Shown piece by piece: positions 1 to 64,000 of a DNA stretch of 64,000 bases (its first letter is position 1; every line of letters begins with the position of its first letter). Both the position numbers and the translations under genes were made by a program. This DNA comes from Chondrilla cf. caribensis. Taxonomy: Eukaryota; Porifera; Demospongiae; Chondrillida; Chondrillidae. Under the pieces are notes generated by a model. It worked only from the letters and a program-made list of their open reading frames with translations, made no database searches and had not been told where the DNA came from. The stretch covers positions 2,656,633-2,720,632 of the forward strand of contig OZ026549.1 of the NCBI GenBank assembly GCA_964020155.1, in the 5' to 3' direction.

Positions 1-98
1 ACAGAGAGGAGTGACCTACAACATCACATTGGTGGCAGTGAACTCAGCTGGAAGGAGTGATACTGGACCAGTTCTGAATTACACACATAACCCACAGA
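1..98 (+). CDS. Receptor A exon: end of second FN3 domain
   Basis: The reading RGVTYNITLVAVNSAGRSD is the F-G strand signature of an FN3 domain. The exon ends at a GTAAGT donor (99-104) in phase 1. It carries a short extension (NYTHNPQ) before the splice site that D and E lack and C also has. Confidence 0.8.
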
Positions 99-1490
99 GT
101 AAGTATCTATCAATGTGTGATGACTTTTTGTCATGGTATAAAGTTATCCATAGCATATTATAGATCATTGTCAAACAACAGCTGATGCACTGTCTAGTCC
201 TTTAAATAATTGATGGAAATAGAAAATAGTCCTTAATTTCATAATCAATGTTAAGCAATTAATATGTACATATACGTGTGACGTCGTTTACATAATATTG
301 TGTGCATAAATGAGCATACATGTGTACATGTATGCATGTGAGTGAAATAGGTCTTCATTGACATTAGTTTTGATTTTAATTGCATTCACACAGTATCCAC
401 TCCTCCACCTACTCAGAACATCACCTCTGGTGAGTCTTTTCATGTGTACATGTATGCATGTGAGTGCAATTTGTCTTCATTGACATTAGTTATGATTTTA
501 ATTGGATTCACACAGTATCCACTCCCTTACCTACTCAGAATAACTCCTCTAATGAGTCATTCAGACCTTTTACTTGTCCTATATGTATGCACATCTTCAA
601 AAATATCATTCTATTGTATACATAATAACATATATAATATATATTAAACCCTCATGATAACATATTTACTGCTATCTTCCTTGAATTTAGCAAATGTAAC
701 GGCTGGTGTCATTGGAGCCATTGCAGCACTACTGATAGTAGTGTCTATCATAGCCGTTATAATAGTGATAGTGATCGTCTGCATAATTATTCGCAACAGA
801 AGAAAAGGAGTACCGGAAGGCAATGGAAAAGCCGACAATGCAGACCATTACTACAGTGTAGCCACTGAAAATGCACAACCTCCTAGAATCCAAGGAGGTA
901 ACAAGAATAACATAATTATGTATGACCAAGTTAAGGGTGGGGGCCTGAATGGTAGTGAAACTTATGAAGATCCTGATGCTGGGGTCAAAGTTACAAATGC
1001 CAAGACATCTGGAAATGACAAACAGAATACAAATACCCCAGGAAAATATTCTAAACTCCAGCAAAATATACCCCAAGAACAACCTCAGCAGGAGAGTATC
1101 CCACCTGAGGGTCATTATGATGTAGCCGATAGCAGACCATACCAAGACAAATATGACATGATTGGCTCAGGAATGTACATCAATTCAGCTGCTGCAAAAA
1201 AAGAAAGTGAAGATGTACCCATAACTCAACCAAACACTAAACGATCAAAAAGTAAGCATCCCGAGGATATTAATGATGGGCAGGATCCTTCCGAGCTTTA
1301 CACCCAACCAAATAAAGCAAGAAAACATAATGAAAAATTGTACGCTAATCATGATCAAGTAGATCCAGAGGAATTGTACACACAACCTGCTAAGAAAAAG
1401 AAGATAAAAAAACCACCGCCATATGTATCTACACGCCAAAATGATGATCCAGAGGCACTCTATACAGCAGTTGATAAAAACAAGAAATGA
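1..1490 (+). CDS. Receptor A (3' part): FN3-linker-TM-tyrosine-rich tail
   Basis: This is the 3' end of a single-pass receptor whose upstream exons lie outside the window. Exons seen are 1-98 (end of the second FN3 domain, donor GTAAGT), 394-429 (linker, 36 nt) and 691-1490 (TM helix plus tail, stop at 1488-1490). All junctions are phase 1. The terminal exon starts with an uncharged helix (GVIGAIAALLIVVSIIAVII...) followed by basic residues and a tail of about 235 residues. Tail tyrosine motifs are YYSV, IMYDQV, YEDP, YSKL, YDVA, YDMI, YIN, two YTQP, PPPY and ALYTAV. Role inferred: surface receptor signalling through SH2 and WW partners. The visible part carries no lesion. It is the paralogue of the 3' ends of D and E. 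Confidence 0.82.
394..429 (+). CDS. Receptor A linker exon
   Basis: This 36-nt exon lies between a CACACAG acceptor and a GTGAGT donor and encodes a Pro/Thr-rich stalk (STPPPTQNITS). The same exon is found at 17740, 44220 and 57252. Confidence 0.75.
516..551 (+). pseudogene. Duplicated linker exon with lost donor
   Basis: This is a second copy of the preceding linker exon together with about 85 bp of flanking intron. The acceptor CACACAG is kept, but the donor position reads ATGAGT instead of GTGAGT. It would keep frame if used, but it is probably skipped. Confidence 0.6.
691..1490 (+). CDS. Receptor A terminal exon: TM and docking tail
   Basis: The acceptor TTTAG is at 686-690. The exon reads ANVTAGVIGAIAAL... 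through the TM helix into a hydrophilic tail rich in Lys, Pro and Tyr, ending DKNKK then stop. It is highly similar to the terminal exons of D and E. Confidence 0.85.
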
Positions 1491-1568
1491 AATAACTAAC
1501 ATATTATATTCAAATGTGTTCCATGCAATTACTTCATTCAGGTATGTAATTCTGTGATACAACTATGT

Positions 1569-1574
1569 AATAAA
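1569..1574 (+). promoter_or_regulatory. Putative polyadenylation signal of receptor A
   Basis: AATAAA lies about 80 nt after the stop codon. The equivalent signal is at 45692 in D, and ATTAAA is at 58294 in E. Confidence 0.5.
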
Positions 1575-1815
1575 TGTTAGTTGCTATTATTCAATTATTC
1601 TTTACAGCTCAGCGTATTATCCACCATTAATTTTGCAAAAGCTAACTTACTGTAGTATTTTTCTAATAATGTGTGTCTAAAATTTCAATCTTTAACACGA
1701 AAATCAATTCTTAAAAGCCAAATATAATGATATAATGTACATAATATATTGAATTCAATTAAAATTAATATGTTTGTTATGAAAAAACAAATTCTACTTT
1801 ATTTAAATAGGATAT

Positions 1816-1977
1816 TGTCGTATAGTAGACGTCAATCATGCACGAATCGATGAACGACCAAAACGAATCTTCACTGCGACCAAAAACACTTCACTACTCA
1901 AGAATTATTAAAGCAACTCAACGGCAATACAGGAAGTAGATGACGTAATAACATAGACAATCAGCCAACATACTACA
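1816..1977 (-). repeat. 3' LTR of the Ty3-type element
   Basis: This is a 162-bp direct repeat of 5908-6069, beginning TGTCGTATAG and ending ACTACA. The two visible differences are aat/aag near the left end and aagt/aact near the right end. Confidence 0.93.
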
Positions 1978-1989
1978 CTCCTCTCCTCT
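1978..1989 (-). other. Polypurine tract
   Basis: On the minus strand this reads AGAGGAGAGGAG and touches the 3' LTR directly, as expected for the plus-strand primer of an LTR element. Confidence 0.75.
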
Positions 1990-2002
1990 AAAACAACAAA
2001 AA

Positions 2003-3883
2003 CTACACATAATCATGTGTTAAAACAAAAACGTTCCACTGGTTTACGCTCACGACGGGGATAACGTGGCTCGGAGCTGGTCCCATGGGGCGTTCTGCAG
2101 CAGAATGGTTAGACCCCACGTCAGGAGTACCATACTCAAAACCTGGAGTAGCTACTTGACGAAGATGATCCACATGCTTCCTCCATACCTGACCAGAATC
2201 CAACCTCACGCGGTAAGAAAGAGGACCAGTACGCTGGACGACTACCCCTGATTTCCAAACACTGGGATTACGAAAATCCTTGACAGTAACTGAAGAACCA
2301 ACAGGTATCTCTCGACTTCGAGCCTTGGAATCATGTTGCTGTTTCTGAGCAGCCTGACGTTCCCGAACGCGTATACCTACATCAGGTAATAAAAGATCAA
2401 ATCTTGTTCGAAGCTGGCGACCAAGAAATAATTTGCTAGGAGTCTCCCCGGTGGTACTATGTGGTGTTGAACGATACATCAGCAGGAAGTTGCTCAAGGT
2501 TTGTTGCAAAGGAACCTGTTGTGACTCCATGGCACGCATTGCTTGTTTGAAGGTCTGTACTAGGCGTTCAGCAGCTCCATTTGATGCAGGATGATACGGA
2601 GAAATTCGAATGTGCTTTATGGCATTTTCCTTCATAAACCTTCCAAACTCCTCTGATACAAACTGTGGGCCGTTATCTGAAACAATCTGCTCTGGCAAGC
2701 CATTTCTACTGAATATCTCCCTTAACACATCGATGGTCTTGCTGGCAGTTGTGGAGGTTAGCTCGATGATCTCAGGCCATTTGGAATGAGCGTCCATCAG
2801 CAGTAAAAACATGCGACCTCGAAAAGGTCCAGCAAAATCTACATGCACCCGTTCCCAGGGTCTAGTAGGCCATATCCATGGATGTAGTGGTGCTTTGGGC
2901 GGAGGTGACTTGACAGCTTGACAGCTTTCACAGGAACTCACGATGGATTCAATGGCCTTATCCAAAGAAGGCCACCAAAAGTAGCTACGGGCTATGGCCT
3001 TCATACGAGACATTCCTGTATGCTCCTGATGGAGGTCATGTAAAATCTTCACATGGCAACTGGCAGGTATTATGACGCGACTACCCCACAAGAGGCAATC
3101 TCCTACGATAGACAGTTCCTGTCTCCGATTCCAATACGGTTGTAATGTGGCATCAGGACACTTTGGTGGCCATCCCTGATGTGTATGCTGCATAACACGA
3201 CTCAAAATCGGATCTTTACGAGTAGCTCTTCCTAACTGAGATGCTGTAACCAGCAGAGCTTCAATCTGGCTGATATTAAAACATGATGAATGTTCCACCT
3301 CGCTTTCCTCTCCTCTTAATTTACTCTTCCTCGGCAGCCTTGATAATGCATCTGCATTGGCATGATCTTGCGTCCTCTTGAATTCAATAGTGTAATTCAA
3401 GGCAGACAGGGTGAGTGCCCAGCGTTGCAGTCTAGCAGCTGACAGAGGTGGAATACCTTTGTGAGGATGAAAAATAGTTGTCAACGGCTTGTGATCCGTA
3501 ACAAGTACAAACGGACGACCATAGATGTACTTGTGAAACTTTTTCACCCCAAAGATAATAGCCAATGCCTCTTTCTCCAATTGGGCATAATTACGCTCGG
3601 TTGATGTGAGTGTTCTTGAAGCAAATGCAATGGGTTTTTCAGACCCATCTTCGTATTTGTGGGAAATAACGGCTCCAATTCCATAACTTGAGGCATCTGC
3701 AGCCAGGTACAAAGGTAACTTAGGGTTGTAGTGAGCTAGCACGCCCTGCGATGACAGAAGTTCTTTCGCCCGTTGAAATGCTTCCTTGCAAGCCTTTGTC
3801 CACTCCCAACTCTGATCCTTACAAAGCAATCTATTGAGAGGAAAAATAACGGAGGACAAATTAGGAATAAACTTTATAGGCAT
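2003..3883 (-). pseudogene. pol 3' part: RNase H and integrase of the Ty3-type element
   Basis: This is an open frame of 626 codons. It begins within the end of the RT domain. The RNase H part (about residues 55-175) has the acidic motifs LAADAS, LEKEALA and TDHKPL. The integrase zinc finger (about 282-325) has an H-x-x-x-x-H pair (HQEHTG region) and C-x-x-C (CESCQ). The integrase core motifs are HVDFAGPF, SDNGPQF and NGAAERLVQ, giving the D,D,E triad. A short C-terminal integrase tail follows. The frame is shifted relative to the upstream RT part, so this is a fragment of a formerly continuous pol. Closest known type: the K02A2.6-like Ty3 polyproteins of invertebrates. Confidence 0.9.
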
Positions 3884-4280
3884 AATAATTCAATAACCCC
3901 AGAAACGATCTGAGCTCCGTGGCATTTCTTGGCGATGGTGCGTCCATGATAGCTGCAATCTTCTCTGGCAATGCCTGTAACCCATTTGCATCAATTTTGT
4001 GACCCAGATACTCTACTGATGTACTCATGAACACACACTTGTTTTGGTGCAGCCTGAATCCGTAGGAATGCAACCTCTCCAGAACTTCTCCCAAGGTGTT
4101 CAAATGTTGGCGGTCATCGGCTCCTGTTATGAGAATATCATCAATGTAACACATTATGCCTGACATTCCTTGCAATACCTTATCCATCGTCTTCTGGAAC
4201 AACGCCGGGGCCAAAGCAACTCCAAAGGGAAGCCTGGTGTATCTATACAGGCTCTTGTGTGTATTTATGGTGACTAGCTT
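3861..4280 (-). pseudogene. RT palm segment of the Ty3-type element
   Basis: This stretch is in the same frame as the upstream gag-RT part but follows an in-frame TGA (4281-4283). It carries the RT motifs RLPFGVA and CYIDDI, which hold the catalytic aspartates. It ends when the frame fails shortly after LRSFLGLLNYY, near 3870-3890. Confidence 0.85.
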
Positions 4281-5882
4281 TCAGGAAGATTCATCAAGTT
4301 GGAGCTGTTGATAGGCTTGCGATAAATCTAATTTTGTGAACTTCTTTCCTCCAGCCAGGGTTGCGAACATTTCTTCTGGGTTTGGTAGTGGGTGTTGATC
4401 CACTTCGAGGTACGGATTGATAGTGACTTTATAATCTCCACAAATACGCAGCTTCCCATCCTTTTTGGGAACTGGTACTATTGGCGCCGCCCATTCACTG
4501 TATTCTACCTTCTCTAAAATACCAGCGGCTTCCAATCTATCAATTTCTAGGCCAACTGCTTCCTTCAAGGCAAAGGGTACACTCCGAGGGCGGAAAAATC
4601 TGGGTTTGGCATCCGGTTTCATGGTGAGACTCACTTCCACATCCTTCACTGTGCCCAGCCCCACGTCGAATACTTCCTGATGCTTCTGCAACACAGCATG
4701 CAGTTGTGGCGTTGCAGCACTTTGCCAGTGTAAAGCATTGCGAGTGATCTGCTCCCAATCCAAATGAATATGAGACAGCCAATCACGACCTAGTAGACAT
4801 GGCCCGTTCCCTTGAACCACCAATAATGGAAGATCCTTACTCTGATTCCCATAGATTACGTGAACTGGCAGCTCTCCAAGGACTTGTATCTGCTCTGAAG
4901 AATACGTGCGTAGCACAACGGATGACTCTTGCAACTCAGTCACAGGTAAGAGCCTCTGTTGCTGTTCCGATGACATCACCGTGTGGGCTGCCCCAGTGTC
5001 AAGTTCCATGTCGACACGTTTACCATTAACATCCATTGTCACCACAATAGGGTGAGTTCCTCGTGACCCCAGATGAAACAGTGGAGATGGACTTTTCTCC
5101 TCCTCAGTGCCTAAGTGGTTTTGCTGGCCGGATTTCCTTGAACGACAAACTCTAATCAAATGTCCCACTTTATGGCACCCATGACACACAGTGTCTTTGT
5201 GTTTACACCGATCTGCCTTGTGCTTGGAACTCCCACATCGAAAACAAGTCTGCTGACCCTGTTGACCCCTCCTGGTAGGTCTCCATTGTGATCCCACACA
5301 ATGACCGCTTCCACCCTTGTGAGGCTTCGGTGCAGACACTCGTTGAGCTGACAATTCCGTACTGTTGAGCTGCTGTATATTTTTCTCCGCAGCCTCCATG
5401 GCCAAAGCGATCTCTAGAGCCTTGTCTAGAGTAAGATCCGGTTCAGCTAGTAGTCTTCTCTGAGCTCCTTGACTCTTCATACCGCACACCAACCTGTCTC
5501 TCAAGGCTTCGTCAAGGTGTTGACCAAAATTGCAACTCTGCGCTAACTTTTTCAATTCGGCTACGTATTCTGCAAGCGACTCTTCTGCAGCCTGAACTCG
5601 TCGATGAAAGTGAAACCGTTGGGCAATTACCACAGGCTTGGGGTTGAAGTGCGACCGTAAAGTCTCGGTTAGCTCGTCGTATGACTTTTCGCCTGGCTTC
5701 TGCGGAGCCAACACATTTCTCAATACCCCGTATGTCTTGCTCCCCAAAACACTCAGGAGCACCGCGACTCTCTTCTCGTCCTTAATACCGTTAGCTTGTA
5801 TGAACAGCTGCACCCGTTCCAGATACGCCTCGATGGTTTCTTCCTTGGGATCAAATTCCTGAATCCTTCCTAACGTAGCCAT
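4281..5882 (-). pseudogene. gag, protease and first part of RT of the Ty3-type element
   Basis: The likely start is the ATG at 5882 (MATLGRIQEFDP), just inside the 5' LTR boundary; the open frame continues upstream into the LTR. The order is a capsid-like Gag region, two zinc knuckles (CFRCGSSKHKADRC and CHGCHKVGHLIRVC), an aspartic protease motif (ELDTGAAHTV), then the fingers of RT (WAAPIVPVPKKDGKLRIC, FTKLDLSQAY). It stops at a TGA (4281-4283) inside the RT, consistent with a single C-to-T change. Confidence 0.9.
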
Positions 5883-5907
5883 GTGATCCGATCCTCGTCG
5901 CCAATTA

Positions 5908-6069
5908 TGTCGTATAGTAGACGTCAAGCATGCACGAATCGATGAACGACCAAAACGAATCTTCACTGCGACCAAAAACACTTCACTACTCAAGAATTAT
6001 TAAAGCAACTCAACGGCAATACAGGAACTAGATGACGTAATAACATAGACAATCAGCCAACATACTACA
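5908..6069 (-). repeat. 5' LTR of the Ty3-type element
   Basis: This is the partner of the LTR at 1816-1977, flanked on the right by GATAT (target duplication). On the element strand the sequence after it begins AATTGGCGACGAGGATCGG, where a tRNA primer site is expected; I did not assign the tRNA. Confidence 0.93.
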
Positions 6070-7950
6070 GATATATATACACTAGAAAATCAAATATACA
6101 CTGGTGTATGCAATATCTTTTGTAGACCAAACATCAATTACTCTACTTCATTGAAATAGGATTTATACACATTAGGAAATTGTACATATACCAACTGGGG
6201 AGTGCAATAATATATATCCATCGTAGACCGAACATTAGTATTAGTGTTAGCCTGTAAAGTTTACAAAAGAATATTATTGGACACTTCTACCTTGGTTACT
6301 TTTGGTGGAAATAACATCAGATTTGGTGTAATATCACAATCAAGCTCCACCAACCACAGATATACTGTTCAGTTGATCTGTTAGAATTCTTAATGTTTGA
6401 GCATTGCACAGCCTTGATGTCTTCCCACTAGATTTGATGCAACATTTCAGTTGCAATACAAGGCCTCTCAGATGTAGTGTCGGTCAATTTGAAGACACTG
6501 AATCATGCACTGGATCTGCACTGGAGTGCAATCCGAATGTCATATATATATGCCACAATAGCATCTTTGGTTGCAGTCACTACTTTAGCTATATTGTTGG
6601 AGCTCTCATCTTTGTCTCGGTGGGGGCTAAGCTGAAGCTAAGACGAAAGTTCTTTGAGCTGTTACATACAGTACAACCAGCAAATGTAGTTGTAATATCT
6701 TTGAAGTATTCCCCATAAAGGCTAACAATTCACATCACTAATACATTTTTGGGAAACATCAGGTGCATGGTGATAGCTCCACCAAAGATCTAGTCTACAA
6801 GACCATGTAACACCTTGTATGCTACTCCAAACATAACACATTCTACATAGTACATCTATGTTATCACTTTAATCTTTACAAAATAAAACAATTTGGTATA
6901 CCCATACTTCATAGCAATAACATACGTGTTAGATATTGATATTGTTGTAATTGCCAACTTAAGTTGCAATGAAGAGGAAGGGTAGAGAAACATTAACAAA
7001 AGTCAGTACCTTGGATAAAATAATACATTAATAGTAACAGATAATCCATGCATACCCCTAGTTGTATAACATGTAGCGTTATTATTTTTATCATATGACA
7101 TTTTATGCAAAGTGCATGGATTATTCTTATAAAATTATAGTTATAGGAATATTTCACAATAATAAGTATCCTACCCAGGATTGATACAGCATTGATGTGA
7201 TATCCTTCATGGTTGCAGCTGGAAGTCTTAGTACTCACTGTCTCTATGCAGTGTGATATCTTCTATAGTAGTATTGCTATTGTATTGTGTCAATTGAAGA
7301 TCATTATGGTCATGTAATTCAACAGAGGAACAGGTGTTGTTAGGTTTATGACTGATTGAAAAGTATGGATACTAATCACAAGTTGGGCAACATCAAAGAA
7401 GGCGGACTTACATGGTGTACAGATAATAGCTCAATTTTTCACTTTGATGCACCAATGTTCCAGCCACATACCATGGTATAAATAGTTATTATGTTTGATA
7501 ATTTTGTACGTTATTTTGTGAATTATATATATATATATATATGGCATTCCAGGGCCAGTCCTTACAGAAAGTATGGTATTTTGTATATAATTTCTATGTA
7601 TTATATTTTGTATGTATTGTATTTTGTAACTTGATGAAACATGATGTAATTTGTGCTTTGCAAATCTCTGAAACTGACTTGTATAAAATAAATAAAAGAG
7701 GAAGCATTCTGAATCATTAAATAAACATTTGAAAAATTATTTGAAATCACGTGCAAAATCCACAAGCCATTAACTTCATGCAGCTAACATTTGTTACTGG
7801 AGCACCAATGTACGAAATACTAATTGTAACAGGTACCATGCTCATCTCTATCATATCCTCCCTCATACCATGTGACAGACTTATGGTATATTGAGTGTAA
7901 ACTCCTATGTGTTATTTGTGGTCAGAGAATGTAACAATCATAGAGATGGC
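6070..7950. repeat. Duplicated 3'-flank block of the receptor units (copy 1)
   Basis: No gene is recognised. The stretch is paralogous to 46030-47540 and 58600-59990, with shared runs such as CTGGATCTGCACTGGAGTGC and GAGCTGTTACATACAGTACA. It is part of the unit that was copied with each receptor gene. Short open frames in it differ between copies and carry stops, so I treat it as non-coding. Confidence 0.7.
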
Positions 7951-8585
7951 TATACTAATAAACCCACCGGAATCACCTGAAATGAACAATTAATAATATT
8001 GCAGATGAATGGCTTCAGAATTGACCATCATGAGCATTCAAGCATAAACAGCATGTTTACAGATTTGAGGCAATTACTGTGGCTTCTGAGTTTGTGGACC
8101 TTAATTTGCACACCGTACATGGTATAGCATATTCTAAATTTTACCATTGTATTTTTCCATTAGTATACATTTTGTACATGTTAATTATCCTAGGTCATAA
8201 TAGCCCATTGTGAAATTTGTAGTAACTGTTGGATATAATCCACAAATATTGCTCACCAGATGCATGTGGTGGATAAGCAATTCATGAAAACCACCAATAA
8301 TATTGGATTATAATCACCACTATTTTTACAGCACTTGTAAATCATGTAGGGTTCAGACTATGCAGATCGAATTAATCAGGGCATCGTGCAGATATCACAT
8401 GATGAAATGTTTGACATGTCTGTTAGTACCTCCTTTGGCCATAAAATGTTTGGGCTATAAGAAAAAGAAACATTTCTATGGCCAGAGGAAGTATTAACTG
8501 ACCTATAGGCATTCACTGGACTTATATGGATCCCAAAAACACATTCTAACAAAATTCAAGTGCTACCAGATAAAATATTGGGAAG
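7950..8585 (+). promoter_or_regulatory. Class-1 upstream region of receptor B
   Basis: This block is shared with the regions upstream of C (20290-20998) and F (62460-63058), including ATGAGCATTCAAGCATA and a conserved run around TTCTATGGCCAGAGGAAGTA. Conservation upstream of three first exons suggests promoter and enhancer content. Confidence 0.55.
8456..8461 (+). promoter_or_regulatory. TATA-like box of receptor B
   Basis: TATAAG within GGGCTATAAGAAAAAG lies 130 bp before the start codon. C and F have the same motif at 139 and 130 bp. Confidence 0.45.
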
Positions 8586-8655
8586 ATGAGCTACATCAAA
8601 AGAATCTTTTTGATAAGTACTGTACTCTATATAACAATTACAACTGCCTTTTTAG
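8586..8655 (+). pseudogene. Receptor B signal-peptide exon with mutated donor
   Basis: It encodes the class-1 signal peptide MSYIKRIFLISTVLYIT... as in C and F. The expected CAG|GTGAG is TAG|TTGAG here, so the donor GT is lost. An in-frame stop follows at about 8694. Confidence 0.75.
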
Positions 8656-8706
8656 TTGAGTTCAACTTTACAAATGATTGCGGACCTAAATTACGGTGAG
8701 ATATTT

Positions 8707-8750
8707 AGTGAGTACTGTACTCTATATAACAATTAGAACTGCCTTTTCAG
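8707..8750 (+). repeat. Partial tandem copy of the signal-peptide exon
   Basis: The second half of exon 1 (from AGTACTGTACTCTATATAAC) is repeated with an intact CAG|GTGAGT donor at 8750/8751. It lacks the start codon. Flanking intron sequence is duplicated with it at a period of about 96 bp. Confidence 0.7.
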
Positions 8751-11561
8751 GTGAGTTTGACTTCCAAGCAATCGAACCTAAATTTCGGTGGGATACTTGG
8801 TGAGGCCAGACCAGGATTACTCTGGGAATTCGTCCAAGACAGGGACAGGGAAGAAGGCTCCTCTAGCTGCCTTGCCTATTTACTCCTTCAGTTCTGTTCA
8901 TTCTCATCAATATTATTGCATTATTTCTAGTGATTTGATAAATAACTTGTCCAGCACTTGACATGTGTTTGCAGCCATATCCTCATCTGGTTATACCTAA
9001 CTATAGCTAGGGTAGTGGAACCATATACCGGACACAAAATGGTTCAATATAATAAAGTTGGATAGAGAGCGTATTGAAACTGACTTAAGGCACGTTTAGA
9101 TTGATCTTCTATTCCTTCATTCCAACATATTCTTTGCAGAAATGCCTTCTTTTTCTACAGCCGAGCTAGTGTTTTTTTAACGCAATGTCATTTTCCTTAT
9201 TCCCGGCCATTTTCTCCTGAAGTTGAACAGCGGTCTCGACAGTATTTTAGAAGCTGCAAATCACAACTTAAAGGGGGAAATGTGTCAAACAAAATTAAAC
9301 AGTCTTGGTATACCCAGACAAAGCCTAGAAGATCCTCTTGGTCAGCGCTATGAAGGTTACCATACGGAAGATGTTGTGTCCTGTTGAATGATTTTAATGG
9401 TGCTGTGGCCTGCTTAAGGAGTATTTTCCATCTACCACCATCATTACGGCCTTGTACTGATCGATTTTTCGTGATCACATGTGCCATAAATTGCAATTCA
9501 ACAGAGCTGCACCATTCATTATTACCGTCCGATCACCGACAATTGGTATGAAAATATAGTTTGGATATTCCTCTGTAGCTAGACTCCTTTTACTGACGTA
9601 GGCTTTTGAGTACTTTACAACTAATGCTGGTAATCTTATGTTCACCGCAAATGAATTGGTAACTCAATGCCTATTTGGCAGGTCAAAGAAATATGCATAC
9701 GTCTTAGCTTTGCCTCTTTCTGCAATGTAGTGCGCAATAAAATATGACCATTGCGTTATTCCCTCAATTAGTGTATAGAAACACCAGCGTTTTTCGCAGG
9801 ACAACTGCATTTATTTGAATTAAGATATAGTTCAAGTTCCCACCAAGTATGTTATCGTGTTCAAAAATCTGACTGTTCGATGTTACCAAACATGTTAAAA
9901 AGTGTACGACTATAGGCATTGTCCGGGATATGACGTACCTAGTACCTCTAGCCTATCACTAATAGAATAAGAAGAAGATTGTACGGATGCCGTTTCACGG
10001 CTCCTTCAGTCCACATCAAGTGATTTGTATCATCATCGCAAGCTTAATGCGATGATAAGTATGTAAATACAAGGATATTTTGTGTAATTCAAGAAGGATA
10101 GCTTTGTTTTTCTGTATGCAATGACCTCTACTAGATCTAGATTTATAGTCTAAACATACTCACATACAGACAGTGTCCATTAATAATTCGCATGCCAAGA
10201 CGATCCTCTCACTAACCCGTGTGTAAACAGATGTGCCATGTGCGGTGACCGTCTCTTTGGAAGTTATTTTGATGAAATCGAAATTTATTTTGTTCCACCA
10301 TATCATAGATACTCAAACGCTACTGTACAGTTTTCACGCTCTATGCATAGAGGGCCGGTTTAAGGTCAATATTCTAACCATATCAAACAAGTGCTTTGTG
10401 TATAGAATCTGATACATTGCTTATAGTGAATCGGATATTTTATATTGGCAAAACGTTCAGTATAATAATTTAGAATGCTGACTTAAAGCATGAGCTGTCC
10501 AAGTCCAGAGTGGTAACCGTGTATCTTAAACACAAAGATTGGAGCAAGGGAAATTTGCATTAACATTCTTGACAGAAAACTGTAAACTCAAGTACATACT
10601 GACTGGAAACCACCATTTATGATCATGCAGCATTATCATAGACAATTGCACGATATCAATCAGGATAGTCATATTAATAGATTCTGACATTTGTCATGAT
10701 CACTAACATGGCAAATGAAAATAAAGAAAGTGATTTCATGAAACTACTTGGGTTTGGTTGATGGGACAGGTACAATAGTCATAGATTCTGGTGATCTCCA
10801 TCATGCATGGATTTGAAGTTGGAGATATAATATAAATAATTATACTCTCACATATTTGAAGACCGTATTACATTTCAAGTATCTAAAATTTATACATACA
10901 AGAAATTAGGAACACGTCAGTCTAAGAGTGGTTTAGAAAGATGATGATCAGTGATGGAAGGCAATTTTCTCCCTTCAAGTATTAGATTATGTTTAACTGC
11001 TTGACCTTATTTGCACTTGTATCCCTCATGCACACCATAAGCTTGGATATATGACAAAGCAACTAATATGTGTTAATATAAACACAGCCAATCCATATTT
11101 CTGCATGGGCCTTTGTCAAGGATCAATTGCCACTCAACCTCCCTTGAATATTCACACACATGCATACACACACACACACACACACGCACGCACCCACAAG
11201 CGTGTGTGCACACAAATACGCATGCTGTATGCATGCACTCACACACAGAATCTGTGATATATTATGATGATCAACGACAATTTAGATTAGACTGAAGGAG
11301 CTGAAAAATAAACTTCAATTCAATTGAATACTCACATACCGTTAATTTCTACGTTCTAATTTCAAACCTTAGAATATTGACTGAGCTTTTTGTTTACGTT
11401 AATTAGACTATAGCTACATAAACGTCATGATAACTAAACTGAAAATTGATTCTCTAAAAGTGAAATTCAATGACAACAAAAGAAATTTAAAGTGCTATAA
11501 TGAATCTCTCAATAATTCCCTTCAGTGCTGGTTAGTAAACTTTGTATATTCCAACTCCTAG
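8751..11561 (+). other. Large first intron of receptor B
   Basis: No exon is recognised. About 8760-9560 is paralogous to the first intron of F (63130-64000), and about 10180-11120 to the first intron of C (21590-22600). A CA tract lies at about 11165-11185. A 99-codon minus-strand frame at 9197-9496 is not kept in the F copy. Confidence 0.6.
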
Positions 11562-11872
11562 GTTCCCCTGTGATTACTGTGGTGATTGATGGCTATACAG
11601 TGGGTTCTACTCAGTCCTCACCAGCTTCACTACCACTAGGAACAGCTCTTGTGTTGGTGTGTAGAGTCAGTGGAATACCACAGAGACAGATCAAATATAA
11701 CTGGACATGTCCAGATGGTCCATGTGAATGTCCAGGTTATGTGGGGAGAAAGGTTGTTAACGGCAATATTCTAGCAGTCAATAAAACTTCAGACAGTGAT
11801 GGAGGAACATACACCTGTGAAGTATCAAGAGATGAAGCAGATACAGTCAAAATTATACCCTCAATTATTCAG
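11562..11872 (+). pseudogene. Receptor B Ig exon with 7-nt deletion
   Basis: An Ig domain is clear: LVCRVSG, YNWTCPDGPC and GGTYTCEVSRD. After DEAD, seven nt present in the other copies are missing, so the exon is 311 rather than 318 nt and its end changes from phase 1 to phase 0. It also has an extra Cys (CECPGY instead of CERPGY). Confidence 0.8.
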
Positions 11873-11987
11873 GTTAATACACACAATAATGCATTCATAC
11901 ACCAAAAAATATATGCAAATATATTATATCAAAAACATTAATACTAAATAATGCTAGTGCATGAAATGAATAATTTTATTGTTATAG

Positions 11988-12084
11988 GAGGACATGTGAT
12001 CCACAGTTATGGGAGGCTTGTCCATGATCATAATGTAATCACTAGAGGAGATCAGCTTCTACCACCTGGCAATGGAACAGCCCC
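11988..12084 (+). pseudogene. Receptor B Ig-like exon, 5' part
   Basis: It reads GHVIHSYGRLVHDHNVITRG up to PPGNGTA, then is interrupted by the transposon at 12085. Confidence 0.8.
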
Positions 12085-12590
12085 CACAGGGAATCGAGAA
12101 TATGGAGACCTACAAAAACGGGATCTGGTTTATTTAAATTGACAGTGTGAAAGACGTGTGTATGACTGTTGACTGGAAGACAGTCCAAAAACGTAATGGG
12201 AAGACGTGGGGTAAATATATTCATTAGTTGCTAAATATATTCATAAGCATTATCTCAGTTCGTGGTCAATAACTAATTTGATGATCTCATCTCATGATGT
12301 CCACGTGATGATCAACCACATTGGGCACAATTTCTCCTTTTGAATTTGAAGGGGAGGAAGATTGTAAAGGATCAACAAAGTAGTCAAATTCCTTCCACTA
12401 AAGATAAGTTTCAAGACTATCCTGCTTATTTATTGATTCTAGCTGGTTTATTATGCCTATTTTTCTATCATTTTGTATTTTGAATGTAGGTCAATTTTAA
12501 AAGATCCAGTTTGCTAGCAGAGTTTGTATGCATGAATTACAATGTTACTGTCTGTTATCTTTGACACTCTGTGTGTAAAATGTTGGGTAT

Positions 12591-12740
12591 ACGTGCACTG
12601 AAGGAATCTGGCTACTCAGTTTGCTGGATATACTCTGTGTACGTGCACTGAAGGAATCTGGCTACTCAGTTTGCTGGATATACTCTGTGTACGTGCACTG
12701 AAGGAATCTGGCTACTCCGTTTGCTGGATATACTCTGTGT
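12591..12740 (+). repeat. 50-bp minisatellite, three adjacent copies
   Basis: The unit starts ACGTGCACTGAAGGAATCTG. Copies are at 12591, 12641 and 12691. Further single copies lie at about 12971 and 13208 within a larger repeat of about 237-380 bp that also contains GGCATGGTCGAGTGGCTGAC and a TG tract. Confidence 0.9.
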
Positions 12741-12839
12741 AATGGAACCTGACGGGCATGGTCGAGTGGCTGACCAGTAACTTTGTTACGAGAGTCAGCC
12801 CAGGCTGTAAAGTGCCATTATTAATTCATTTCACTTTTC

Positions 12840-12846
<7 letters not shown>

Positions 12847-12922
<76 letters not shown>
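12847..12922 (+). repeat. (TG)n microsatellite
   Basis: About 38 TG units inside the TIR element. A related GC/TG alternating tract lies at 13128-13159. Confidence 0.95.
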
Positions 12923-12923
<1 letters not shown>

Positions 12924-14302
12924 TATGTTTGTGTGTGAAGTCAACCTTTATACTCACACAATGTTGGGTATACGTGCACTGAAGGAATCTGGCTACTCAT
13001 TTTGCTGGATATACTCTGTGTGATGGAACCTGACAGGCATGGTCGAGTGGCTGACCAGTAACCTTGTTGCGAGAGTCAGCCCAGGCTGTAAAGTGCCAGT
13101 ATTATTTTGTTTCACTTTTCTTCATTTTGCGCGCGCGTGCGCGCGTGTGTGTGTGTGTGGTATGTTTTATGTGAACTCAACCTTTATACTCACATAATGT
13201 TGGGTATACGTGCACTGAAGGAATCTGCTTAGTACTCAGTGTACTGGTTATACTCTGTGTGATGGAGCCTGACGGACGTGGTCGAGTGGCTGACCAATGT
13301 GCATGATGGTGTGTGTGTGTGCATTTGTATATATATCCATGTGATATACAATTAGTATTGTATGTAACTTTGTAGGTTTGCTGGCAGTCAGGAGAAGGCA
13401 GCCAGAAACACCTCAATATGCCAATGTTGTAGGTGGAAGAGGATCGAGAGTAAGTGATCCTGAAGTACAGTTGTGAATGGAACCCAATTGACAGAATGCT
13501 CAACTTTATTGTGCAGCTATGCAGAACAAGGTTTTAAAGCATGAAGTATACATGGGTTATGGTAACACCTTGTACAGCCGATGAGGAATCCAAAGAGGAA
13601 ACGTTTAGTTTACAAATCTATCAAGTAAGCTGCTAAGTTGATCCAGAATTTAATTTAGCTACTGTGATTAGTTTGTCTTTTACTACACAGGACTTGTCAA
13701 CAGCAGCTGCTAAAGAAGTAATCTAGAGAGACTGTCTAAAAGTAGCCAAAAATAGACAGAGATTTGAACCAAGCTGGTGCCAAACAATGGACAACGGTAG
13801 ACACCCATTTAAAAGTAGCTAGAAGAGATTCAACAGAGAAAATCCATGCCAACTCCCTCCAAGGCAAGGTTGAAGGGGCATCCCTAGAAGACAACCTACA
13901 GGTTTAGACATCTTTTTCAGTTTATACCTATCCTTTTTTGAACAAGTTATTTTTTTTCTCACGATTTTCGTAATTTTAACAATGATTTCTAGCTTGTAAC
14001 TTGATCGGTGTGCACGTATAAAAATGATGGGCGTCCTAGATTCCAAATCAGAACGAAACTGGAAGCGGGGAAGCTAACGGCAGACGAGTAGATTTGTTGT
14101 ACAAAGACGTGTGAAATCTCTTCAACTAACCGCCGCGGTTTACAACCGGTTAGCCGGACGTCTGATGTATGTGAGATGGACGTGCGGTTAACGGAAACGG
14201 TCTCCGTGCGAGAGAAAAAACGGTCTTCCCATGGTAATCGTTGTGAAGCGGTAAGCGTTTTCTTAAACAACAAAACGGTTTTCTAATACGCGATTCCCTG
14301 TG

Positions 14303-14526
14303 CCCTGGAATAATGGACTGCATAATAACTGCACCAGAAACTGCTCATTTCATATTTAAAGGTGGCAAAGGTGGCAAGCAACCCAACCATTTATTAGTAA
14401 ATCAAAGTGTTGATGATGGTGATCAAATGGTTACTTTATTCTTCAACCAAGCTTACTTGTCCATGAACACTTTCAATGCAGAGTATTCCTGTCATGATAC
14501 ATATATTCTTTTATATTTATCACCAG
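14303..14526 (+). pseudogene. Receptor B Ig-like exon, 3' part
   Basis: It continues the exon after the transposon: MDCIITAPETAHF, DDGDQMVTLFF and AEYSCHD. It ends at the normal GTAATA donor. Confidence 0.8.
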
Positions 14527-14845
14527 GTAATAACTACTACCAATATATACTAGATATTACTTAGAATGTGAAAGCATTCGACAATTGCAATTACAGTATC
14601 AAGTGTTATCGCCTGATGAGGTCAAACATCAAAGGCACCGCCTGGGCAGTAAATTTGATACTTGCCCGGCGCGCAGGGACAGTATCGCGTAAGCGCCCAG
14701 TTTTTACCTTAAAAGGGCAGTAATTGCAAGGTGTTATATAAGCTATTACAATTTTGCGCATTCCAAGAAATGAATATCATTATAGCAAAAAGGCGACACA
14801 ACACTAGTACAGTAGAGCATCAGCAACTGAAATTTAAAGTAAAAG

Positions 14846-15385
14846 TTAGAAGTCAAGTAGTTCTTGAATATCTGTAGACCATAATTTTTCTTCATCAATG
14901 TCTGTTAATGCTTCTGTTTTGCTTGAAGAGCAACCAACGCCTTCTGAAAGCAATTTCCTGTACAAAGCATCTAGTAAATTCTTCAAAGGAACAAACTCGC
15001 TTTGCTTCATGAAATCGAAGGAACATCTCTTCTCTTCGCGGATGTGTCGCTGTAAGCCGACTAAATAATGCTGTATTGTTTTCGGTGGGTAGCGACTCCC
15101 ATCGTTCTTGCGGATTTCAGCGCTGAAACGACATAGCCACTTGCACAAATCCTTCGCGTTGTCCGTCAGAAGAATGTCATCAGGAATTTGGTCCTCAGGG
15201 TAGGCTAGATTCCGCTCTATCGTCCAATCTTTGAACAGTTTCACGCACTTGGCCGTGTCCGCAGCCGTACTCGGAGGGATGTAGCCTCGACTTAGGTCCT
15301 CAAAGTCGTCATCACAATCAAAATTGAACCTAGATGATTTCGCTCCCTTCTTTTCTTCATTGTTTTTGCGTTTCTTGCCAGACAT
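14846..15385 (-). pseudogene. Truncated Crypton/DUF3504-like protein
   Basis: 179 codons starting MSGKKRKNNEEKKGAK. The segment KTIQHYLVGLQRHIREEK and the run from LYRKLLSEGVG to DEEKLWST are, as I know the family, typical of the region before the catalytic core in ZMYM/QRICH1-type DUF3504 proteins, which derive from Crypton tyrosine recombinases. The frame ends right after LWST, so the catalytic core is missing. Confidence 0.6.
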
Positions 15386-15486
15386 GGATAATTCTCAATA
15401 AAACAAAACTAAACTGGATAACAGAAATCTCTTCGAGATGAAACAGTGAAACTTCCCGCGCTTTTAGAGCGTTTATTTGGCGATAA

Positions 15487-15609
15487 ATAGGTTACTATCC
15501 GCCTACCTCGGGAGGTATCGTATTTACTGCTCTCGCCCTCGGGCGCTTCGCGCCCTCGGGTCTCGCGCAGTAAATTCGATACCTCCCTCATAGGCGGGTA
15601 GTAACCTAT
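15487..15609. repeat. Long inverted repeat (hairpin)
   Basis: The left arm ATAGGTTACTATCCGCC... pairs with the right arm ...GGCGGGTAGTAACCTAT over most of about 123 bp, with a GC-rich centre that itself contains CCCTCGGGCGC/GCGCCCTCGGG. It lies at the end of the Crypton-like insert. Confidence 0.85.
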
Positions 15610-15656
15610 AAATATTAATTCTGATGCTCAATTATTCTTTTATCACTTCCTGACAG

Positions 15657-15961
15657 GTACATTACCCAAAGTCACTATCATCATGAGGGCTGTGACAAAC
15701 ACCACTGATGTAAGGATATAATAGTCCTCAATGATATTCCCTTATATAGTGGCAGAACCATTGTAGGATATAAACGTCATGACCTTGGAGTGACACTGCA
15801 GGGAGAGTATGCAAATATTGTCAGACGCACAGAGCATACGTTCTCATCACTAGTCCCAGGTGCTAGGTGCACAGTAGTAGTGCAGGGACTCCATGCATCT
15901 GCGAATGGAGGTCAAAGAAGTCAGCATATCACAAGGGGAGATTTCAAAACTGAAGTGAAAG
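15657..15961 (+). pseudogene. Receptor B FN3-1 exon with frameshift
   Basis: The acceptor is TGACAG and the donor AAAG|GTCAGG. After NTTDVR, an insertion relative to D and E gives TAA TAG in frame. The downstream part (GVTLQGEYANIV, SSLVPGARCTVVVQG) is open in the shifted frame. Confidence 0.75.
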
Positions 15962-16299
15962 GTCAGGGTAATATCACAATTTACCTGAGCATATTTTATC
16001 TCATACTAGGTGGTGCATAAAGAGTCTAATTTGGACTGAGTTACAATTTAGAGTTCTTTGGAATGAGGGCATGGCACCACACAACTATTTATTACTTTCC
16101 AACATCAATTTATTGAGCATTTGTGCTGGACTTCTCTTTAGCCCCCACACACCACAGAAATATAGAATAAAATAATTTAAATGTATACACATCCAATTTA
16201 TACTACATATCTATGGATGTATTATATTAAATTTTACATATATACGTAATAGCACAACATTCACCTAATCATCTGTTTTATGTACACAAACATCTTTTC

Positions 16300-17010
16300 G
16301 GGGTGGAGGTAAGGCCACATTTGCCTTTCCTTCAGAGAAACTCCCCTCTCCCTTCTGGGGATTCTATATTTACCCCCCTTGAGATACCTCATACAATTAT
16401 TCAGAGCACATAAGATACCTGTAGGTTTTAGGAAACAGATTTCCTGGGATGAATATGGTCCCACAATACAAGTACTACATAGTATTACATACTACATAAT
16501 AATACTATAATATTATTAATTATTAATATATAATATCTATACATAATACTATGAATGTGTGCCCAAACTCACGTACACACTCCATCACATTATAAATCAC
16601 ACTAATAATGGTAATTTGTGCTTGTCTTCTCTTTCATATGTCCCTTTAGCCCCCACACACCATATCAAAGTATAACTAAACAATAGAACAGAATAATCTA
16701 CATGTATATACGTTTACATAATACTTGCACTTAAACATTAATTGTGTATATATAATTATGGCTGTATTATAAATTATACATATGTACGTAATAAGTAGCA
16801 CTTTCACCTATCCATCTGTATTATGTACACAAAAACCTTTCTGAAAGTATATGTCACATTTGCCTTCTCTTCAGAGAAACTCCCCTCCCCCTTCTGGAGA
16901 TTCAATATTTTCCCCCTTCAGATACCTCATACAATTATTCAGAACACATCAGATATCTGTAGGTTTCAGGAAACAGACTTTCTGGGATGAATATGGTCCC
17001 CCTGTACACA
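16300..17010 (+). repeat. Tandemly duplicated intron segment in B
   Basis: The run TTTGCCTTCC/TCTTCAGAGAAACTC ... GGATGAATATGGTCCC occurs at about 16315-16455 and again at about 16856-17000. D and E have one main copy (43070 and 56260). Confidence 0.75.
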
Positions 17011-17150
17011 CATACTACATTATGTGCACAAACACATGTACACACACCATCACAATATAAATCACACAATTAATATCACAGTGATTAGTGAGAAAAACTC
17101 TTAACTCTGTATATTATAATACATATATTTATTGCTTTCTATGAATTCAG

Positions 17151-17412
17151 AACCATCTGCTCCAAGGTATCCCTGTACAATTGGAGATGATACAGATGGA
17201 ATTGAACTAAACTGGATACCTCCACTAGAACCCAACGGAAATGTCTACTATCTCATTGAATATAATGATGGAATTAATACTGCTTCAGTAAATACCTTGA
17301 GTGAGTCTACCTACTTCCATTTAACAGGACTACAAAGAGGAGTGACTTACAACATCACAGTGGTGGCAGTGAACTCAGCAGGAAGGAGTGATACTGGACC
17401 AGTTCTGAAGGA
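17151..17412 (+). pseudogene. Receptor B FN3-2 exon, one nt too long
   Basis: It reads EPSAPRYPCTIGDD, ELNWIPPLEPNG and GVTYNITVVAVNSAG, a clear FN3 domain. Length is 262 nt against 261 in D and E; the end CTGAAGGA|GTAAGT is phase 2 and would send the linker exon out of frame. Confidence 0.75.
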
Positions 17413-17739
17413 GTAAGTATTTGTCAATATGTGATAACTTGAATTGTCAGTTGACATGGTATAAAGTGACCCATGGCATATAAATCATTGTCAAACAACA
17501 ACTCATTCACAGTATATAGTAGTACTGACATATTTGATGGCAATAGGGAATAGTCCTTAATTTAATAAGCATTTGATATATTGCAATGTGTAGGCATGGC
17601 TTTACTACACAGTACAAATTGGTGATATCTTTTATATATTATGTGTGTATATAATATGTGGATACACGTGTACATTTATGCCTGTGAGTGCAATAGGTCT
17701 TCATTGACATAAGTTATAATTTTAATTGTATTCACACAG

Positions 17740-17775
17740 TATCCATTCCTCCACCTACTACGAATAACCCCATTG
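17740..17775 (+). CDS. Receptor B linker exon
   Basis: 36 nt, Pro/Thr-rich, acceptor CACACAG, donor GTGAGT. Confidence 0.65.
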
Positions 17776-17894
17776 GTGAGTCTATTCAGACATTCTTTGT
17801 CTTATGCATTATTCCTCAATTTTATCATTCTATTTTATGTAAGATATACAAACCCACATGATAATACATTTACCGCTATCTTCCTTGAATTCAG

Positions 17895-18346
17895 CAAATG
17901 TAACAGCTGGTGTTATTGGAGTTATTGCAGTCCTACTGATAGTAGTGTCTGCAATAGCAGTTATAATAGTGATAGTGATCTTCTGCATAATCAAGTGCAA
18001 CAGACTAAAAGGCGTACCGGAAGGCAATGGAGAAGCTGACAATACAGAACATTACTACAGTGTAGCCACCGAAATTGCACTAACACAACCTCCTGGAATC
18101 CCAGGAGAAGAAGTCTATCAAGAATTGGATGTTAGCAAGATGGATGATGATGTGATGACCAACAAAAACTATCAAAAAATGAATGTCAGAACAATGGATC
18201 CGTTGAATTATGTAGTGATGAACAAAAGAGGCTATCTAGGATTGGATGCCAGCAAAAGGGATGATGATGGTATTTACAGCAAAGATTATGAAGAATTGGA
18301 CCCCATAATGCTGGACGAAACCACCAACTATGCATCATTGAAGTGA
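17895..18346 (+). CDS. Receptor B terminal exon: TM and YxxL/M-repeat tail
   Basis: This open exon of about 150 codons reads ANVTAGVIGVIAVLL... through the TM helix. It shares HYYSVATE with the other tails and then diverges completely. The remainder is a run of units starting with Tyr: YQEL, YQKM, YVVM, YLGL, YEEL, YASL, with acidic spacers (for example DVSKMDDD and DASKRDDD). YEEL and YASL are 10 residues apart, close to ITAM spacing. The exon itself is undamaged. Confidence 0.8.
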
Positions 18347-18484
18347 TAGTGTGTGAGAGGGCCATCCAGGGTACAATAGCAGACATCATAAAATGATACT
18401 ATTATCCTTTGCATATGCATGCACATGTATGCACAAAAATATACGCATGTGTACTTGCGATTTTGACTTACAGCAATTATTGCA

Positions 18485-18490
18485 AATAAA
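18485..18490 (+). promoter_or_regulatory. Putative polyadenylation signal of receptor B
   Basis: AATAAA about 140 nt after the stop codon. Confidence 0.4.
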
Positions 18491-18857
18491 CTGTAGCATT
18501 GATATCATACACGAGTACAATGACATAGTGTCAATAGGGTCACTCCTAGATTATTAAAGCAAGATCTCAATGGAGATTGGATAGGAATCAAATTAGGATA
18601 AACAAGGGAATAATGAATAGCGAGCGATAGAGTACATAGTATAATTGTAGTTGCATTGGTAGTAGTATTCTCACTATAGATCTATGTATACATGATGAGC
18701 TGTGTACAATCTTGGAAATAATCATGTAGAGAACATGCAACATGATGTACGTACCTAGTAACACAAACTTAAATCTTCATCATAAATGAGGGAAAGCAAA
18801 TTTACTCACATCTGTATCAAGAAATAAGTTTTTGGAGATGGTAATCACACCTAAAAT

Positions 18858-18858
<1 letters not shown>

Positions 18859-18927
<69 letters not shown>

Positions 18928-18936
18928 GTGTGTGTG
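18859..18936 (+). repeat. (GT)n microsatellite
   Basis: A nearly pure GT tract of about 78 bp. Confidence 0.95.
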
Positions 18937-19985
18937 GGGGGATTAACCCTCGAACAATGAATACATACATAAATATATAACAATTTCTAATTTAATGCAC
19001 GGCAAAGCATTGGCTTTGTCAGTCATGAAAAATGTGAATGACATCAGTCCCTTGATAGACATTTTCACAATCACCTTTGATAGAATAGCAGGTAGGTATG
19101 GATATATTATACAATTGATATGCCAGGAAACTGGATTGGTTTAGGATTTTATTGAGTTTCACAGAAATGTACAGGCTGCAATTGGACACTTGTATGTTTA
19201 ATATATGAGATGAGAGATACAAAGTAAGTGTAGAATAATAATTCATAAATAGCACTTGGTTCCAAGTGGTCCAAGGTAATTTCCTTTTACATTCATTTGT
19301 CGGTGACAAATAGGAGAATGAGTATTTCAAATGAACAAATTGGAGTACATTGTGTCTAACAGATTATCTCCACCACACGAACATTTCTCAATAAAGGGTG
19401 TGACACATTACTGTGTACAAGGAATGTTCATGCACATCATTTTTCATATATACTAAAATTTTGGTTGGATTCGATTTATGTAGGTGCATGAGTTTATCCA
19501 CATCACAAAGCCATTCTTAAATAGTTAAAGAATCTTCAGAACCACGGGATTCTGATTCCATTCAACACACAGCAGTTTCCATAATAATTCTTGACTGTAT
19601 TCACTGTGACCATCATTGATAATTGCACAACCAATTGCAAACTTTTCAAAGCATACTGTTCTTCATAATGTACATAAATTGATTATAAATAATTAAAGTT
19701 AACATGACTCGAAAAAGTATCAGTATGCTTGGGGGCATTTATTACGTGTTTCTGTCTTGTTATTAAAACCTTCAATTCCACTTAGCTTTTGTAACCTTCA
19801 ATATTGATGCAGTCACCGTGATAAATATGCAGTCATTTGGTGACTGAAACTACCTATCTTCTATAGAGTGAAGGGTTAATCGACCTCACAAATAATGGTA
19901 ATGAAAGAAAGCAGCTCTACTTTGATCATATCACGCTCAATAGAAGACTAAACTGCAAGGACTTTCACAGCTGTTTGTTTTGTAT

Positions 19986-20237
<252 letters not shown>

Positions 20238-20859
20238 TGTGCACGTGTGTATGCACATACTGTAGATAGTCATGTACGTAAGTACTTTGCAATTGGCTTC
20301 AGAACTTGACCTTCATGAGCATTCAAGCATATCAAACAACATGTTTACATATTTGAAGTAATTACTGTGGTTTCTGAACTTCCCGCCCTAGTGCACACTG
20401 TACATAGTGTAGCATATTCCAATTTTACCATTGTATATATGCATCCATTAGTATAATTTGTACATGCTAATAATCCTAGGTGGTAGAGTCCATTGTGAAA
20501 TTTGCAGTTGGAGGTAATCCTCAAATATTTTGCACCATATGCATGCGCATGAGCAATTCTTGAAGCCACCAATAATTGTGAAATATTATCACCAATATTC
20601 TCACAGCACTGGTAAAATCAGTTTGCAGTTGGATATAATCTAAAAATAATGCTCACCAGACGCATGCATGTGGTGGATAATTCATGAAAACCACCAATTG
20701 AAATTATATTGGGTTATAATCACCACTATTTTCACAGTACTTGATCAGGAAAGGTTCAGACTATGCAGATCAAATTAATCAGGGCATCATGCAAATATCC
20801 CATGATGAAATCCTTGATATGTCAGTTAGTACTTCTTTTGGCCATAGAAATGTTTGGGC

Positions 20860-20865
20860 TATAAG
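20860..20865 (+). promoter_or_regulatory. TATA-like box of receptor C
   Basis: TATAAG in GGGCTATAAGAAAAGG, 139 bp before the start codon, in the conserved class-1 upstream block (20290-20998). Confidence 0.45.
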
Positions 20866-20998
20866 AAAAGGAAACATTTCTATGGCCAGAGGAAGTATTA
20901 ACTGACCAATAGGTATTCACTGGACTTATTTGGATCCTGAAAACACACTTGAACAAAATTCGAGTGCTACCAGATGAACTATTGTCCAAGTGAGAAAG

Positions 20999-21068
20999 AT
21001 GAGCTATATCAAAAGAATCTTTTTGATAAGTACTGTACTCTATATAACAATTACAACTGCCTTTTCAG
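20999..21068 (+). CDS. Receptor C signal-peptide exon
   Basis: 70 nt, MSYIKRIFLISTVLYIT... ending TAFS plus one base, donor GTGAGT. A typical cleavable signal: basic start, hydrophobic core, small residues before the splice. Confidence 0.8.
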
Positions 21069-22668
21069 GTGAGTTCGACTTTCCGAATGATCGCGAACCT
21101 AAATCACGGTGAGATATGTAGTCAAGCCAGACCACAATTACTGGGGGAAATGGTCCGAGACAGGGACAGCGAAAGGGGCCCCGCTAGCTGCCACCGTCTT
21201 CAAATTCAATCATTGTAAGTCATTGCCTTGCCTATTCACTCCTTTTGTTCCGTTCATTCTCATAGATATTATATCGCATTATTTCTCTTGATTTGATAAA
21301 TAACTTGTCCAGCATTTGCGATGAGATTACAGCCATATGCTCATCTGGATATCACTCATACACAGCTATGATGACCGTACGGATGCCGATTCACGGCTCC
21401 GTCAATCTACATTACCAGATTTTATCTGTGTGCATTCTCCATACATTACACGCTTAATGCGACGACTAAGTAGGTAAATACAAGGATAGATAATTTAATG
21501 AGTAAGATCATAACTTCGCTATACTGACGCAACGACTTCCTTTAAGTTACTAGATTTAATACAGTAACACACAAACATACACATAGACCGTGTCCATTAA
21601 TTTGTATGCCAAGACGATCCACTCACTCACCTACGTGTAAACAGATGTGCCTCGTATGGTGACCGTCTCATTGAAAGTTTTGATGAAATGAAAAGCTAAT
21701 TTTGTTCCACCATATCATAGATACTCAAACACTACAGTAAAGTAGTCTTCGTGTTCTAGATATATGCAAAACGTGCTTTGTCTATAAAATCTGATTCATT
21801 GCATAGTGAATCGGATATTTTATATTGGCAAAAAGTTCAGTAAAATAATTAAAATTACTGACACAAAGCGTGAGCTGTCCAAGTACAAAGTGGTAACAGT
21901 GTATTTTAAACGTGAAGATTGAAGCGTTGAGCAAAATTTGCGTTAACAGTAAACTATGAATTCAAGTACACACTGACGGGAAACCACCATTTATGACCAT
22001 GCAGCATTATCATACACAATTGCATGATATCAATGTCATAGGATTGTCACATATATAAGATTCAGACATTTGTCACTAACATGGCAGATCAAATTAAGAA
22101 AACACTTAGGTTTGGTTCATGGGACAAGTACAATATTCATGGATTCTGGTTATCTCCTGATCCACCGTACATGGGTTTGAAGTGCAAGATTTAATATTAA
22201 TATACTCTCACATATTCGAGACCATACTACAGTTATCTAAACTTTATGCATGCATACATGTGTTGCACTTGCGTGTATGTATGTTCAAAACATGTATCTT
22301 CTAGAGCCCATTTCCTACAGGGCATGGCAATCAGGTTAAGAGTACATGGTTAGTGTTAGTTGGAGAGTGGTTTGGAAAGATGATCATGCAGTGATCCATG
22401 GCAATCTTGCTCCCTTCAAGTATTTGATTATTATGTTTTCTTGTTTTACCTTATTTGCACTTGCACCCCTCTGCACACCATAAACCTGGATACATGACAA
22501 AGCAGTTAACATGTGCTTACAGAATCACACACAATCCATATTTCTGTAGGGGTCCTTTGGCAAGGGCCATTTACCACTCCTCCATCTTGAACATTCACAT
22601 ACACACACGCACACACACATGACATGCTTCAGTGCTGGTTAGCTAACGGTGTATATTCCAACTCCTAG

Positions 22669-22986
22669 GTTCCCCTGAGGTAACTCTGGTGATTGATGGC
22701 TACACAGTTAACTCTACTCAGTCCTCACCAGCTTCACTACCACTAGGAACAGCTCTTGTGTTGGTGTGTAGAGTCAGTGGAATACCACAGAGAGAGATCA
22801 AATATAACTGGACATGTCCAGATGGTCAATGTGAACGTCCAGGATATGTGGGGAGAAAGGTTGTTAACAGCAATATCCTAGCAGTCAATACAACTTCTGA
22901 CAGTGATGGAGGAACATACACCTGTGAAGTATCAAGAGAGGATACAGATGGGGGATACAGCCAAAATTATATTCTCAGTGTTTCAG
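22669..22986 (+). CDS. Receptor C Ig exon
   Basis: Acceptor CTCCTAG, 318 nt, donor GTCAAT. Canonical Cys at LVCRVSG, Trp at YNWTC and Cys at GGTYTCEVS. An extra Cys pair is present in TCPDGQC. Confidence 0.88.
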
Positions 22987-23093
22987 GTCAATACACATAA
23001 TTTATACATAAACATATGCAGGCACATGTTAACAAAACGTGGAAAACGCTAATGAGTGCATGAAATAAATAGTCCATCGCGTTATGATTATAG

Positions 23094-23403
23094 GAGGACA
23101 TGTCATTCACAGTTATGGGAGGCTTGTCCACTTTGAACATGTAATCACTAGAGGAGATCAGCTTCTACCACCTGGTGATGGAACAGGGCCTGGAAGAATG
23201 GACTACATAAGAACTGCACCAGAAACTGCTCGATTTAGATTTGATCATGCCATCCAATAATTTTGTATATCAAGGCGTTTCACCCAACCCTCAAATAGCT
23301 GCTAAACTATTCAGTCGATCATACTTGTTAATGAACAGTTTTGAAAATGAAGAGGGTTTCTGTGTGAGAATATTAACATATTTTTATATCTTTTTATTAG
23401 CAG
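23094..23403 (+). pseudogene. Receptor C Ig-like exon, frameshifted
   Basis: It reads GHVIHSYGRLVHFEHVITRG to TARFRFD, then stops in frame. The matching remainder (SNNFVYQGVS, SYLLMNSFEN) is in another frame from about 23241. Its sequence is strongly diverged and the YSC cysteine is not preserved in place. Confidence 0.68.
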
Positions 23404-23478
23404 GTACATACCTACAATATGCACACATTCCGCCATTGCTTTATCTACTAGTTTATTTTTGTTTTGTCATCCCTGAAG

Positions 23479-23782
23479 GTAACTTACCAAATGTGGCCGT
23501 GCTGAGTGCTGAGCCAGGCACCACTGATGCAAGTATTGAAATAGACATTCCTGTCCCTTCAGGTATCATTAGACCCATTGTAGGATATGAACGTCATGTC
23601 TTGTCTGGAGTGACACTGCAGGGAGAGTATGCAAATAATAATTATTGTCAGAAGTACACAGTATACAATCTCATCACTAGTCCCAGGTGCTAGGTACACA
23701 GTAGTAGTGCAGGGACTGAGTGGAGCTGCAGGTGATAGGAGTCAACATGTCACAAGAAGAGATGTCAAAACTACAGAAACAA
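23479..23782 (+). pseudogene. Receptor C FN3-1 exon, frameshifted
   Basis: It starts GNLPNVAVLSAEPGT and reads to GVTLQGEYAN, then an AATAATT insertion shifts the frame. TISSLVPGARYTVVVQG follows in the new frame. Confidence 0.7.
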
Positions 23783-23991
23783 GTGAGGGCTATAGTAAAT
23801 TGATAACTACGGATTATTTGGTAAGGTAGTATTCTGAAGTATTCTGTATAATATGGCATGGTTCATGCTATCACTTTTGAAATGCAACAATTATGTCAAT
23901 TGTGATTTGGATTCTATCAATTCAGAACCATCAGTTTCAAGGCACATTATTGTACATGTACATAATATAATTATTGTTTCTGTCAATTCAG

Positions 23992-24271
23992 AACCATCTG
24001 CTCCAAGGTATCCCTACATAATAAGAGTTAATACAGATGGAATTGAACCGAACTGGATACCTCCACTGGAACCCAACAGAGATGTCTACAATCTCATCAA
24101 ATAATAATGATGGAAATAGAACCATTCTAGTGAATACTTCGAGTCGGTCTACATATTTCAATTTAACAGGACTACAGAGAGGAGTGGCCTACAACATCAC
24201 AGTGGTGGCAGTGAACTCAGCAAGAAGTAGTGATACTGGAAGAGTTCTGAATTACACACATAGCCCACAGA
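23992..24271 (+). pseudogene. Receptor C FN3-2 exon, frameshifted
   Basis: It reads EPSAPRYPYIIRVNTDG to VYNLIK and then TAA TAA. The continuation (STYFNLTGLQRGVAYNIT) is open in the next frame. A partial copy of the exon start with its acceptor lies just upstream at about 23921-23951. Confidence 0.72.
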
Positions 24272-24412
24272 GTAAGTAGCTAACATTACAATGAACAGTT
24301 GTAGTAAAGTTGTAAGCATATTATATTACTATACATGCATTTTTACATGGGACTATAAAACAGTGTAATATATGTGCGATAGTGAGTTCCTGAGTGTGTG
24401 TGCAAGGACATA

Positions 24413-24413
<1 letters not shown>

Positions 24414-24478
<65 letters not shown>
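24414..24478 (+). repeat. (GT)n microsatellite
   Basis: A pure GT tract of about 65 bp in the last intron of C. Confidence 0.95.
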
Positions 24479-24480
<2 letters not shown>

Positions 24481-24565
24481 ATGTGCCGACTTGTGCATAT
24501 GTGCTTGTACATATTATTTGAAGGATGAATAATCTGATGTAGCAACATGCTCAAATTGCTTACAG

Positions 24566-24699
24566 TACCTACAGGTAACATCCCGTCACAAAAATCTCCT
24601 ACTGCAGTGATCATAGTTGTAGCTGTAGTGATCATCATGATACTCTGTTCTCCAGTGGCCTTCATTTTTCAAGTCCTAATTGCACTACACAGAGTATAA
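24566..24699 (+). CDS. Receptor C terminal exon: TM with almost no tail
   Basis: The acceptor is TTACAG. In the phase of the other genes it reads IPTGNIPSQKSP, then a helix TAVIIVVAVVIIMIL, a break CSP, and a second hydrophobic run VAFIFQVLIAL, ending HRV and TAA at 24697-24699. Too short to appear as a conventional long frame; supported by phase match, position and hydrophobicity. An alternative reading is a tiny linker exon ending at ACAG|GTAACA (24573/24574). Confidence 0.55.
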
Positions 24700-25344
24700 T
24701 CATATTACAAATTTATTCATTACGTGTGTATCAGTGTTAGCATTACGTTTGTACATGTTGAAATAATGTTCACTTCAAGAATATACAAATAGAAATAATA
24801 TCATATATTAATACTGTCAATTAAATGTTGCCTACTTAATACCTACGCATTCTCCATTCCAAATATTATGGCAAGGCCTAAAACTATCCTCTACCTGTAC
24901 CTTACTTTCTTCCGTTTGTAGCCATTTATAGTACACTACACAGCTTACCTCTGTTGGGGGTTAATCAGATCATGAATGCCCCCTTACTTGGTATAAAAGG
25001 AGCAGGCTGCTCCCCAGGCATGTATGCCTGTGCGTGGGTTTGTATATACACCAGGCTTTAGGAGGCGACCTTTGACCTGCAACCCGTAGGCCTAATAAAC
25101 CTGGGGAAACAGCCCAAATAGACCAAGGTGCGAAGGACTGAGGGATCCCCAGGTGATATATGGATGTAGACCATTATACAAGGGTATAATAATATGGGAT
25201 GCAACTAAACAAGCTACCAATCAAATTTGAATTTAAATAATCGATTGTCATAATGAATCACGAACACAAGTATTGTAGAAAAGATGTGCAATGTTATACA
25301 GCATCAACAGATTAGTTGGATACGACACCCCTATATGCAGTAGG

Positions 25345-26322
25345 TTATTGTTTGGCCAACTGTTGGGACACCTTGGCCAATTCCTTGGGTGGTGTACGTA
25401 TGAAGACCTCAAATGCGTGACTCTTCCAATGGCCAAGGAGCTTGATGGTTGCATCGGGTATGCCAGCTGCACTGGCTGTGGTGGCTGCTCCGATCCTAAA
25501 GCTATGGCCATTGAATTGTGATCCGTCCAGACCAGTGGATGATAGGGCTTGCTGGACTGCACTTGTGAACTGATGCCTCACAAAAGGAGAACCGTCCTCA
25601 TGACGGAATAGTGGGCCATCACTCTTACCACGAAGGGCGAAGTAGTCAAGGAGCGCTGCTACCGGACACAAGTCAGCGCCAGTGCTCCCTAGGGCAACTG
25701 TGGAGCCTTGCCGATACTGATCGGTCTTCGACACCTTTATATTGAGGTAAAAAACTTGTTCCTGTGCAGATGCTTGGAATGTCACATCTGCCATTGTCAG
25801 GTGGATGTCAGGGCTGAAGACTGCCCCGTCTGGAACTAAAAATTCCCCACATCGAAGGAATCCGAAAAAACCTGTGCAACACGCTGCCCATGTCAAGACA
25901 TTCTGGTATTTTGAGGGCTGTTGTGCCAAGACTGATTTGATTCTCCTCAGTAGAGTAGATGTGATAGGGAGACGGACTCTTGGGGGTGCCTGCAATGCTT
26001 GCGTTCGACGTATGCCTCTGAGGAGCACTGACATGTGAGGTGAATGAAATGAGGGTGCCATGTTTGAGGGATCATTTATCACTCGATAGTGACGGAGGTC
26101 TGCCAAGTACGATTCAATAGTAGAGACAGCCAGTCCCTCTGAGCCGAGGAAGGCCACAAATAACGTGACTTTGTCTATAGTCATTGGTCGGGGGGGTAGG
26201 TTTAGGGAGTTTGTAAATTTAATGTAGCGGTTCCAGCCCGCAGTATACACCTTCCTAGTGGAAGGGGCTAAGCCTGCTGCCAGAAACTGCTGCACAGATC
26301 TCTCCACTGTGGGGAGGTCCAA
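25345..26322 (-). CDS. Tyrosine recombinase of the DIRS/Ngaro-like element
   Basis: 325 codons. An N-terminal SAM-like helical region (LAPSTRKVYTAGWNRYIKF) precedes the catalytic domain. Catalytic-type motifs are FLRCGE (first Arg), GHSFRIGAAT (H-x-x-R) and LLGHWKS (second His/Trp box). The position where YR retroelements normally carry the nucleophile, in a YIRTP context, reads AFEVFIRTP, so the tyrosine is Phe here. The start overlaps the end of the RT frame by 55 nt in another frame. The enzyme would catalyse integration of circular element DNA, but this copy is probably inactive. Confidence 0.88.
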   Translation of the reverse strand: MDLPTVERSVQQFLAAGLAPSTRKVYTAGWNRYIKFTNSLNLPPRPMTIDKVTLFVAFLGSEGLAVSTIESYLADLRHYRVINDPSNMAPSFHSPHMSVLLRGIRRTQALQAPPRVRLPITSTLLRRIKSVLAQQPSKYQNVLTWAACCTGFFGFLRCGEFLVPDGAVFSPDIHLTMADVTFQASAQEQVFYLNIKVSKTDQYRQGSTVALGSTGADLCPVAALLDYFALRGKSDGPLFRHEDGSPFVRHQFTSAVQQALSSTGLDGSQFNGHSFRIGAATTASAAGIPDATIKLLGHWKSHAFEVFIRTPPKELAKVSQQLAKQ

Positions 26323-27968
26323 TCCTGCAGCCGGTGGAATAGGAGCATATCCAGTAGGGGTCGAGTTACCTGGGTGGGAAGAGGAGAGACAGATGGGTGG
26401 TTGGTCAAGAATCTCTGTGCCCTGTTGCGAGACAGGTCATCGGCCCCGTGATTAAGGACTCCTTGTATGTGCACTGCACGCATACGGAAGTCAGAACGTG
26501 CCTGGAAAAATGCCAGAAAACGTAGAAGATGTGCCGCTAATGGGTCACGTGCATGGAGGTGGTTGACCTGGGATACTACAGCCTGGTTATCTGAGTGACA
26601 GAGAATGTAGCGTCCTCGCCATTCATTGCCCCAGAGGGCAGATGCTAGTATAATGGGGAAAAGCTCTTTTAATGCAATGGATTCCATGTGTGGTAGTCCC
26701 TGCCAGGAGAGAGCGAACCAGTTGGGAGTGGACCAGGCCCCACATCCCCAAGAGCCTGATGCATCGGTGTGCAGGTGGTGGGATGGTTCTTGCAGCAGGA
26801 GGAATTGTTGGGTTCCAATCCCACTCCATGACTGACAGAGTATGAGCCACCATGATATGTCTGCACGTGCCTCTTGATTCAACCGACGGGTTTGTCCTGG
26901 CCCTAGGTGTTGTGCTATCGGGAACAGGCGATTTAGAAATGCTTTCCCCAAGGGGACCACCTTAGTAGCATGGACCAGGTGCCCAATTAGAGACTGGAAC
27001 TTTTGTGCATCTCTCACGCATTTTAGCTTTGACCACTGAGTGAGTAGTCTCTGAAGCTCTGCCATCTTTTGGACTGACAATCCCACTGTCAGTTTGGTGG
27101 AATTTAATTCAGTGCCCAAGAATGTGATCTGAGTGGTAGGGCCCTCAACCTTGTCAAGGGCTAGGGGAACTCCCAACTCGGTACATGTCTCTCGTGTTAT
27201 CCATAATGCTTCCGCACATTCATTCGACCCAGGGGCTCCAAGAATGAGGAAGTCATCCAGGTAATGGATGCAACAACGTACCCCTCGAGAGTGAAGAATC
27301 CACTCAAGTGCCTCTGCCACTGCGCTGAAAATGGCAGGGGAGGATGCCAGGCCGAACGGGAGCTGGCAGTCCACAAACACCTGGTCTTGCCATTTAATCC
27401 CTAAGTAGCCATGGTTGTTGGGGTGTACTGGTAGCAGGCGGTAGGCATTGCGAATGTCAACTTTGGCCATAAGGCAGGAGCGGCCTAGATGGTGCATGAA
27501 GAGTACAGCATCTTCGATGGAGGAATAAGCAACATGAGTGAGGTTTCGGTGGAGGTTGTCATTAACACTGGCCGACTCGGGGGCTGATAGGTTGATAACC
27601 ACTCGAAACTTCCCTGCGGTCTTCTTGGGGACCACTGCCAGGCGGGCTACCTGCACATTAGCACAGGCCTCAGGTGGAAAGGGACCTATCATGAAGCCCT
27701 GGCTGATTTGTTCGTCAAGAAATGCTGTTACCACTTCAGCATGCTCTGTTGCTGATGGTGAATTGCCGGCCGATGAGTGGGTTTTTGGGTTTGCCCGGAG
27801 TCCAATTCTAAAGCCATGCTGCAAACCAGTGATTATGTGTGTGACCCATTCCCTGTCAGGGTGGTCCCGTAGTGCCCTGTCCCACCTGGGGATGTCTAGT
27901 GGGGTGGCTGCGGGGGTGGACGTAATTAATGCCGGTGTGACTGCCTTCGGTACATGCTGCCTTCCCAA
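26268..27968 (-). CDS. Reverse transcriptase-RNase H of the DIRS/Ngaro-like element
   Basis: An open frame of 566 codons. RT motifs are VARLAVVPKK, KVDIRNAYRLLPV, QLPFGLASSPAIF and the catalytic HYLDDFLI. RNase H motifs are HTDASGSWGCGAW, ALKELFPI, CHSDNQAVV and HGADDLSRN. The frame stays open upstream of the first codon given (a TTG), and a CTCTGCAG near 28050 could be a splice acceptor, so the true start may lie upstream. No internal stop is seen. Confidence 0.88.
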   Translation of the reverse strand: MGRQHVPKAVTPALITSTPAATPLDIPRWDRALRDHPDREWVTHIITGLQHGFRIGLRANPKTHSSAGNSPSATEHAEVVTAFLDEQISQGFMIGPFPPEACANVQVARLAVVPKKTAGKFRVVINLSAPESASVNDNLHRNLTHVAYSSIEDAVLFMHHLGRSCLMAKVDIRNAYRLLPVHPNNHGYLGIKWQDQVFVDCQLPFGLASSPAIFSAVAEALEWILHSRGVRCCIHYLDDFLILGAPGSNECAEALWITRETCTELGVPLALDKVEGPTTQITFLGTELNSTKLTVGLSVQKMAELQRLLTQWSKLKCVRDAQKFQSLIGHLVHATKVVPLGKAFLNRLFPIAQHLGPGQTRRLNQEARADISWWLILCQSWSGIGTQQFLLLQEPSHHLHTDASGSWGCGAWSTPNWFALSWQGLPHMESIALKELFPIILASALWGNEWRGRYILCHSDNQAVVSQVNHLHARDPLAAHLLRFLAFFQARSDFRMRAVHIQGVLNHGADDLSRNRAQRFLTNHPSVSPLPTQVTRPLLDMLLFHRLQDWTSPQWRDLCSSFWQQA

Positions 27969-28526
27969 TGTCTGTAACTTGCAGAATTGTCGGGCAAGGA
28001 TGGGGGTGACGGACCGGTAGGGGGTTTCTGGGAGCTCAGGCTGTCGATCTGCAGAGAAGGAACCTTCATTATTATGTATTATCCCTTTCTACCCTGAATA
28101 TAGCCCTATGCAAAGACGTCAGCCTCCTTCGGAGCTCATGCATGCATGGGTAGGTGGAACCCTAGGTGCTATTATGATCCCCTGGCATGCAGTTGAGCAA
28201 CTGTGATTATACGATGGTCCAGGGTATGATTCTATACCTGTATTATCCCTATACCACGCAATCGGTCATCCGAACCCTGTGAAACATAATGATTGGCTAC
28301 ACATTCTACACTAATACTGAAGAACTTGCATGATTGAGTAATAATAAATAATAATAATTATAATAGTGTTTTCATAATAGCAAGGGTATTAATGACCCCA
28401 TGCATGATTGTCCAATCATCTGCAAATCAGGACCAGTAACCGGAGCTAGATGATATCTACGAAGCCTAGATCATAGTTCCATGTGCCTCTATATACTTGG
28501 CAACATATGGCCTGTGGGTACCCGGC

Positions 28527-29414
28527 CTACTGAGGCGGGCCCATGAGGTTTCTAGTCAGTGGAGGTAAAGTGGAGCAGGGCCGGCTCCTTGGTCCACTCG
28601 GCTGGAGGATGAAGCACTCACGTGCTGTGTGTGCTGGTGACTGGCATATTAGGCAAGAGTGGCTGAACTTGCAGGAGCGGGCGTAGCATTCCCCCCGATT
28701 CCATAGGTGGCATGCCTCCGCTGTGGCACCATTGTGAGCCCGTTTAGCTGGTGGTGGTGTCCCGGAGTTGTTGCTGGTGTCCTTCCCTGGGGCTATCCCA
28801 GTCGGGCCTGAGCCAGCAAGGCTAGCCAACCAAATGTCTGGCTGACGCTGATCCCACCAGAGGCTAGGATTGATTGCGGCAGCCTGGCGGAAGGCCTTGT
28901 CGTAACGCAGCCAGGTGGAGCCCTCCACCTCTCGGGCTAATCGAAAGATGATGCCTGAATAGGCAATGAGCTGGGTGGCTTTCTCTGGTGCCCAGTGGGT
29001 GGTGGCTGCAGCATAGGTTGCAAATGCCAGTCCCCATTCCAGGATTGTGGTTACTTTGAACCTGTGTTTGGGTTGTTCCTCCTTACCCTCTTTGTGTGTG
29101 GGGAGGTCAAATGCCTCCAAGAGGGCCTCTGGGAGCAGATCCCCAAGATCAATGTAACCCCCGGCCTTTATGACCTTGAGGAGTCGGGCTCGGATAGGTG
29201 GGAGGCTAGGGTTGTTAAATGGATGCAGGGGAACCACCTCATCTTGCCTCGTCGGTGTTGTGATGGGTGTTCCTGACTGCTGGGTTGTAGCCGTAGTGGC
29301 TGGTGGAGACTGCAGCCAGTCTATACTTGTGGGTGTGTGCCCAGACAGAGTACCTGCCAGTTGGGTGGCTGGTTCTGGAGAGGATGGAAGTATATGCATG
29401 ACTGTGTGGTGCAC
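28527..29414 (-). CDS. Gag-like protein with zinc motifs of the DIRS/Ngaro-like element
   Basis: 295 codons, Pro/Thr-rich N-terminus, central helical segment (FKVTTILEWGLAFATYAAAT), then a CCCH finger (CHLWNRGECYARSCKFSH) and a CCHC knuckle (CLICQSPAHTAREC) near the C-terminus. It sits upstream of RT in element orientation, as Gag should. Confidence 0.75.
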   Translation of the reverse strand: MHHTVMHILPSSPEPATQLAGTLSGHTPTSIDWLQSPPATTATTQQSGTPITTPTRQDEVVPLHPFNNPSLPPIRARLLKVIKAGGYIDLGDLLPEALLEAFDLPTHKEGKEEQPKHRFKVTTILEWGLAFATYAAATTHWAPEKATQLIAYSGIIFRLAREVEGSTWLRYDKAFRQAAAINPSLWWDQRQPDIWLASLAGSGPTGIAPGKDTSNNSGTPPPAKRAHNGATAEACHLWNRGECYARSCKFSHSCLICQSPAHTARECFILQPSGPRSRPCSTLPPLTRNLMGPPQ

Positions 29415-29420
29415 GAGCAG

Positions 29421-29864
29421 CTACTTGTGCTCTGTATATACTTGATTGTACGTGTAGTCGTTGGTGCAGCTCTGCATATTATAAGCCACTGTGCGTGGAA
29501 AAATTATATAGCATGGCGGCGAGCCAGTGGTGCTGAGCGCATGCAGTGACCCGCGGGGTCTTTGTGTACTTATGGGCCGTGCGGGCCGAGTGTGTGCGTG
29601 GCTTGTGCGTGTAAGCTGGCTGTCTCTACGTGGTAGAGTCGAGCGAAATCGGGGACTGGTCGCCGGCAGACGAGCCGTCGCAAGGGATTCACAAATAGCT
29701 AAAACCATACCCAGTCCGTCGGTCCAGGATCGCGGGATTGCGGTCAGCAATTTTTGTACACGTTTACGCTGATTTTTCTTACCTGTTGCTTGAGTCGGCT
29801 GGGTGGAGAGGCTAGAAGTCGTGGGGTTGTCCGTTGACGCCATCGGAGATATCGAGACTAACAC
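29421..29864 (-). CDS. Possible 5' coding segment of the DIRS/Ngaro-like element
   Basis: A frame of 147 codons just upstream of Gag, in element orientation. From MASTDNPTTSS it is polar and basic (KKNQRKRVQKLLTAI). It may be the N-terminal part of Gag, a separate small frame or leader sequence. No family recognised. Confidence 0.3.
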   Translation of the reverse strand: MLVSISPMASTDNPTTSSLSTQPTQATGKKNQRKRVQKLLTAIPRSWTDGLGMVLAICESLATARLPATSPRFRSTLPRRDSQLTRTSHAHTRPARPISTQRPRGSLHALSTTGSPPCYIIFPRTVAYNMQSCTNDYTYNQVYTEHK

Positions 29865-30173
29865 AAGAAGATTGGAAGCTCAACCCGTAAGGGGGATTCG
29901 ACTAGAAAATCCAACGAAAGTGAACGAGAAGTAGAGGGTCCGGAAAAAAAAAATGCAATCTGGTTCAGTCGCACGGTTCGATCACGCTGACAGCTGCTTG
30001 CAGGCACACGAGGCTGTGTACTGCACATGCTCAGAATTATATCCGTTTCTCTGCGTAATTATTGCGACAGGGCGCGCCCATTTCGAATGTAAATGAACAT
30101 ATATTATTGAAACAGACCATAGTAACATGAATAAAATGAATAAAATGAATGTTATGTTATGGCAGATATTTAG

Positions 30174-30698
30174 CTAGATGATTTCCAGCCTGCCCTCTTG
30201 GGTGGCAATCTCCAGGTGATGAAGGTTGGCATTTGTGCATGGACGAATGGTGCGGCAGCCTCGTATGCACATGATTGCTGATCTGAGCAGGGAGAAGGTT
30301 ATCCTGCAACGGATGTTGCTAATGGTGAGGGAGTAATGCTTCTTGTGCTTGTTTGCTATTAACGACGCAATCCTCCTGTATACCACCTGTGCCGCCGGCC
30401 CCATCCCTCCTGATGTCGAGAAGACAAGTGGGGCAAATGATCCATACTCCACCTCTCTGATGCGCTCATCATAGGATCTTCGCTTCTCCTGTTCCTTTTG
30501 TCGATAAAGTGTGTCAATTGGGGTGTTTCTCAGACTCGATGCTAAAGGGTTAAACACCCTTACATCAAAAAATGCACGTTGTCTTGTACCCCAAAAGTCC
30601 TCCGCTATTACGTCCAGTCTGGCACCGTCTTCAATGTTGGCAGATTTCAGTCGCAATTGCTCATTTGATAGAGGTTGAAGGGTTGGCTCAATACCCAC
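30174..30698 (-). pseudogene. Restriction-like endonuclease C-terminal domain of the non-LTR element
   Basis: 174 codons, with DGARLDVIAEDFWG and FFDVRVFNP as the likely PD-(D/E)xK core, followed by a conserved basic region (KRRSYDERIREVEYGSFAPL) and CIRGCR. It is the shifted continuation of the RT frame. The domain would nick target DNA for target-primed reverse transcription. Confidence 0.65.
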
Positions 30699-32482
30699 TC
30701 CTGTACAAATTTCATCCAGTAAACTTGCAGTGAGATCTCGTAGCTCATTATGCCTCTTTTAATGGGAAAGCCACCACAATTACAGCTCAGGGCATGCTCT
30801 ACAGAAAAAGATTTGCCACATACACATTGGCTGGGAAGGTGTTGAGGTCTCCATCCATATCTAAGGCAGAGGGCGTCGCGAAAATCTCCCTTGTGTAGAG
30901 CAAAGCCATGTTCATCAATAGGTAGGACAGATAACCAGTTGGATGTTCCTTTATCTTTCAATAAGGCTAACGACCTCTGCAATGTGCAATTGACCTTCTT
31001 TGATACTTCTTCTAACCTTTGGATGTCTCGTTTCTGTTTGTCTGACCTAACTTCGTTTTTTGCTTTAAAGATGACTTCATTTGTTTCAGGGGGGATTGTT
31101 GTGGCTTGCTTCTGTATTTGTGATGTTAGTGTTGATGTAATCCTCTTAGAGGCTTGGTAATGGTGGGGGGCTTGTTGGACAGGGTTGACAATGCCAAGAC
31201 CTCCTAAGCGTACTGGGAGAGCCATTAGATTTCTTTCCTCTTCGCTGATACCACTTCTTCCTGTCAAAGCTGGGATGAATTTGTGGAGAATGATGTCTTC
31301 TAGAGGTTGGAATAGATGTGCAATTCCTTCAATGGTTCTTGCCAAGAAGGTCCACCTATGAACTAATCCATGGGTGAAGGCAGCATAAGCAGCATGGGGC
31401 TGAGAGGTGGCTATGTCGCATAGGCGAATAAGTTCATTTTTCCAATTTGAAACCTTTGTCTTTGTGTAGCTTTCGGCAAAAGAGGCAGATCCAAGGCTAC
31501 TTCCAAGGTATCGCTGACCTTCCATTGTGATTTGGATGTCCGTGCCCTGAAACATATTGCAGGCTTCATCGTATTTCTCTTCTTTCACTACCAACCATGA
31601 CTTAGATGCATTAGGGCGATAGCCAAAATCAGGACCTAGAAGTGTAAGTTCATCCCACCAGGCCTTCAAGTTATGTAGTTTGGAAGTGGCAGATGCATCG
31701 TCAGCATACCAAATCTGATGGGTGTTGGTATTTCTAAGTTGTTGGATAAGGGGAGTAGTGGCAATGGCGTACATTGCCATAGCCAAAGGATCTCCTTGAG
31801 TTGTTCCTTTTTGAGACAATACAGTTTCATCACCAATGAACATTTGTATGTCGGAGCGGTACGTGTTAATGACAACCGTAGCCAAGGATGGACATAATAC
31901 AGAGATGTTTCGCATTGCCGTTTCTCTGTTTAGGTTGTTAAAGGCATTTGATGCATCGACGATAAGCACTGCATCGTTTGTAGGTTCATCCATAATTTCC
32001 TTAATGGCATGTATGGCTGCTTTGCAACCAGATGCTTGTCCAGCGCAAAGTTGTAAAGGTCCTGCTGCAGTTTTAATATCTTCTCTTAAAACATATGATA
32101 TTGCCCGAGCAATAATTCGACGAAGGGTTTCTCCAATACCAATTGGTCTTATGCCAGGACATTTGTCTAAGGCAATTAGTCTTCCAGCTACTAAGGCTGA
32201 AATACAAGTTGGATCAACATATGCAGTACATAGTCGTTTTGCAACAGCTGCCACTGCAGAGCATAGATCATTTGAGCATGCACCAAAAGAGGAGCAAAGT
32301 CTCTTCCAAGCACCAGCATCTAGACCAGATGGTCCAGCTGCTCCATCCATTTGTAATGTGGTTTTATGAATGAGTTGTGCATCAATCTGTTCAAAGATGA
32401 TTGGATGATGGATTGTTGTGGCTTTGTGGTCAAGACTAAGGGTCGCAGAAGGTTTTGGTGGCTGTCTAGTGGGGTGCTTTTC
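30647..32482 (-). pseudogene. Reverse transcriptase of the non-LTR element
   Basis: An open frame down from a TGA at 32483-32485. RT motifs are AGRLIALDKCPGIRPIGIGE, LIVDASNAFNNLNR, GTTQGDPLAMAMYAI and IWYADDASA. Downstream is CVCGKSFSVEHALSC, a zinc motif typical just before the nuclease in RLE elements. After GGFPIKR the frame is lost and the nuclease continues in another frame. Confidence 0.85.
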
Positions 32483-33748
32483 TCAGAGTTTAGTCATAAT
32501 TTCCTCATTTGGGCACATGGGTCCCCCGGAAGAGTAGTCCGACAACAAATTTAGCGCTTTCTTAACCTTGCCTTCCATTAACAGTTTTGCAAATGCTCTA
32601 GGCAAATCTTCAGAGGATTTGTGGTTGATATTTCCAAACTGTTTTTGGATGGTACGACCTTCTTTGAGCAGTGCATCAATGCTTCCATTGTTCCACAAGC
32701 CTAAACGGCGTTCTAGATGTGATGAGTGCTCTTTTGCTTTGGAACGTTTGTGTGGCTTTTGTAGTAAGAGAGCTGGCATGACAAAAGCTGCTTTTAGCGC
32801 GATGACTTCCAAGGCAGAAACCTCAGCAAAAGCGTTAAGTAAACGAGTTAGCTCGTGAACAAATCCTTTGCCAGCTTTACCGGATGGAACTTTGAAAAGG
32901 TTTCTTTTCCAGTGAACAATTTCGTTATAGGACTCATTTATTACGCCTTGCATTGTTGTGCCGTCGATTTCTCCCCATCTGAAGTTAGGGATTTGGGCTG
33001 GAACAAAAGATGGAAGTGGGTCCACGTGATTGATTGAGGTATCATGTGACTTATCTCTTGTGATACAAGGATCAGCATGAGACGTGATTACAGATGAGAT
33101 ACTAAGTGAATTGCTAGATGTATTACTTATCGTGGTATTTTGATCAGTAATAGACATGACTACAGATGAGGTATTAGATGAAGTATTTACTGAGGTACAA
33201 TAATCAGGACAAGAAGTGACTACAGATGAGGTATTAGGTGAAGTATTTACTGAGGTACAATAGTCAGGACAAGAAGTGACTATAGATGAGGTATTAGGTG
33301 AAGTTTTTACTGAGGTACAATAATCAGGGTAAGAAGTGACTACAGATGAGGTATCAGGTGGAATATTTACTGAGGTACAATAATCAGGACAAGAAGTGAC
33401 TACAGATGAGATATCAGGTGAAGTATTAACTGAAGTACAATAATCGGGACAAGTAGTGACTACAGATGAGGTATCAGGTGGAATATTTACTAAAGTACAA
33501 TAATCATGGCCAGAACTACCTACAGATGTGGTATTACTACTCGTGGTATAATGATCAACAACAGTAGTGGATAAGGATGATGTATTGGTGGTAGTAAGTG
33601 GTATTGGCGATAAATTTTCAGAGTTGAGACAGTGACTCAATCGAAGTGGCAAACAGTTTCTACATGATTTCCCTGATTTGACACACGAACAATTCTGACA
33701 TTTTCCGTTGCTGTTACACCGGCAACAGTTTTTCAATCTTAAACTCAT
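32483..33748 (-). pseudogene. N-terminal part of the non-LTR element protein
   Basis: 421 codons. It begins with a Cys-rich domain (CCRCNSNGKCQNC, CVKSGKSCRNC), then a Ser/Thr-rich low-complexity region made of 20-residue repeats (DYCTSVNTSPDTSSVVTSCP-like), then a conserved helical region (FRWGEIDGTTMQGVI, LTRLLNAFAEVSALEVI). It ends at a TGA after IMTKL; the same frame stays open after the stop into the RT, so the stop looks like a single nonsense change. Confidence 0.75.
33181..33540 (-). repeat. 60-bp in-frame tandem repeat, about six copies
   Basis: The period is exactly 60 bp; on the plus strand each unit contains TGAGGTACAATAATCAGG. It encodes the 20-residue repeats of the element's N-terminal protein. 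Confidence 0.92.
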
Positions 33749-33780
33749 TTTACATTCGAGCCGCCATCTCAGCCGCCATT

Positions 33781-36700
33781 TTCTTCACCTTCAATTTCGA
33801 ATGCTGGGTATTAACTACCATCAACTTTGTTAATCTACATGTAATTTATATTGCATAAGAAATATAGTATGTGTGGGAATACATAACATTGGATGGAAAA
33901 TTTACAATATGTTCTTGCTCAAACTGACCTATAAAAATAGAAAATGTATGCACATGTACTATGATTATAACTAATGTGTCTAAAATCTACATCCTCTGGA
34001 ATCCAGACTTTCTGTTTGCCTCAAATAAATCCACTGACTGAATTTGTATATATTTCCCAGCTGAAGCTGGGAATTTCCATCCACTGACTATATCACCAAT
34101 CATAGAATGAAAGGCTACTGTTGCAATGTCTAGCTGCACAGAAGCACTAAATGATTCCTGTCCCCAACCCTTTCATCCCCTCGAGCAATTACATAACCCT
34201 TAGAGTTCAGCAAATTGGCATGGCGACAACTGCACAATGGGTAATCAGTTAATTGTCAAAATGTGCATGTGTGTACACATGAGTGTGTGTTTCCATAATA
34301 TTATGTAAGACCCATTGGCACGAGAGCCACTGCATTTAAATTAATTAAAAAATCATATTATATACAAAATTTATTAGTACTATCTGTACACACACAACAA
34401 ATGAAATATAGGACAGAATCCAAGTACAAGAACAACGGATGTTCAATCTGCTGAGCGCAATGTACTTCCTGGGCATGGATGATTACAACAGGATCTAAAC
34501 AAGTAAGAATATCATTAGGATCCAAACGTGATAACAAGTAACATAAACAGATAGTTACAGAATTAAAATGATAATATATTATTCCTGCCAATAAGGGCTA
34601 ATAATTATAATATAATTTTGCACGAATCCATATGACTGTTACAGCACTTTGCAAGAACTGTGAATCCCAAGATTATCACATCACGCTATAGATTAGGAAT
34701 AGGTCAATCAATTGGGGTGAGGTGCTATGGGATATACACAGGTCAAGGGTGTGTATAATTGATGCTCAACATGTGTTGCAAATTGAAAACCTGGCTTGTA
34801 CCACGATGAACAGTAGTGATTAAATACCATTCTTACCAGTGCATGCCATTATTTTAGAACTATACTTGATTTTCAATCGATAAACTAATAATAGGATTAT
34901 TTTGAAACTGAATAGTTTTCAACATGTAACAACCAAGGAAAACATGGTAAGAACATAGTGGTTAGCTATACCACTCAAAATGGAGAGGAGTTCCTCAGGG
35001 GATACCTTCATCTGGATTGGGTTGGGTTTGGTATCACAAGAGAGAATTGTACGTACACGTACACCTTTGTCTACTGATTAGACATACAACCATAAGCCTA
35101 GCAAATTGGTGAGTTTACTTTACAATCCATAAAGTATGTAATGTACATAGATACAGGTACTGGTGGAAATAATCCACTATTATATTACCATTAACGGTGA
35201 ATTGACATCTTGTAAGTAAATGCCACCAGGATAAAATATTTGTGGATCAAATAGGACCACAAAATCAATGGACCAATACAAGCATAATATGCATGCATGT
35301 ATGCATGAATGTATTATAATTGATACAATGATACACATGTACATGCAATGATGAAGTTTTGAATATGAATTCCATGCACAGTGTGTAACTATAGGATTGT
35401 AGAATTTGAGAATCCGCAGAAATTCCCTGAGTTTGTAAACATGTTTGTTCAAGCTTGAATAACCTTGGAAGAACTTCCTCTACAATAATTTTATTACTGT
35501 TCATTTCAGGTGATTCAGGTGAGGCTCACTAACAAGGCTGCCGTGGTGTTATCAAATTACTTTTAATCAAGTTATGTATTACTTCTTCATTTGTGAAAGG
35601 AATAAAAAATACAGTCACTATAGTACAAATGGTGGGATTGTTGAGTTGGGTTCAATCAACCAATAATTTTTGGCAGTAATTGCACACCACACATGCAATT
35701 CATCACGTGCACCAATAATAGTGGAGTATTTCCACCAGTGTCCTTATATTGTAAAAAAATATGAGAAGGGCATATCCCCTACCAACCTTGACTGATGGTA
35801 ACTGCAAAACAGGAATCCTTATCAGGGGAAGCCCATGAAATGGGACACGCTGATATTAATTACCACATGTACACAAACATGTTTGGAGGTCACTTGTGCT
35901 ACTGTACTGAACTTTTTCAATACCCATGCAGTGAAGATGTTGACATTTACCTATCTCTGATTCAGTCACTATTGTGATATAGATATATAATATAACGGAT
36001 GTAGGAGTAGTAATAATAATATGGACGATTGACGTGAGGAAAATGGCTGACACCTCGTGGCATGAGAGGAAGAAGAAGAGAAGATTTTGAAGTGTAGAAG
36101 AAGTTTGCCAACCAAAGTGAAGACGAAGAAGAAATGTGACCATTTTGGGGCGAAGAATAATAGAGAATTGTAGTCTGAAACGAAGACTGGTGGCGGCTAA
36201 TACGGGTACCCCTCTCGCATTTTGCGAACTGCTGCTCACCAAGATGACGTATCCAGTTCGCCAATGAGGATATTTTTCTCCCCTGCCTTGCCAGGAACGG
36301 CATAAACGACCTTAGCTGTCTTTTGCTTTTAACCCTGTGTCCTAGGCTTTGGTCTTGATTTCATTTTTATAACTCATCTTTATTCCTCGATTTGAATAAT
36401 GATTGGTGTTTCTTCTCCAATAAAAAATAAATACATACAATATATGGACACAAACAAACAATACTTATTGTTACATATATGAAGTTATAAACTCAAAGGG
36501 TACAGTAAATTTTCTACTGTAGTGTACAATGACCTTAAAGTATGCAAACAAATTTGAATGAGTGCATCTGCAGCTGAAACCCATTTTTGCTTCAAATTAT
36601 TGTCATCTAGTGGCCATTAAACTAACTTCGCTAACAGAAGTATATACCTTGGTTTCAATAACAAGCACTGTTACTGTTCATACAAGCTTGTATAGATGAT

Positions 36701-37657
36701 GTTAGTGGACATTTATCAATACAATGGCAACAAAGGGTGTTTGGGTAACAGAAGCTCTTTTTATATTTAAAAACTTCAAACTACTGTAGATAACCGACAG
36801 TCTTCAATAATAACCCAGTTACCATATGGCTTCTATTATGTACAAAATATTATTGTGATGAGTGGGGGCGTGAAGCAACTGAGTACCTGGTGACAACTAA
36901 GTGAATCCAAATTGAAACTGATACACACAAACAGTATATTTGAACCGAAAATACTATAGTTCACATGAAACAAAGGGTGGGTAACCTGAATTGGCAACTG
37001 AGGTACATTACACATAACATAATAACACATAATACAGGATTTGTTAAGCTCAAATCTAAACATTTACACACATGTAAAAAAGAATGTGGGGAGAGGTTCA
37101 TTACATGATTGATGAGAACTACAAACATGCATCAAATGGAAAGGAAGCGAGGTAAAAATCACTAATCTGAATTCACATTAAGACAATTTTATGGCTTGAC
37201 ATATAGGATGTTATTTTATAAGGATTAGATAGAAATGTGTAATTTCCTACAGGGTAACATAGTTCCCATCCAATATATATACACACAAAATTGAGTTGTT
37301 AGCAAATAGCGAGTGGTTGATTCATTATCTGTCAGACCAACCATAGTACTGTCAATACCCTAGATCAAGCAGTATAATCTTATTAAGAAATACTATTTAA
37401 TAACAGACAATGTGATATCTTTTATCTTTTATCAACTAATATCACTGAACTGTGTACAGAAACATTTCTCAACTGTGGTTGATGCCATGCTGAAATCAAC
37501 CTGGAGTCACACACCCAAGCCAGAAGAAACAAAATTATGGTATCAAGATCATGTGGTGCATTCTCGAATGAATAACTTCAGGTCTCTAGCTATGTTGTAG
37601 GTGTTCATGTGGACACAATGGAACCACCTTATATGGAATGATAAATACCATAATGAA
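33781..37657. repeat. Duplicated upstream block of the class-2 receptor units (copy D)
   Basis: No gene is recognised. About 34260-35985 is paralogous to 48740-50390 (and partly 60380-60780), sharing CAATGTACTTCCTGGGCATG. About 36430-37657 is paralogous to 50400-51612. An insert of about 440 bp at 35990-36425 is missing from the E copy; it is rich in GAAGAAGAAG and not identified. Confidence 0.65.
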
Positions 37658-37665
37658 TATAAAAG
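37658..37665 (+). promoter_or_regulatory. TATA box of receptor D
   Basis: TATAAAAG followed by the run TGCATGCAGC that E also has, 130 bp before the start codon. Confidence 0.6.
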
Positions 37666-37787
37666 TGCATGCAGCTAATCATTACTCAGATGAAAGAATA
37701 TTCCAGTGAATACACCCCTGGTACTTTGCTGAACAGTGTGAGTAAATATTCAGCTTTTGCACCAACTGAGGTATATACAGAAGGGAG

Positions 37788-37857
37788 ATGGAGAACATTG
37801 GAAAAGTCTATTTGATGAGTATTCTTCTGTGTATCATTTATTCAGCTGCCATTTCAG
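37788..37857 (+). CDS. Receptor D signal-peptide exon (class 2)
   Basis: MENIGKVYLMSILLCIIYS... ending AAIS plus one base, 70 nt, donor GTGATT. It differs in sequence from the class-1 signal exon but has identical length and phase. Confidence 0.75.
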
Positions 37858-40008
37858 GTGATTTCGAGTTTCTTGTCAGAATTAATATCAACACTAACAG
37901 TTGGAGGTACTGTTTAGGAAGAACGGCGATATATATTTAAGCACATGGGACTATTGCTATACTGTTGGCATTATTTCTTACCATTGTTTAGCCATAACCG
38001 CCTAAGGTTTGACAACAGTAAACCGATTAGCAAACACTACGATTACGTTCCCTGACGCTCTGTTGAGTTACACAAGAAGCCGGACCGGGTATAAGGTTAC
38101 TGTATTGTGTGGCATTGATCTTTTCACAGTTCCTATACGAATACTGTTACACGGGCCGTCGGTAAAATTGAATGTAACCAGATTAGTGTGACATTCATAC
38201 GTTTGGTGTACAGACGTATCCAAATTAATAAAAGACTTTATTTCCACGATTATTCCATCATAGAGTCGTTAGGGTGGACGCGCCTTATTTCGAGCAGTGC
38301 CTAATTCCCAACAGCTGATCTCTGTACTATTTTCAAGAAACTATCATTTATAGTTCACATTCTTAATCCTTACACACTTTATCATTTATAGTTCATACTT
38401 TTACACATCAGGTAAGACACAACATTCTTTGGTCTGCTCGTTATTGACCGGATTAGGTGGGAAATCGACATGTTCAGAATTAAGGACTGTTTGAAATTAC
38501 CATGCCCCGCTTATCCCTTATACTATACGCTTAGGCAATGACACCCATATTCCAATACGAGATAATGCAATGCACAGGTACAGACAGTGTACATCTTTAC
38601 GTATGTTGTAAGAGTTGTCCCCTTACTCACCTACATAATATACCGTGGCAGGCTGTACTGGATATAGTGGCCATCGTCCTATTATCGATTATTACGATGA
38701 AATCGAACGGCGATTTCGCTCCATCTCGTTTACACCAGTTGTCTCCTCTATTGTCTATGGTTTCACACTTCACACCTTTATAGACACGTGCTTCACTGTA
38801 GCTATGTCATGTGCACGTGACGTCCATGAGGTTCAAAGTGCAATTGGTACTGTAGTGTAGGATGTTATTTCACACTCTATAATAGGACGTGCGGGCGTTA
38901 TATCAATTATATTGTACAGTCTCAGAGAAGGAAGCAGTAAATTCAGCATGATTATATACAAATTTAAATGATTTGAAAATGGCACAAGAGGTAACTATAA
39001 CTAGTTACCAACCAGATCTGGTTCTTATGCATGGAAAAGAAGTGCACCTTCTTGAACTCACAGTCTGTGGCAACTCTGAAAAGGCAATGGCTGCAGTGCA
39101 CCAGAGACAATCCACCAAACTAGAATACATCCATCTCATCTCTGATGCCACCAGAGCAGGATGGAGAGCTAACTACACTGCTTTAGAAATTGATGTCCTT
39201 GTCCACCAACACCAACTGAGCTATCAGCAGCCCATCCAAATATCCATCATACACACTGGCTCAAAATCCTACAGTCTACAACCAAGATTGCAATCAGTTG
39301 CTTGTTTCCCATCTTTTTAGCTTGTGATGAGCTTAAATGGTCACCCAGACCACTACTACCATCCTAACCTTAAATTTTAAATTATATTCAAACTCACATT
39401 CTTGCCAGGTTTAAATACACAAACATTATCTGTTTGTTTTGTTTCTACACCTGTGTCTGTCTTATTTTCCGTTCTCTCTTTTGGCCTAATTTTATTTTAA
39501 TGTTAAATTTTGACAAAATCTATACATCATCATGATAATAGACTGCTCTTGGGGAAATCTGTAGGGATGACATTGAAAAACAAATAGCAACTTACTAATG
39601 GTATTACAGTATAGCAATGATTAACAGTGGGTATTGCATTCTGAATGTTTGCAGTGGTCCCATGTATAGTATATAACACAAGATGTGGAGACATCAAGTA
39701 TTAGTGCTATACATGATACAACCAAGTACATAGATGCCAATAAATCCTTACTGCAATTAGATATACAGTCACTTTACAGGCAGGAAGTTGGGTATGTAAT
39801 ATTAATATTGATATTGATGCATAACACGGTATGGTATGAAAATTAATGTGACAATTTCAATACTAAGTCAAAATTAATAAGAAGTGGTAAGTGTAACAAA
39901 CTGCATCTATCAACGTCAAATCCAATGAAAATATAATGAACATGCTAGGAAGCAAACAATTACTGCTTTATTCACTGCTGGTAAATTAAATGTACATTTT
40001 CCCCCTAG
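37858..40008 (+). other. First intron of receptor D
   Basis: Paralogous to the first intron of E over most of its length. It holds a retroelement fragment at about 38973-39320; nothing else recognised. Confidence 0.6.
38973..39320 (+). pseudogene. Retroelement C-terminal fragment
   Basis: 115 codons. YQPDLVLMHGKEVHLLELTV and STKLEYIHLISDATRAGW resemble the C-terminal region of invertebrate retroelement polyproteins that follows the RT. No start context or upstream RT is present. The E intron keeps only the last part (about 52646-52755). Confidence 0.5.
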
Positions 40009-40326
40009 GCTCCCCTGAGGTTACTGTGGTGGTTGATGGCTACACAGTTGACTCCACTCAGTCCTCACCAGCTTCACTTCCACTAGGAACAGCTCTTGTG
40101 TTGGTGTGTAGAGTCAGTGGAATACCACAGAGACAGATCAAATATAACTGGACATGTCCAGATGGTCCATGTGAACGTCCAGGATATGTGGGGAGAAAGG
40201 TTGTTAACGCCAATATTCTAGCAGTCAATATAACCTCTCAGGGTGATGGAGGAACATATACTTGTGATATATCAAGAGATGAGGGGGATGGGGAATACAG
40301 CCAAAAATATACCCTCAATGTTTCAG
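40009..40326 (+). CDS. Receptor D Ig exon
   Basis: 318 nt, acceptor CCCCCTAG, donor GTCAAT. SPEVTVVVDGYTV, LVCRVSG, YNWTCPDGPC, GGTYTCDISRD; potential N-glycosylation at NWT and NIT. Confidence 0.88.
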
Positions 40327-40874
40327 GTCAATACACACAACAGACATGCGTCACAAATAAATGGTAAAATTCTGTTTTCACAGTCCTAAGATATTTACAG
40401 TTTCACTATGTGAACTGTTTTGGAAATTAACAGGAAACACACAATTCTTGGTATGCCAACAACCCAAATTTGGAGAGTTGGTCATCTCCCTAAATTTGGG
40501 ACATACACAAAACAAGCAACATTCATGTAAGATCAGAAGATTCTCTGGGAATACACATGTTACATACTCAAGCCAACTTTGATCATAAGTAGGTTGTTAT
40601 TGAGATGCTTAGCAACTGGAATTTGTTCAAAACATGTCTCAACATCCTTATCACCTCCCTACATTTTCGCTGTTTCAAGGGAGAATTGGCATGAACATGT
40701 ATGTTTACTGTTGAAACCTAATAAAAATGATGAAACAGCTGAATATGAAGGTTGGGGCTTAATTCTAATTCATAACATGTTAACAATGCATTCATGCACA
40801 TAGATATTATATGCACATGACAAAAACATTTTCATACTTAGTGCATGAAATGAATAATCTTATTATCGTTATAG

Positions 40875-41184
40875 GAGGACATGTTATCCACAGTTATGGG
40901 AGGCTTGTCCACGATCATAATGTAATCACTAGAGGAGATCAGCTTCTACCACCTGGTGATGAAACAGCCCCTGGAAGAATGGACTGCATAAGAACTGCAC
41001 CAGAAACTGCTCGTTTTCGATTTTTCGGTGGCAAACCACCCAACCTTTTAGTAAATCAAAGTGATGACGATGGTGATCAAATGAATACTTTATTCTTCAA
41101 CCGAGCTTACTTGTCGATGAACACTTTCACTGCAGAGTATTCCTGTCAGAATGATACATATATTCTTTTCTATAATATTACCAG
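40875..41184 (+). pseudogene. Receptor D Ig-like exon, end out of phase
   Basis: 310 nt against 306 in E: three extra nt give CQND instead of CHD, and one more nt near the end makes the junction ACC AG|GTAATA (phase 2). Confidence 0.7.
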
Positions 41185-41299
41185 GTAATACCTACTACTA
41201 ATACTAGGTATTACAATATGAAAGCATTCAACAATTGCAATTGCAACAGCATAAAGTGATATTTTAATGCTTTACAATTGTTTTATCACTCCCTGACAG

Positions 41300-41614
41300 G
41301 TACATTACCCAATGTCACTATCGTGGAGACTGTGTCAAACACCACTGATGTAAGAATAGTCCTCAATGATATTCCCTACAATGATATTCCCTCAGACAAT
41401 ATTGGTAGAGTCATTGTAGGATATGAACGTCATGACCTTGGAGTGACACTGCAGGGAGAGTATGCAAATATTTTCAGATGTGCACAGCATACATTCTCAT
41501 CACTAGTCCCAGGTGCTAGGTACACAGTAGTAGTGCAGGGACTGACTGGAGGTGCGGGTGGAGGTCAATGAAGTCAGCATGTCACAAGAAGAGATGTCCA
41601 AACTGAAGAGAAAG
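41300..41614 (+). pseudogene. Receptor D FN3-1 exon with nonsense codon
   Basis: 315 nt as in E. TGA at 41569-41571 after GGAGGGQ. The rest of the domain is normal. Confidence 0.8.
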
Positions 41615-41789
41615 GTCAGGTTAATATCACATTTTACTTAAGCATATTTTATCTCATACTAGGTGGTGCATAAAGTCTAATTTGGACTGATACTTTCCAA
41701 TATCAATTTATTGAGTATTTGTGCTGGACTTCTCTTCGCATGCCCCTTTAGCCCCCACACACCACAACAAAGTATAACTGAAATATAGA

Positions 41790-42900
41790 ACAAAACAAGT
41801 AATTCGAGTTCGCCGCCCCCCGCACTCGAATTACTTGCAGCCCAAGCAAGCAGTTTCTAGGTGGTCCGGCAAATATGCTAATAAAATAACTACATATTGA
41901 ATGTCAGTAAATGAAATGGATTCTGTTTGGCTAGGACATATTATGGTTGAGTTTAGGCTGGAAAAAATGTGGTTTGTTTCTAGAAATTTCCATTGAACTT
42001 TATCCATAAATCCAATAAGTGTTTTGTTTGGCGAGGAAAAAGTGAAAATGTCACTTACGAAGCTGAAACTGGCTGGAGAACAGACCGAATTAACCTAAAA
42101 AGGAAGAAGTAATTAATGTTCGAACAATAACACGTGTGCATTTACCCGCGAGACAAATTGGGAATTTTGATGCGTGTGCACAACCTGTAAAAATTCTTCA
42201 ATAGCATTTAGCGCGAATTTGTCCATTTACTGTGAAAAGTTCCTCCCTGCTTCAAAATCTTACCACATGTCGATCCTTTTTTGCTCGTCGTTTTGATAAT
42301 GAATTAGGCGTCCTTCAACTCGTTGATTGACATTGCGCATGCGTCGGGCGGATTGTGCAATACATGTATCACATGACCAGCTCCCAAGATGGCGCTTCTA
42401 CACAGCCGTCGATAACGTTCGCTATCGTTCTCCCTGAACAGCTTACAAAATGGATTCTTTCCTTCTATGCTTTAGTTATAGTTCTGAATCAGATTAATAC
42501 ATATGATTTGCACACATCACAATTGGTGAAAGCCAATATTGTAAGGTTTTTTTTCAGGAGTTTGGCCTGAAAAGTGGTCCGGCAAATGCCGGACTTGCCG
42601 GACCACTTGCGCCGGCCTTGACTTAGGCGTATTTCTTAGCTTCAGAAGAACCTTCGCTGAAGTTATTACGTTCGGCCGAGCTTCAGCGCACGAATTCTAG
42701 CCCAAATTCAAATTGTCGGCATTCGAAATCGGCCATTTTTTTATTCGCACAATATAAATTTTAATATAAATTCATTGTTGAGGCTACGCCTAGGAACACG
42801 TATTTTATATATATATATGTATATATATAAAATCGTACTAGCGTTACATACCGGAAATGGAAATGAAAACAATAATATAGGGGCCGGGCTGCCTGCCTGC
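41790..42900. mobile_element. Unidentified GC-rich insert in an intron of D
   Basis: Absent from the same intron of E. It contains a perfect 14-bp inverted repeat (41796-41809 / 41824-41837), a 12-bp palindrome (42574-42585 / 42595-42606) and GGTCCGGCAA repeated at both ends (about 41862 and 42576). No coding capacity is recognised. Perhaps one or two non-autonomous elements. Confidence 0.5.
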
Positions 42901-43117
42901 GGTAGCCCCTAATAACTTACATGTTTAAACATCCAATTATACTCACACATTAATTATGCATACATATCTATGGATGTATTATATTAAATTTTACATATGA
43001 CATAGCACAACATTCACCTTACCATCTGTATTATGTACACAAAAATCTTTTCGGGTGGAGGTAAGGCCACATTTGCCTTCCCTTCAGAGAAATTCCCCCT
43101 CCCTTTTCTGGAGATTC

Positions 43118-43270
43118 TACATCAATCAATCAATCAATAATTATTTGAGTGCACCACACCCGAAGGTGCTAGGACACACCATTGGTCCTATGTAGCACTA
43201 TACATCAATACACAACAACAGAAGTAACTATGGAGTATCTAGTACACTAGTCCATCACAATTACAAAATA
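43118..43270. mobile_element. Short insert with CAAT repeats
   Basis: Interrupts a segment that is continuous in E (GGAGATTCTATATTTACC). It starts with (ATCA)n and contains GTGCACCACACCCGAAGGTG. Possibly the tail of a SINE; family unknown. Confidence 0.4.
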
Positions 43271-43638
43271 TTTACCCCCCTTGAGATACCTCATACAATT
43301 ATTTAAAACACATCAGATATCTGTAGGTTTTAGGAAACAGACTTTCTGGGATGAATATATCCCACAATACACTCATACTACAAATGTGTGCACAAATACA
43401 AATACTCACACACCATCACAATATAAATCACACAAATATTATCACAGTGATTACTTGATAAGAGAAAAATCCTAATTCTATATAATATATTTTTGTACAT
43501 CTGTAATGTATGCATGGTATAGGGCCGCCATGTTTTTTTCGTGTCATCTCTACATTATATAATAATAATGAAGGGATGACGCCTATGATACATAATGTTT
43601 GTACATATACATGTATCTATTGCTTTCTATGAATTCAG

Positions 43639-43899
43639 AACCTTCAGCTCCAAGGTATCCCAGTATAATTGGAGAGGATACAGATGGAATTGAACTCAAC
43701 TGGATACCTCCACTAGAACCCAATGGAGATGTCTACTATCTCATTGAATATAATGATGGAATTAATAATGTTTCAGTAAATACCTCGAGTGAGTCTACTT
43801 ACTTGAATTTAACAGGACGACAGAGAGGAGTGTCCTACAACATCACAGTGATGGCAGTGAACTCAGCAGGAAGGAGTGATACTGGACCAGTTCTACAGA
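43639..43899 (+). CDS. Receptor D FN3-2 exon
   Basis: 261 nt. EPSAPRYPSIIGEDTDG, ELNWIPPLEPNGDVYYLIEY, YNITVMAVNSAGRSD; donor GTAAGT. Confidence 0.85.
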
Positions 43900-44219
43900 G
43901 TAAGTATCTGTCAATATGTGATAAAGTTACCCAATAGCATAATATATTATAGATCATTATTAAACAACAACTCGTGCACAGTATATAGCAGTACTTACAT
44001 AATTGATGGCAAAAGTGAATAGTCTTTAATTGAATTAGCAATCGATACGTTGCAATGTACAGACATAGCTTACTACACAGTCCAAATTGGTGTGATGTCA
44101 TTTACATATTAATTTTATGTGTGCATATATGTGCATATATTATGTGTACATGTATTCATGTGAGTGCAATAGGTCTTCATTGACATTAGTTTTTATTTTG
44201 TTTATATATATTCACACAG

Positions 44220-44255
44220 TATCCACTCCTCCAACTACTCAGAATAACCCATCTG
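44220..44255 (+). CDS. Receptor D linker exon
   Basis: 36 nt, STPPTTQNNPS, donor GTGAGT. Confidence 0.75.
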
Positions 44256-44360
44256 GTGAGTCTTTCAGATCTTTTACTTGTCCTATGTATGCATATCCTC
44301 AATATATATCATTCTATTGTATATTACATTATATATATGAATTCCACTTAGCTTTCGTAT

Positions 44361-44710
44361 CTGTTATACGCCTGCTTACTTATATATGATCATCTATGAT
44401 TTAAGATTAGATGAAATGATTAAACCCACAAAAAACCGAGTAGACTAGGAGTAGTAGTGAAGATAGCTAACGAAGTTAGTAAAAATAATCGAACATCAAC
44501 TCGCGATAATCCACACAGCCTTGTGGTCTCGCTGGTGTGTGACTGCAGTTAGCAGTAGTCGCCAGTGTAGTATGAAAGGAGAGTTGTGGAAGGCTGGTTT
44601 CTGTGGTGGCTTCGTGGCTCAGTGGTTTATGACGGCTTTAGTCAGACACCCTGGGTTCGAGTCCCGCAGTTGCCGGTTTTTCGCTTTTCTCCTTTCTCTC
44701 TCAGCAGGCT
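44361..44710 (+). mobile_element. tRNA-derived SINE-like insert with 22-bp target duplication
   Basis: The same 22 bp (GAATTCCACTTAGCTTTC...) stands at 44339-44360 and 44711-44732, and the intron of E lacks the 350 bp between. The right half has a tRNA-like stretch at about 44607-44676 with A box TGGCTCAGTGG and B box GGTTCGAGTCC. The acceptor stem is degenerate, so it is not a functional tRNA gene. Confidence 0.75.
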
Positions 44711-44797
44711 GAATTCCACTTAGCTTTCGTATATACATTATATATAATATAAAAACCCTCATGATAATACATTTACTGCTATCTTCCTTGAATTTAG

Positions 44798-45606
44798 CAA
44801 ATGTAACAGCTGGTGTCATTGGAGCCATTGCAGTCCTACTGATAGTAGTGTCTGCCATAGCGATTATAATAGTGATAGTGATCATCTGCATAATCAAGTG
44901 CAACAGAAGAAAAGGAGGACCAAAAGGCAATGGGAAGATCGACAAAACAGAACATTACTACAGTTTAACCACTGAAAATACACATTGTCAACCTCCTAGA
45001 ATCCAAGGAGGTTACAAGAATGACATGATTGTGTATGAACAAGTTGAGGGAGGGGGCCTGAATGGTACTGACACTTATGAAGATCCTGATGCTGGGGTCA
45101 AAGTTACAAATGCCAAGACGTCTGGAAATGGTAAAAAAAATACAAATATCCCAGGAAAATATTCTAAACTACAGCAAAACATACCCCAAGAACCACCTCA
45201 GAAGGAGAGTATCCCATCTGAGGGTCATTATGATGTAGCTGATAGCAGACCATACCAAGGCAAATATGACATGATCGGCTCAGGAATGTACGTCAATTCA
45301 GCTACAGCTAAAAAAGAAAGTGAAGATGTACCCATAACTCAACCAAACACTAAACCATCAAAAAGCAAACATCCTGAGGATATTAATGATGAAATGCCCA
45401 AGAAAGGGAGCGATCCTTCTGAGCTTCACACTCAGCCAGATAAAGTGAGGAAACATAATGAAGAATTGTACGTTAATCATGATCAAGTTGATCCAGAGGA
45501 TTTGGACACACAACCTGCCAAGAAAAAGAAGATAAAAAAACCACCACCATATGCATCTAGACACAAAAGTGATGACCCAGAGGCACTCTATATATACTGC
45601 AGTTGA
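44798..45606 (+). CDS. Receptor D terminal exon: TM and docking tail
   Basis: The TM helix and tail match A and E: IVYEQV, YEDP, YSKL, YDVA, YDMI, YVN, PPPY. One YTQP is changed to LHTQP and another to LDTQP. A 4-nt insertion near 45590 changes the last residues to LYIYCS. Confidence 0.8.
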
Positions 45607-45691
45607 TAAAGTCGAGAAAAGGAAAAAATAACATATGTTCAAATGTGTCCCATGCAATTACTTCATTCAGGTATGTAATCCTATGATATGT

Positions 45692-45697
45692 AATAAA
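45692..45697 (+). promoter_or_regulatory. Putative polyadenylation signal of receptor D
   Basis: AATAAA about 86 nt after the stop, at the same place as in A. Confidence 0.5.
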
Positions 45698-45944
45698 TGT
45701 TAGTTGCTATTATTCAATTATTCTTTACATTAACAGTTCAGCTGTATTATCCACCATTAATTATGCATGTGCATTAATTACATTTACTATTAATAGCATT
45801 TTTCTAAAAATGTGTGTCTAATATTTCAATCCATAACACAAAATCACTGCTAATTGCAGCCAAATTTAGTGATAATAATCTACATATTTTGAATTCAATT
45901 ACATATGTTTGCTATAAAAACAAATTCTACTTTATTCAAATAGG

Positions 45945-45946
45945 AT

Positions 45947-46025
<79 letters not shown>
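45945..46025. repeat. (AT)n microsatellite
   Basis: About 80 bp of nearly pure AT at the same place in the 3' flank where the Ty3-type element inserted after A (AAATAGGATAT). Confidence 0.95.
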
Positions 46026-46029
<4 letters not shown>

Positions 46030-49000
46030 TTGAAAGTTAAATATACACTGATGTATGCCATATCTATTGTAGACCAAACATCAATTACTAGTGTTAGAAC
46101 ATTCTATTATCGGAAACTTCTAACTTGGTTACCTTTGGTGGAAATAACTTCAGATTAGGTGTAATATCATGATCAAGCTCCACCACCACAGATATACTAT
46201 TCAGTTGAACTGTTAGGATTCTGAATGTCTGAGCATTGCACAGCCTTGATGTCTTCCCACTAGATTTGATGCAACTCTTCAGTTGGAATGACAGGCCTCT
46301 CAGATGCAGTGTCAGCCAATGTTGGAGACACTGAGACATGCACTGGATCTGCACTGGAGTGCAATCCAAATGTCATATATGCCATAATAGCACCTTTGGC
46401 TGTAGTCACTACTTCATTTATTGTTGTAGCTCTCATCTTTGTCTCGATGGAGGATAAGGTGAAGCTAAGCCAAAAGCATTTTGAGCTGTTACATACAGTA
46501 CAACCAGCAAATGTAGCTGTGATATCTTTTAAGTATTCCCACAAAAGGCTGACAATTTAAATCACTAATGCATTTTTGAGGAAACATCAGGTGTTGATAG
46601 CTCCACCGAAGTGGCTACAAGCAGGTGGACCATGCACCTCCTTGCATGCTACTCCAAACATAACATATTCTACATAGTACATCTATGTTATCATTTTAAT
46701 CATTACAAAATGAAACAATTTTGTATACCTATAGTTCATAGCAATGACATATGTGTTATGTATTGATATTGTTGTAATTGGATAAAATTATACATTAATA
46801 GTAACAGATAATCCATGCATACCCCTAGTTGTATATGTAGCATTGTTATTTTTATCACATGACATTATATGCAAAGTTTATTATGCTTATAAAATTATAG
46901 TTATAGGAATATTTCACGCACAGTAATAAGTATACAGCATTAGTGTGATATCATTCATGGCTTTAAAGTCTTAGAACTGTCTTTATACAATGTGACATCT
47001 TCTATTGTAGTATTGCTATTGTATTGTGTCAATAATTATGGCTATGTAATTCAACACATGTACAGGAACAGGCGTTGCTAGGTTTATGACTGATTGATAA
47101 GTATGGGTACTAATCACAACCTGGGCAACATCAAAAAAGACGGGCTTACATATTGTACAGATTATAGCCCAATATTTTACTTTAATGCACCAATGTCCCA
47201 GCCACATACCATGGCATATGAATAGTTATTATGTATGATTATTTTGTACATTAATTAGTGAATAATTATATATATAGCATTCCAGGGCCAGTCCTTGCGG
47301 AAAGTATGGTGTTCAACTTGATGAAAGTGATTGTAATTTGCACTTTGCAAATCTCTGAAACTGACTGGCATAAAATGATTAAAAGAGGAAGCATTCTGAA
47401 TCATTGAATAAACATTTGAAAAAAATCATTTGATATCATGTGCAAAATCCACAAACCATAAACTTCAGCTAACATTTATATACTGGAGCACCAATGACAT
47501 ATGAAATAAAATTTGTAACAGGTACCATACTAGTTCATGCTCATTCCTATTATATCCTCCCTCTGCATACCATGTGACAGTCATATGGGATATTGAGTGT
47601 AAACTCCAATGTGTAACTTGTGGTCCGAGAATGTCCATAGGTTATCATGGATTATAGAGTATGCATGCAAACATCATTCAGATGATACTGGCCAGTGATT
47701 TAATTGAACAATATAAAAATTAATGCAGGCTAAATTTATGTTCAGGATATATCATATGCAAATATTGTGCCTAGGCCTAAGTTTGAAATACAATGAGTAA
47801 ATGCTATTTTCAAATTATAAGCCTCTTAAACACACAATGCTGTTCCTTGGCTACCATGTTCCATCCCAACAACCTTACTAAAGTCTATCACCTGAAATAA
47901 CACTATGCCAAATGAAAGAAACAGCCCCTGCTCTGAATTCATCCCTGACCAAAGGGCACATCAGAATTCCAAGCTTGACTCACAACGCTGGACACTCCCA
48001 GGCAATCAGTGGCAAAACTCTCCAAATTCACCAAAGCAACCTCTGCCATTTACAGACTTCACTAGAGGAGAACTTGACCACAATTTATGTCAATGACTGT
48101 TCAAAATAATAAAATGCATAATTGAAATGGAGAAACAGGGATAGCCGTGGAATAGAATCCAATACAGCCTCCCCTCAGGGCAACTATCCTTCCTTCTAAG
48201 AGCAGGCTGTGACTGCCTGCTGTCTGCCATGAATATAATAAGATCGACAGTCATGCAATGTGTGCAATGTAACTGATTCCGCTGCCAACAACTTATTGAC
48301 TGGCTGTCTGGAATCTTTGCAGCAAGGTAGGTAAAACAGGAGGCATGACTCTGCCATTCTCTCCATCTGTCTGGGCCTCAAACAAGCAACACGAGATGCC
48401 TTCTTTGCTATCTATACTGACCTTTCCAAGGCAGCTCACATCCACCTCCTCCAGATCTGATATAGTGATTACCTCAGATCACTCAGTCATCATTCTGGAG
48501 CAAACCATTCCACAAAACACTCCGGTCAGACTAATGAATGCCAAATGGAGGAAGTCTCACAAGTATGATGAAGTTATAAATGACATCCTGGGTAATCACC
48601 AGAACCTCACAGTATCTTATCATAATATACCCACGATATTGGTACCCAAGGTCACTATCTAAAGTCAATGTTGTCGCCATCCCTATAGAGTCCAAATCTT
48701 CCCGATTGTGTAATATTGGATAATTGTGTGATTGAGTAATATCATGTAAGACATGTTGTCATGAGAGCCACTACTCACATTACTGACATTATACACAGCA
48801 AAAATAGTAGCATGTATATTATACACATATAACGAATGAAATATAGGTTAGCATCCAATTGCAAGTACAAGAGCAACGGATGTTCAATCTGCTGAGTGCA
48901 ATGTACTTCCTGGGCATGGATCGATGATTACAACAGGACCTGAATGGAGATTAATGAAATTTGTAATATCATTAGGATTCAAACGTGATTACAAATCACA

Positions 49001-51612
49001 TAAACAGATAGCTACAGAATGAAAATGATTATAATATCATCACTGCCAATAAGGGCTAATATATTATAATTTTGCATGAATCCATAAGACTGTTACAGCA
49101 CTTTGCAATAGCTGTGAGTCCCACGATTAGGAATTATGGGATATACACAGGTCAAGGGTGTGTATAATTGATGATCAACATGTGTTGCAATTAATTGAAA
49201 AGCTGGCTTGTACCACGATGAACAGTGGTGATTAAATACCATTCTTACCAGAGCATGTCAATATTTTAGAATTGTACTTGATTTTTAATCTATAATAATA
49301 ATAGGATTATTTTGAAACTGAATAGTTTCAACAGGTAACAACCAAGGAAAACATAGTAAGGACATAGTGGTTAGCTATACCACTGGAAATGGAGAGGAGT
49401 TCCTTAGGGGATACCTTCATCTGGATTGGGTTGGGTTTGGTATCACAAAAGAGAAATGTACATGTCTACCTTTGTCTACTGATTAGACAGATGACCATAA
49501 GCCTAGCAAATTGGTGATTTACTTTGCAATCGTACGTAATGTACATAGATACACGTACTGGTGGAAATAATCCACTATTATGTTACCATTATCGGTGGAT
49601 GTCGTCTTGTAAGCAAATGCCACCAGAATAAAATATTTGTGGATCAAGTAGGACCACAAATTCAATGGACCATTGTCAAGTACAAGCATATACTCTTAAC
49701 ATGTACTATGCGTATGCATGCTGTACGCATACGCATGTATTATAATTGACACAATGAACAAGTTTTGAATATGAACTCCATGCACAGTGTGTAACTAGGA
49801 CTGTAGAATTTGAGAATCCACAGAAATTCTTTGAGTTGGTAAACATGTTTGTTCAAGCTTAAATACCCTCAGAAGAACTTCATCTACAATAATATAGTTA
49901 CTGTTCATTTCAGGTGATTCAGGTGAGGCTCACTGATAAGGGTGCCGCATTGTTATCAAATTACTTTTAATGAAGTTTGTATTACTAGTTCATTTGTGGA
50001 AGGAATAAAGAATACAGTCACTATAGTACAAATGGTGGGATAGTTGAGTTGGGTTCAATTAACTAATAATTCTTGCCAGTAATTGCACACCACACATGCA
50101 ATTTATCACATGCACCAATAATGGTGGAATACTTCCACCAGTGTCTTTAAAAGTATGGAAAATATGAAAAGAGCATATCCCCTACCTCGACTGATGGTGA
50201 CTGCAAAACAGGAATCCTTATCAGGGGAAGCCCATGAACTGGCACACACTGATAATTACACACATGTACGTAAACATGTTTGGAGGTCACTTGTGCTACT
50301 GTACTGACCTTTTCCGATGCCCATGCAGTAAAGATGTTGTCATTCACCTATCCCTGATTCAGTCACTTATGTGATATAAATATTATTATACTAAATAAAC
50401 AGCATAATAAATACATACAGTCTATGGAACTTGTATAGATGATGTTAGTGGACATTTGGCAACACAATAGCAACAAAGGGTGATTAGGAAAGAAAACAAG
50501 CTCTTTTGGTATTTAATACTTCAAACTACTGTAGATAACCGCTAGTCTTCAATAATAACCCAGTTACTATATGGCTTCTATTATGTACAAAATATTATTG
50601 TGCTGGGGGGGGCAGTGGGGGTTGTGTGTGTGTGTGAAGCAACTGAGGGGCAAGTACCTGGTGTTAACTAAGTGAATATGGAAACTGATACACATACCAC
50701 ATCTGCACTTAACACCACATTGGGTAAGGTGTGACAGAAAACACAGGGACTAAACATCTGCCTATAGACTTCATACACAAGGACTGGTCTTATCACAGTC
50801 CATATATTACAAATACAGAGACATACATCCGGCAGAGGGAGTAGGAGACAAGATAAGCAAACAAACAAACACAGACAAGATCATGTTGTCATGGAGTTGC
50901 TCACTTTATCAGCATCGTCACACATATAATTCCGTATGTTTGTTTATACAGAATCAATTATATTCAAAATTCCAGCAAAGTCATGCATTAATACAAGGTG
51001 TAAGATCAAATTAATTCATAGCGCAAACATGCATCAAATGAAAAGGAAGCCAGGTAAGAATCAATAATCTGAATTGACAACAAGTCAATTTTATGGCTTG
51101 ACATAATAGGATGTTATTTTATAGAGATTTGATTAAAATTAGATTAGATTGAAATGTGTGATTTCCTTCAGGGTGACATAGTTTATTTCTAATAAATTGA
51201 GTTGTTAATAACATGAATAGCAAATAGCAAGTAGTAGATTCATTATCTGTCAGATCAACCATAGTACTGTCAATACCCTAGATCAAGCTGTATTTCAGAA
51301 GTAACCCATTAACTATAGGTTGGCAAGTTTCTATTCAGACTTTAAATATTATATCAATATAATATCTTTCACTTAGGATTTCAACTGATATGACAGAACT
51401 GTGTACAGAAACATTTCTCAAATGTGGTTGATGCTATGGTGAAATCAACCTGGAGTCAGACACCTAGGCCAGAAGAAATGAACTTGATGATCATGGTACC
51501 TCAAATGAAAAACTCAATGTTTCTATGACCAAAGGAAGTACTAGCTGACTTGTAGGTGTTCATATGAACACGATGGGACAACCTTATATGGAATGGTGAA
51601 GGCCACAATGAA
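46026..51612. repeat. Duplicated flank blocks between D and E
   Basis: No receptor exon. 46030-47540 matches the 3' flank after A and E. About 48740-50390 matches 34260-35985. 50400-51612 matches the class-2 promoter block of D. A retroelement fragment lies at 48345-48662. Confidence 0.65.
48345..48662 (+). pseudogene. Decayed retroelement fragment
   Basis: RSDIVITSDHSVIILEQTI and NAKWRKSHKYDEVINDIL resemble the post-RT region of invertebrate retroelements. A paralogous copy is at 60001-60306. Confidence 0.45.
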
Positions 51613-51620
51613 TATATAAG
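51613..51620 (+). promoter_or_regulatory. TATA box of receptor E
   Basis: TATATAAG followed by TGCATGCAGC, 132 bp before the start codon; same place and flanks as in D. Confidence 0.6.
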
Positions 51621-51744
51621 TGCATGCAGCTATTTATTAATCAGATGAAAGAATATTCCAGTGAATACACCCCTGGTACTTTGCTGAACAGTGTGAGTAA
51701 ATATATTCAGCTTTTGCACCAACTGAGGTATGAACAGAAGGGAG

Positions 51745-51814
51745 ATGGAGAACATTGGAAAAGTCTACTTGATGAGTATTCTACTCTGTATCATTTCTTC
51801 AGCTGCCATTTCAG
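51745..51814 (+). CDS. Receptor E signal-peptide exon (class 2)
   Basis: MENIGKVYLMSILLCIISS... ending AAIS plus one base; 70 nt; donor GTGATT. Start chosen by match with D and by exact phase agreement with the Ig exon. Confidence 0.78.
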
Positions 51815-54800
51815 GTGATTTCAAGTTTCTTGTCAGAATTAATATCAACACTAACAGTTAGTCTAACAGTTTGAGGTACACAAAATAGCCGGTATAGGGT
51901 TACTGTATTGTGTGGCATTGATCTATTCACAGTTCCTATACGAATGTCGTTTCACGTGGCCGTCGGTAAAATTGAATGTAACCAGTTTAGTGTGACATTC
52001 ATACGTTTGGTGTACAGACCAAACAATATTAATACAAGGAGAGTTTGATCCCACGATTATTTCATCATAGCGTCGTTAAGGTAAACGGGCCTTATTTCGA
52101 GCAGTGCCTAATTCCCAACAGTTGGTCTCTCGCCGTATTATTTTCACACCAGGTATGACACAGCATTCTTTGGTCTACTCATTGACCGGATTAGGTGGAA
52201 AATCGACATGTTCGGAATTAACGACTGTTTGAAATTACCACCGCCTTTTTAAAACTATACGTTTAGGCAATGACACCCACATTCCAGTACGAGATAATGC
52301 AGTGCACAGGTACAGACCGAGTTCATCTTTACGTATGCCGTAAGAGTTGTCCCCTCACTCACCTACATGATATACGGCTGTACTGGGTATAGTGGCCGTC
52401 GTCTTATCGATTATTACGATGAAATCGAAGGGCGATTTCGCTCCATCTCGTGTACACCACAGTGGTTTCCTCTATTGTCTATGGTTTCACCAGATCGCAC
52501 CATTATGTAGATGACACGTGCTACATCATGTCATGTGCGCGTGACGTTCATGCAAGTTCAAAGTGCAATTGGTACTGTAATGTAGGATGTTATTTCACAC
52601 TCTATAATAGGGCGTATGGGCGTTATCAATTACATTGTACACTCTCAACTGAGCTATTAGCAGCCTGTCCATAAATCCGTCATACACACTGGCTCAAAAT
52701 CCTACAGTCTACAGCCAAGATTGCAATCAGTTGCAGGTATCCCATCTTTTAAACTCACGATGAGCTTTAAATGGTCACCCAGACCACTACTACCATCCTA
52801 ACCGTATTTGTATTCACAATTATCTTTCAATATATTTTATATTCAAACTCACATCTTGCCAGGTTTAAGTACACAAACATTATCAGATTCTGTTTGCTTT
52901 GTTTTTACACCTGTGTCCAAGAGTTACATATTATGTATATGTGATGTTTGAATAATAAAGCATTTCTCCCCCCTCTATATATCATGGAATAGTCTAGTTA
53001 CAATAGCTAGACCATCCCTATCAGGTACCTGTGGTGGAGTGGGGGAGGGATGGTCTAGCAAAACAAATGATTGTTTGCCACCTAAACTTTAACACCTACA
53101 GGGTATGACTTTCGAGCAATCAATAGTTGATAATAATCAAAACAATGAATAATAATCAAAGTGGGGATAGGGTCGGGAGGCATCAATATTATAGGTACAT
53201 GTCAGTAAGCAGATAAGGATATGCAAAAAATTGCAGAATTAATCTTTACCTCATCAAAAGTTAAGCATAAATATCTCAAAGAAATTATGAATTTCTTCCA
53301 TAAAGGTTGATAAATTGCTGAGTAACTTGACTAAACTGCTCAATAGCCATGTTTGCTTGTCTGTTAATCACGACAGTGAAGACAGTATGAGGACAGAAGA
53401 TCAGTACATTCTTGGTCTCCATATTAATATTTGGCAGTACTGTTTTGACTATAGTGGACTTGCCATGTCCATTTGGTTGGCAAACTATTATTGAATCATT
53501 CCCCAAAAATAGGTCCGTGATAGCAGAGATCTGTTCTGCAGATCTAGAAAACACATAACAATTGAGATGTCTGCACTTGATTTTACATTAGGCATATAAA
53601 GCAGGCTGCCCATACTCTCATGTGTGATGTGTACTACACTAGATTATTTTCTGTTCTCTCCTTATGATAAATTTAGACAAGATCCATACATCATCATCAC
53701 AATAGGCTGTTCTTAGGGTAATCAGTAGGGATTTCATTGAAAAGCAAATGGCAACTACATTACAGTATATTAATGATTAACATTGGGTATTGAATTCCGA
53801 ATGTTTGCAGTGGTCCCATGTATGGTACATAACACAAGATGTGGGGTCATCAAGTATTAGTGCTATACATGACACAACCAAATACATACATGTCAATAAA
53901 TCCTTACTGCAATTAGATATACAGTCATTTTACAGGCATGAATTTCGATGTGTAATATTACTATCGATATGGGTGCAAAACACGGTATGGTATGGAATGT
54001 AACAATATTATTACTGAATCAAAATTAATAAGGATTCATATGTGATAAGTGTAACAAACTGCATCTACCAACGTCAAATCCAATGAAAATATAATGAACA
54101 TGCTGTAACCAAACTATTAATGCTTAATTCACTGTTTGTAATGTACATTTTTCCCCCTAGGCTCCCCTGAGGTAACTGTGGTGGTTGATGGCTACACAGT
54201 TGACTCCACTCAGTCCTCACCAGCTTCACTTCCACTAGGAACAGCTCTTGTGTTGGTGTGTAGAGTCAGTGGAATACCACAGAGAAAGATCAAATATAGC
54301 TGGACATGTCCAGATGGTCCATGTGAACGTCCAGGATATGTGGGGAGAAAAGTTGTTAACGGCAACATTCTAGCAGTCAATATAACCTCTCAGGGTGATG
54401 GAGGAACATATACTTGTGATGTATCAAGAGATGAGGCAGATGGGAAATACAGCCAAAATTATACCCTCAATGTTTCAGGTCAATACACACCACAAACATG
54501 CGGCAAAAATAAGTGGTGAAATTCTGTTTTCACAGTCCTCAGGTATTGACAGTTTCACTATGATTTATATGTGAACTGTTTTGGAAAATAACAGGAAACA
54601 CACAATTCTTGGTATGTCAAAAACACAAACTTGGAGAGTTATTCATCTCCCCAAATTTTGGACATATCCAAATATATGGTATGCCAAAAACCCACATTTG
54701 GAGAGCTAGTCATCTCCCGAAATTTGGGACATAAGCAAAACAAGCAACATTCATGTAAGATCAGAAGATTCTCTGGGAATACACATGTTACATACCCAAG

Positions 54801-57800
54801 CCAACTTTGATCATAAGTAGGTTGTTATTCAGGTGCTCAGAAACTGGAATTTCTTCAAAACATGTCTCAACATGATTATCACCTCCGTAAATTTCCACTG
54901 TTTCAAGGGAGAATTGGCATGAACATGTATATTTACTGTTCAAACCTAATAAAAATGAGGAAACAGCTGAATTCAAAGTTTGGGGTTTAATCAGAATTTA
55001 ACTATCTAATTCAGAACATGTTAACATGCATTCATGCACAAAGATATTATATGCACATGATGAAAACATTTTCATACTTAGTGCATGAAATGAATATTAT
55101 TATTGTTATAGGAGGACATGTTATCCACAGTTATGGGAGGCTGATCCACGTACTTAATGTAATCACTAGAGGAGATCTGCTTCTACCACCTGGTGATACA
55201 ACAGGGCCTGGAAGAATGGACTGCATAAGAACAGCACCAGAAACTGCTCGTTTTCGACTTGAAGGTGGTGAACAACCCAACAATTTAGTAAATCAAAGTG
55301 TTGAAGATGGTGATCAAATGGCTACTTTATTCTTCAACCGAGCTTACTTGTCAATGAACAATTTCATTGCAGAGTATTCCTGTCATGATACATATATCCT
55401 TTTCTATTTAACATCAGGTAATAACTACTTCTAATGCTAGATATTACTTACAATATGATAACATTCAACAATTGCAATTACAGCATCAAGGGATATTCTA
55501 ATGCTTTACAATTGTTTTATCACTCGCTGACAGGTACATTACCTAATGTCTCTATCATGAGGACTGTGACAAACACCACTGATGTAAGAATAGTCCTCAA
55601 CGATATTCCCTCAAGTGATATTCCCACAGATACAATTGGTAGAGTCATTGTAGGATATGAACGTCATGACCTTGGAGTGACACTGCAGGGAGAGTATGCA
55701 AATATTTTCAGACGTACAGAGCGCACATTTTCATCACTAGTCCCAGGTGCTAGGTACACAGTAGTAGTGCAGGGAGTGACTACATCTGTGACTGGACGTC
55801 AAAGAAGTCAGCATGTCACTAGGAGAGATTTCATAACTAAAGTGAAAGGTCAGGGTAATATCACATTTCACTTGAACATATTTATCTCATACTAGGTGGT
55901 GCATAATGAGTCTAATTTGGACTGAGTTACAATTGTTCTGCGCTACAGTTGTTGGAATGAGGGCATGACACCATTATTTATTACTTTCCAACATAGTTTT
56001 ATTGAGCATTTGTGCTGGACTTCTCTTCGTATGCCCCTTTAGCCCCCACACACCACAACAAAGTACTGAACTGAAATATAGAACAAAATAACATGGATAA
56101 ACATCCAATTATACTTGCAATTGCACATTAATTATGCATACATATCTATGGGTATATTATAATTATTATAAAATTATACATACATACATATACGTAATAG
56201 CACAACATTTACCTAACCATCTGTATTATGTACACGAAAATCTTATTTCGGGTGGAGGTAAGGCCACATTTGCCTTCTGTTCAGAGAAATTCCCCCCCCC
56301 CCCTTTCTGGAGATTCTATATTTACCTCCCTTGAGATACCTCATACAATTATTCAGAACACATCATATATCTGTAAGTTTTAGGGAACAGATCTCCTGGG
56401 ATGAATATATCCCACAATACACATACTACAAATGTGCGCACAAATACACGTACACACACCATCACAATATAAATTACACAAATAATATCACAGTGATTAC
56501 TTAACAACACTTTATTACATACGTACACACATACTACAATAAACGTACACACGCCATAACAATGATAAATAACACAAATGATATCACTGTGATTACTTGA
56601 TAAGAGGAACAGTCATAACTCTATATATAATATTTGTACGTATACATGTATTCATTGCTTTCTATGAATTCAGAACCTTCAGCTCCAAGGTATCCCTGTA
56701 TAATTGGAGATGATATAGATGGAATTGAATTAAACTGGATACCTCCACTGGAACCCAACGGAGATGTCAACTATCTCATTGAATATACTGATGGAATTAA
56801 TACTGCTTCAGTAAATACCTCCAGTGAGTCTACTTACTTCAAGTTAACAGGACTACAGAGAGGAGTGACCTACAACATCACAGTGGTGGCAGTGAACTCA
56901 GCTGGAAGGAGTGATACTGGACCAGTTCTATGGAGTAAGTATATTAATATGTAATAACTTGATTGTCAGCTGTCATGGTATATAGTTCAAGTGTCAAACA
57001 ACAACTCGTGTACAGTATATAGCAGTACTTACATAATTGATGGCAGAAGTGAATAGTCCTTAATTAAAGTAGCAATCAATTATATTATGTTGCAATGTGC
57101 AGACATGGCTTACTAGACAGTTGAAATTGGTGTGATATCATTTTCATAATTTTATGTGAGAATATATGTGCATATATATGTGTACATGTATGCATGTGAG
57201 TGCAATAGGTCTTCATTGACATTAGTTTTAATTTTACTTGTATTCACACAGTATCCATTCCTCCTCAGAATAACCCATCTGGTGAGTCTTTCATATCTTT
57301 TACTTGTCCTATGTATGAATATCCTCAATTATATCATTCTATTGTATATTACATTATATAATATAAAACCCTTGTGATAATATATTTACTGCTATCTTCC
57401 TCAAATTTAGCTGGTGTCATTGGAGCCATTGCAGTCCTACTTATAGTAGTGATGGTCATAGCAGTTATAATAGTGATAGTGATCTTCTGCATAATCAAGC
57501 GCAACAAACGAAAAGGAGTACCGGAAGGCAATGGAAAAGGCAACAATACAGACCATTACTACAGTGTAGCCACTGAAAATGTACAACCTCCTAGAATCCA
57601 AGGAGTTCACAAGAATGACATGATTGTGTATGACCAAGTTGAGAGTGGAGGCCTGAATGGTAAGGACACTTATGAAGATCCTGATGCTGGGGTCAAAGTT
57701 CACAACAAAGTCACAACTGCTAAGACATCTGGGAATGGCAAGCAAACTACAAATATCCCAGGAAAATATTCTAAACTACAGAAAAACGTACCTCAAGAAC

Positions 57801-58228
57801 CTCAGTTGGAGAGCACTGCACCTGAGGGTCATTATGATGTAGCCGATAGCAGACCATACCAAGACAAATATGACATGATCGGCTCAGGAATGTACGTCAA
57901 TTCAGCTGCAGCAAAAAAAGGAAGTGAAGATGTACCCATGACTCAGCCAAACACTAAACCATCAAAAAGTAAGCATCCCGAGGATAATAATGATGAAATG
58001 CTCAAGAAAGGGAACGATCCTTCCGAGCTTTACACCCAACCAAATAAAGAGAGGAAACATGAAGAATTGAACGTTAATCATGATCAAGTTGATCCAGAGG
58101 AATTGTACACACAACCCGCCAAGAAAAAGAAGATTAAAAAACCACCACCATATGCATCTAGACACAAAGGTGATGATCCAGAGGCACTGTATACTGCAGT
58201 TGATAAAGACAAGAAAAGGAAAAAATAA
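51745..58228 (+). CDS. Receptor E: intact Ig-Ig-like-FN3-FN3-TM receptor with tyrosine-rich tail
   Basis: Seven exons: 51745-51814, 54161-54478, 55112-55417, 55534-55848, 56674-56934, 57252-57281, 57411-58228. Together they make 2118 nt, 705 residues plus stop, all GT-AG and phase 1. Domains: signal peptide 1-23; Ig 24-129; Ig-like 130-231; FN3 232-336 and 337-423; stalk 424-433; TM about 436-462; tail 463-705. Tail motifs: Y483 YYSV, Y507 in IVYDQV (fits the ITIM consensus), Y521 YEDP, Y553 YSKL, Y575 YDVA, Y587 YDMI, Y595 YVN (Grb2-type), Y641 and Y666 YTQP (Crk/Nck-type), PPPY 678-681 (WW ligand), Y694 YTAV. Inferred to act at the plasma membrane as a recognition or adhesion receptor recruiting SH2 proteins. 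The ligand is unknown. The TM has no charged residue, so partnering through TM charges is not expected. The only intact full-length copy here. Confidence 0.87.
51815..54160 (+). other. First intron of receptor E
   Basis: Paralogous to the intron of D, with an extra segment (about 52980-53640) holding a helicase-like fragment. It contains short conserved islands such as GTGGTCCCATGTATGGTA. Confidence 0.6.
53285..53554 (-). pseudogene. RecQ-like helicase N-terminal fragment
   Basis: 89 codons. SAEQISAITDLFLGNDSIIV followed by a P-loop-like CQPNGHGKST and VLIFCPHTV resembles motifs 0 and I of RecQ-type helicases (usual P-loop GxGKS). The rest of the helicase is absent. Antisense within the intron and missing from D, so an inserted fragment. 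Confidence 0.5.
54161..54478 (+). CDS. Receptor E Ig exon
   Basis: 318 nt. LVCRVSG, YSWTCPDGPC, GGTYTCDVSRD, ending YTLNVS plus one base. The intra-loop C-x4-C adds a likely second disulfide. Confidence 0.9.
54590..54735 (+). repeat. Tandem imperfect palindromes in an intron of E
   Basis: The module TTTGGAGAG...CTCCC(C/G)AAATTT, able to form a hairpin, occurs twice in E and once in D (about 40466-40500). Confidence 0.65.
55112..55417 (+). CDS. Receptor E second (Ig-like) domain exon
   Basis: 306 nt. GHVIHSYGRLIHVLNVITRG, GRMDCIRTAPETARF, DGDQMATLFFNRAYLS, FIAEYSCHDTYILFY. The Cys pair (MDC and EYSC) about 60 residues apart, with Y-x-C before the last strand, points to an Ig fold without the usual Trp. 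I do not recognise the family beyond that. Confidence 0.8.
55534..55848 (+). CDS. Receptor E first FN3 exon
   Basis: 315 nt. TLPNVSIMRTVTNTTDVRIV, IVGYERHDLGVTLQGEYA, FSSLVPGARYTVVVQGV, a typical FN3 layout with the conserved L-x-P-G-x-x-Y turn; donor AAAG|GTCAGG. Confidence 0.82.
56674..56934 (+). CDS. Receptor E second FN3 exon
   Basis: 261 nt. EPSAPRYPCIIGDD, ELNWIPPLEPNGDVNYLIEY, LTGLQRGVTYNITVVAVNSA; classical FN3 with the core Trp and the NS-x-G turn. Confidence 0.88.
57252..57281 (+). CDS. Receptor E linker exon
   Basis: 30 nt, six shorter than in A, B and D; SIPPQNNPS. Confidence 0.72.
57411..58228 (+). CDS. Receptor E terminal exon: TM and docking tail
   Basis: The acceptor is TTTAG. 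AGVIGAIAVLLIVVMVIAVI... is the TM helix, then a basic stop-transfer (KRNKRK). The tail carries the tyrosine motifs listed for the gene and ends DKDKKRKK. Confidence 0.87.
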
Positions 58229-58293
58229 CATATATTCAATGGTGTTTTGTGCAATTACTTCATTCACGTGTGTAATCCTATGATACAACTATC

Positions 58294-58299
58294 ATTAAA
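58294..58299 (+). promoter_or_regulatory. Putative polyadenylation signal of receptor E
   Basis: ATTAAA about 66 nt after the stop, where A and D have AATAAA. Confidence 0.45.
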
Positions 58300-60000
58300 G
58301 AAATGTTAGTCATTACTATTCTTGATTATTCTATTTTTATTGAAAGTAAAAGTTCAGCTCTATTATCAACCATTAATTACATTTACTATTTTATTTTTGT
58401 GTTGTTTGTACTCACACACATGGCTTCATAATAATAATAAATTCTAAAAATGTGTTTCTAATATTTCAATCTTTAACACAAGAATCATTCCTAATTGCAA
58501 TGGAATTTAACGATAATAATCCAAGTACACATACACATTTGAATTAAATTACGTAATAATATTGTCTGTTATTGAAACCAAAATTCTACTTCATTTTAAT
58601 AGGATTTACACACATTAGGAAATTGTAAGTAAACTGGTGGGTGCAATATTCATTGTAGACTGAACATCAAGTACTAGTGCTAGCCTGTTCAGTTCTTTGG
58701 ATGTTTCCATGTATACCCCTAGTGCAATCCGCCTATCACATAATATGCCATAATAGCACCTTTGGCTGCAGTCACTACTTTAATTAGCTATTGTTGGAGC
58801 TCCCATCTTTGTCTCAGTAGAGGATAAGCTGAAACTAAGCTGAAAGCATTTTGAGCTGTTACATACAGTACAACCAGCAAATGTAGCTGTAATATCTTTG
58901 AAGTATTCCCACAAAAGGCTAACAACATACATCAATAATGCATTTTTGAGGGGAACATCGGGTGTTGATAGCTCCACCGAAGTGGCTACAAGCAGATGGA
59001 CCATGTACCACCTTGCAAGTTGCTCCAAACATATCACATTCTACATGATAGTACTTCTATGTTTACCTTATCAATTTTATCTTCCAAAATAAAAAAAAAT
59101 GTATACTTATATAATAGTTTATAACAATAACATACATGTTATATGTTAGTATAGATGTAATTGCCAACTCAAGTAGACAGGAAGGGTAGAGAAACATTAA
59201 CGATAGGCAATACCTTAGTATTGGATATAACAATACATGAAATAGTAACAGATAATCCATGTATACCCCTAGTTTTATAAGTAGTGTATTACATTATGTT
59301 TATTATATGACATTTTATGTAAAGTGTATTATGCTTATAAAACAGAGTGAGCACTTTGTGCAGAGTTAACCTCGCTATTGAAGAAAAATATGGTCTAGTC
59401 TACATATTATTATATTTACTTGAACAATTGTATTGCAATATTAGATAATCTTTGAAAGAAAAGAAAAGAAAACTTACCAGATAGTCACGCACATGCCATA
59501 CCGTCATATAATATTTGCAAATGGCTGACAAGAAGGACATTAACATGCCGGCCAATTCTAGGTTGGACTCCTGAGCTATGAAACGATATGCCCTACTTAT
59601 GCGGAAAGGAAATTCGAAAATCGTTATTCAGAATTTTTAGATAACAGTTACTTGCTTATTTGTGGTTTAAGAGGTCTGCTAATCCTTGCAAAAAGTATGG
59701 CACTCAACTTGATGAAACATGATTGCAATTTGTGCTTTGCAAATCTCTGAAACTGACTTGCATAAAATGAATTAAAGAGGAAAAGTTATGAATCATTGAA
59801 TAAGCACTTCCAATTAATTATTTGAAATCATGTGCAAAATCCACAAAATAAACTTCAGCTAGCGTTGCACTACTGCTGGGGCACCAATGTACGAAATAAA
59901 ATTTGAAACAGGTACCTAACAGGTTCATGCTCATCCCTATTATATCCTCCCTCTGTATACCATGTGACAGTCATATGGGATACTGAGTAAAAACGTCTTT

Positions 60001-60306
60001 GTGCTATCTACGCTGGTCTCTTCAAACCCGCCAACAAACATTCCACTGCGGCTCACCTCCACCTCCACCAGACCTGATATAGTGACTACCTCATATCACT
60101 CAGTCATCATTCTTGACCTAACTATTCTGCAAAACACTCCAGTCTTGGTAATGAATGCCTCACTCAGGAAGTCTCACAAATATGGTGAAGTTATAAATGA
60201 CATCCAGGCTGATCACCAGAACCTCACAGTATCTTATCATAATATACCCACAATATTGGTACCCAAGGTCACTATCCAAAGTCAATGTTGTCGGCCATCC
60301 CCATAG
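60001..60306 (+). pseudogene. Decayed retroelement fragment (second copy)
   Basis: STRPDIVTTSYHSVIILDL and RKSHKYGEVINDIQ; paralogous to 48345-48662. Confidence 0.4.
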
Positions 60307-62105
60307 AGTCCAGATCTTCCCAATTGTGTAATATTGGAATATTGTAATACAGTGAATTCTCGTTAATCTGCCGCAATAATTGATAATTGTGTGACTGAGT
60401 ACTATAATGTGACATATGGTCATGAGAGCCACTACTCACATTACTGACATTATACACAGCCAAAATAGTAGTATCTATATTATACACACACAACAAATGA
60501 AATATAGGACAGTATCCAAGTACAAGAACAACAGATGTTCAGTCTGCTGAGTGCAATGTACTTCCTGGGCATGGATGATTACAATGTAAATGGAGATTGA
60601 TGGAATTTGTTAGCAAGTAAGAATATCATCAGGATCCAAACATGATAACAAATTGAATTTAAAAATTAGAAAATAATAGCTACAGAATAAAATGATTATA
60701 TGTATTATTGCCAAAAAGATAATTATAATTTTGCACACATCAACATGACTGTTGCAGCACATTGCAATGACTGCGAATCAACATAAAAGTGAACACTGAA
60801 ACCCATATTAATTTTGCTGTACGTAATGTCGTACAATAAACCCATAGCAATGTTACTGTTCATATGAATGTTGTATAGACGCTGATTGACATTTATAGCA
60901 ACATAATAACACTGCTTTGCATATAAGAGTGATTATAGGATAGTAAGAAGGACCTTTTTGCATTGAATAATTAAAACTACTTTCGATAGCCTAACATCAC
61001 TAACAATAACCCAGTTCCTATTCGGTTTCTATTATCTAACAAATTTACCATCACAAATTTATTGTATAATGCACTAGGGTGTGAAGCAACTGAGGGGTGA
61101 GCAAAATAAATTGGTCTTCTAATAGAATCAAATGTTACTACTACATTTAAATGGGAAATGATACACACACTACAGAAGGTGGTCATTTTCAGTCTGATAA
61201 CAGTATGGTGAATTCAAACTAGAGGTCACAAACTTGAAAACGAACCCTAGAGAAAACATCATGTAGCTTGGGTAAACAATGATTTGGAACAGTCCATATA
61301 CAGCAACTACTATGGACTGGCGTCCATATCTGAGTCAAATTGGTTCAAACCACGAGCCATCTCTTCTCTCAACTTAATTGCACCCAATGGCATTTCACCC
61401 GTTCAAAGCTTCGCCTTTGACAATTAGATATACATAGAAGTATATTAATATTTGTCAAAAGGTTACCTGCCTAGATACTATAATAAATACAATTAATTTC
61501 AATAAAATCAAACATGTACAACTGTACTTGACACTACATTAGGCAGAGTTCTTACAGGAAACACAGTGACTACACGTGTCTCTACAGAGACTGTTCCAAT
61601 CACAGTCAATATCTATGGAATTAATACCCACCTCCACCGAAGGAAGGAAGTAGCCAGACAAATTAAACAAACTATTACTACTAACAATAATAATAATAAC
61701 AATATTATTGGTTACCAGTGTTAAATAGATAATATCTCAAATCTTAATACTTCGGAGGATTATGCTTGTTTACATTGGGATTGAAGAATACAGATTAGAG
61801 TGCCTTGTCTGCTTTCACTATTAAGGAGGGGAGCATGTAGCACAATCTGCCACATTTCACTCACATTTTATGTTGTTTTCTGCCTAATCTCATCACTAAT
61901 CATTGTATTTTTTCTCTGGAAAGGCTCATATTACAAAATGGTTTTCATGGATATGAAGAAAGTATCAATGCAAATTCGGGGCTATCATTTATTGCAATGA
62001 AGACATGAACGCTATTGGTACATCAGTCAAAACGAATGCTAAACATTAAACCATTTTGATTGCATGTGTACGTACTCTATTATGATTAATATACTGTGAT
62101 TTCTC

Positions 62106-62144
62106 TATATCAACTAACATGACTTGATCATGTTAGTTGATATA
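62106..62144. repeat. Perfect 17-bp inverted repeat
   Basis: TATATCAACTAACATGA, five-base spacer, then its exact reverse complement. No adjacent gene explains it. Confidence 0.9.
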
Positions 62145-62459
62145 ATATTATGGAAATACAATAATTATAAGCATAAACATATAGTGGGGTAGGTTTGACA
62201 GGAAAGTGTGCGCGGCACTATTATAGGATTAGATGATGAATTGCATGTACCACCACATGTGGTATGTGAAAACAATACAAAATCATTGGTTGATTATATT
62301 CAACTATGATTGAGTTCTACAATTTTGTACCGGTAGTGACTCTATTGTACTCCTATCCCGATTTGTAGTGAAAAAGTCATTATAATATATAAAATGCAAT
62401 GTAACAATGAGATAGTTATACTAATAAACCTTCTAGAATCACCTGAAATGAACAATTAT

Positions 62460-63058
62460 ATTACAGATGAATGGCTTCAGAACTTGACCTTCATGAGCAT
62501 TCAAGCATAAACAACATGTTTACTCATTTGAGGTAATTATTGTGGCTTCTGAGCTTCCTGCCCTATTGCATACTGTACATGGTATATTATTCCAAATTTT
62601 ACCTTTGTATATATTTTTTTCATTAGTATACATTTTGTACATGTTAATAATCGTAGGTGGCAATAACCCATTGTGAAATTTGCAGTAACTGTTGGATATA
62701 ATCCACAAATATTGCTCACCAGACACATGCATGTGGTGGATAAGCAATTGATGAAAACTACCAATGATATTGTATTATAATCACCACTATTTTCACAGTA
62801 CTTGTAGAATCAGGTAGGGTTCAGACTATCCAGATGGAATTAATCAGAGCATCGTGCAGATATCACATGATGAAATCCTTGATAAGTCAGTAACTTAGTA
62901 CTTCCTGTGACCATAGAAGTGTTTGGGCTATAAGAAAAGGAAACATTTCTATGGCCAGAGGAAGTATTAACTGACCAATAGGCCTTCAGTGGACTTATAT
63001 GTATCCTGAAAACACACTCTAACAAAATTCAAGTGCTACCAGATGAAATATTGGGAAG
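62460..63058 (+). promoter_or_regulatory. Class-1 upstream region of receptor F
   Basis: Highly similar to the regions upstream of B and C. A TATA-like TATAAG lies at 62929-62934, 130 bp before the start codon. Confidence 0.5.
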
Positions 63059-63128
63059 ATGAGCTACATCAAAAGAATCTTTTTGATAAGTATTGTACTC
63101 TATATAACAATTACAACTGCCTTTTCAG
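63059..63128 (+). CDS. Receptor F signal-peptide exon (gene continues outside the window)
   Basis: 70 nt, MSYIKRIFLISIVLYIT... ending TAFS plus one base; donor GTGAGT. One residue differs from C (Ile for Thr). Downstream exons would lie beyond 64000, judging by the 1.6 to 3 kb first introns of the other copies. Confidence 0.75.
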
Positions 63129-64000
63129 GTGAGTTTGATTTCCAAACAATTGAACCTAAATTACGGTGGGATACTTGGTTAGGCCAGACCACAATTACTG
63201 TGGGAATTGGTCCAAGACAGAGACAGTGAAAGGGGCTCCACTAGCCACTTTGCCTATTCACTCATTCAGTTCTGTTCATTCTCATCAACATTATGGCATT
63301 AATGCTAGTGATTTGATAAATAACTTGTCCAGCACTTGACATGTGCATGCAGCTATCTGCTCATATGGTTATACCTACCTAGCGTAGCGATACCATATTC
63401 CGGGCACAAAATGGTTCAAAATGGATAAAGTTGGATAGAGTGTGTATTGAAACTGACTTAAGGTACATTTAGATTAATCTTCTATTCCTTCATTCCGACA
63501 TATTCTGTACTTCGCAGAAATATCCTCTGTTTCTGCCACCAAGCTAGTGTTTCTATAACGCTGCGTCATTTTCCCTATAGGGAAAATGATGCGGCGTTAT
63601 AGAAACACATATTCCCGGCCATTTTCTTCTGAAGTCGGACAGTGGTCTCGACAGTATTTTAGAAGCTGCAAATCACAACGTAAAGGAGGGAGATGTGCCG
63701 AACAAAATTAAACAGTCTTGGTATACCCAGATAACGCCTCGAAGATCCTCTTAGTCAGCGTTACGAAGGTTAACATACGGAAGATGTTGTGTCACGTTGA
63801 ATGATTCCAAAGGCCGCTGCTGCCTGCGCAAGGAGCATTTTCCGTCTACCACCATCGTTACAGCCTTGTATTGATCGATTTTTTGCGATCGCATGTGCCA
63901 TAAATTGCAAATTCAACAAAGCTGCACCATTCATTATTACCGTACGACAATTGGTATGAAAATGCAGCTAGTTTGGATATTTCTCTGTAACTAGCCTCCT
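63129..64000 (+). other. First intron of receptor F (start)
   Basis: Paralogous to 8751-9600 in B. It holds a 62-bp near-perfect palindrome at 63548-63609. Confidence 0.6.
63548..63609. repeat. 62-bp near-perfect palindrome
   Basis: GTGTTTCTATAACGC ... GCGTTATAGAAACAC centred on CCCTATAGGG, with two or so mismatched pairs. The B copy of the same intron has only one arm. Confidence 0.88.

Follow-up and report, generated by a model that had tools for sequence, protein, structure and literature searches.

The DNA analysed here, a window of 64,000 nucleotides of the sponge Chondrilla cf. caribensis (C4:2656633-2720632), contains a tandem array of genes for surface receptors that combine Ig and FN3 domains with tails bearing tyrosine motifs. 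A preliminary description of the window had proposed such an array; we confirm it and find that it extends beyond the window. Going further than that description, we report two kinds of cytoplasmic tail, an exchange of outer exons between the tail kinds and diversifying selection on one of the FN3-type exons, Fn1. We consider it probable, with a likelihood of about two in three, that the family consists of type I surface receptors which work as a paired activating/inhibitory-type recognition system. Sponges distinguish self from foreign tissue. To our knowledge, which receptors stand behind this distinction is an open question.

Receptor genes in the window and their relatives

Exon searches and reading frames recovered all six paralogous units (A to F) that had been described on one strand of the window; all features given here are on the plus strand. 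The predicted exons of a gene follow the order signal, Ig1, Ig2, Fn1, Fn2, linker, and transmembrane segment (TM) plus tail, with conserved phase 1 introns. The modules had been called identical. Their order is indeed common to the units, but there are two types of signal exon and at least three types of tail.

Unit E is complete and open once spliced and encodes 705 amino acids. It comprises a signal exon of type B (51745..51814), Ig1 (54161..54478), Ig2 (55112..55417), Fn1 (55534..55848), Fn2 (56674..56934), a linker exon (57252..57281) and TM plus long (L) tail with ITIM IVYDQV, YxxP repeats, PPPY and stop codon (57411..58228). Unit A enters the window with the end of its Fn2 exon (2..118), followed by a linker exon (394..429, its ends placed after the model of E; another linker-like stretch lies at about 516-551) and an open exon for TM and L tail including the stop (702..1490); its Ig1, Ig2 and Fn1 exons are open and located just upstream of the window. 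Unit B has a type A signal exon with altered splice donor (8586..8651) and a partial second copy of it (8702-8752), an Ig1 exon with disturbed end (11561..11842), a disturbed Ig2 (11987..14528) in two pieces (11987-12085 and 14292-14528), Fn1 with broken frame (15653..15954), Fn2 (17150..17407) and TM plus short (S) tail with the ITAM-like motif YEEL-x10-YASL (17906..18346). In unit C, a type A signal exon (20999..21068, end by analogy) and Ig1 (22668..22988) precede Ig2, Fn1 and Fn2 (23093..24249), the frame being broken in each of the three; a search of the window found no tail for this unit. Unit D consists of a type B signal exon (37788..37857, end by analogy), Ig1 (40008..40328), Ig2 (40874..41185), Fn1 with one stop codon (41299..41607), Fn2 (43638..43895), linker (44220..44255, ends by analogy with E) and TM plus L tail with a frame shift at its very end (44809..45628). 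Unit F begins with a type A signal exon (63059..63128) and continues past the window, where its TM exon is disturbed. The birth and decay of copies suggested earlier is supported.

The Ig1 exons of B, C and D are 84-93% identical to that of E over 94-107 residues, and the array is therefore not a product of chance. The conservation of frames and of splice acceptors, together with purifying selection, rules out chance and artefact. The six units are a slice of a larger array on contig C4, which extends from about 2.416 to 3.237 Mb and has at least 59 Ig1 exons across ~0.82 Mb; the genome contains at least 150 in total. Among the 59 Ig1 matches of the main array one has a stop and three others are partial. 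Where the profile match of an exon starts at the first position, which are the only cases scored, an AG acceptor precedes 42 of 42 Ig1, 47 of 47 Ig2, 45 of 45 Fn1 and 30 of 30 Fn2 exons. The 3' end of Ig1 is followed by GT in all 47 scored exons, one of which (3211995) has a match ending three residues short.

Concerning the domains, Ig1 of E matches Pfam Ig_3 and is an Ig domain. Ig2 of E has no Pfam match and no profile match to Ig1; its Ig fold is putative. Ig1 resembles Ig domains of NCAM, contactin and titin. In a model of the outside protein P0074 (Ig1-Ig2), the Ig1 part is usable, whereas the Ig2 part consists mostly of strands at low confidence and is unusable, no clear relative being listed in its fold comparison. 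A model of the whole ectodomain of P0001 was discarded (pLDDT 44.6). Fn1 of E matches fn3 below the Pfam cut-off and Fn2 matches fn3; Fn2 moreover scores against FN3 domains of titin and DCC. Among solved structures, the matches were above all to adhesion and muscle proteins, in their Ig and FN3 domains.

Three outside proteins join the modules in the same order, P0002 from signal to tail, P0001 as far as Fn2, and P0074 with Ig1 and Ig2 lacking an intron between them. P0002 (A0AA96MNW2) belongs to the demosponge Halisarca dujardinii, the only organism named among the matches listed, and is 40% identical to E over 58% of E. Like E, it has TM and a long tail with LYAEVDK-type repeats. Unlike the window array, it is one deposited protein whose ectodomain is nearer to the sister arrays (74.7% identity in Ig1 with L042). 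The earlier statement that no family of this exact layout is described calls for care, since this homologue is public as 'Insulin-like protein receptor', a name unsupported by its domains.

Two kinds of tail, exchanged outer exons and a diversifying Fn1

The tails fall into two kinds, whose motifs are nearly exclusive. We defined a strict ITIM as [SIVL]xYxx[ILV] and an ITAM-like motif as Yxx[LI]-x10-Yxx[LI], and used 18 of the 21 L, 8 of the 9 S and 6 of the 20 S' tails found in the window array. Long tails have the ITIM in 15 of 18 cases in the window array and in 17 of 17 in a sister array, the ITAM-like motif in 0/18 and 0/17. Short tails of the window array have the ITAM-like motif in 12 of 14 cases (S 7/8, S' 5/6), those of the sister arrays in 19 of 23, with no ITIM in these 23. 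A strict-ITIM string occurs in 2 of 37 short tails, both among the eight S tails of the window array and one of them beside an ITAM-like motif. These counts are not independent, as the tails are relatives of each other. When long tails were shuffled, a strict ITIM arose in 27% of draws for the window array and in a fraction of 0.17 for the sister array. The canonical ITAM spacing of 6-8 is found in 0/23 short tails of the sister arrays; 18 of these 23 have x10, as do the printed strings of the window array, and for this reason we name the motif only ITAM-like. Long tails also contain YxxP and PPxY motifs. With dN/dS of 0.49, 0.57 and 0.48 for 16 L, 6 S and 6 S' tails, respectively, the tails are under purifying selection.

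Signals, exons and tails were assigned to one another by nearness only, and on this basis type A signal exons go with no L and 11 short tails, whereas those of type B are paired with an L tail in 19 cases and with a short one in 8 (Fisher p 1.3e-4). The first genes had suggested that each signal type has strictly one tail type; the eight short tails found with type B signals refute this.

Ig2 and Fn1 are mixed across the tail kinds as if at random. Along the Ig2 tree the tail switches between long and short 12 times, against a mean of 12.9 after shuffling; for the Fn1 tree the figures are 13 and 13.0. With three tail states, Ig2 requires 14 changes versus 16.2 after shuffling, which is borderline (53 of 500 shuffles). 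Ig1 is grouped by tail kind (2 of 500 shuffles gave a value as low), and Fn2 weakly so (44 of 500). Members with similar ectodomains and opposite tail types occur in one cluster. The S gene 3015651 and the L gene 3232452 align at 93.3% across the 1159 columns that span Ig1 to Fn1 with their introns; the figure is 76.5% between Fn2 and the beginning of the tail exon, past which they do not align.

Diversifying change that exceeds neutral simulation is found in Fn1 alone among the four exons. Held-out ratios were at first above 1 for Ig1, Ig2, Fn1 and Fn2. In simulations that ignore recombination, the most variable columns of Fn1 (dN/dS 2.79 versus a neutral 1.48, sd 0.34) were reached in 0 of 150 runs (0/25 in an earlier run), whereas the observed values of Ig1, Ig2 and Fn2 were reached by neutral evolution in 6, 10 and 22 of 25, and positive selection on these three was rejected. 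Variation in Ig2 is matched by the fully neutral simulation (30/60) and exceeds that with a quarter of sites neutral (0/30).

Comparison with known recognition systems

Vertebrate KIR, LILR and NITR, in outline, are encoded in gene clusters whose members include activating as well as inhibitory receptors. Activating paired receptors of vertebrates mostly use the ITAMs of adaptors; unlike these, the sponge receptor carries the ITAM-like motif in its own tail. Vertebrate killer cells distinguish self from foreign by such an arrangement, in which shared outer parts are combined with stop-type or go-type tails.

In the cnidarian Hydractinia, excerpts of the literature describe 41 clustered Ig-superfamily Alr genes with V-set and I-set domains (PMC11999971) and ascribe both ITAM and ITIM motifs to this family (PMC12065747). 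By description, Alr and the sponge array are alike as clustered Ig receptors of early animals; the sponge array differs in its Ig1-Ig2-FN3-FN3 layout and in its phylum. The fuhc receptors of Botryllus (fester family, FcoR) are summarised as residing in one large locus, and one of the fuhc families, according to the same excerpted review, has ITIM and hemITAM and is tied to allorecognition (PMC12065747). Botryllus is a tunicate, and its receptors have other domains and are studied in living animals. This 2025 review regards allorecognition from cnidarians to mammals as converging on ITIM/ITAM signalling and, in the excerpted text, names no receptor of this type for sponges (PMC12065747). Sponge aggregation factors and the Ig proteins of Geodia are named in reviews, as excerpted, among the adhesion, Ig-domain and histocompatibility molecules of sponges. 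Going by their descriptions both are set apart from the array, aggregation factors as extracellular proteoglycans and the Geodia protein as a receptor tyrosine kinase with a kinase domain, the latter by the title of its report. In the open-licence literature, as distinct from subscription papers, we found no ITIM/ITAM or Ig/FN3 receptor array of a sponge.

A putative paired receptor system and its alternatives

In the paired system that we propose, each gene would encode one receptor with signal, Ig1, the small domain Ig2, two FN3-type domains, membrane span and tail. The direction of the signal we infer from the tail motifs. Upon phosphorylation of its ITIM-type sites, a long tail would recruit an SH2-SH2 phosphatase and inhibit; a short tail phosphorylated at its double Yxx[LI] would recruit SH2 proteins and activate. 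Outer exons are duplicated and swapped between the tail kinds, and owing to this exchange both kinds could read the same or similar ligands, the balance of long- and short-tailed receptors setting the response. Candidate partners are encoded at two places on C12, in the order SH2-SH2-phosphatase, and on C14 in rows of SH2-kinase frames; no Syk-type kinase was identified. Phosphorylation and ligand binding are presumed here, and the receptors may serve in the recognition of self tissue or of microbes.

Only tentatively do we propose that the array, as a chromosome-scale repertoire of ITIM and ITAM-like receptors with shared, exchanged and fast-evolving ectodomains, provides the receptors of a sponge self/non-self locus. 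If so, paired stop/go recognition would predate the split between sponges and other animals or would have arisen independently in sponges. With a paired-type array of at least 150 Ig1 exons, known exon boundaries, defined tail kinds and candidate sites of selection, it can be tested whether long and short members have common ligands and opposite signals, and whether they differ between mutually rejecting individuals.

Within the same paired reading, the ligands might instead be microbial, of pathogens or symbionts, and the receptors an innate recognition repertoire in place of a self-recognition locus. The size of the family (at least 150 Ig1 exons), the diversifying change of Fn1 and the decay of single copies would fit an arms race, and one sister gene has Sushi repeats; our sequence analysis found nothing microbe-specific, and we regard this choice of ligand as possible though rather doubtful. 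Adhesion or patterning receptors of the NCAM/Dscam kind, with ordinary signalling tails and a number due to duplication and not to non-self recognition, would account for the likenesses of Ig1 and Fn2 to such proteins and to titin and for YxxP and PPxY in the long tails. We consider this reading unlikely: two sets of arrays, separate from each other, show opposed motifs in their tails, Ig2 and Fn1 are mixed over the tail kinds, and change in Fn1 is above neutral. It is quite improbable that the genes are mostly neutral or decaying tandem copies descended from a single ancestral receptor, with meaningless inherited motifs: even though B, C and D are broken and transposon frames lie between the units, the single stop among the main-array Ig1 matches, the purifying selection on the tails and the conserved acceptors speak against it.

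The insulin receptor family is defined by L domains, a furin-like region and a tyrosine kinase. Membership in it, suggested by the name of the Halisarca record and by a weak resemblance between Fn1 and the FN3 domain of the insulin receptor (E about 0.03-0.05), is scarcely credible and is rejected on domains. Pfam at E 0.01 detected neither a kinase nor an L or furin-like family, both in P0002 and in spliced E (for E, most of the tail lay outside the scan), and P0002 showed Ig and fn3 families with only a sub-threshold PKD match beside them.

Receptor units and their arrays

The preliminary description had claimed six same-strand receptor units in the window at various stages of birth and decay. 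All six were recovered by mapping the exons of unit E across the window; units B, C and D show differing degrees of damage, and A and F are truncated by the window ends. Unit E is intact and encodes 705 aa in seven exons (51745-51814, 54161-54478, 55112-55417, 55534-55848, 56674-56934, 57252-57281, 57411-58228), with phase 1 introns throughout and five inner exons each divisible by three. A Pfam scan of this unit assigned Ig_3 to Ig1, fn3 to Fn2 and, below threshold, fn3 to Fn1, and gave no match in Ig2.

Several further frames lie on the minus strand. Beside unit A, frames for gag, aspartic protease, RNase H and integrase (2006-5996) belong to an LTR-retrotransposon which we take to be Ty3-like. 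A QRICH1-domain frame (14849-15394) separates Ig2 and Fn1 of unit B. Downstream of the decayed unit C, a sub-threshold tyrosine-recombinase-like frame and adjoining reverse-transcriptase frames (25348-28088) are presumably DIRS-like; GC content is 0.48 at 24-32 kb. The stretch 30650-33784 (minus strand) holds a further reverse-transcriptase frame, adjoined by a 433-aa frame that contains 60-base repeats (33056-33536) and has no Pfam match.

The genome holding the window (C4:2656633-2720632) comprises 137 Mb in 37 contigs. In the genome search with Ig1, 150 of 220 candidates were scored and all counts are lower bounds. The main array on contig OZ026549.1 (C4) holds at least 59 Ig1 matches (C4:2415836-3232772), every one on the plus strand and 79-100% identical to E. 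Further matches, 53-64% identical, number at least 87 on C4 and at least four on C2. Those on C4 are uniform in strand within each region: plus at 0.32-0.50 Mb (27/27) and 4.15-4.21 Mb (7/7), minus at 0.57-0.85 Mb (43/43) and 4.45-4.50 Mb (8/8), and one each, plus, at 3.73 Mb and 4.56 Mb.

Exon sampling covered a selected portion of the main array, namely 61 merged C4 segments that total 263,682 bases and include the window. It gave 49 Ig1, 53 Ig2, 49 Fn1 and 37 Fn2 matches; near-full exons were kept for analysis (46, 44, 43 and 31, respectively) and the remainder dropped. Among exons matched from the first profile position, AG acceptors were present in all (Ig1 42/42, Ig2 47/47, Fn1 45/45, Fn2 30/30). 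The first ten Ig1 units of the main array (2.416-2.472 Mb) form five pairs with members 2-3 kb apart. In the one pair read (C4:2412500-2422499), Ig1-Ig2-Fn1-Fn2 occurs twice in about 4 kb, and such pairs may be genes with a doubled ectodomain.

Two kinds of tail

Excluding fragments, we found 21 long tails (L) and two kinds of short tail, 9 S and 20 S'; S tails join an L-like membrane span and juxtamembrane part to an S'-like tail. Motifs of the window array were counted in 18/21 L, 8/9 S and 6/20 S' tails, ITAM-like being scored as Yxx[LI]x6-12Yxx[LI]. A strict ITIM (IVYDQV type) is present in 15/18 L tails (shuffled 0.27) and the ITAM-like motif in none of the 18. Short tails carry the ITAM-like motif in 7/8 S (shuffled 0.05) and 5/6 S' (shuffled 0.01), and a strict ITIM in 2/8 and 0/6, respectively.

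The more distant sister arrays repeat this nearly exclusive distribution. All 17 sister long tails fetched (of 18 matches) have an ITIM (VLYSTL, LLYAEV and others) and none an ITAM-like motif. Short tails matched 44 times in the sister arrays (64 in total, 20 in the main array); of the 23 that were fetched, 19 have an ITAM-like motif and none an ITIM. Pooled, ITAM-like motifs occur in 0/35 long versus 31/37 short tails; a strict-ITIM string is found in 2/37 short tails, one of which also carries the ITAM-like motif. An x10 spacer separates the two Yxx[LI] halves in 18/23 sister short tails and in the printed window-array strings; the canonical ITAM spacing of 6-8 was found in 0/23 sister short tails. 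Within the sister region at C4 0.3-0.85 Mb, long tails occupy 672-826 kb (17, all minus) and short tails 329-444 kb (19, all plus), with one additional short tail at 537 kb (minus); these form two converging blocks with opposite tail kinds.

Main-array tails are under purifying selection, with dN/dS of 0.49 for L (n=16), 0.57 for S (n=6) and 0.48 for S' (n=6). Tyrosine columns of L tails show conservation of 0.944 versus 0.883 for the average column, and 57/2000 random sets were equally high.

Mixing of outer exons and tests of selection on the ectodomain

Were the tail kinds old, separate lineages, the outer exons would be expected to sort by tail. Rows without an assigned tail were removed from the trees (leaving Ig1 40/46, Ig2 38/44, Fn1 38/43, Fn2 29/31). 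Ig2 and Fn1 are mixed: long/short switches numbered 12 versus 12.9 shuffled for Ig2 (190/500 shuffles as low) and 13 versus 13.0 for Fn1 (294/500), and with three tail states 14 versus 16.2 changes (53/500) and 15 versus 16.2 (155/500). Ig1 retains some tail sorting (8 changes versus 13.5; 2/500) and Fn2 is weakly sorted (6 versus 7.9; 44/500). Two main-array genes, 3015651 (S) and 3232452 (L), are 93.3% identical across the 1159 columns that span Ig1 to Fn1 with introns, versus 76.5% from Fn2 into the tail exon, beyond which the alignment is lost. Signal exons were paired with tails in the 38 units where signal, Ig1 and tail all lay within 9 kb; the other 21/59 Ig1 units, among which are the first ten of the array (2.416-2.472 Mb), were incomplete and therefore excluded. 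Type A signals (17/23 matches used, the remainder partial or overlapping type B) accompany 0 L and 11 short tails, and type B signals (33/33 used) 19 L tails and 8 short ones (Fisher p 1.3e-4).

Mean identity and dN/dS are 0.849 and 0.53 for Ig1, 0.689 and 0.88 for Ig2, 0.743 and 0.88 for Fn1, and 0.829 and 0.47 for Fn2. When the most variable columns were picked in one gene half, their mean dN/dS in the remaining genes exceeded 1 for each of the four exons. The column choice is biased, however: sequences simulated neutrally along these trees reach 1.5-2.1. Positive selection was rejected for Ig1, Ig2 and Fn2, which did not exceed the neutral simulation. Ig2 was matched by 30/60 simulations on the fully neutral null and by 0/30 on a quarter-neutral null. 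Fn1 alone exceeds neutral expectation, at 2.79 versus 1.48 (sd 0.34; 0/150 simulations, and 0/75 with a quarter of sites neutral), in simulations that ignore recombination. Among its 16 most variable residues, 11 fall into three clusters, at E positions 34-38, 56-64 and 83-90, which by the usual FN3 strand order we take to be the BC, C'E and FG loops; these clusters would sit at one pole of the domain.

Synonymous divergence in Ig1 alignment codons 21-45 is about 0.06 versus 0.09-0.27 in the remaining Ig1 stretches, which suggests local homogenisation or constraint at the DNA level.

Function, candidate partners and relatives

We consider the family to be paired recognition receptors, with a probability of about two in three. 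The anatomy, the near-exclusive tail motifs of both sets of arrays, the mixing of Ig2 and Fn1 and the Fn1 change beyond neutrality are observed; phosphorylation of the tails, signal direction and ligand are inferred. Among possible roles, self-recognition is put forward tentatively, and microbe recognition seems about equally likely. ITIM/ITAM-type receptors are known from the Alr family of Hydractinia and the fuhc locus of Botryllus (PMC12065747), and reviews attribute aggregation factors and Ig proteins of adhesion type to sponges (PMC11999971, PMC12018476); the open-licence literature searched listed no array of ITIM/ITAM or Ig/FN3 receptors in a sponge.

Matches in the order SH2, SH2, phosphatase lie on the minus strand at C12:4916877-4909822 and C12:4680625-4672051. 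This is the order of SHP-type phosphatases, although here it is an order of matches and not of gene models. SH2 and kinase frames stand in rows at C14 1.55-1.63 and 2.02-2.13 Mb and C15 4.25-4.39 Mb, and appear to be expanded signalling genes of the same genome. The order SH2-SH2-kinase is present on C15; a Syk homologue was not called, because these kinases score about 130-150 bits versus >300 for the best tyrosine-kinase-like frames.

Among the protein matches listed, the sole one with a named organism was from the demosponge Halisarca dujardinii (P0002, A0AA96MNW2); a sister gene shares 74.7% identity with it in Ig1, and the source is accordingly taken to be a demosponge. Modules are joined without introns in this protein (signal to tail), in P0001 (457 aa, its longest contig measuring 1,511 bases) and in P0074 (Ig1-Ig2), all three of which probably derive from mRNA. 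In P0003-P0006, P0013 and others the short Ig1-Ig2 intron is translated through; these look like predictions from genomic sequence. An Ig1-Ig2 profile matched 532 proteins at E 1e-5, and among the 120 listed nearly all are on ENA contigs of up to megabases, which suggests that other assemblies, probably of sponges, harbour a large family. One sister gene (C4:386500-394000) has, between Fn2 and the membrane span, a Sushi repeat above the cut-off and a second just below it.
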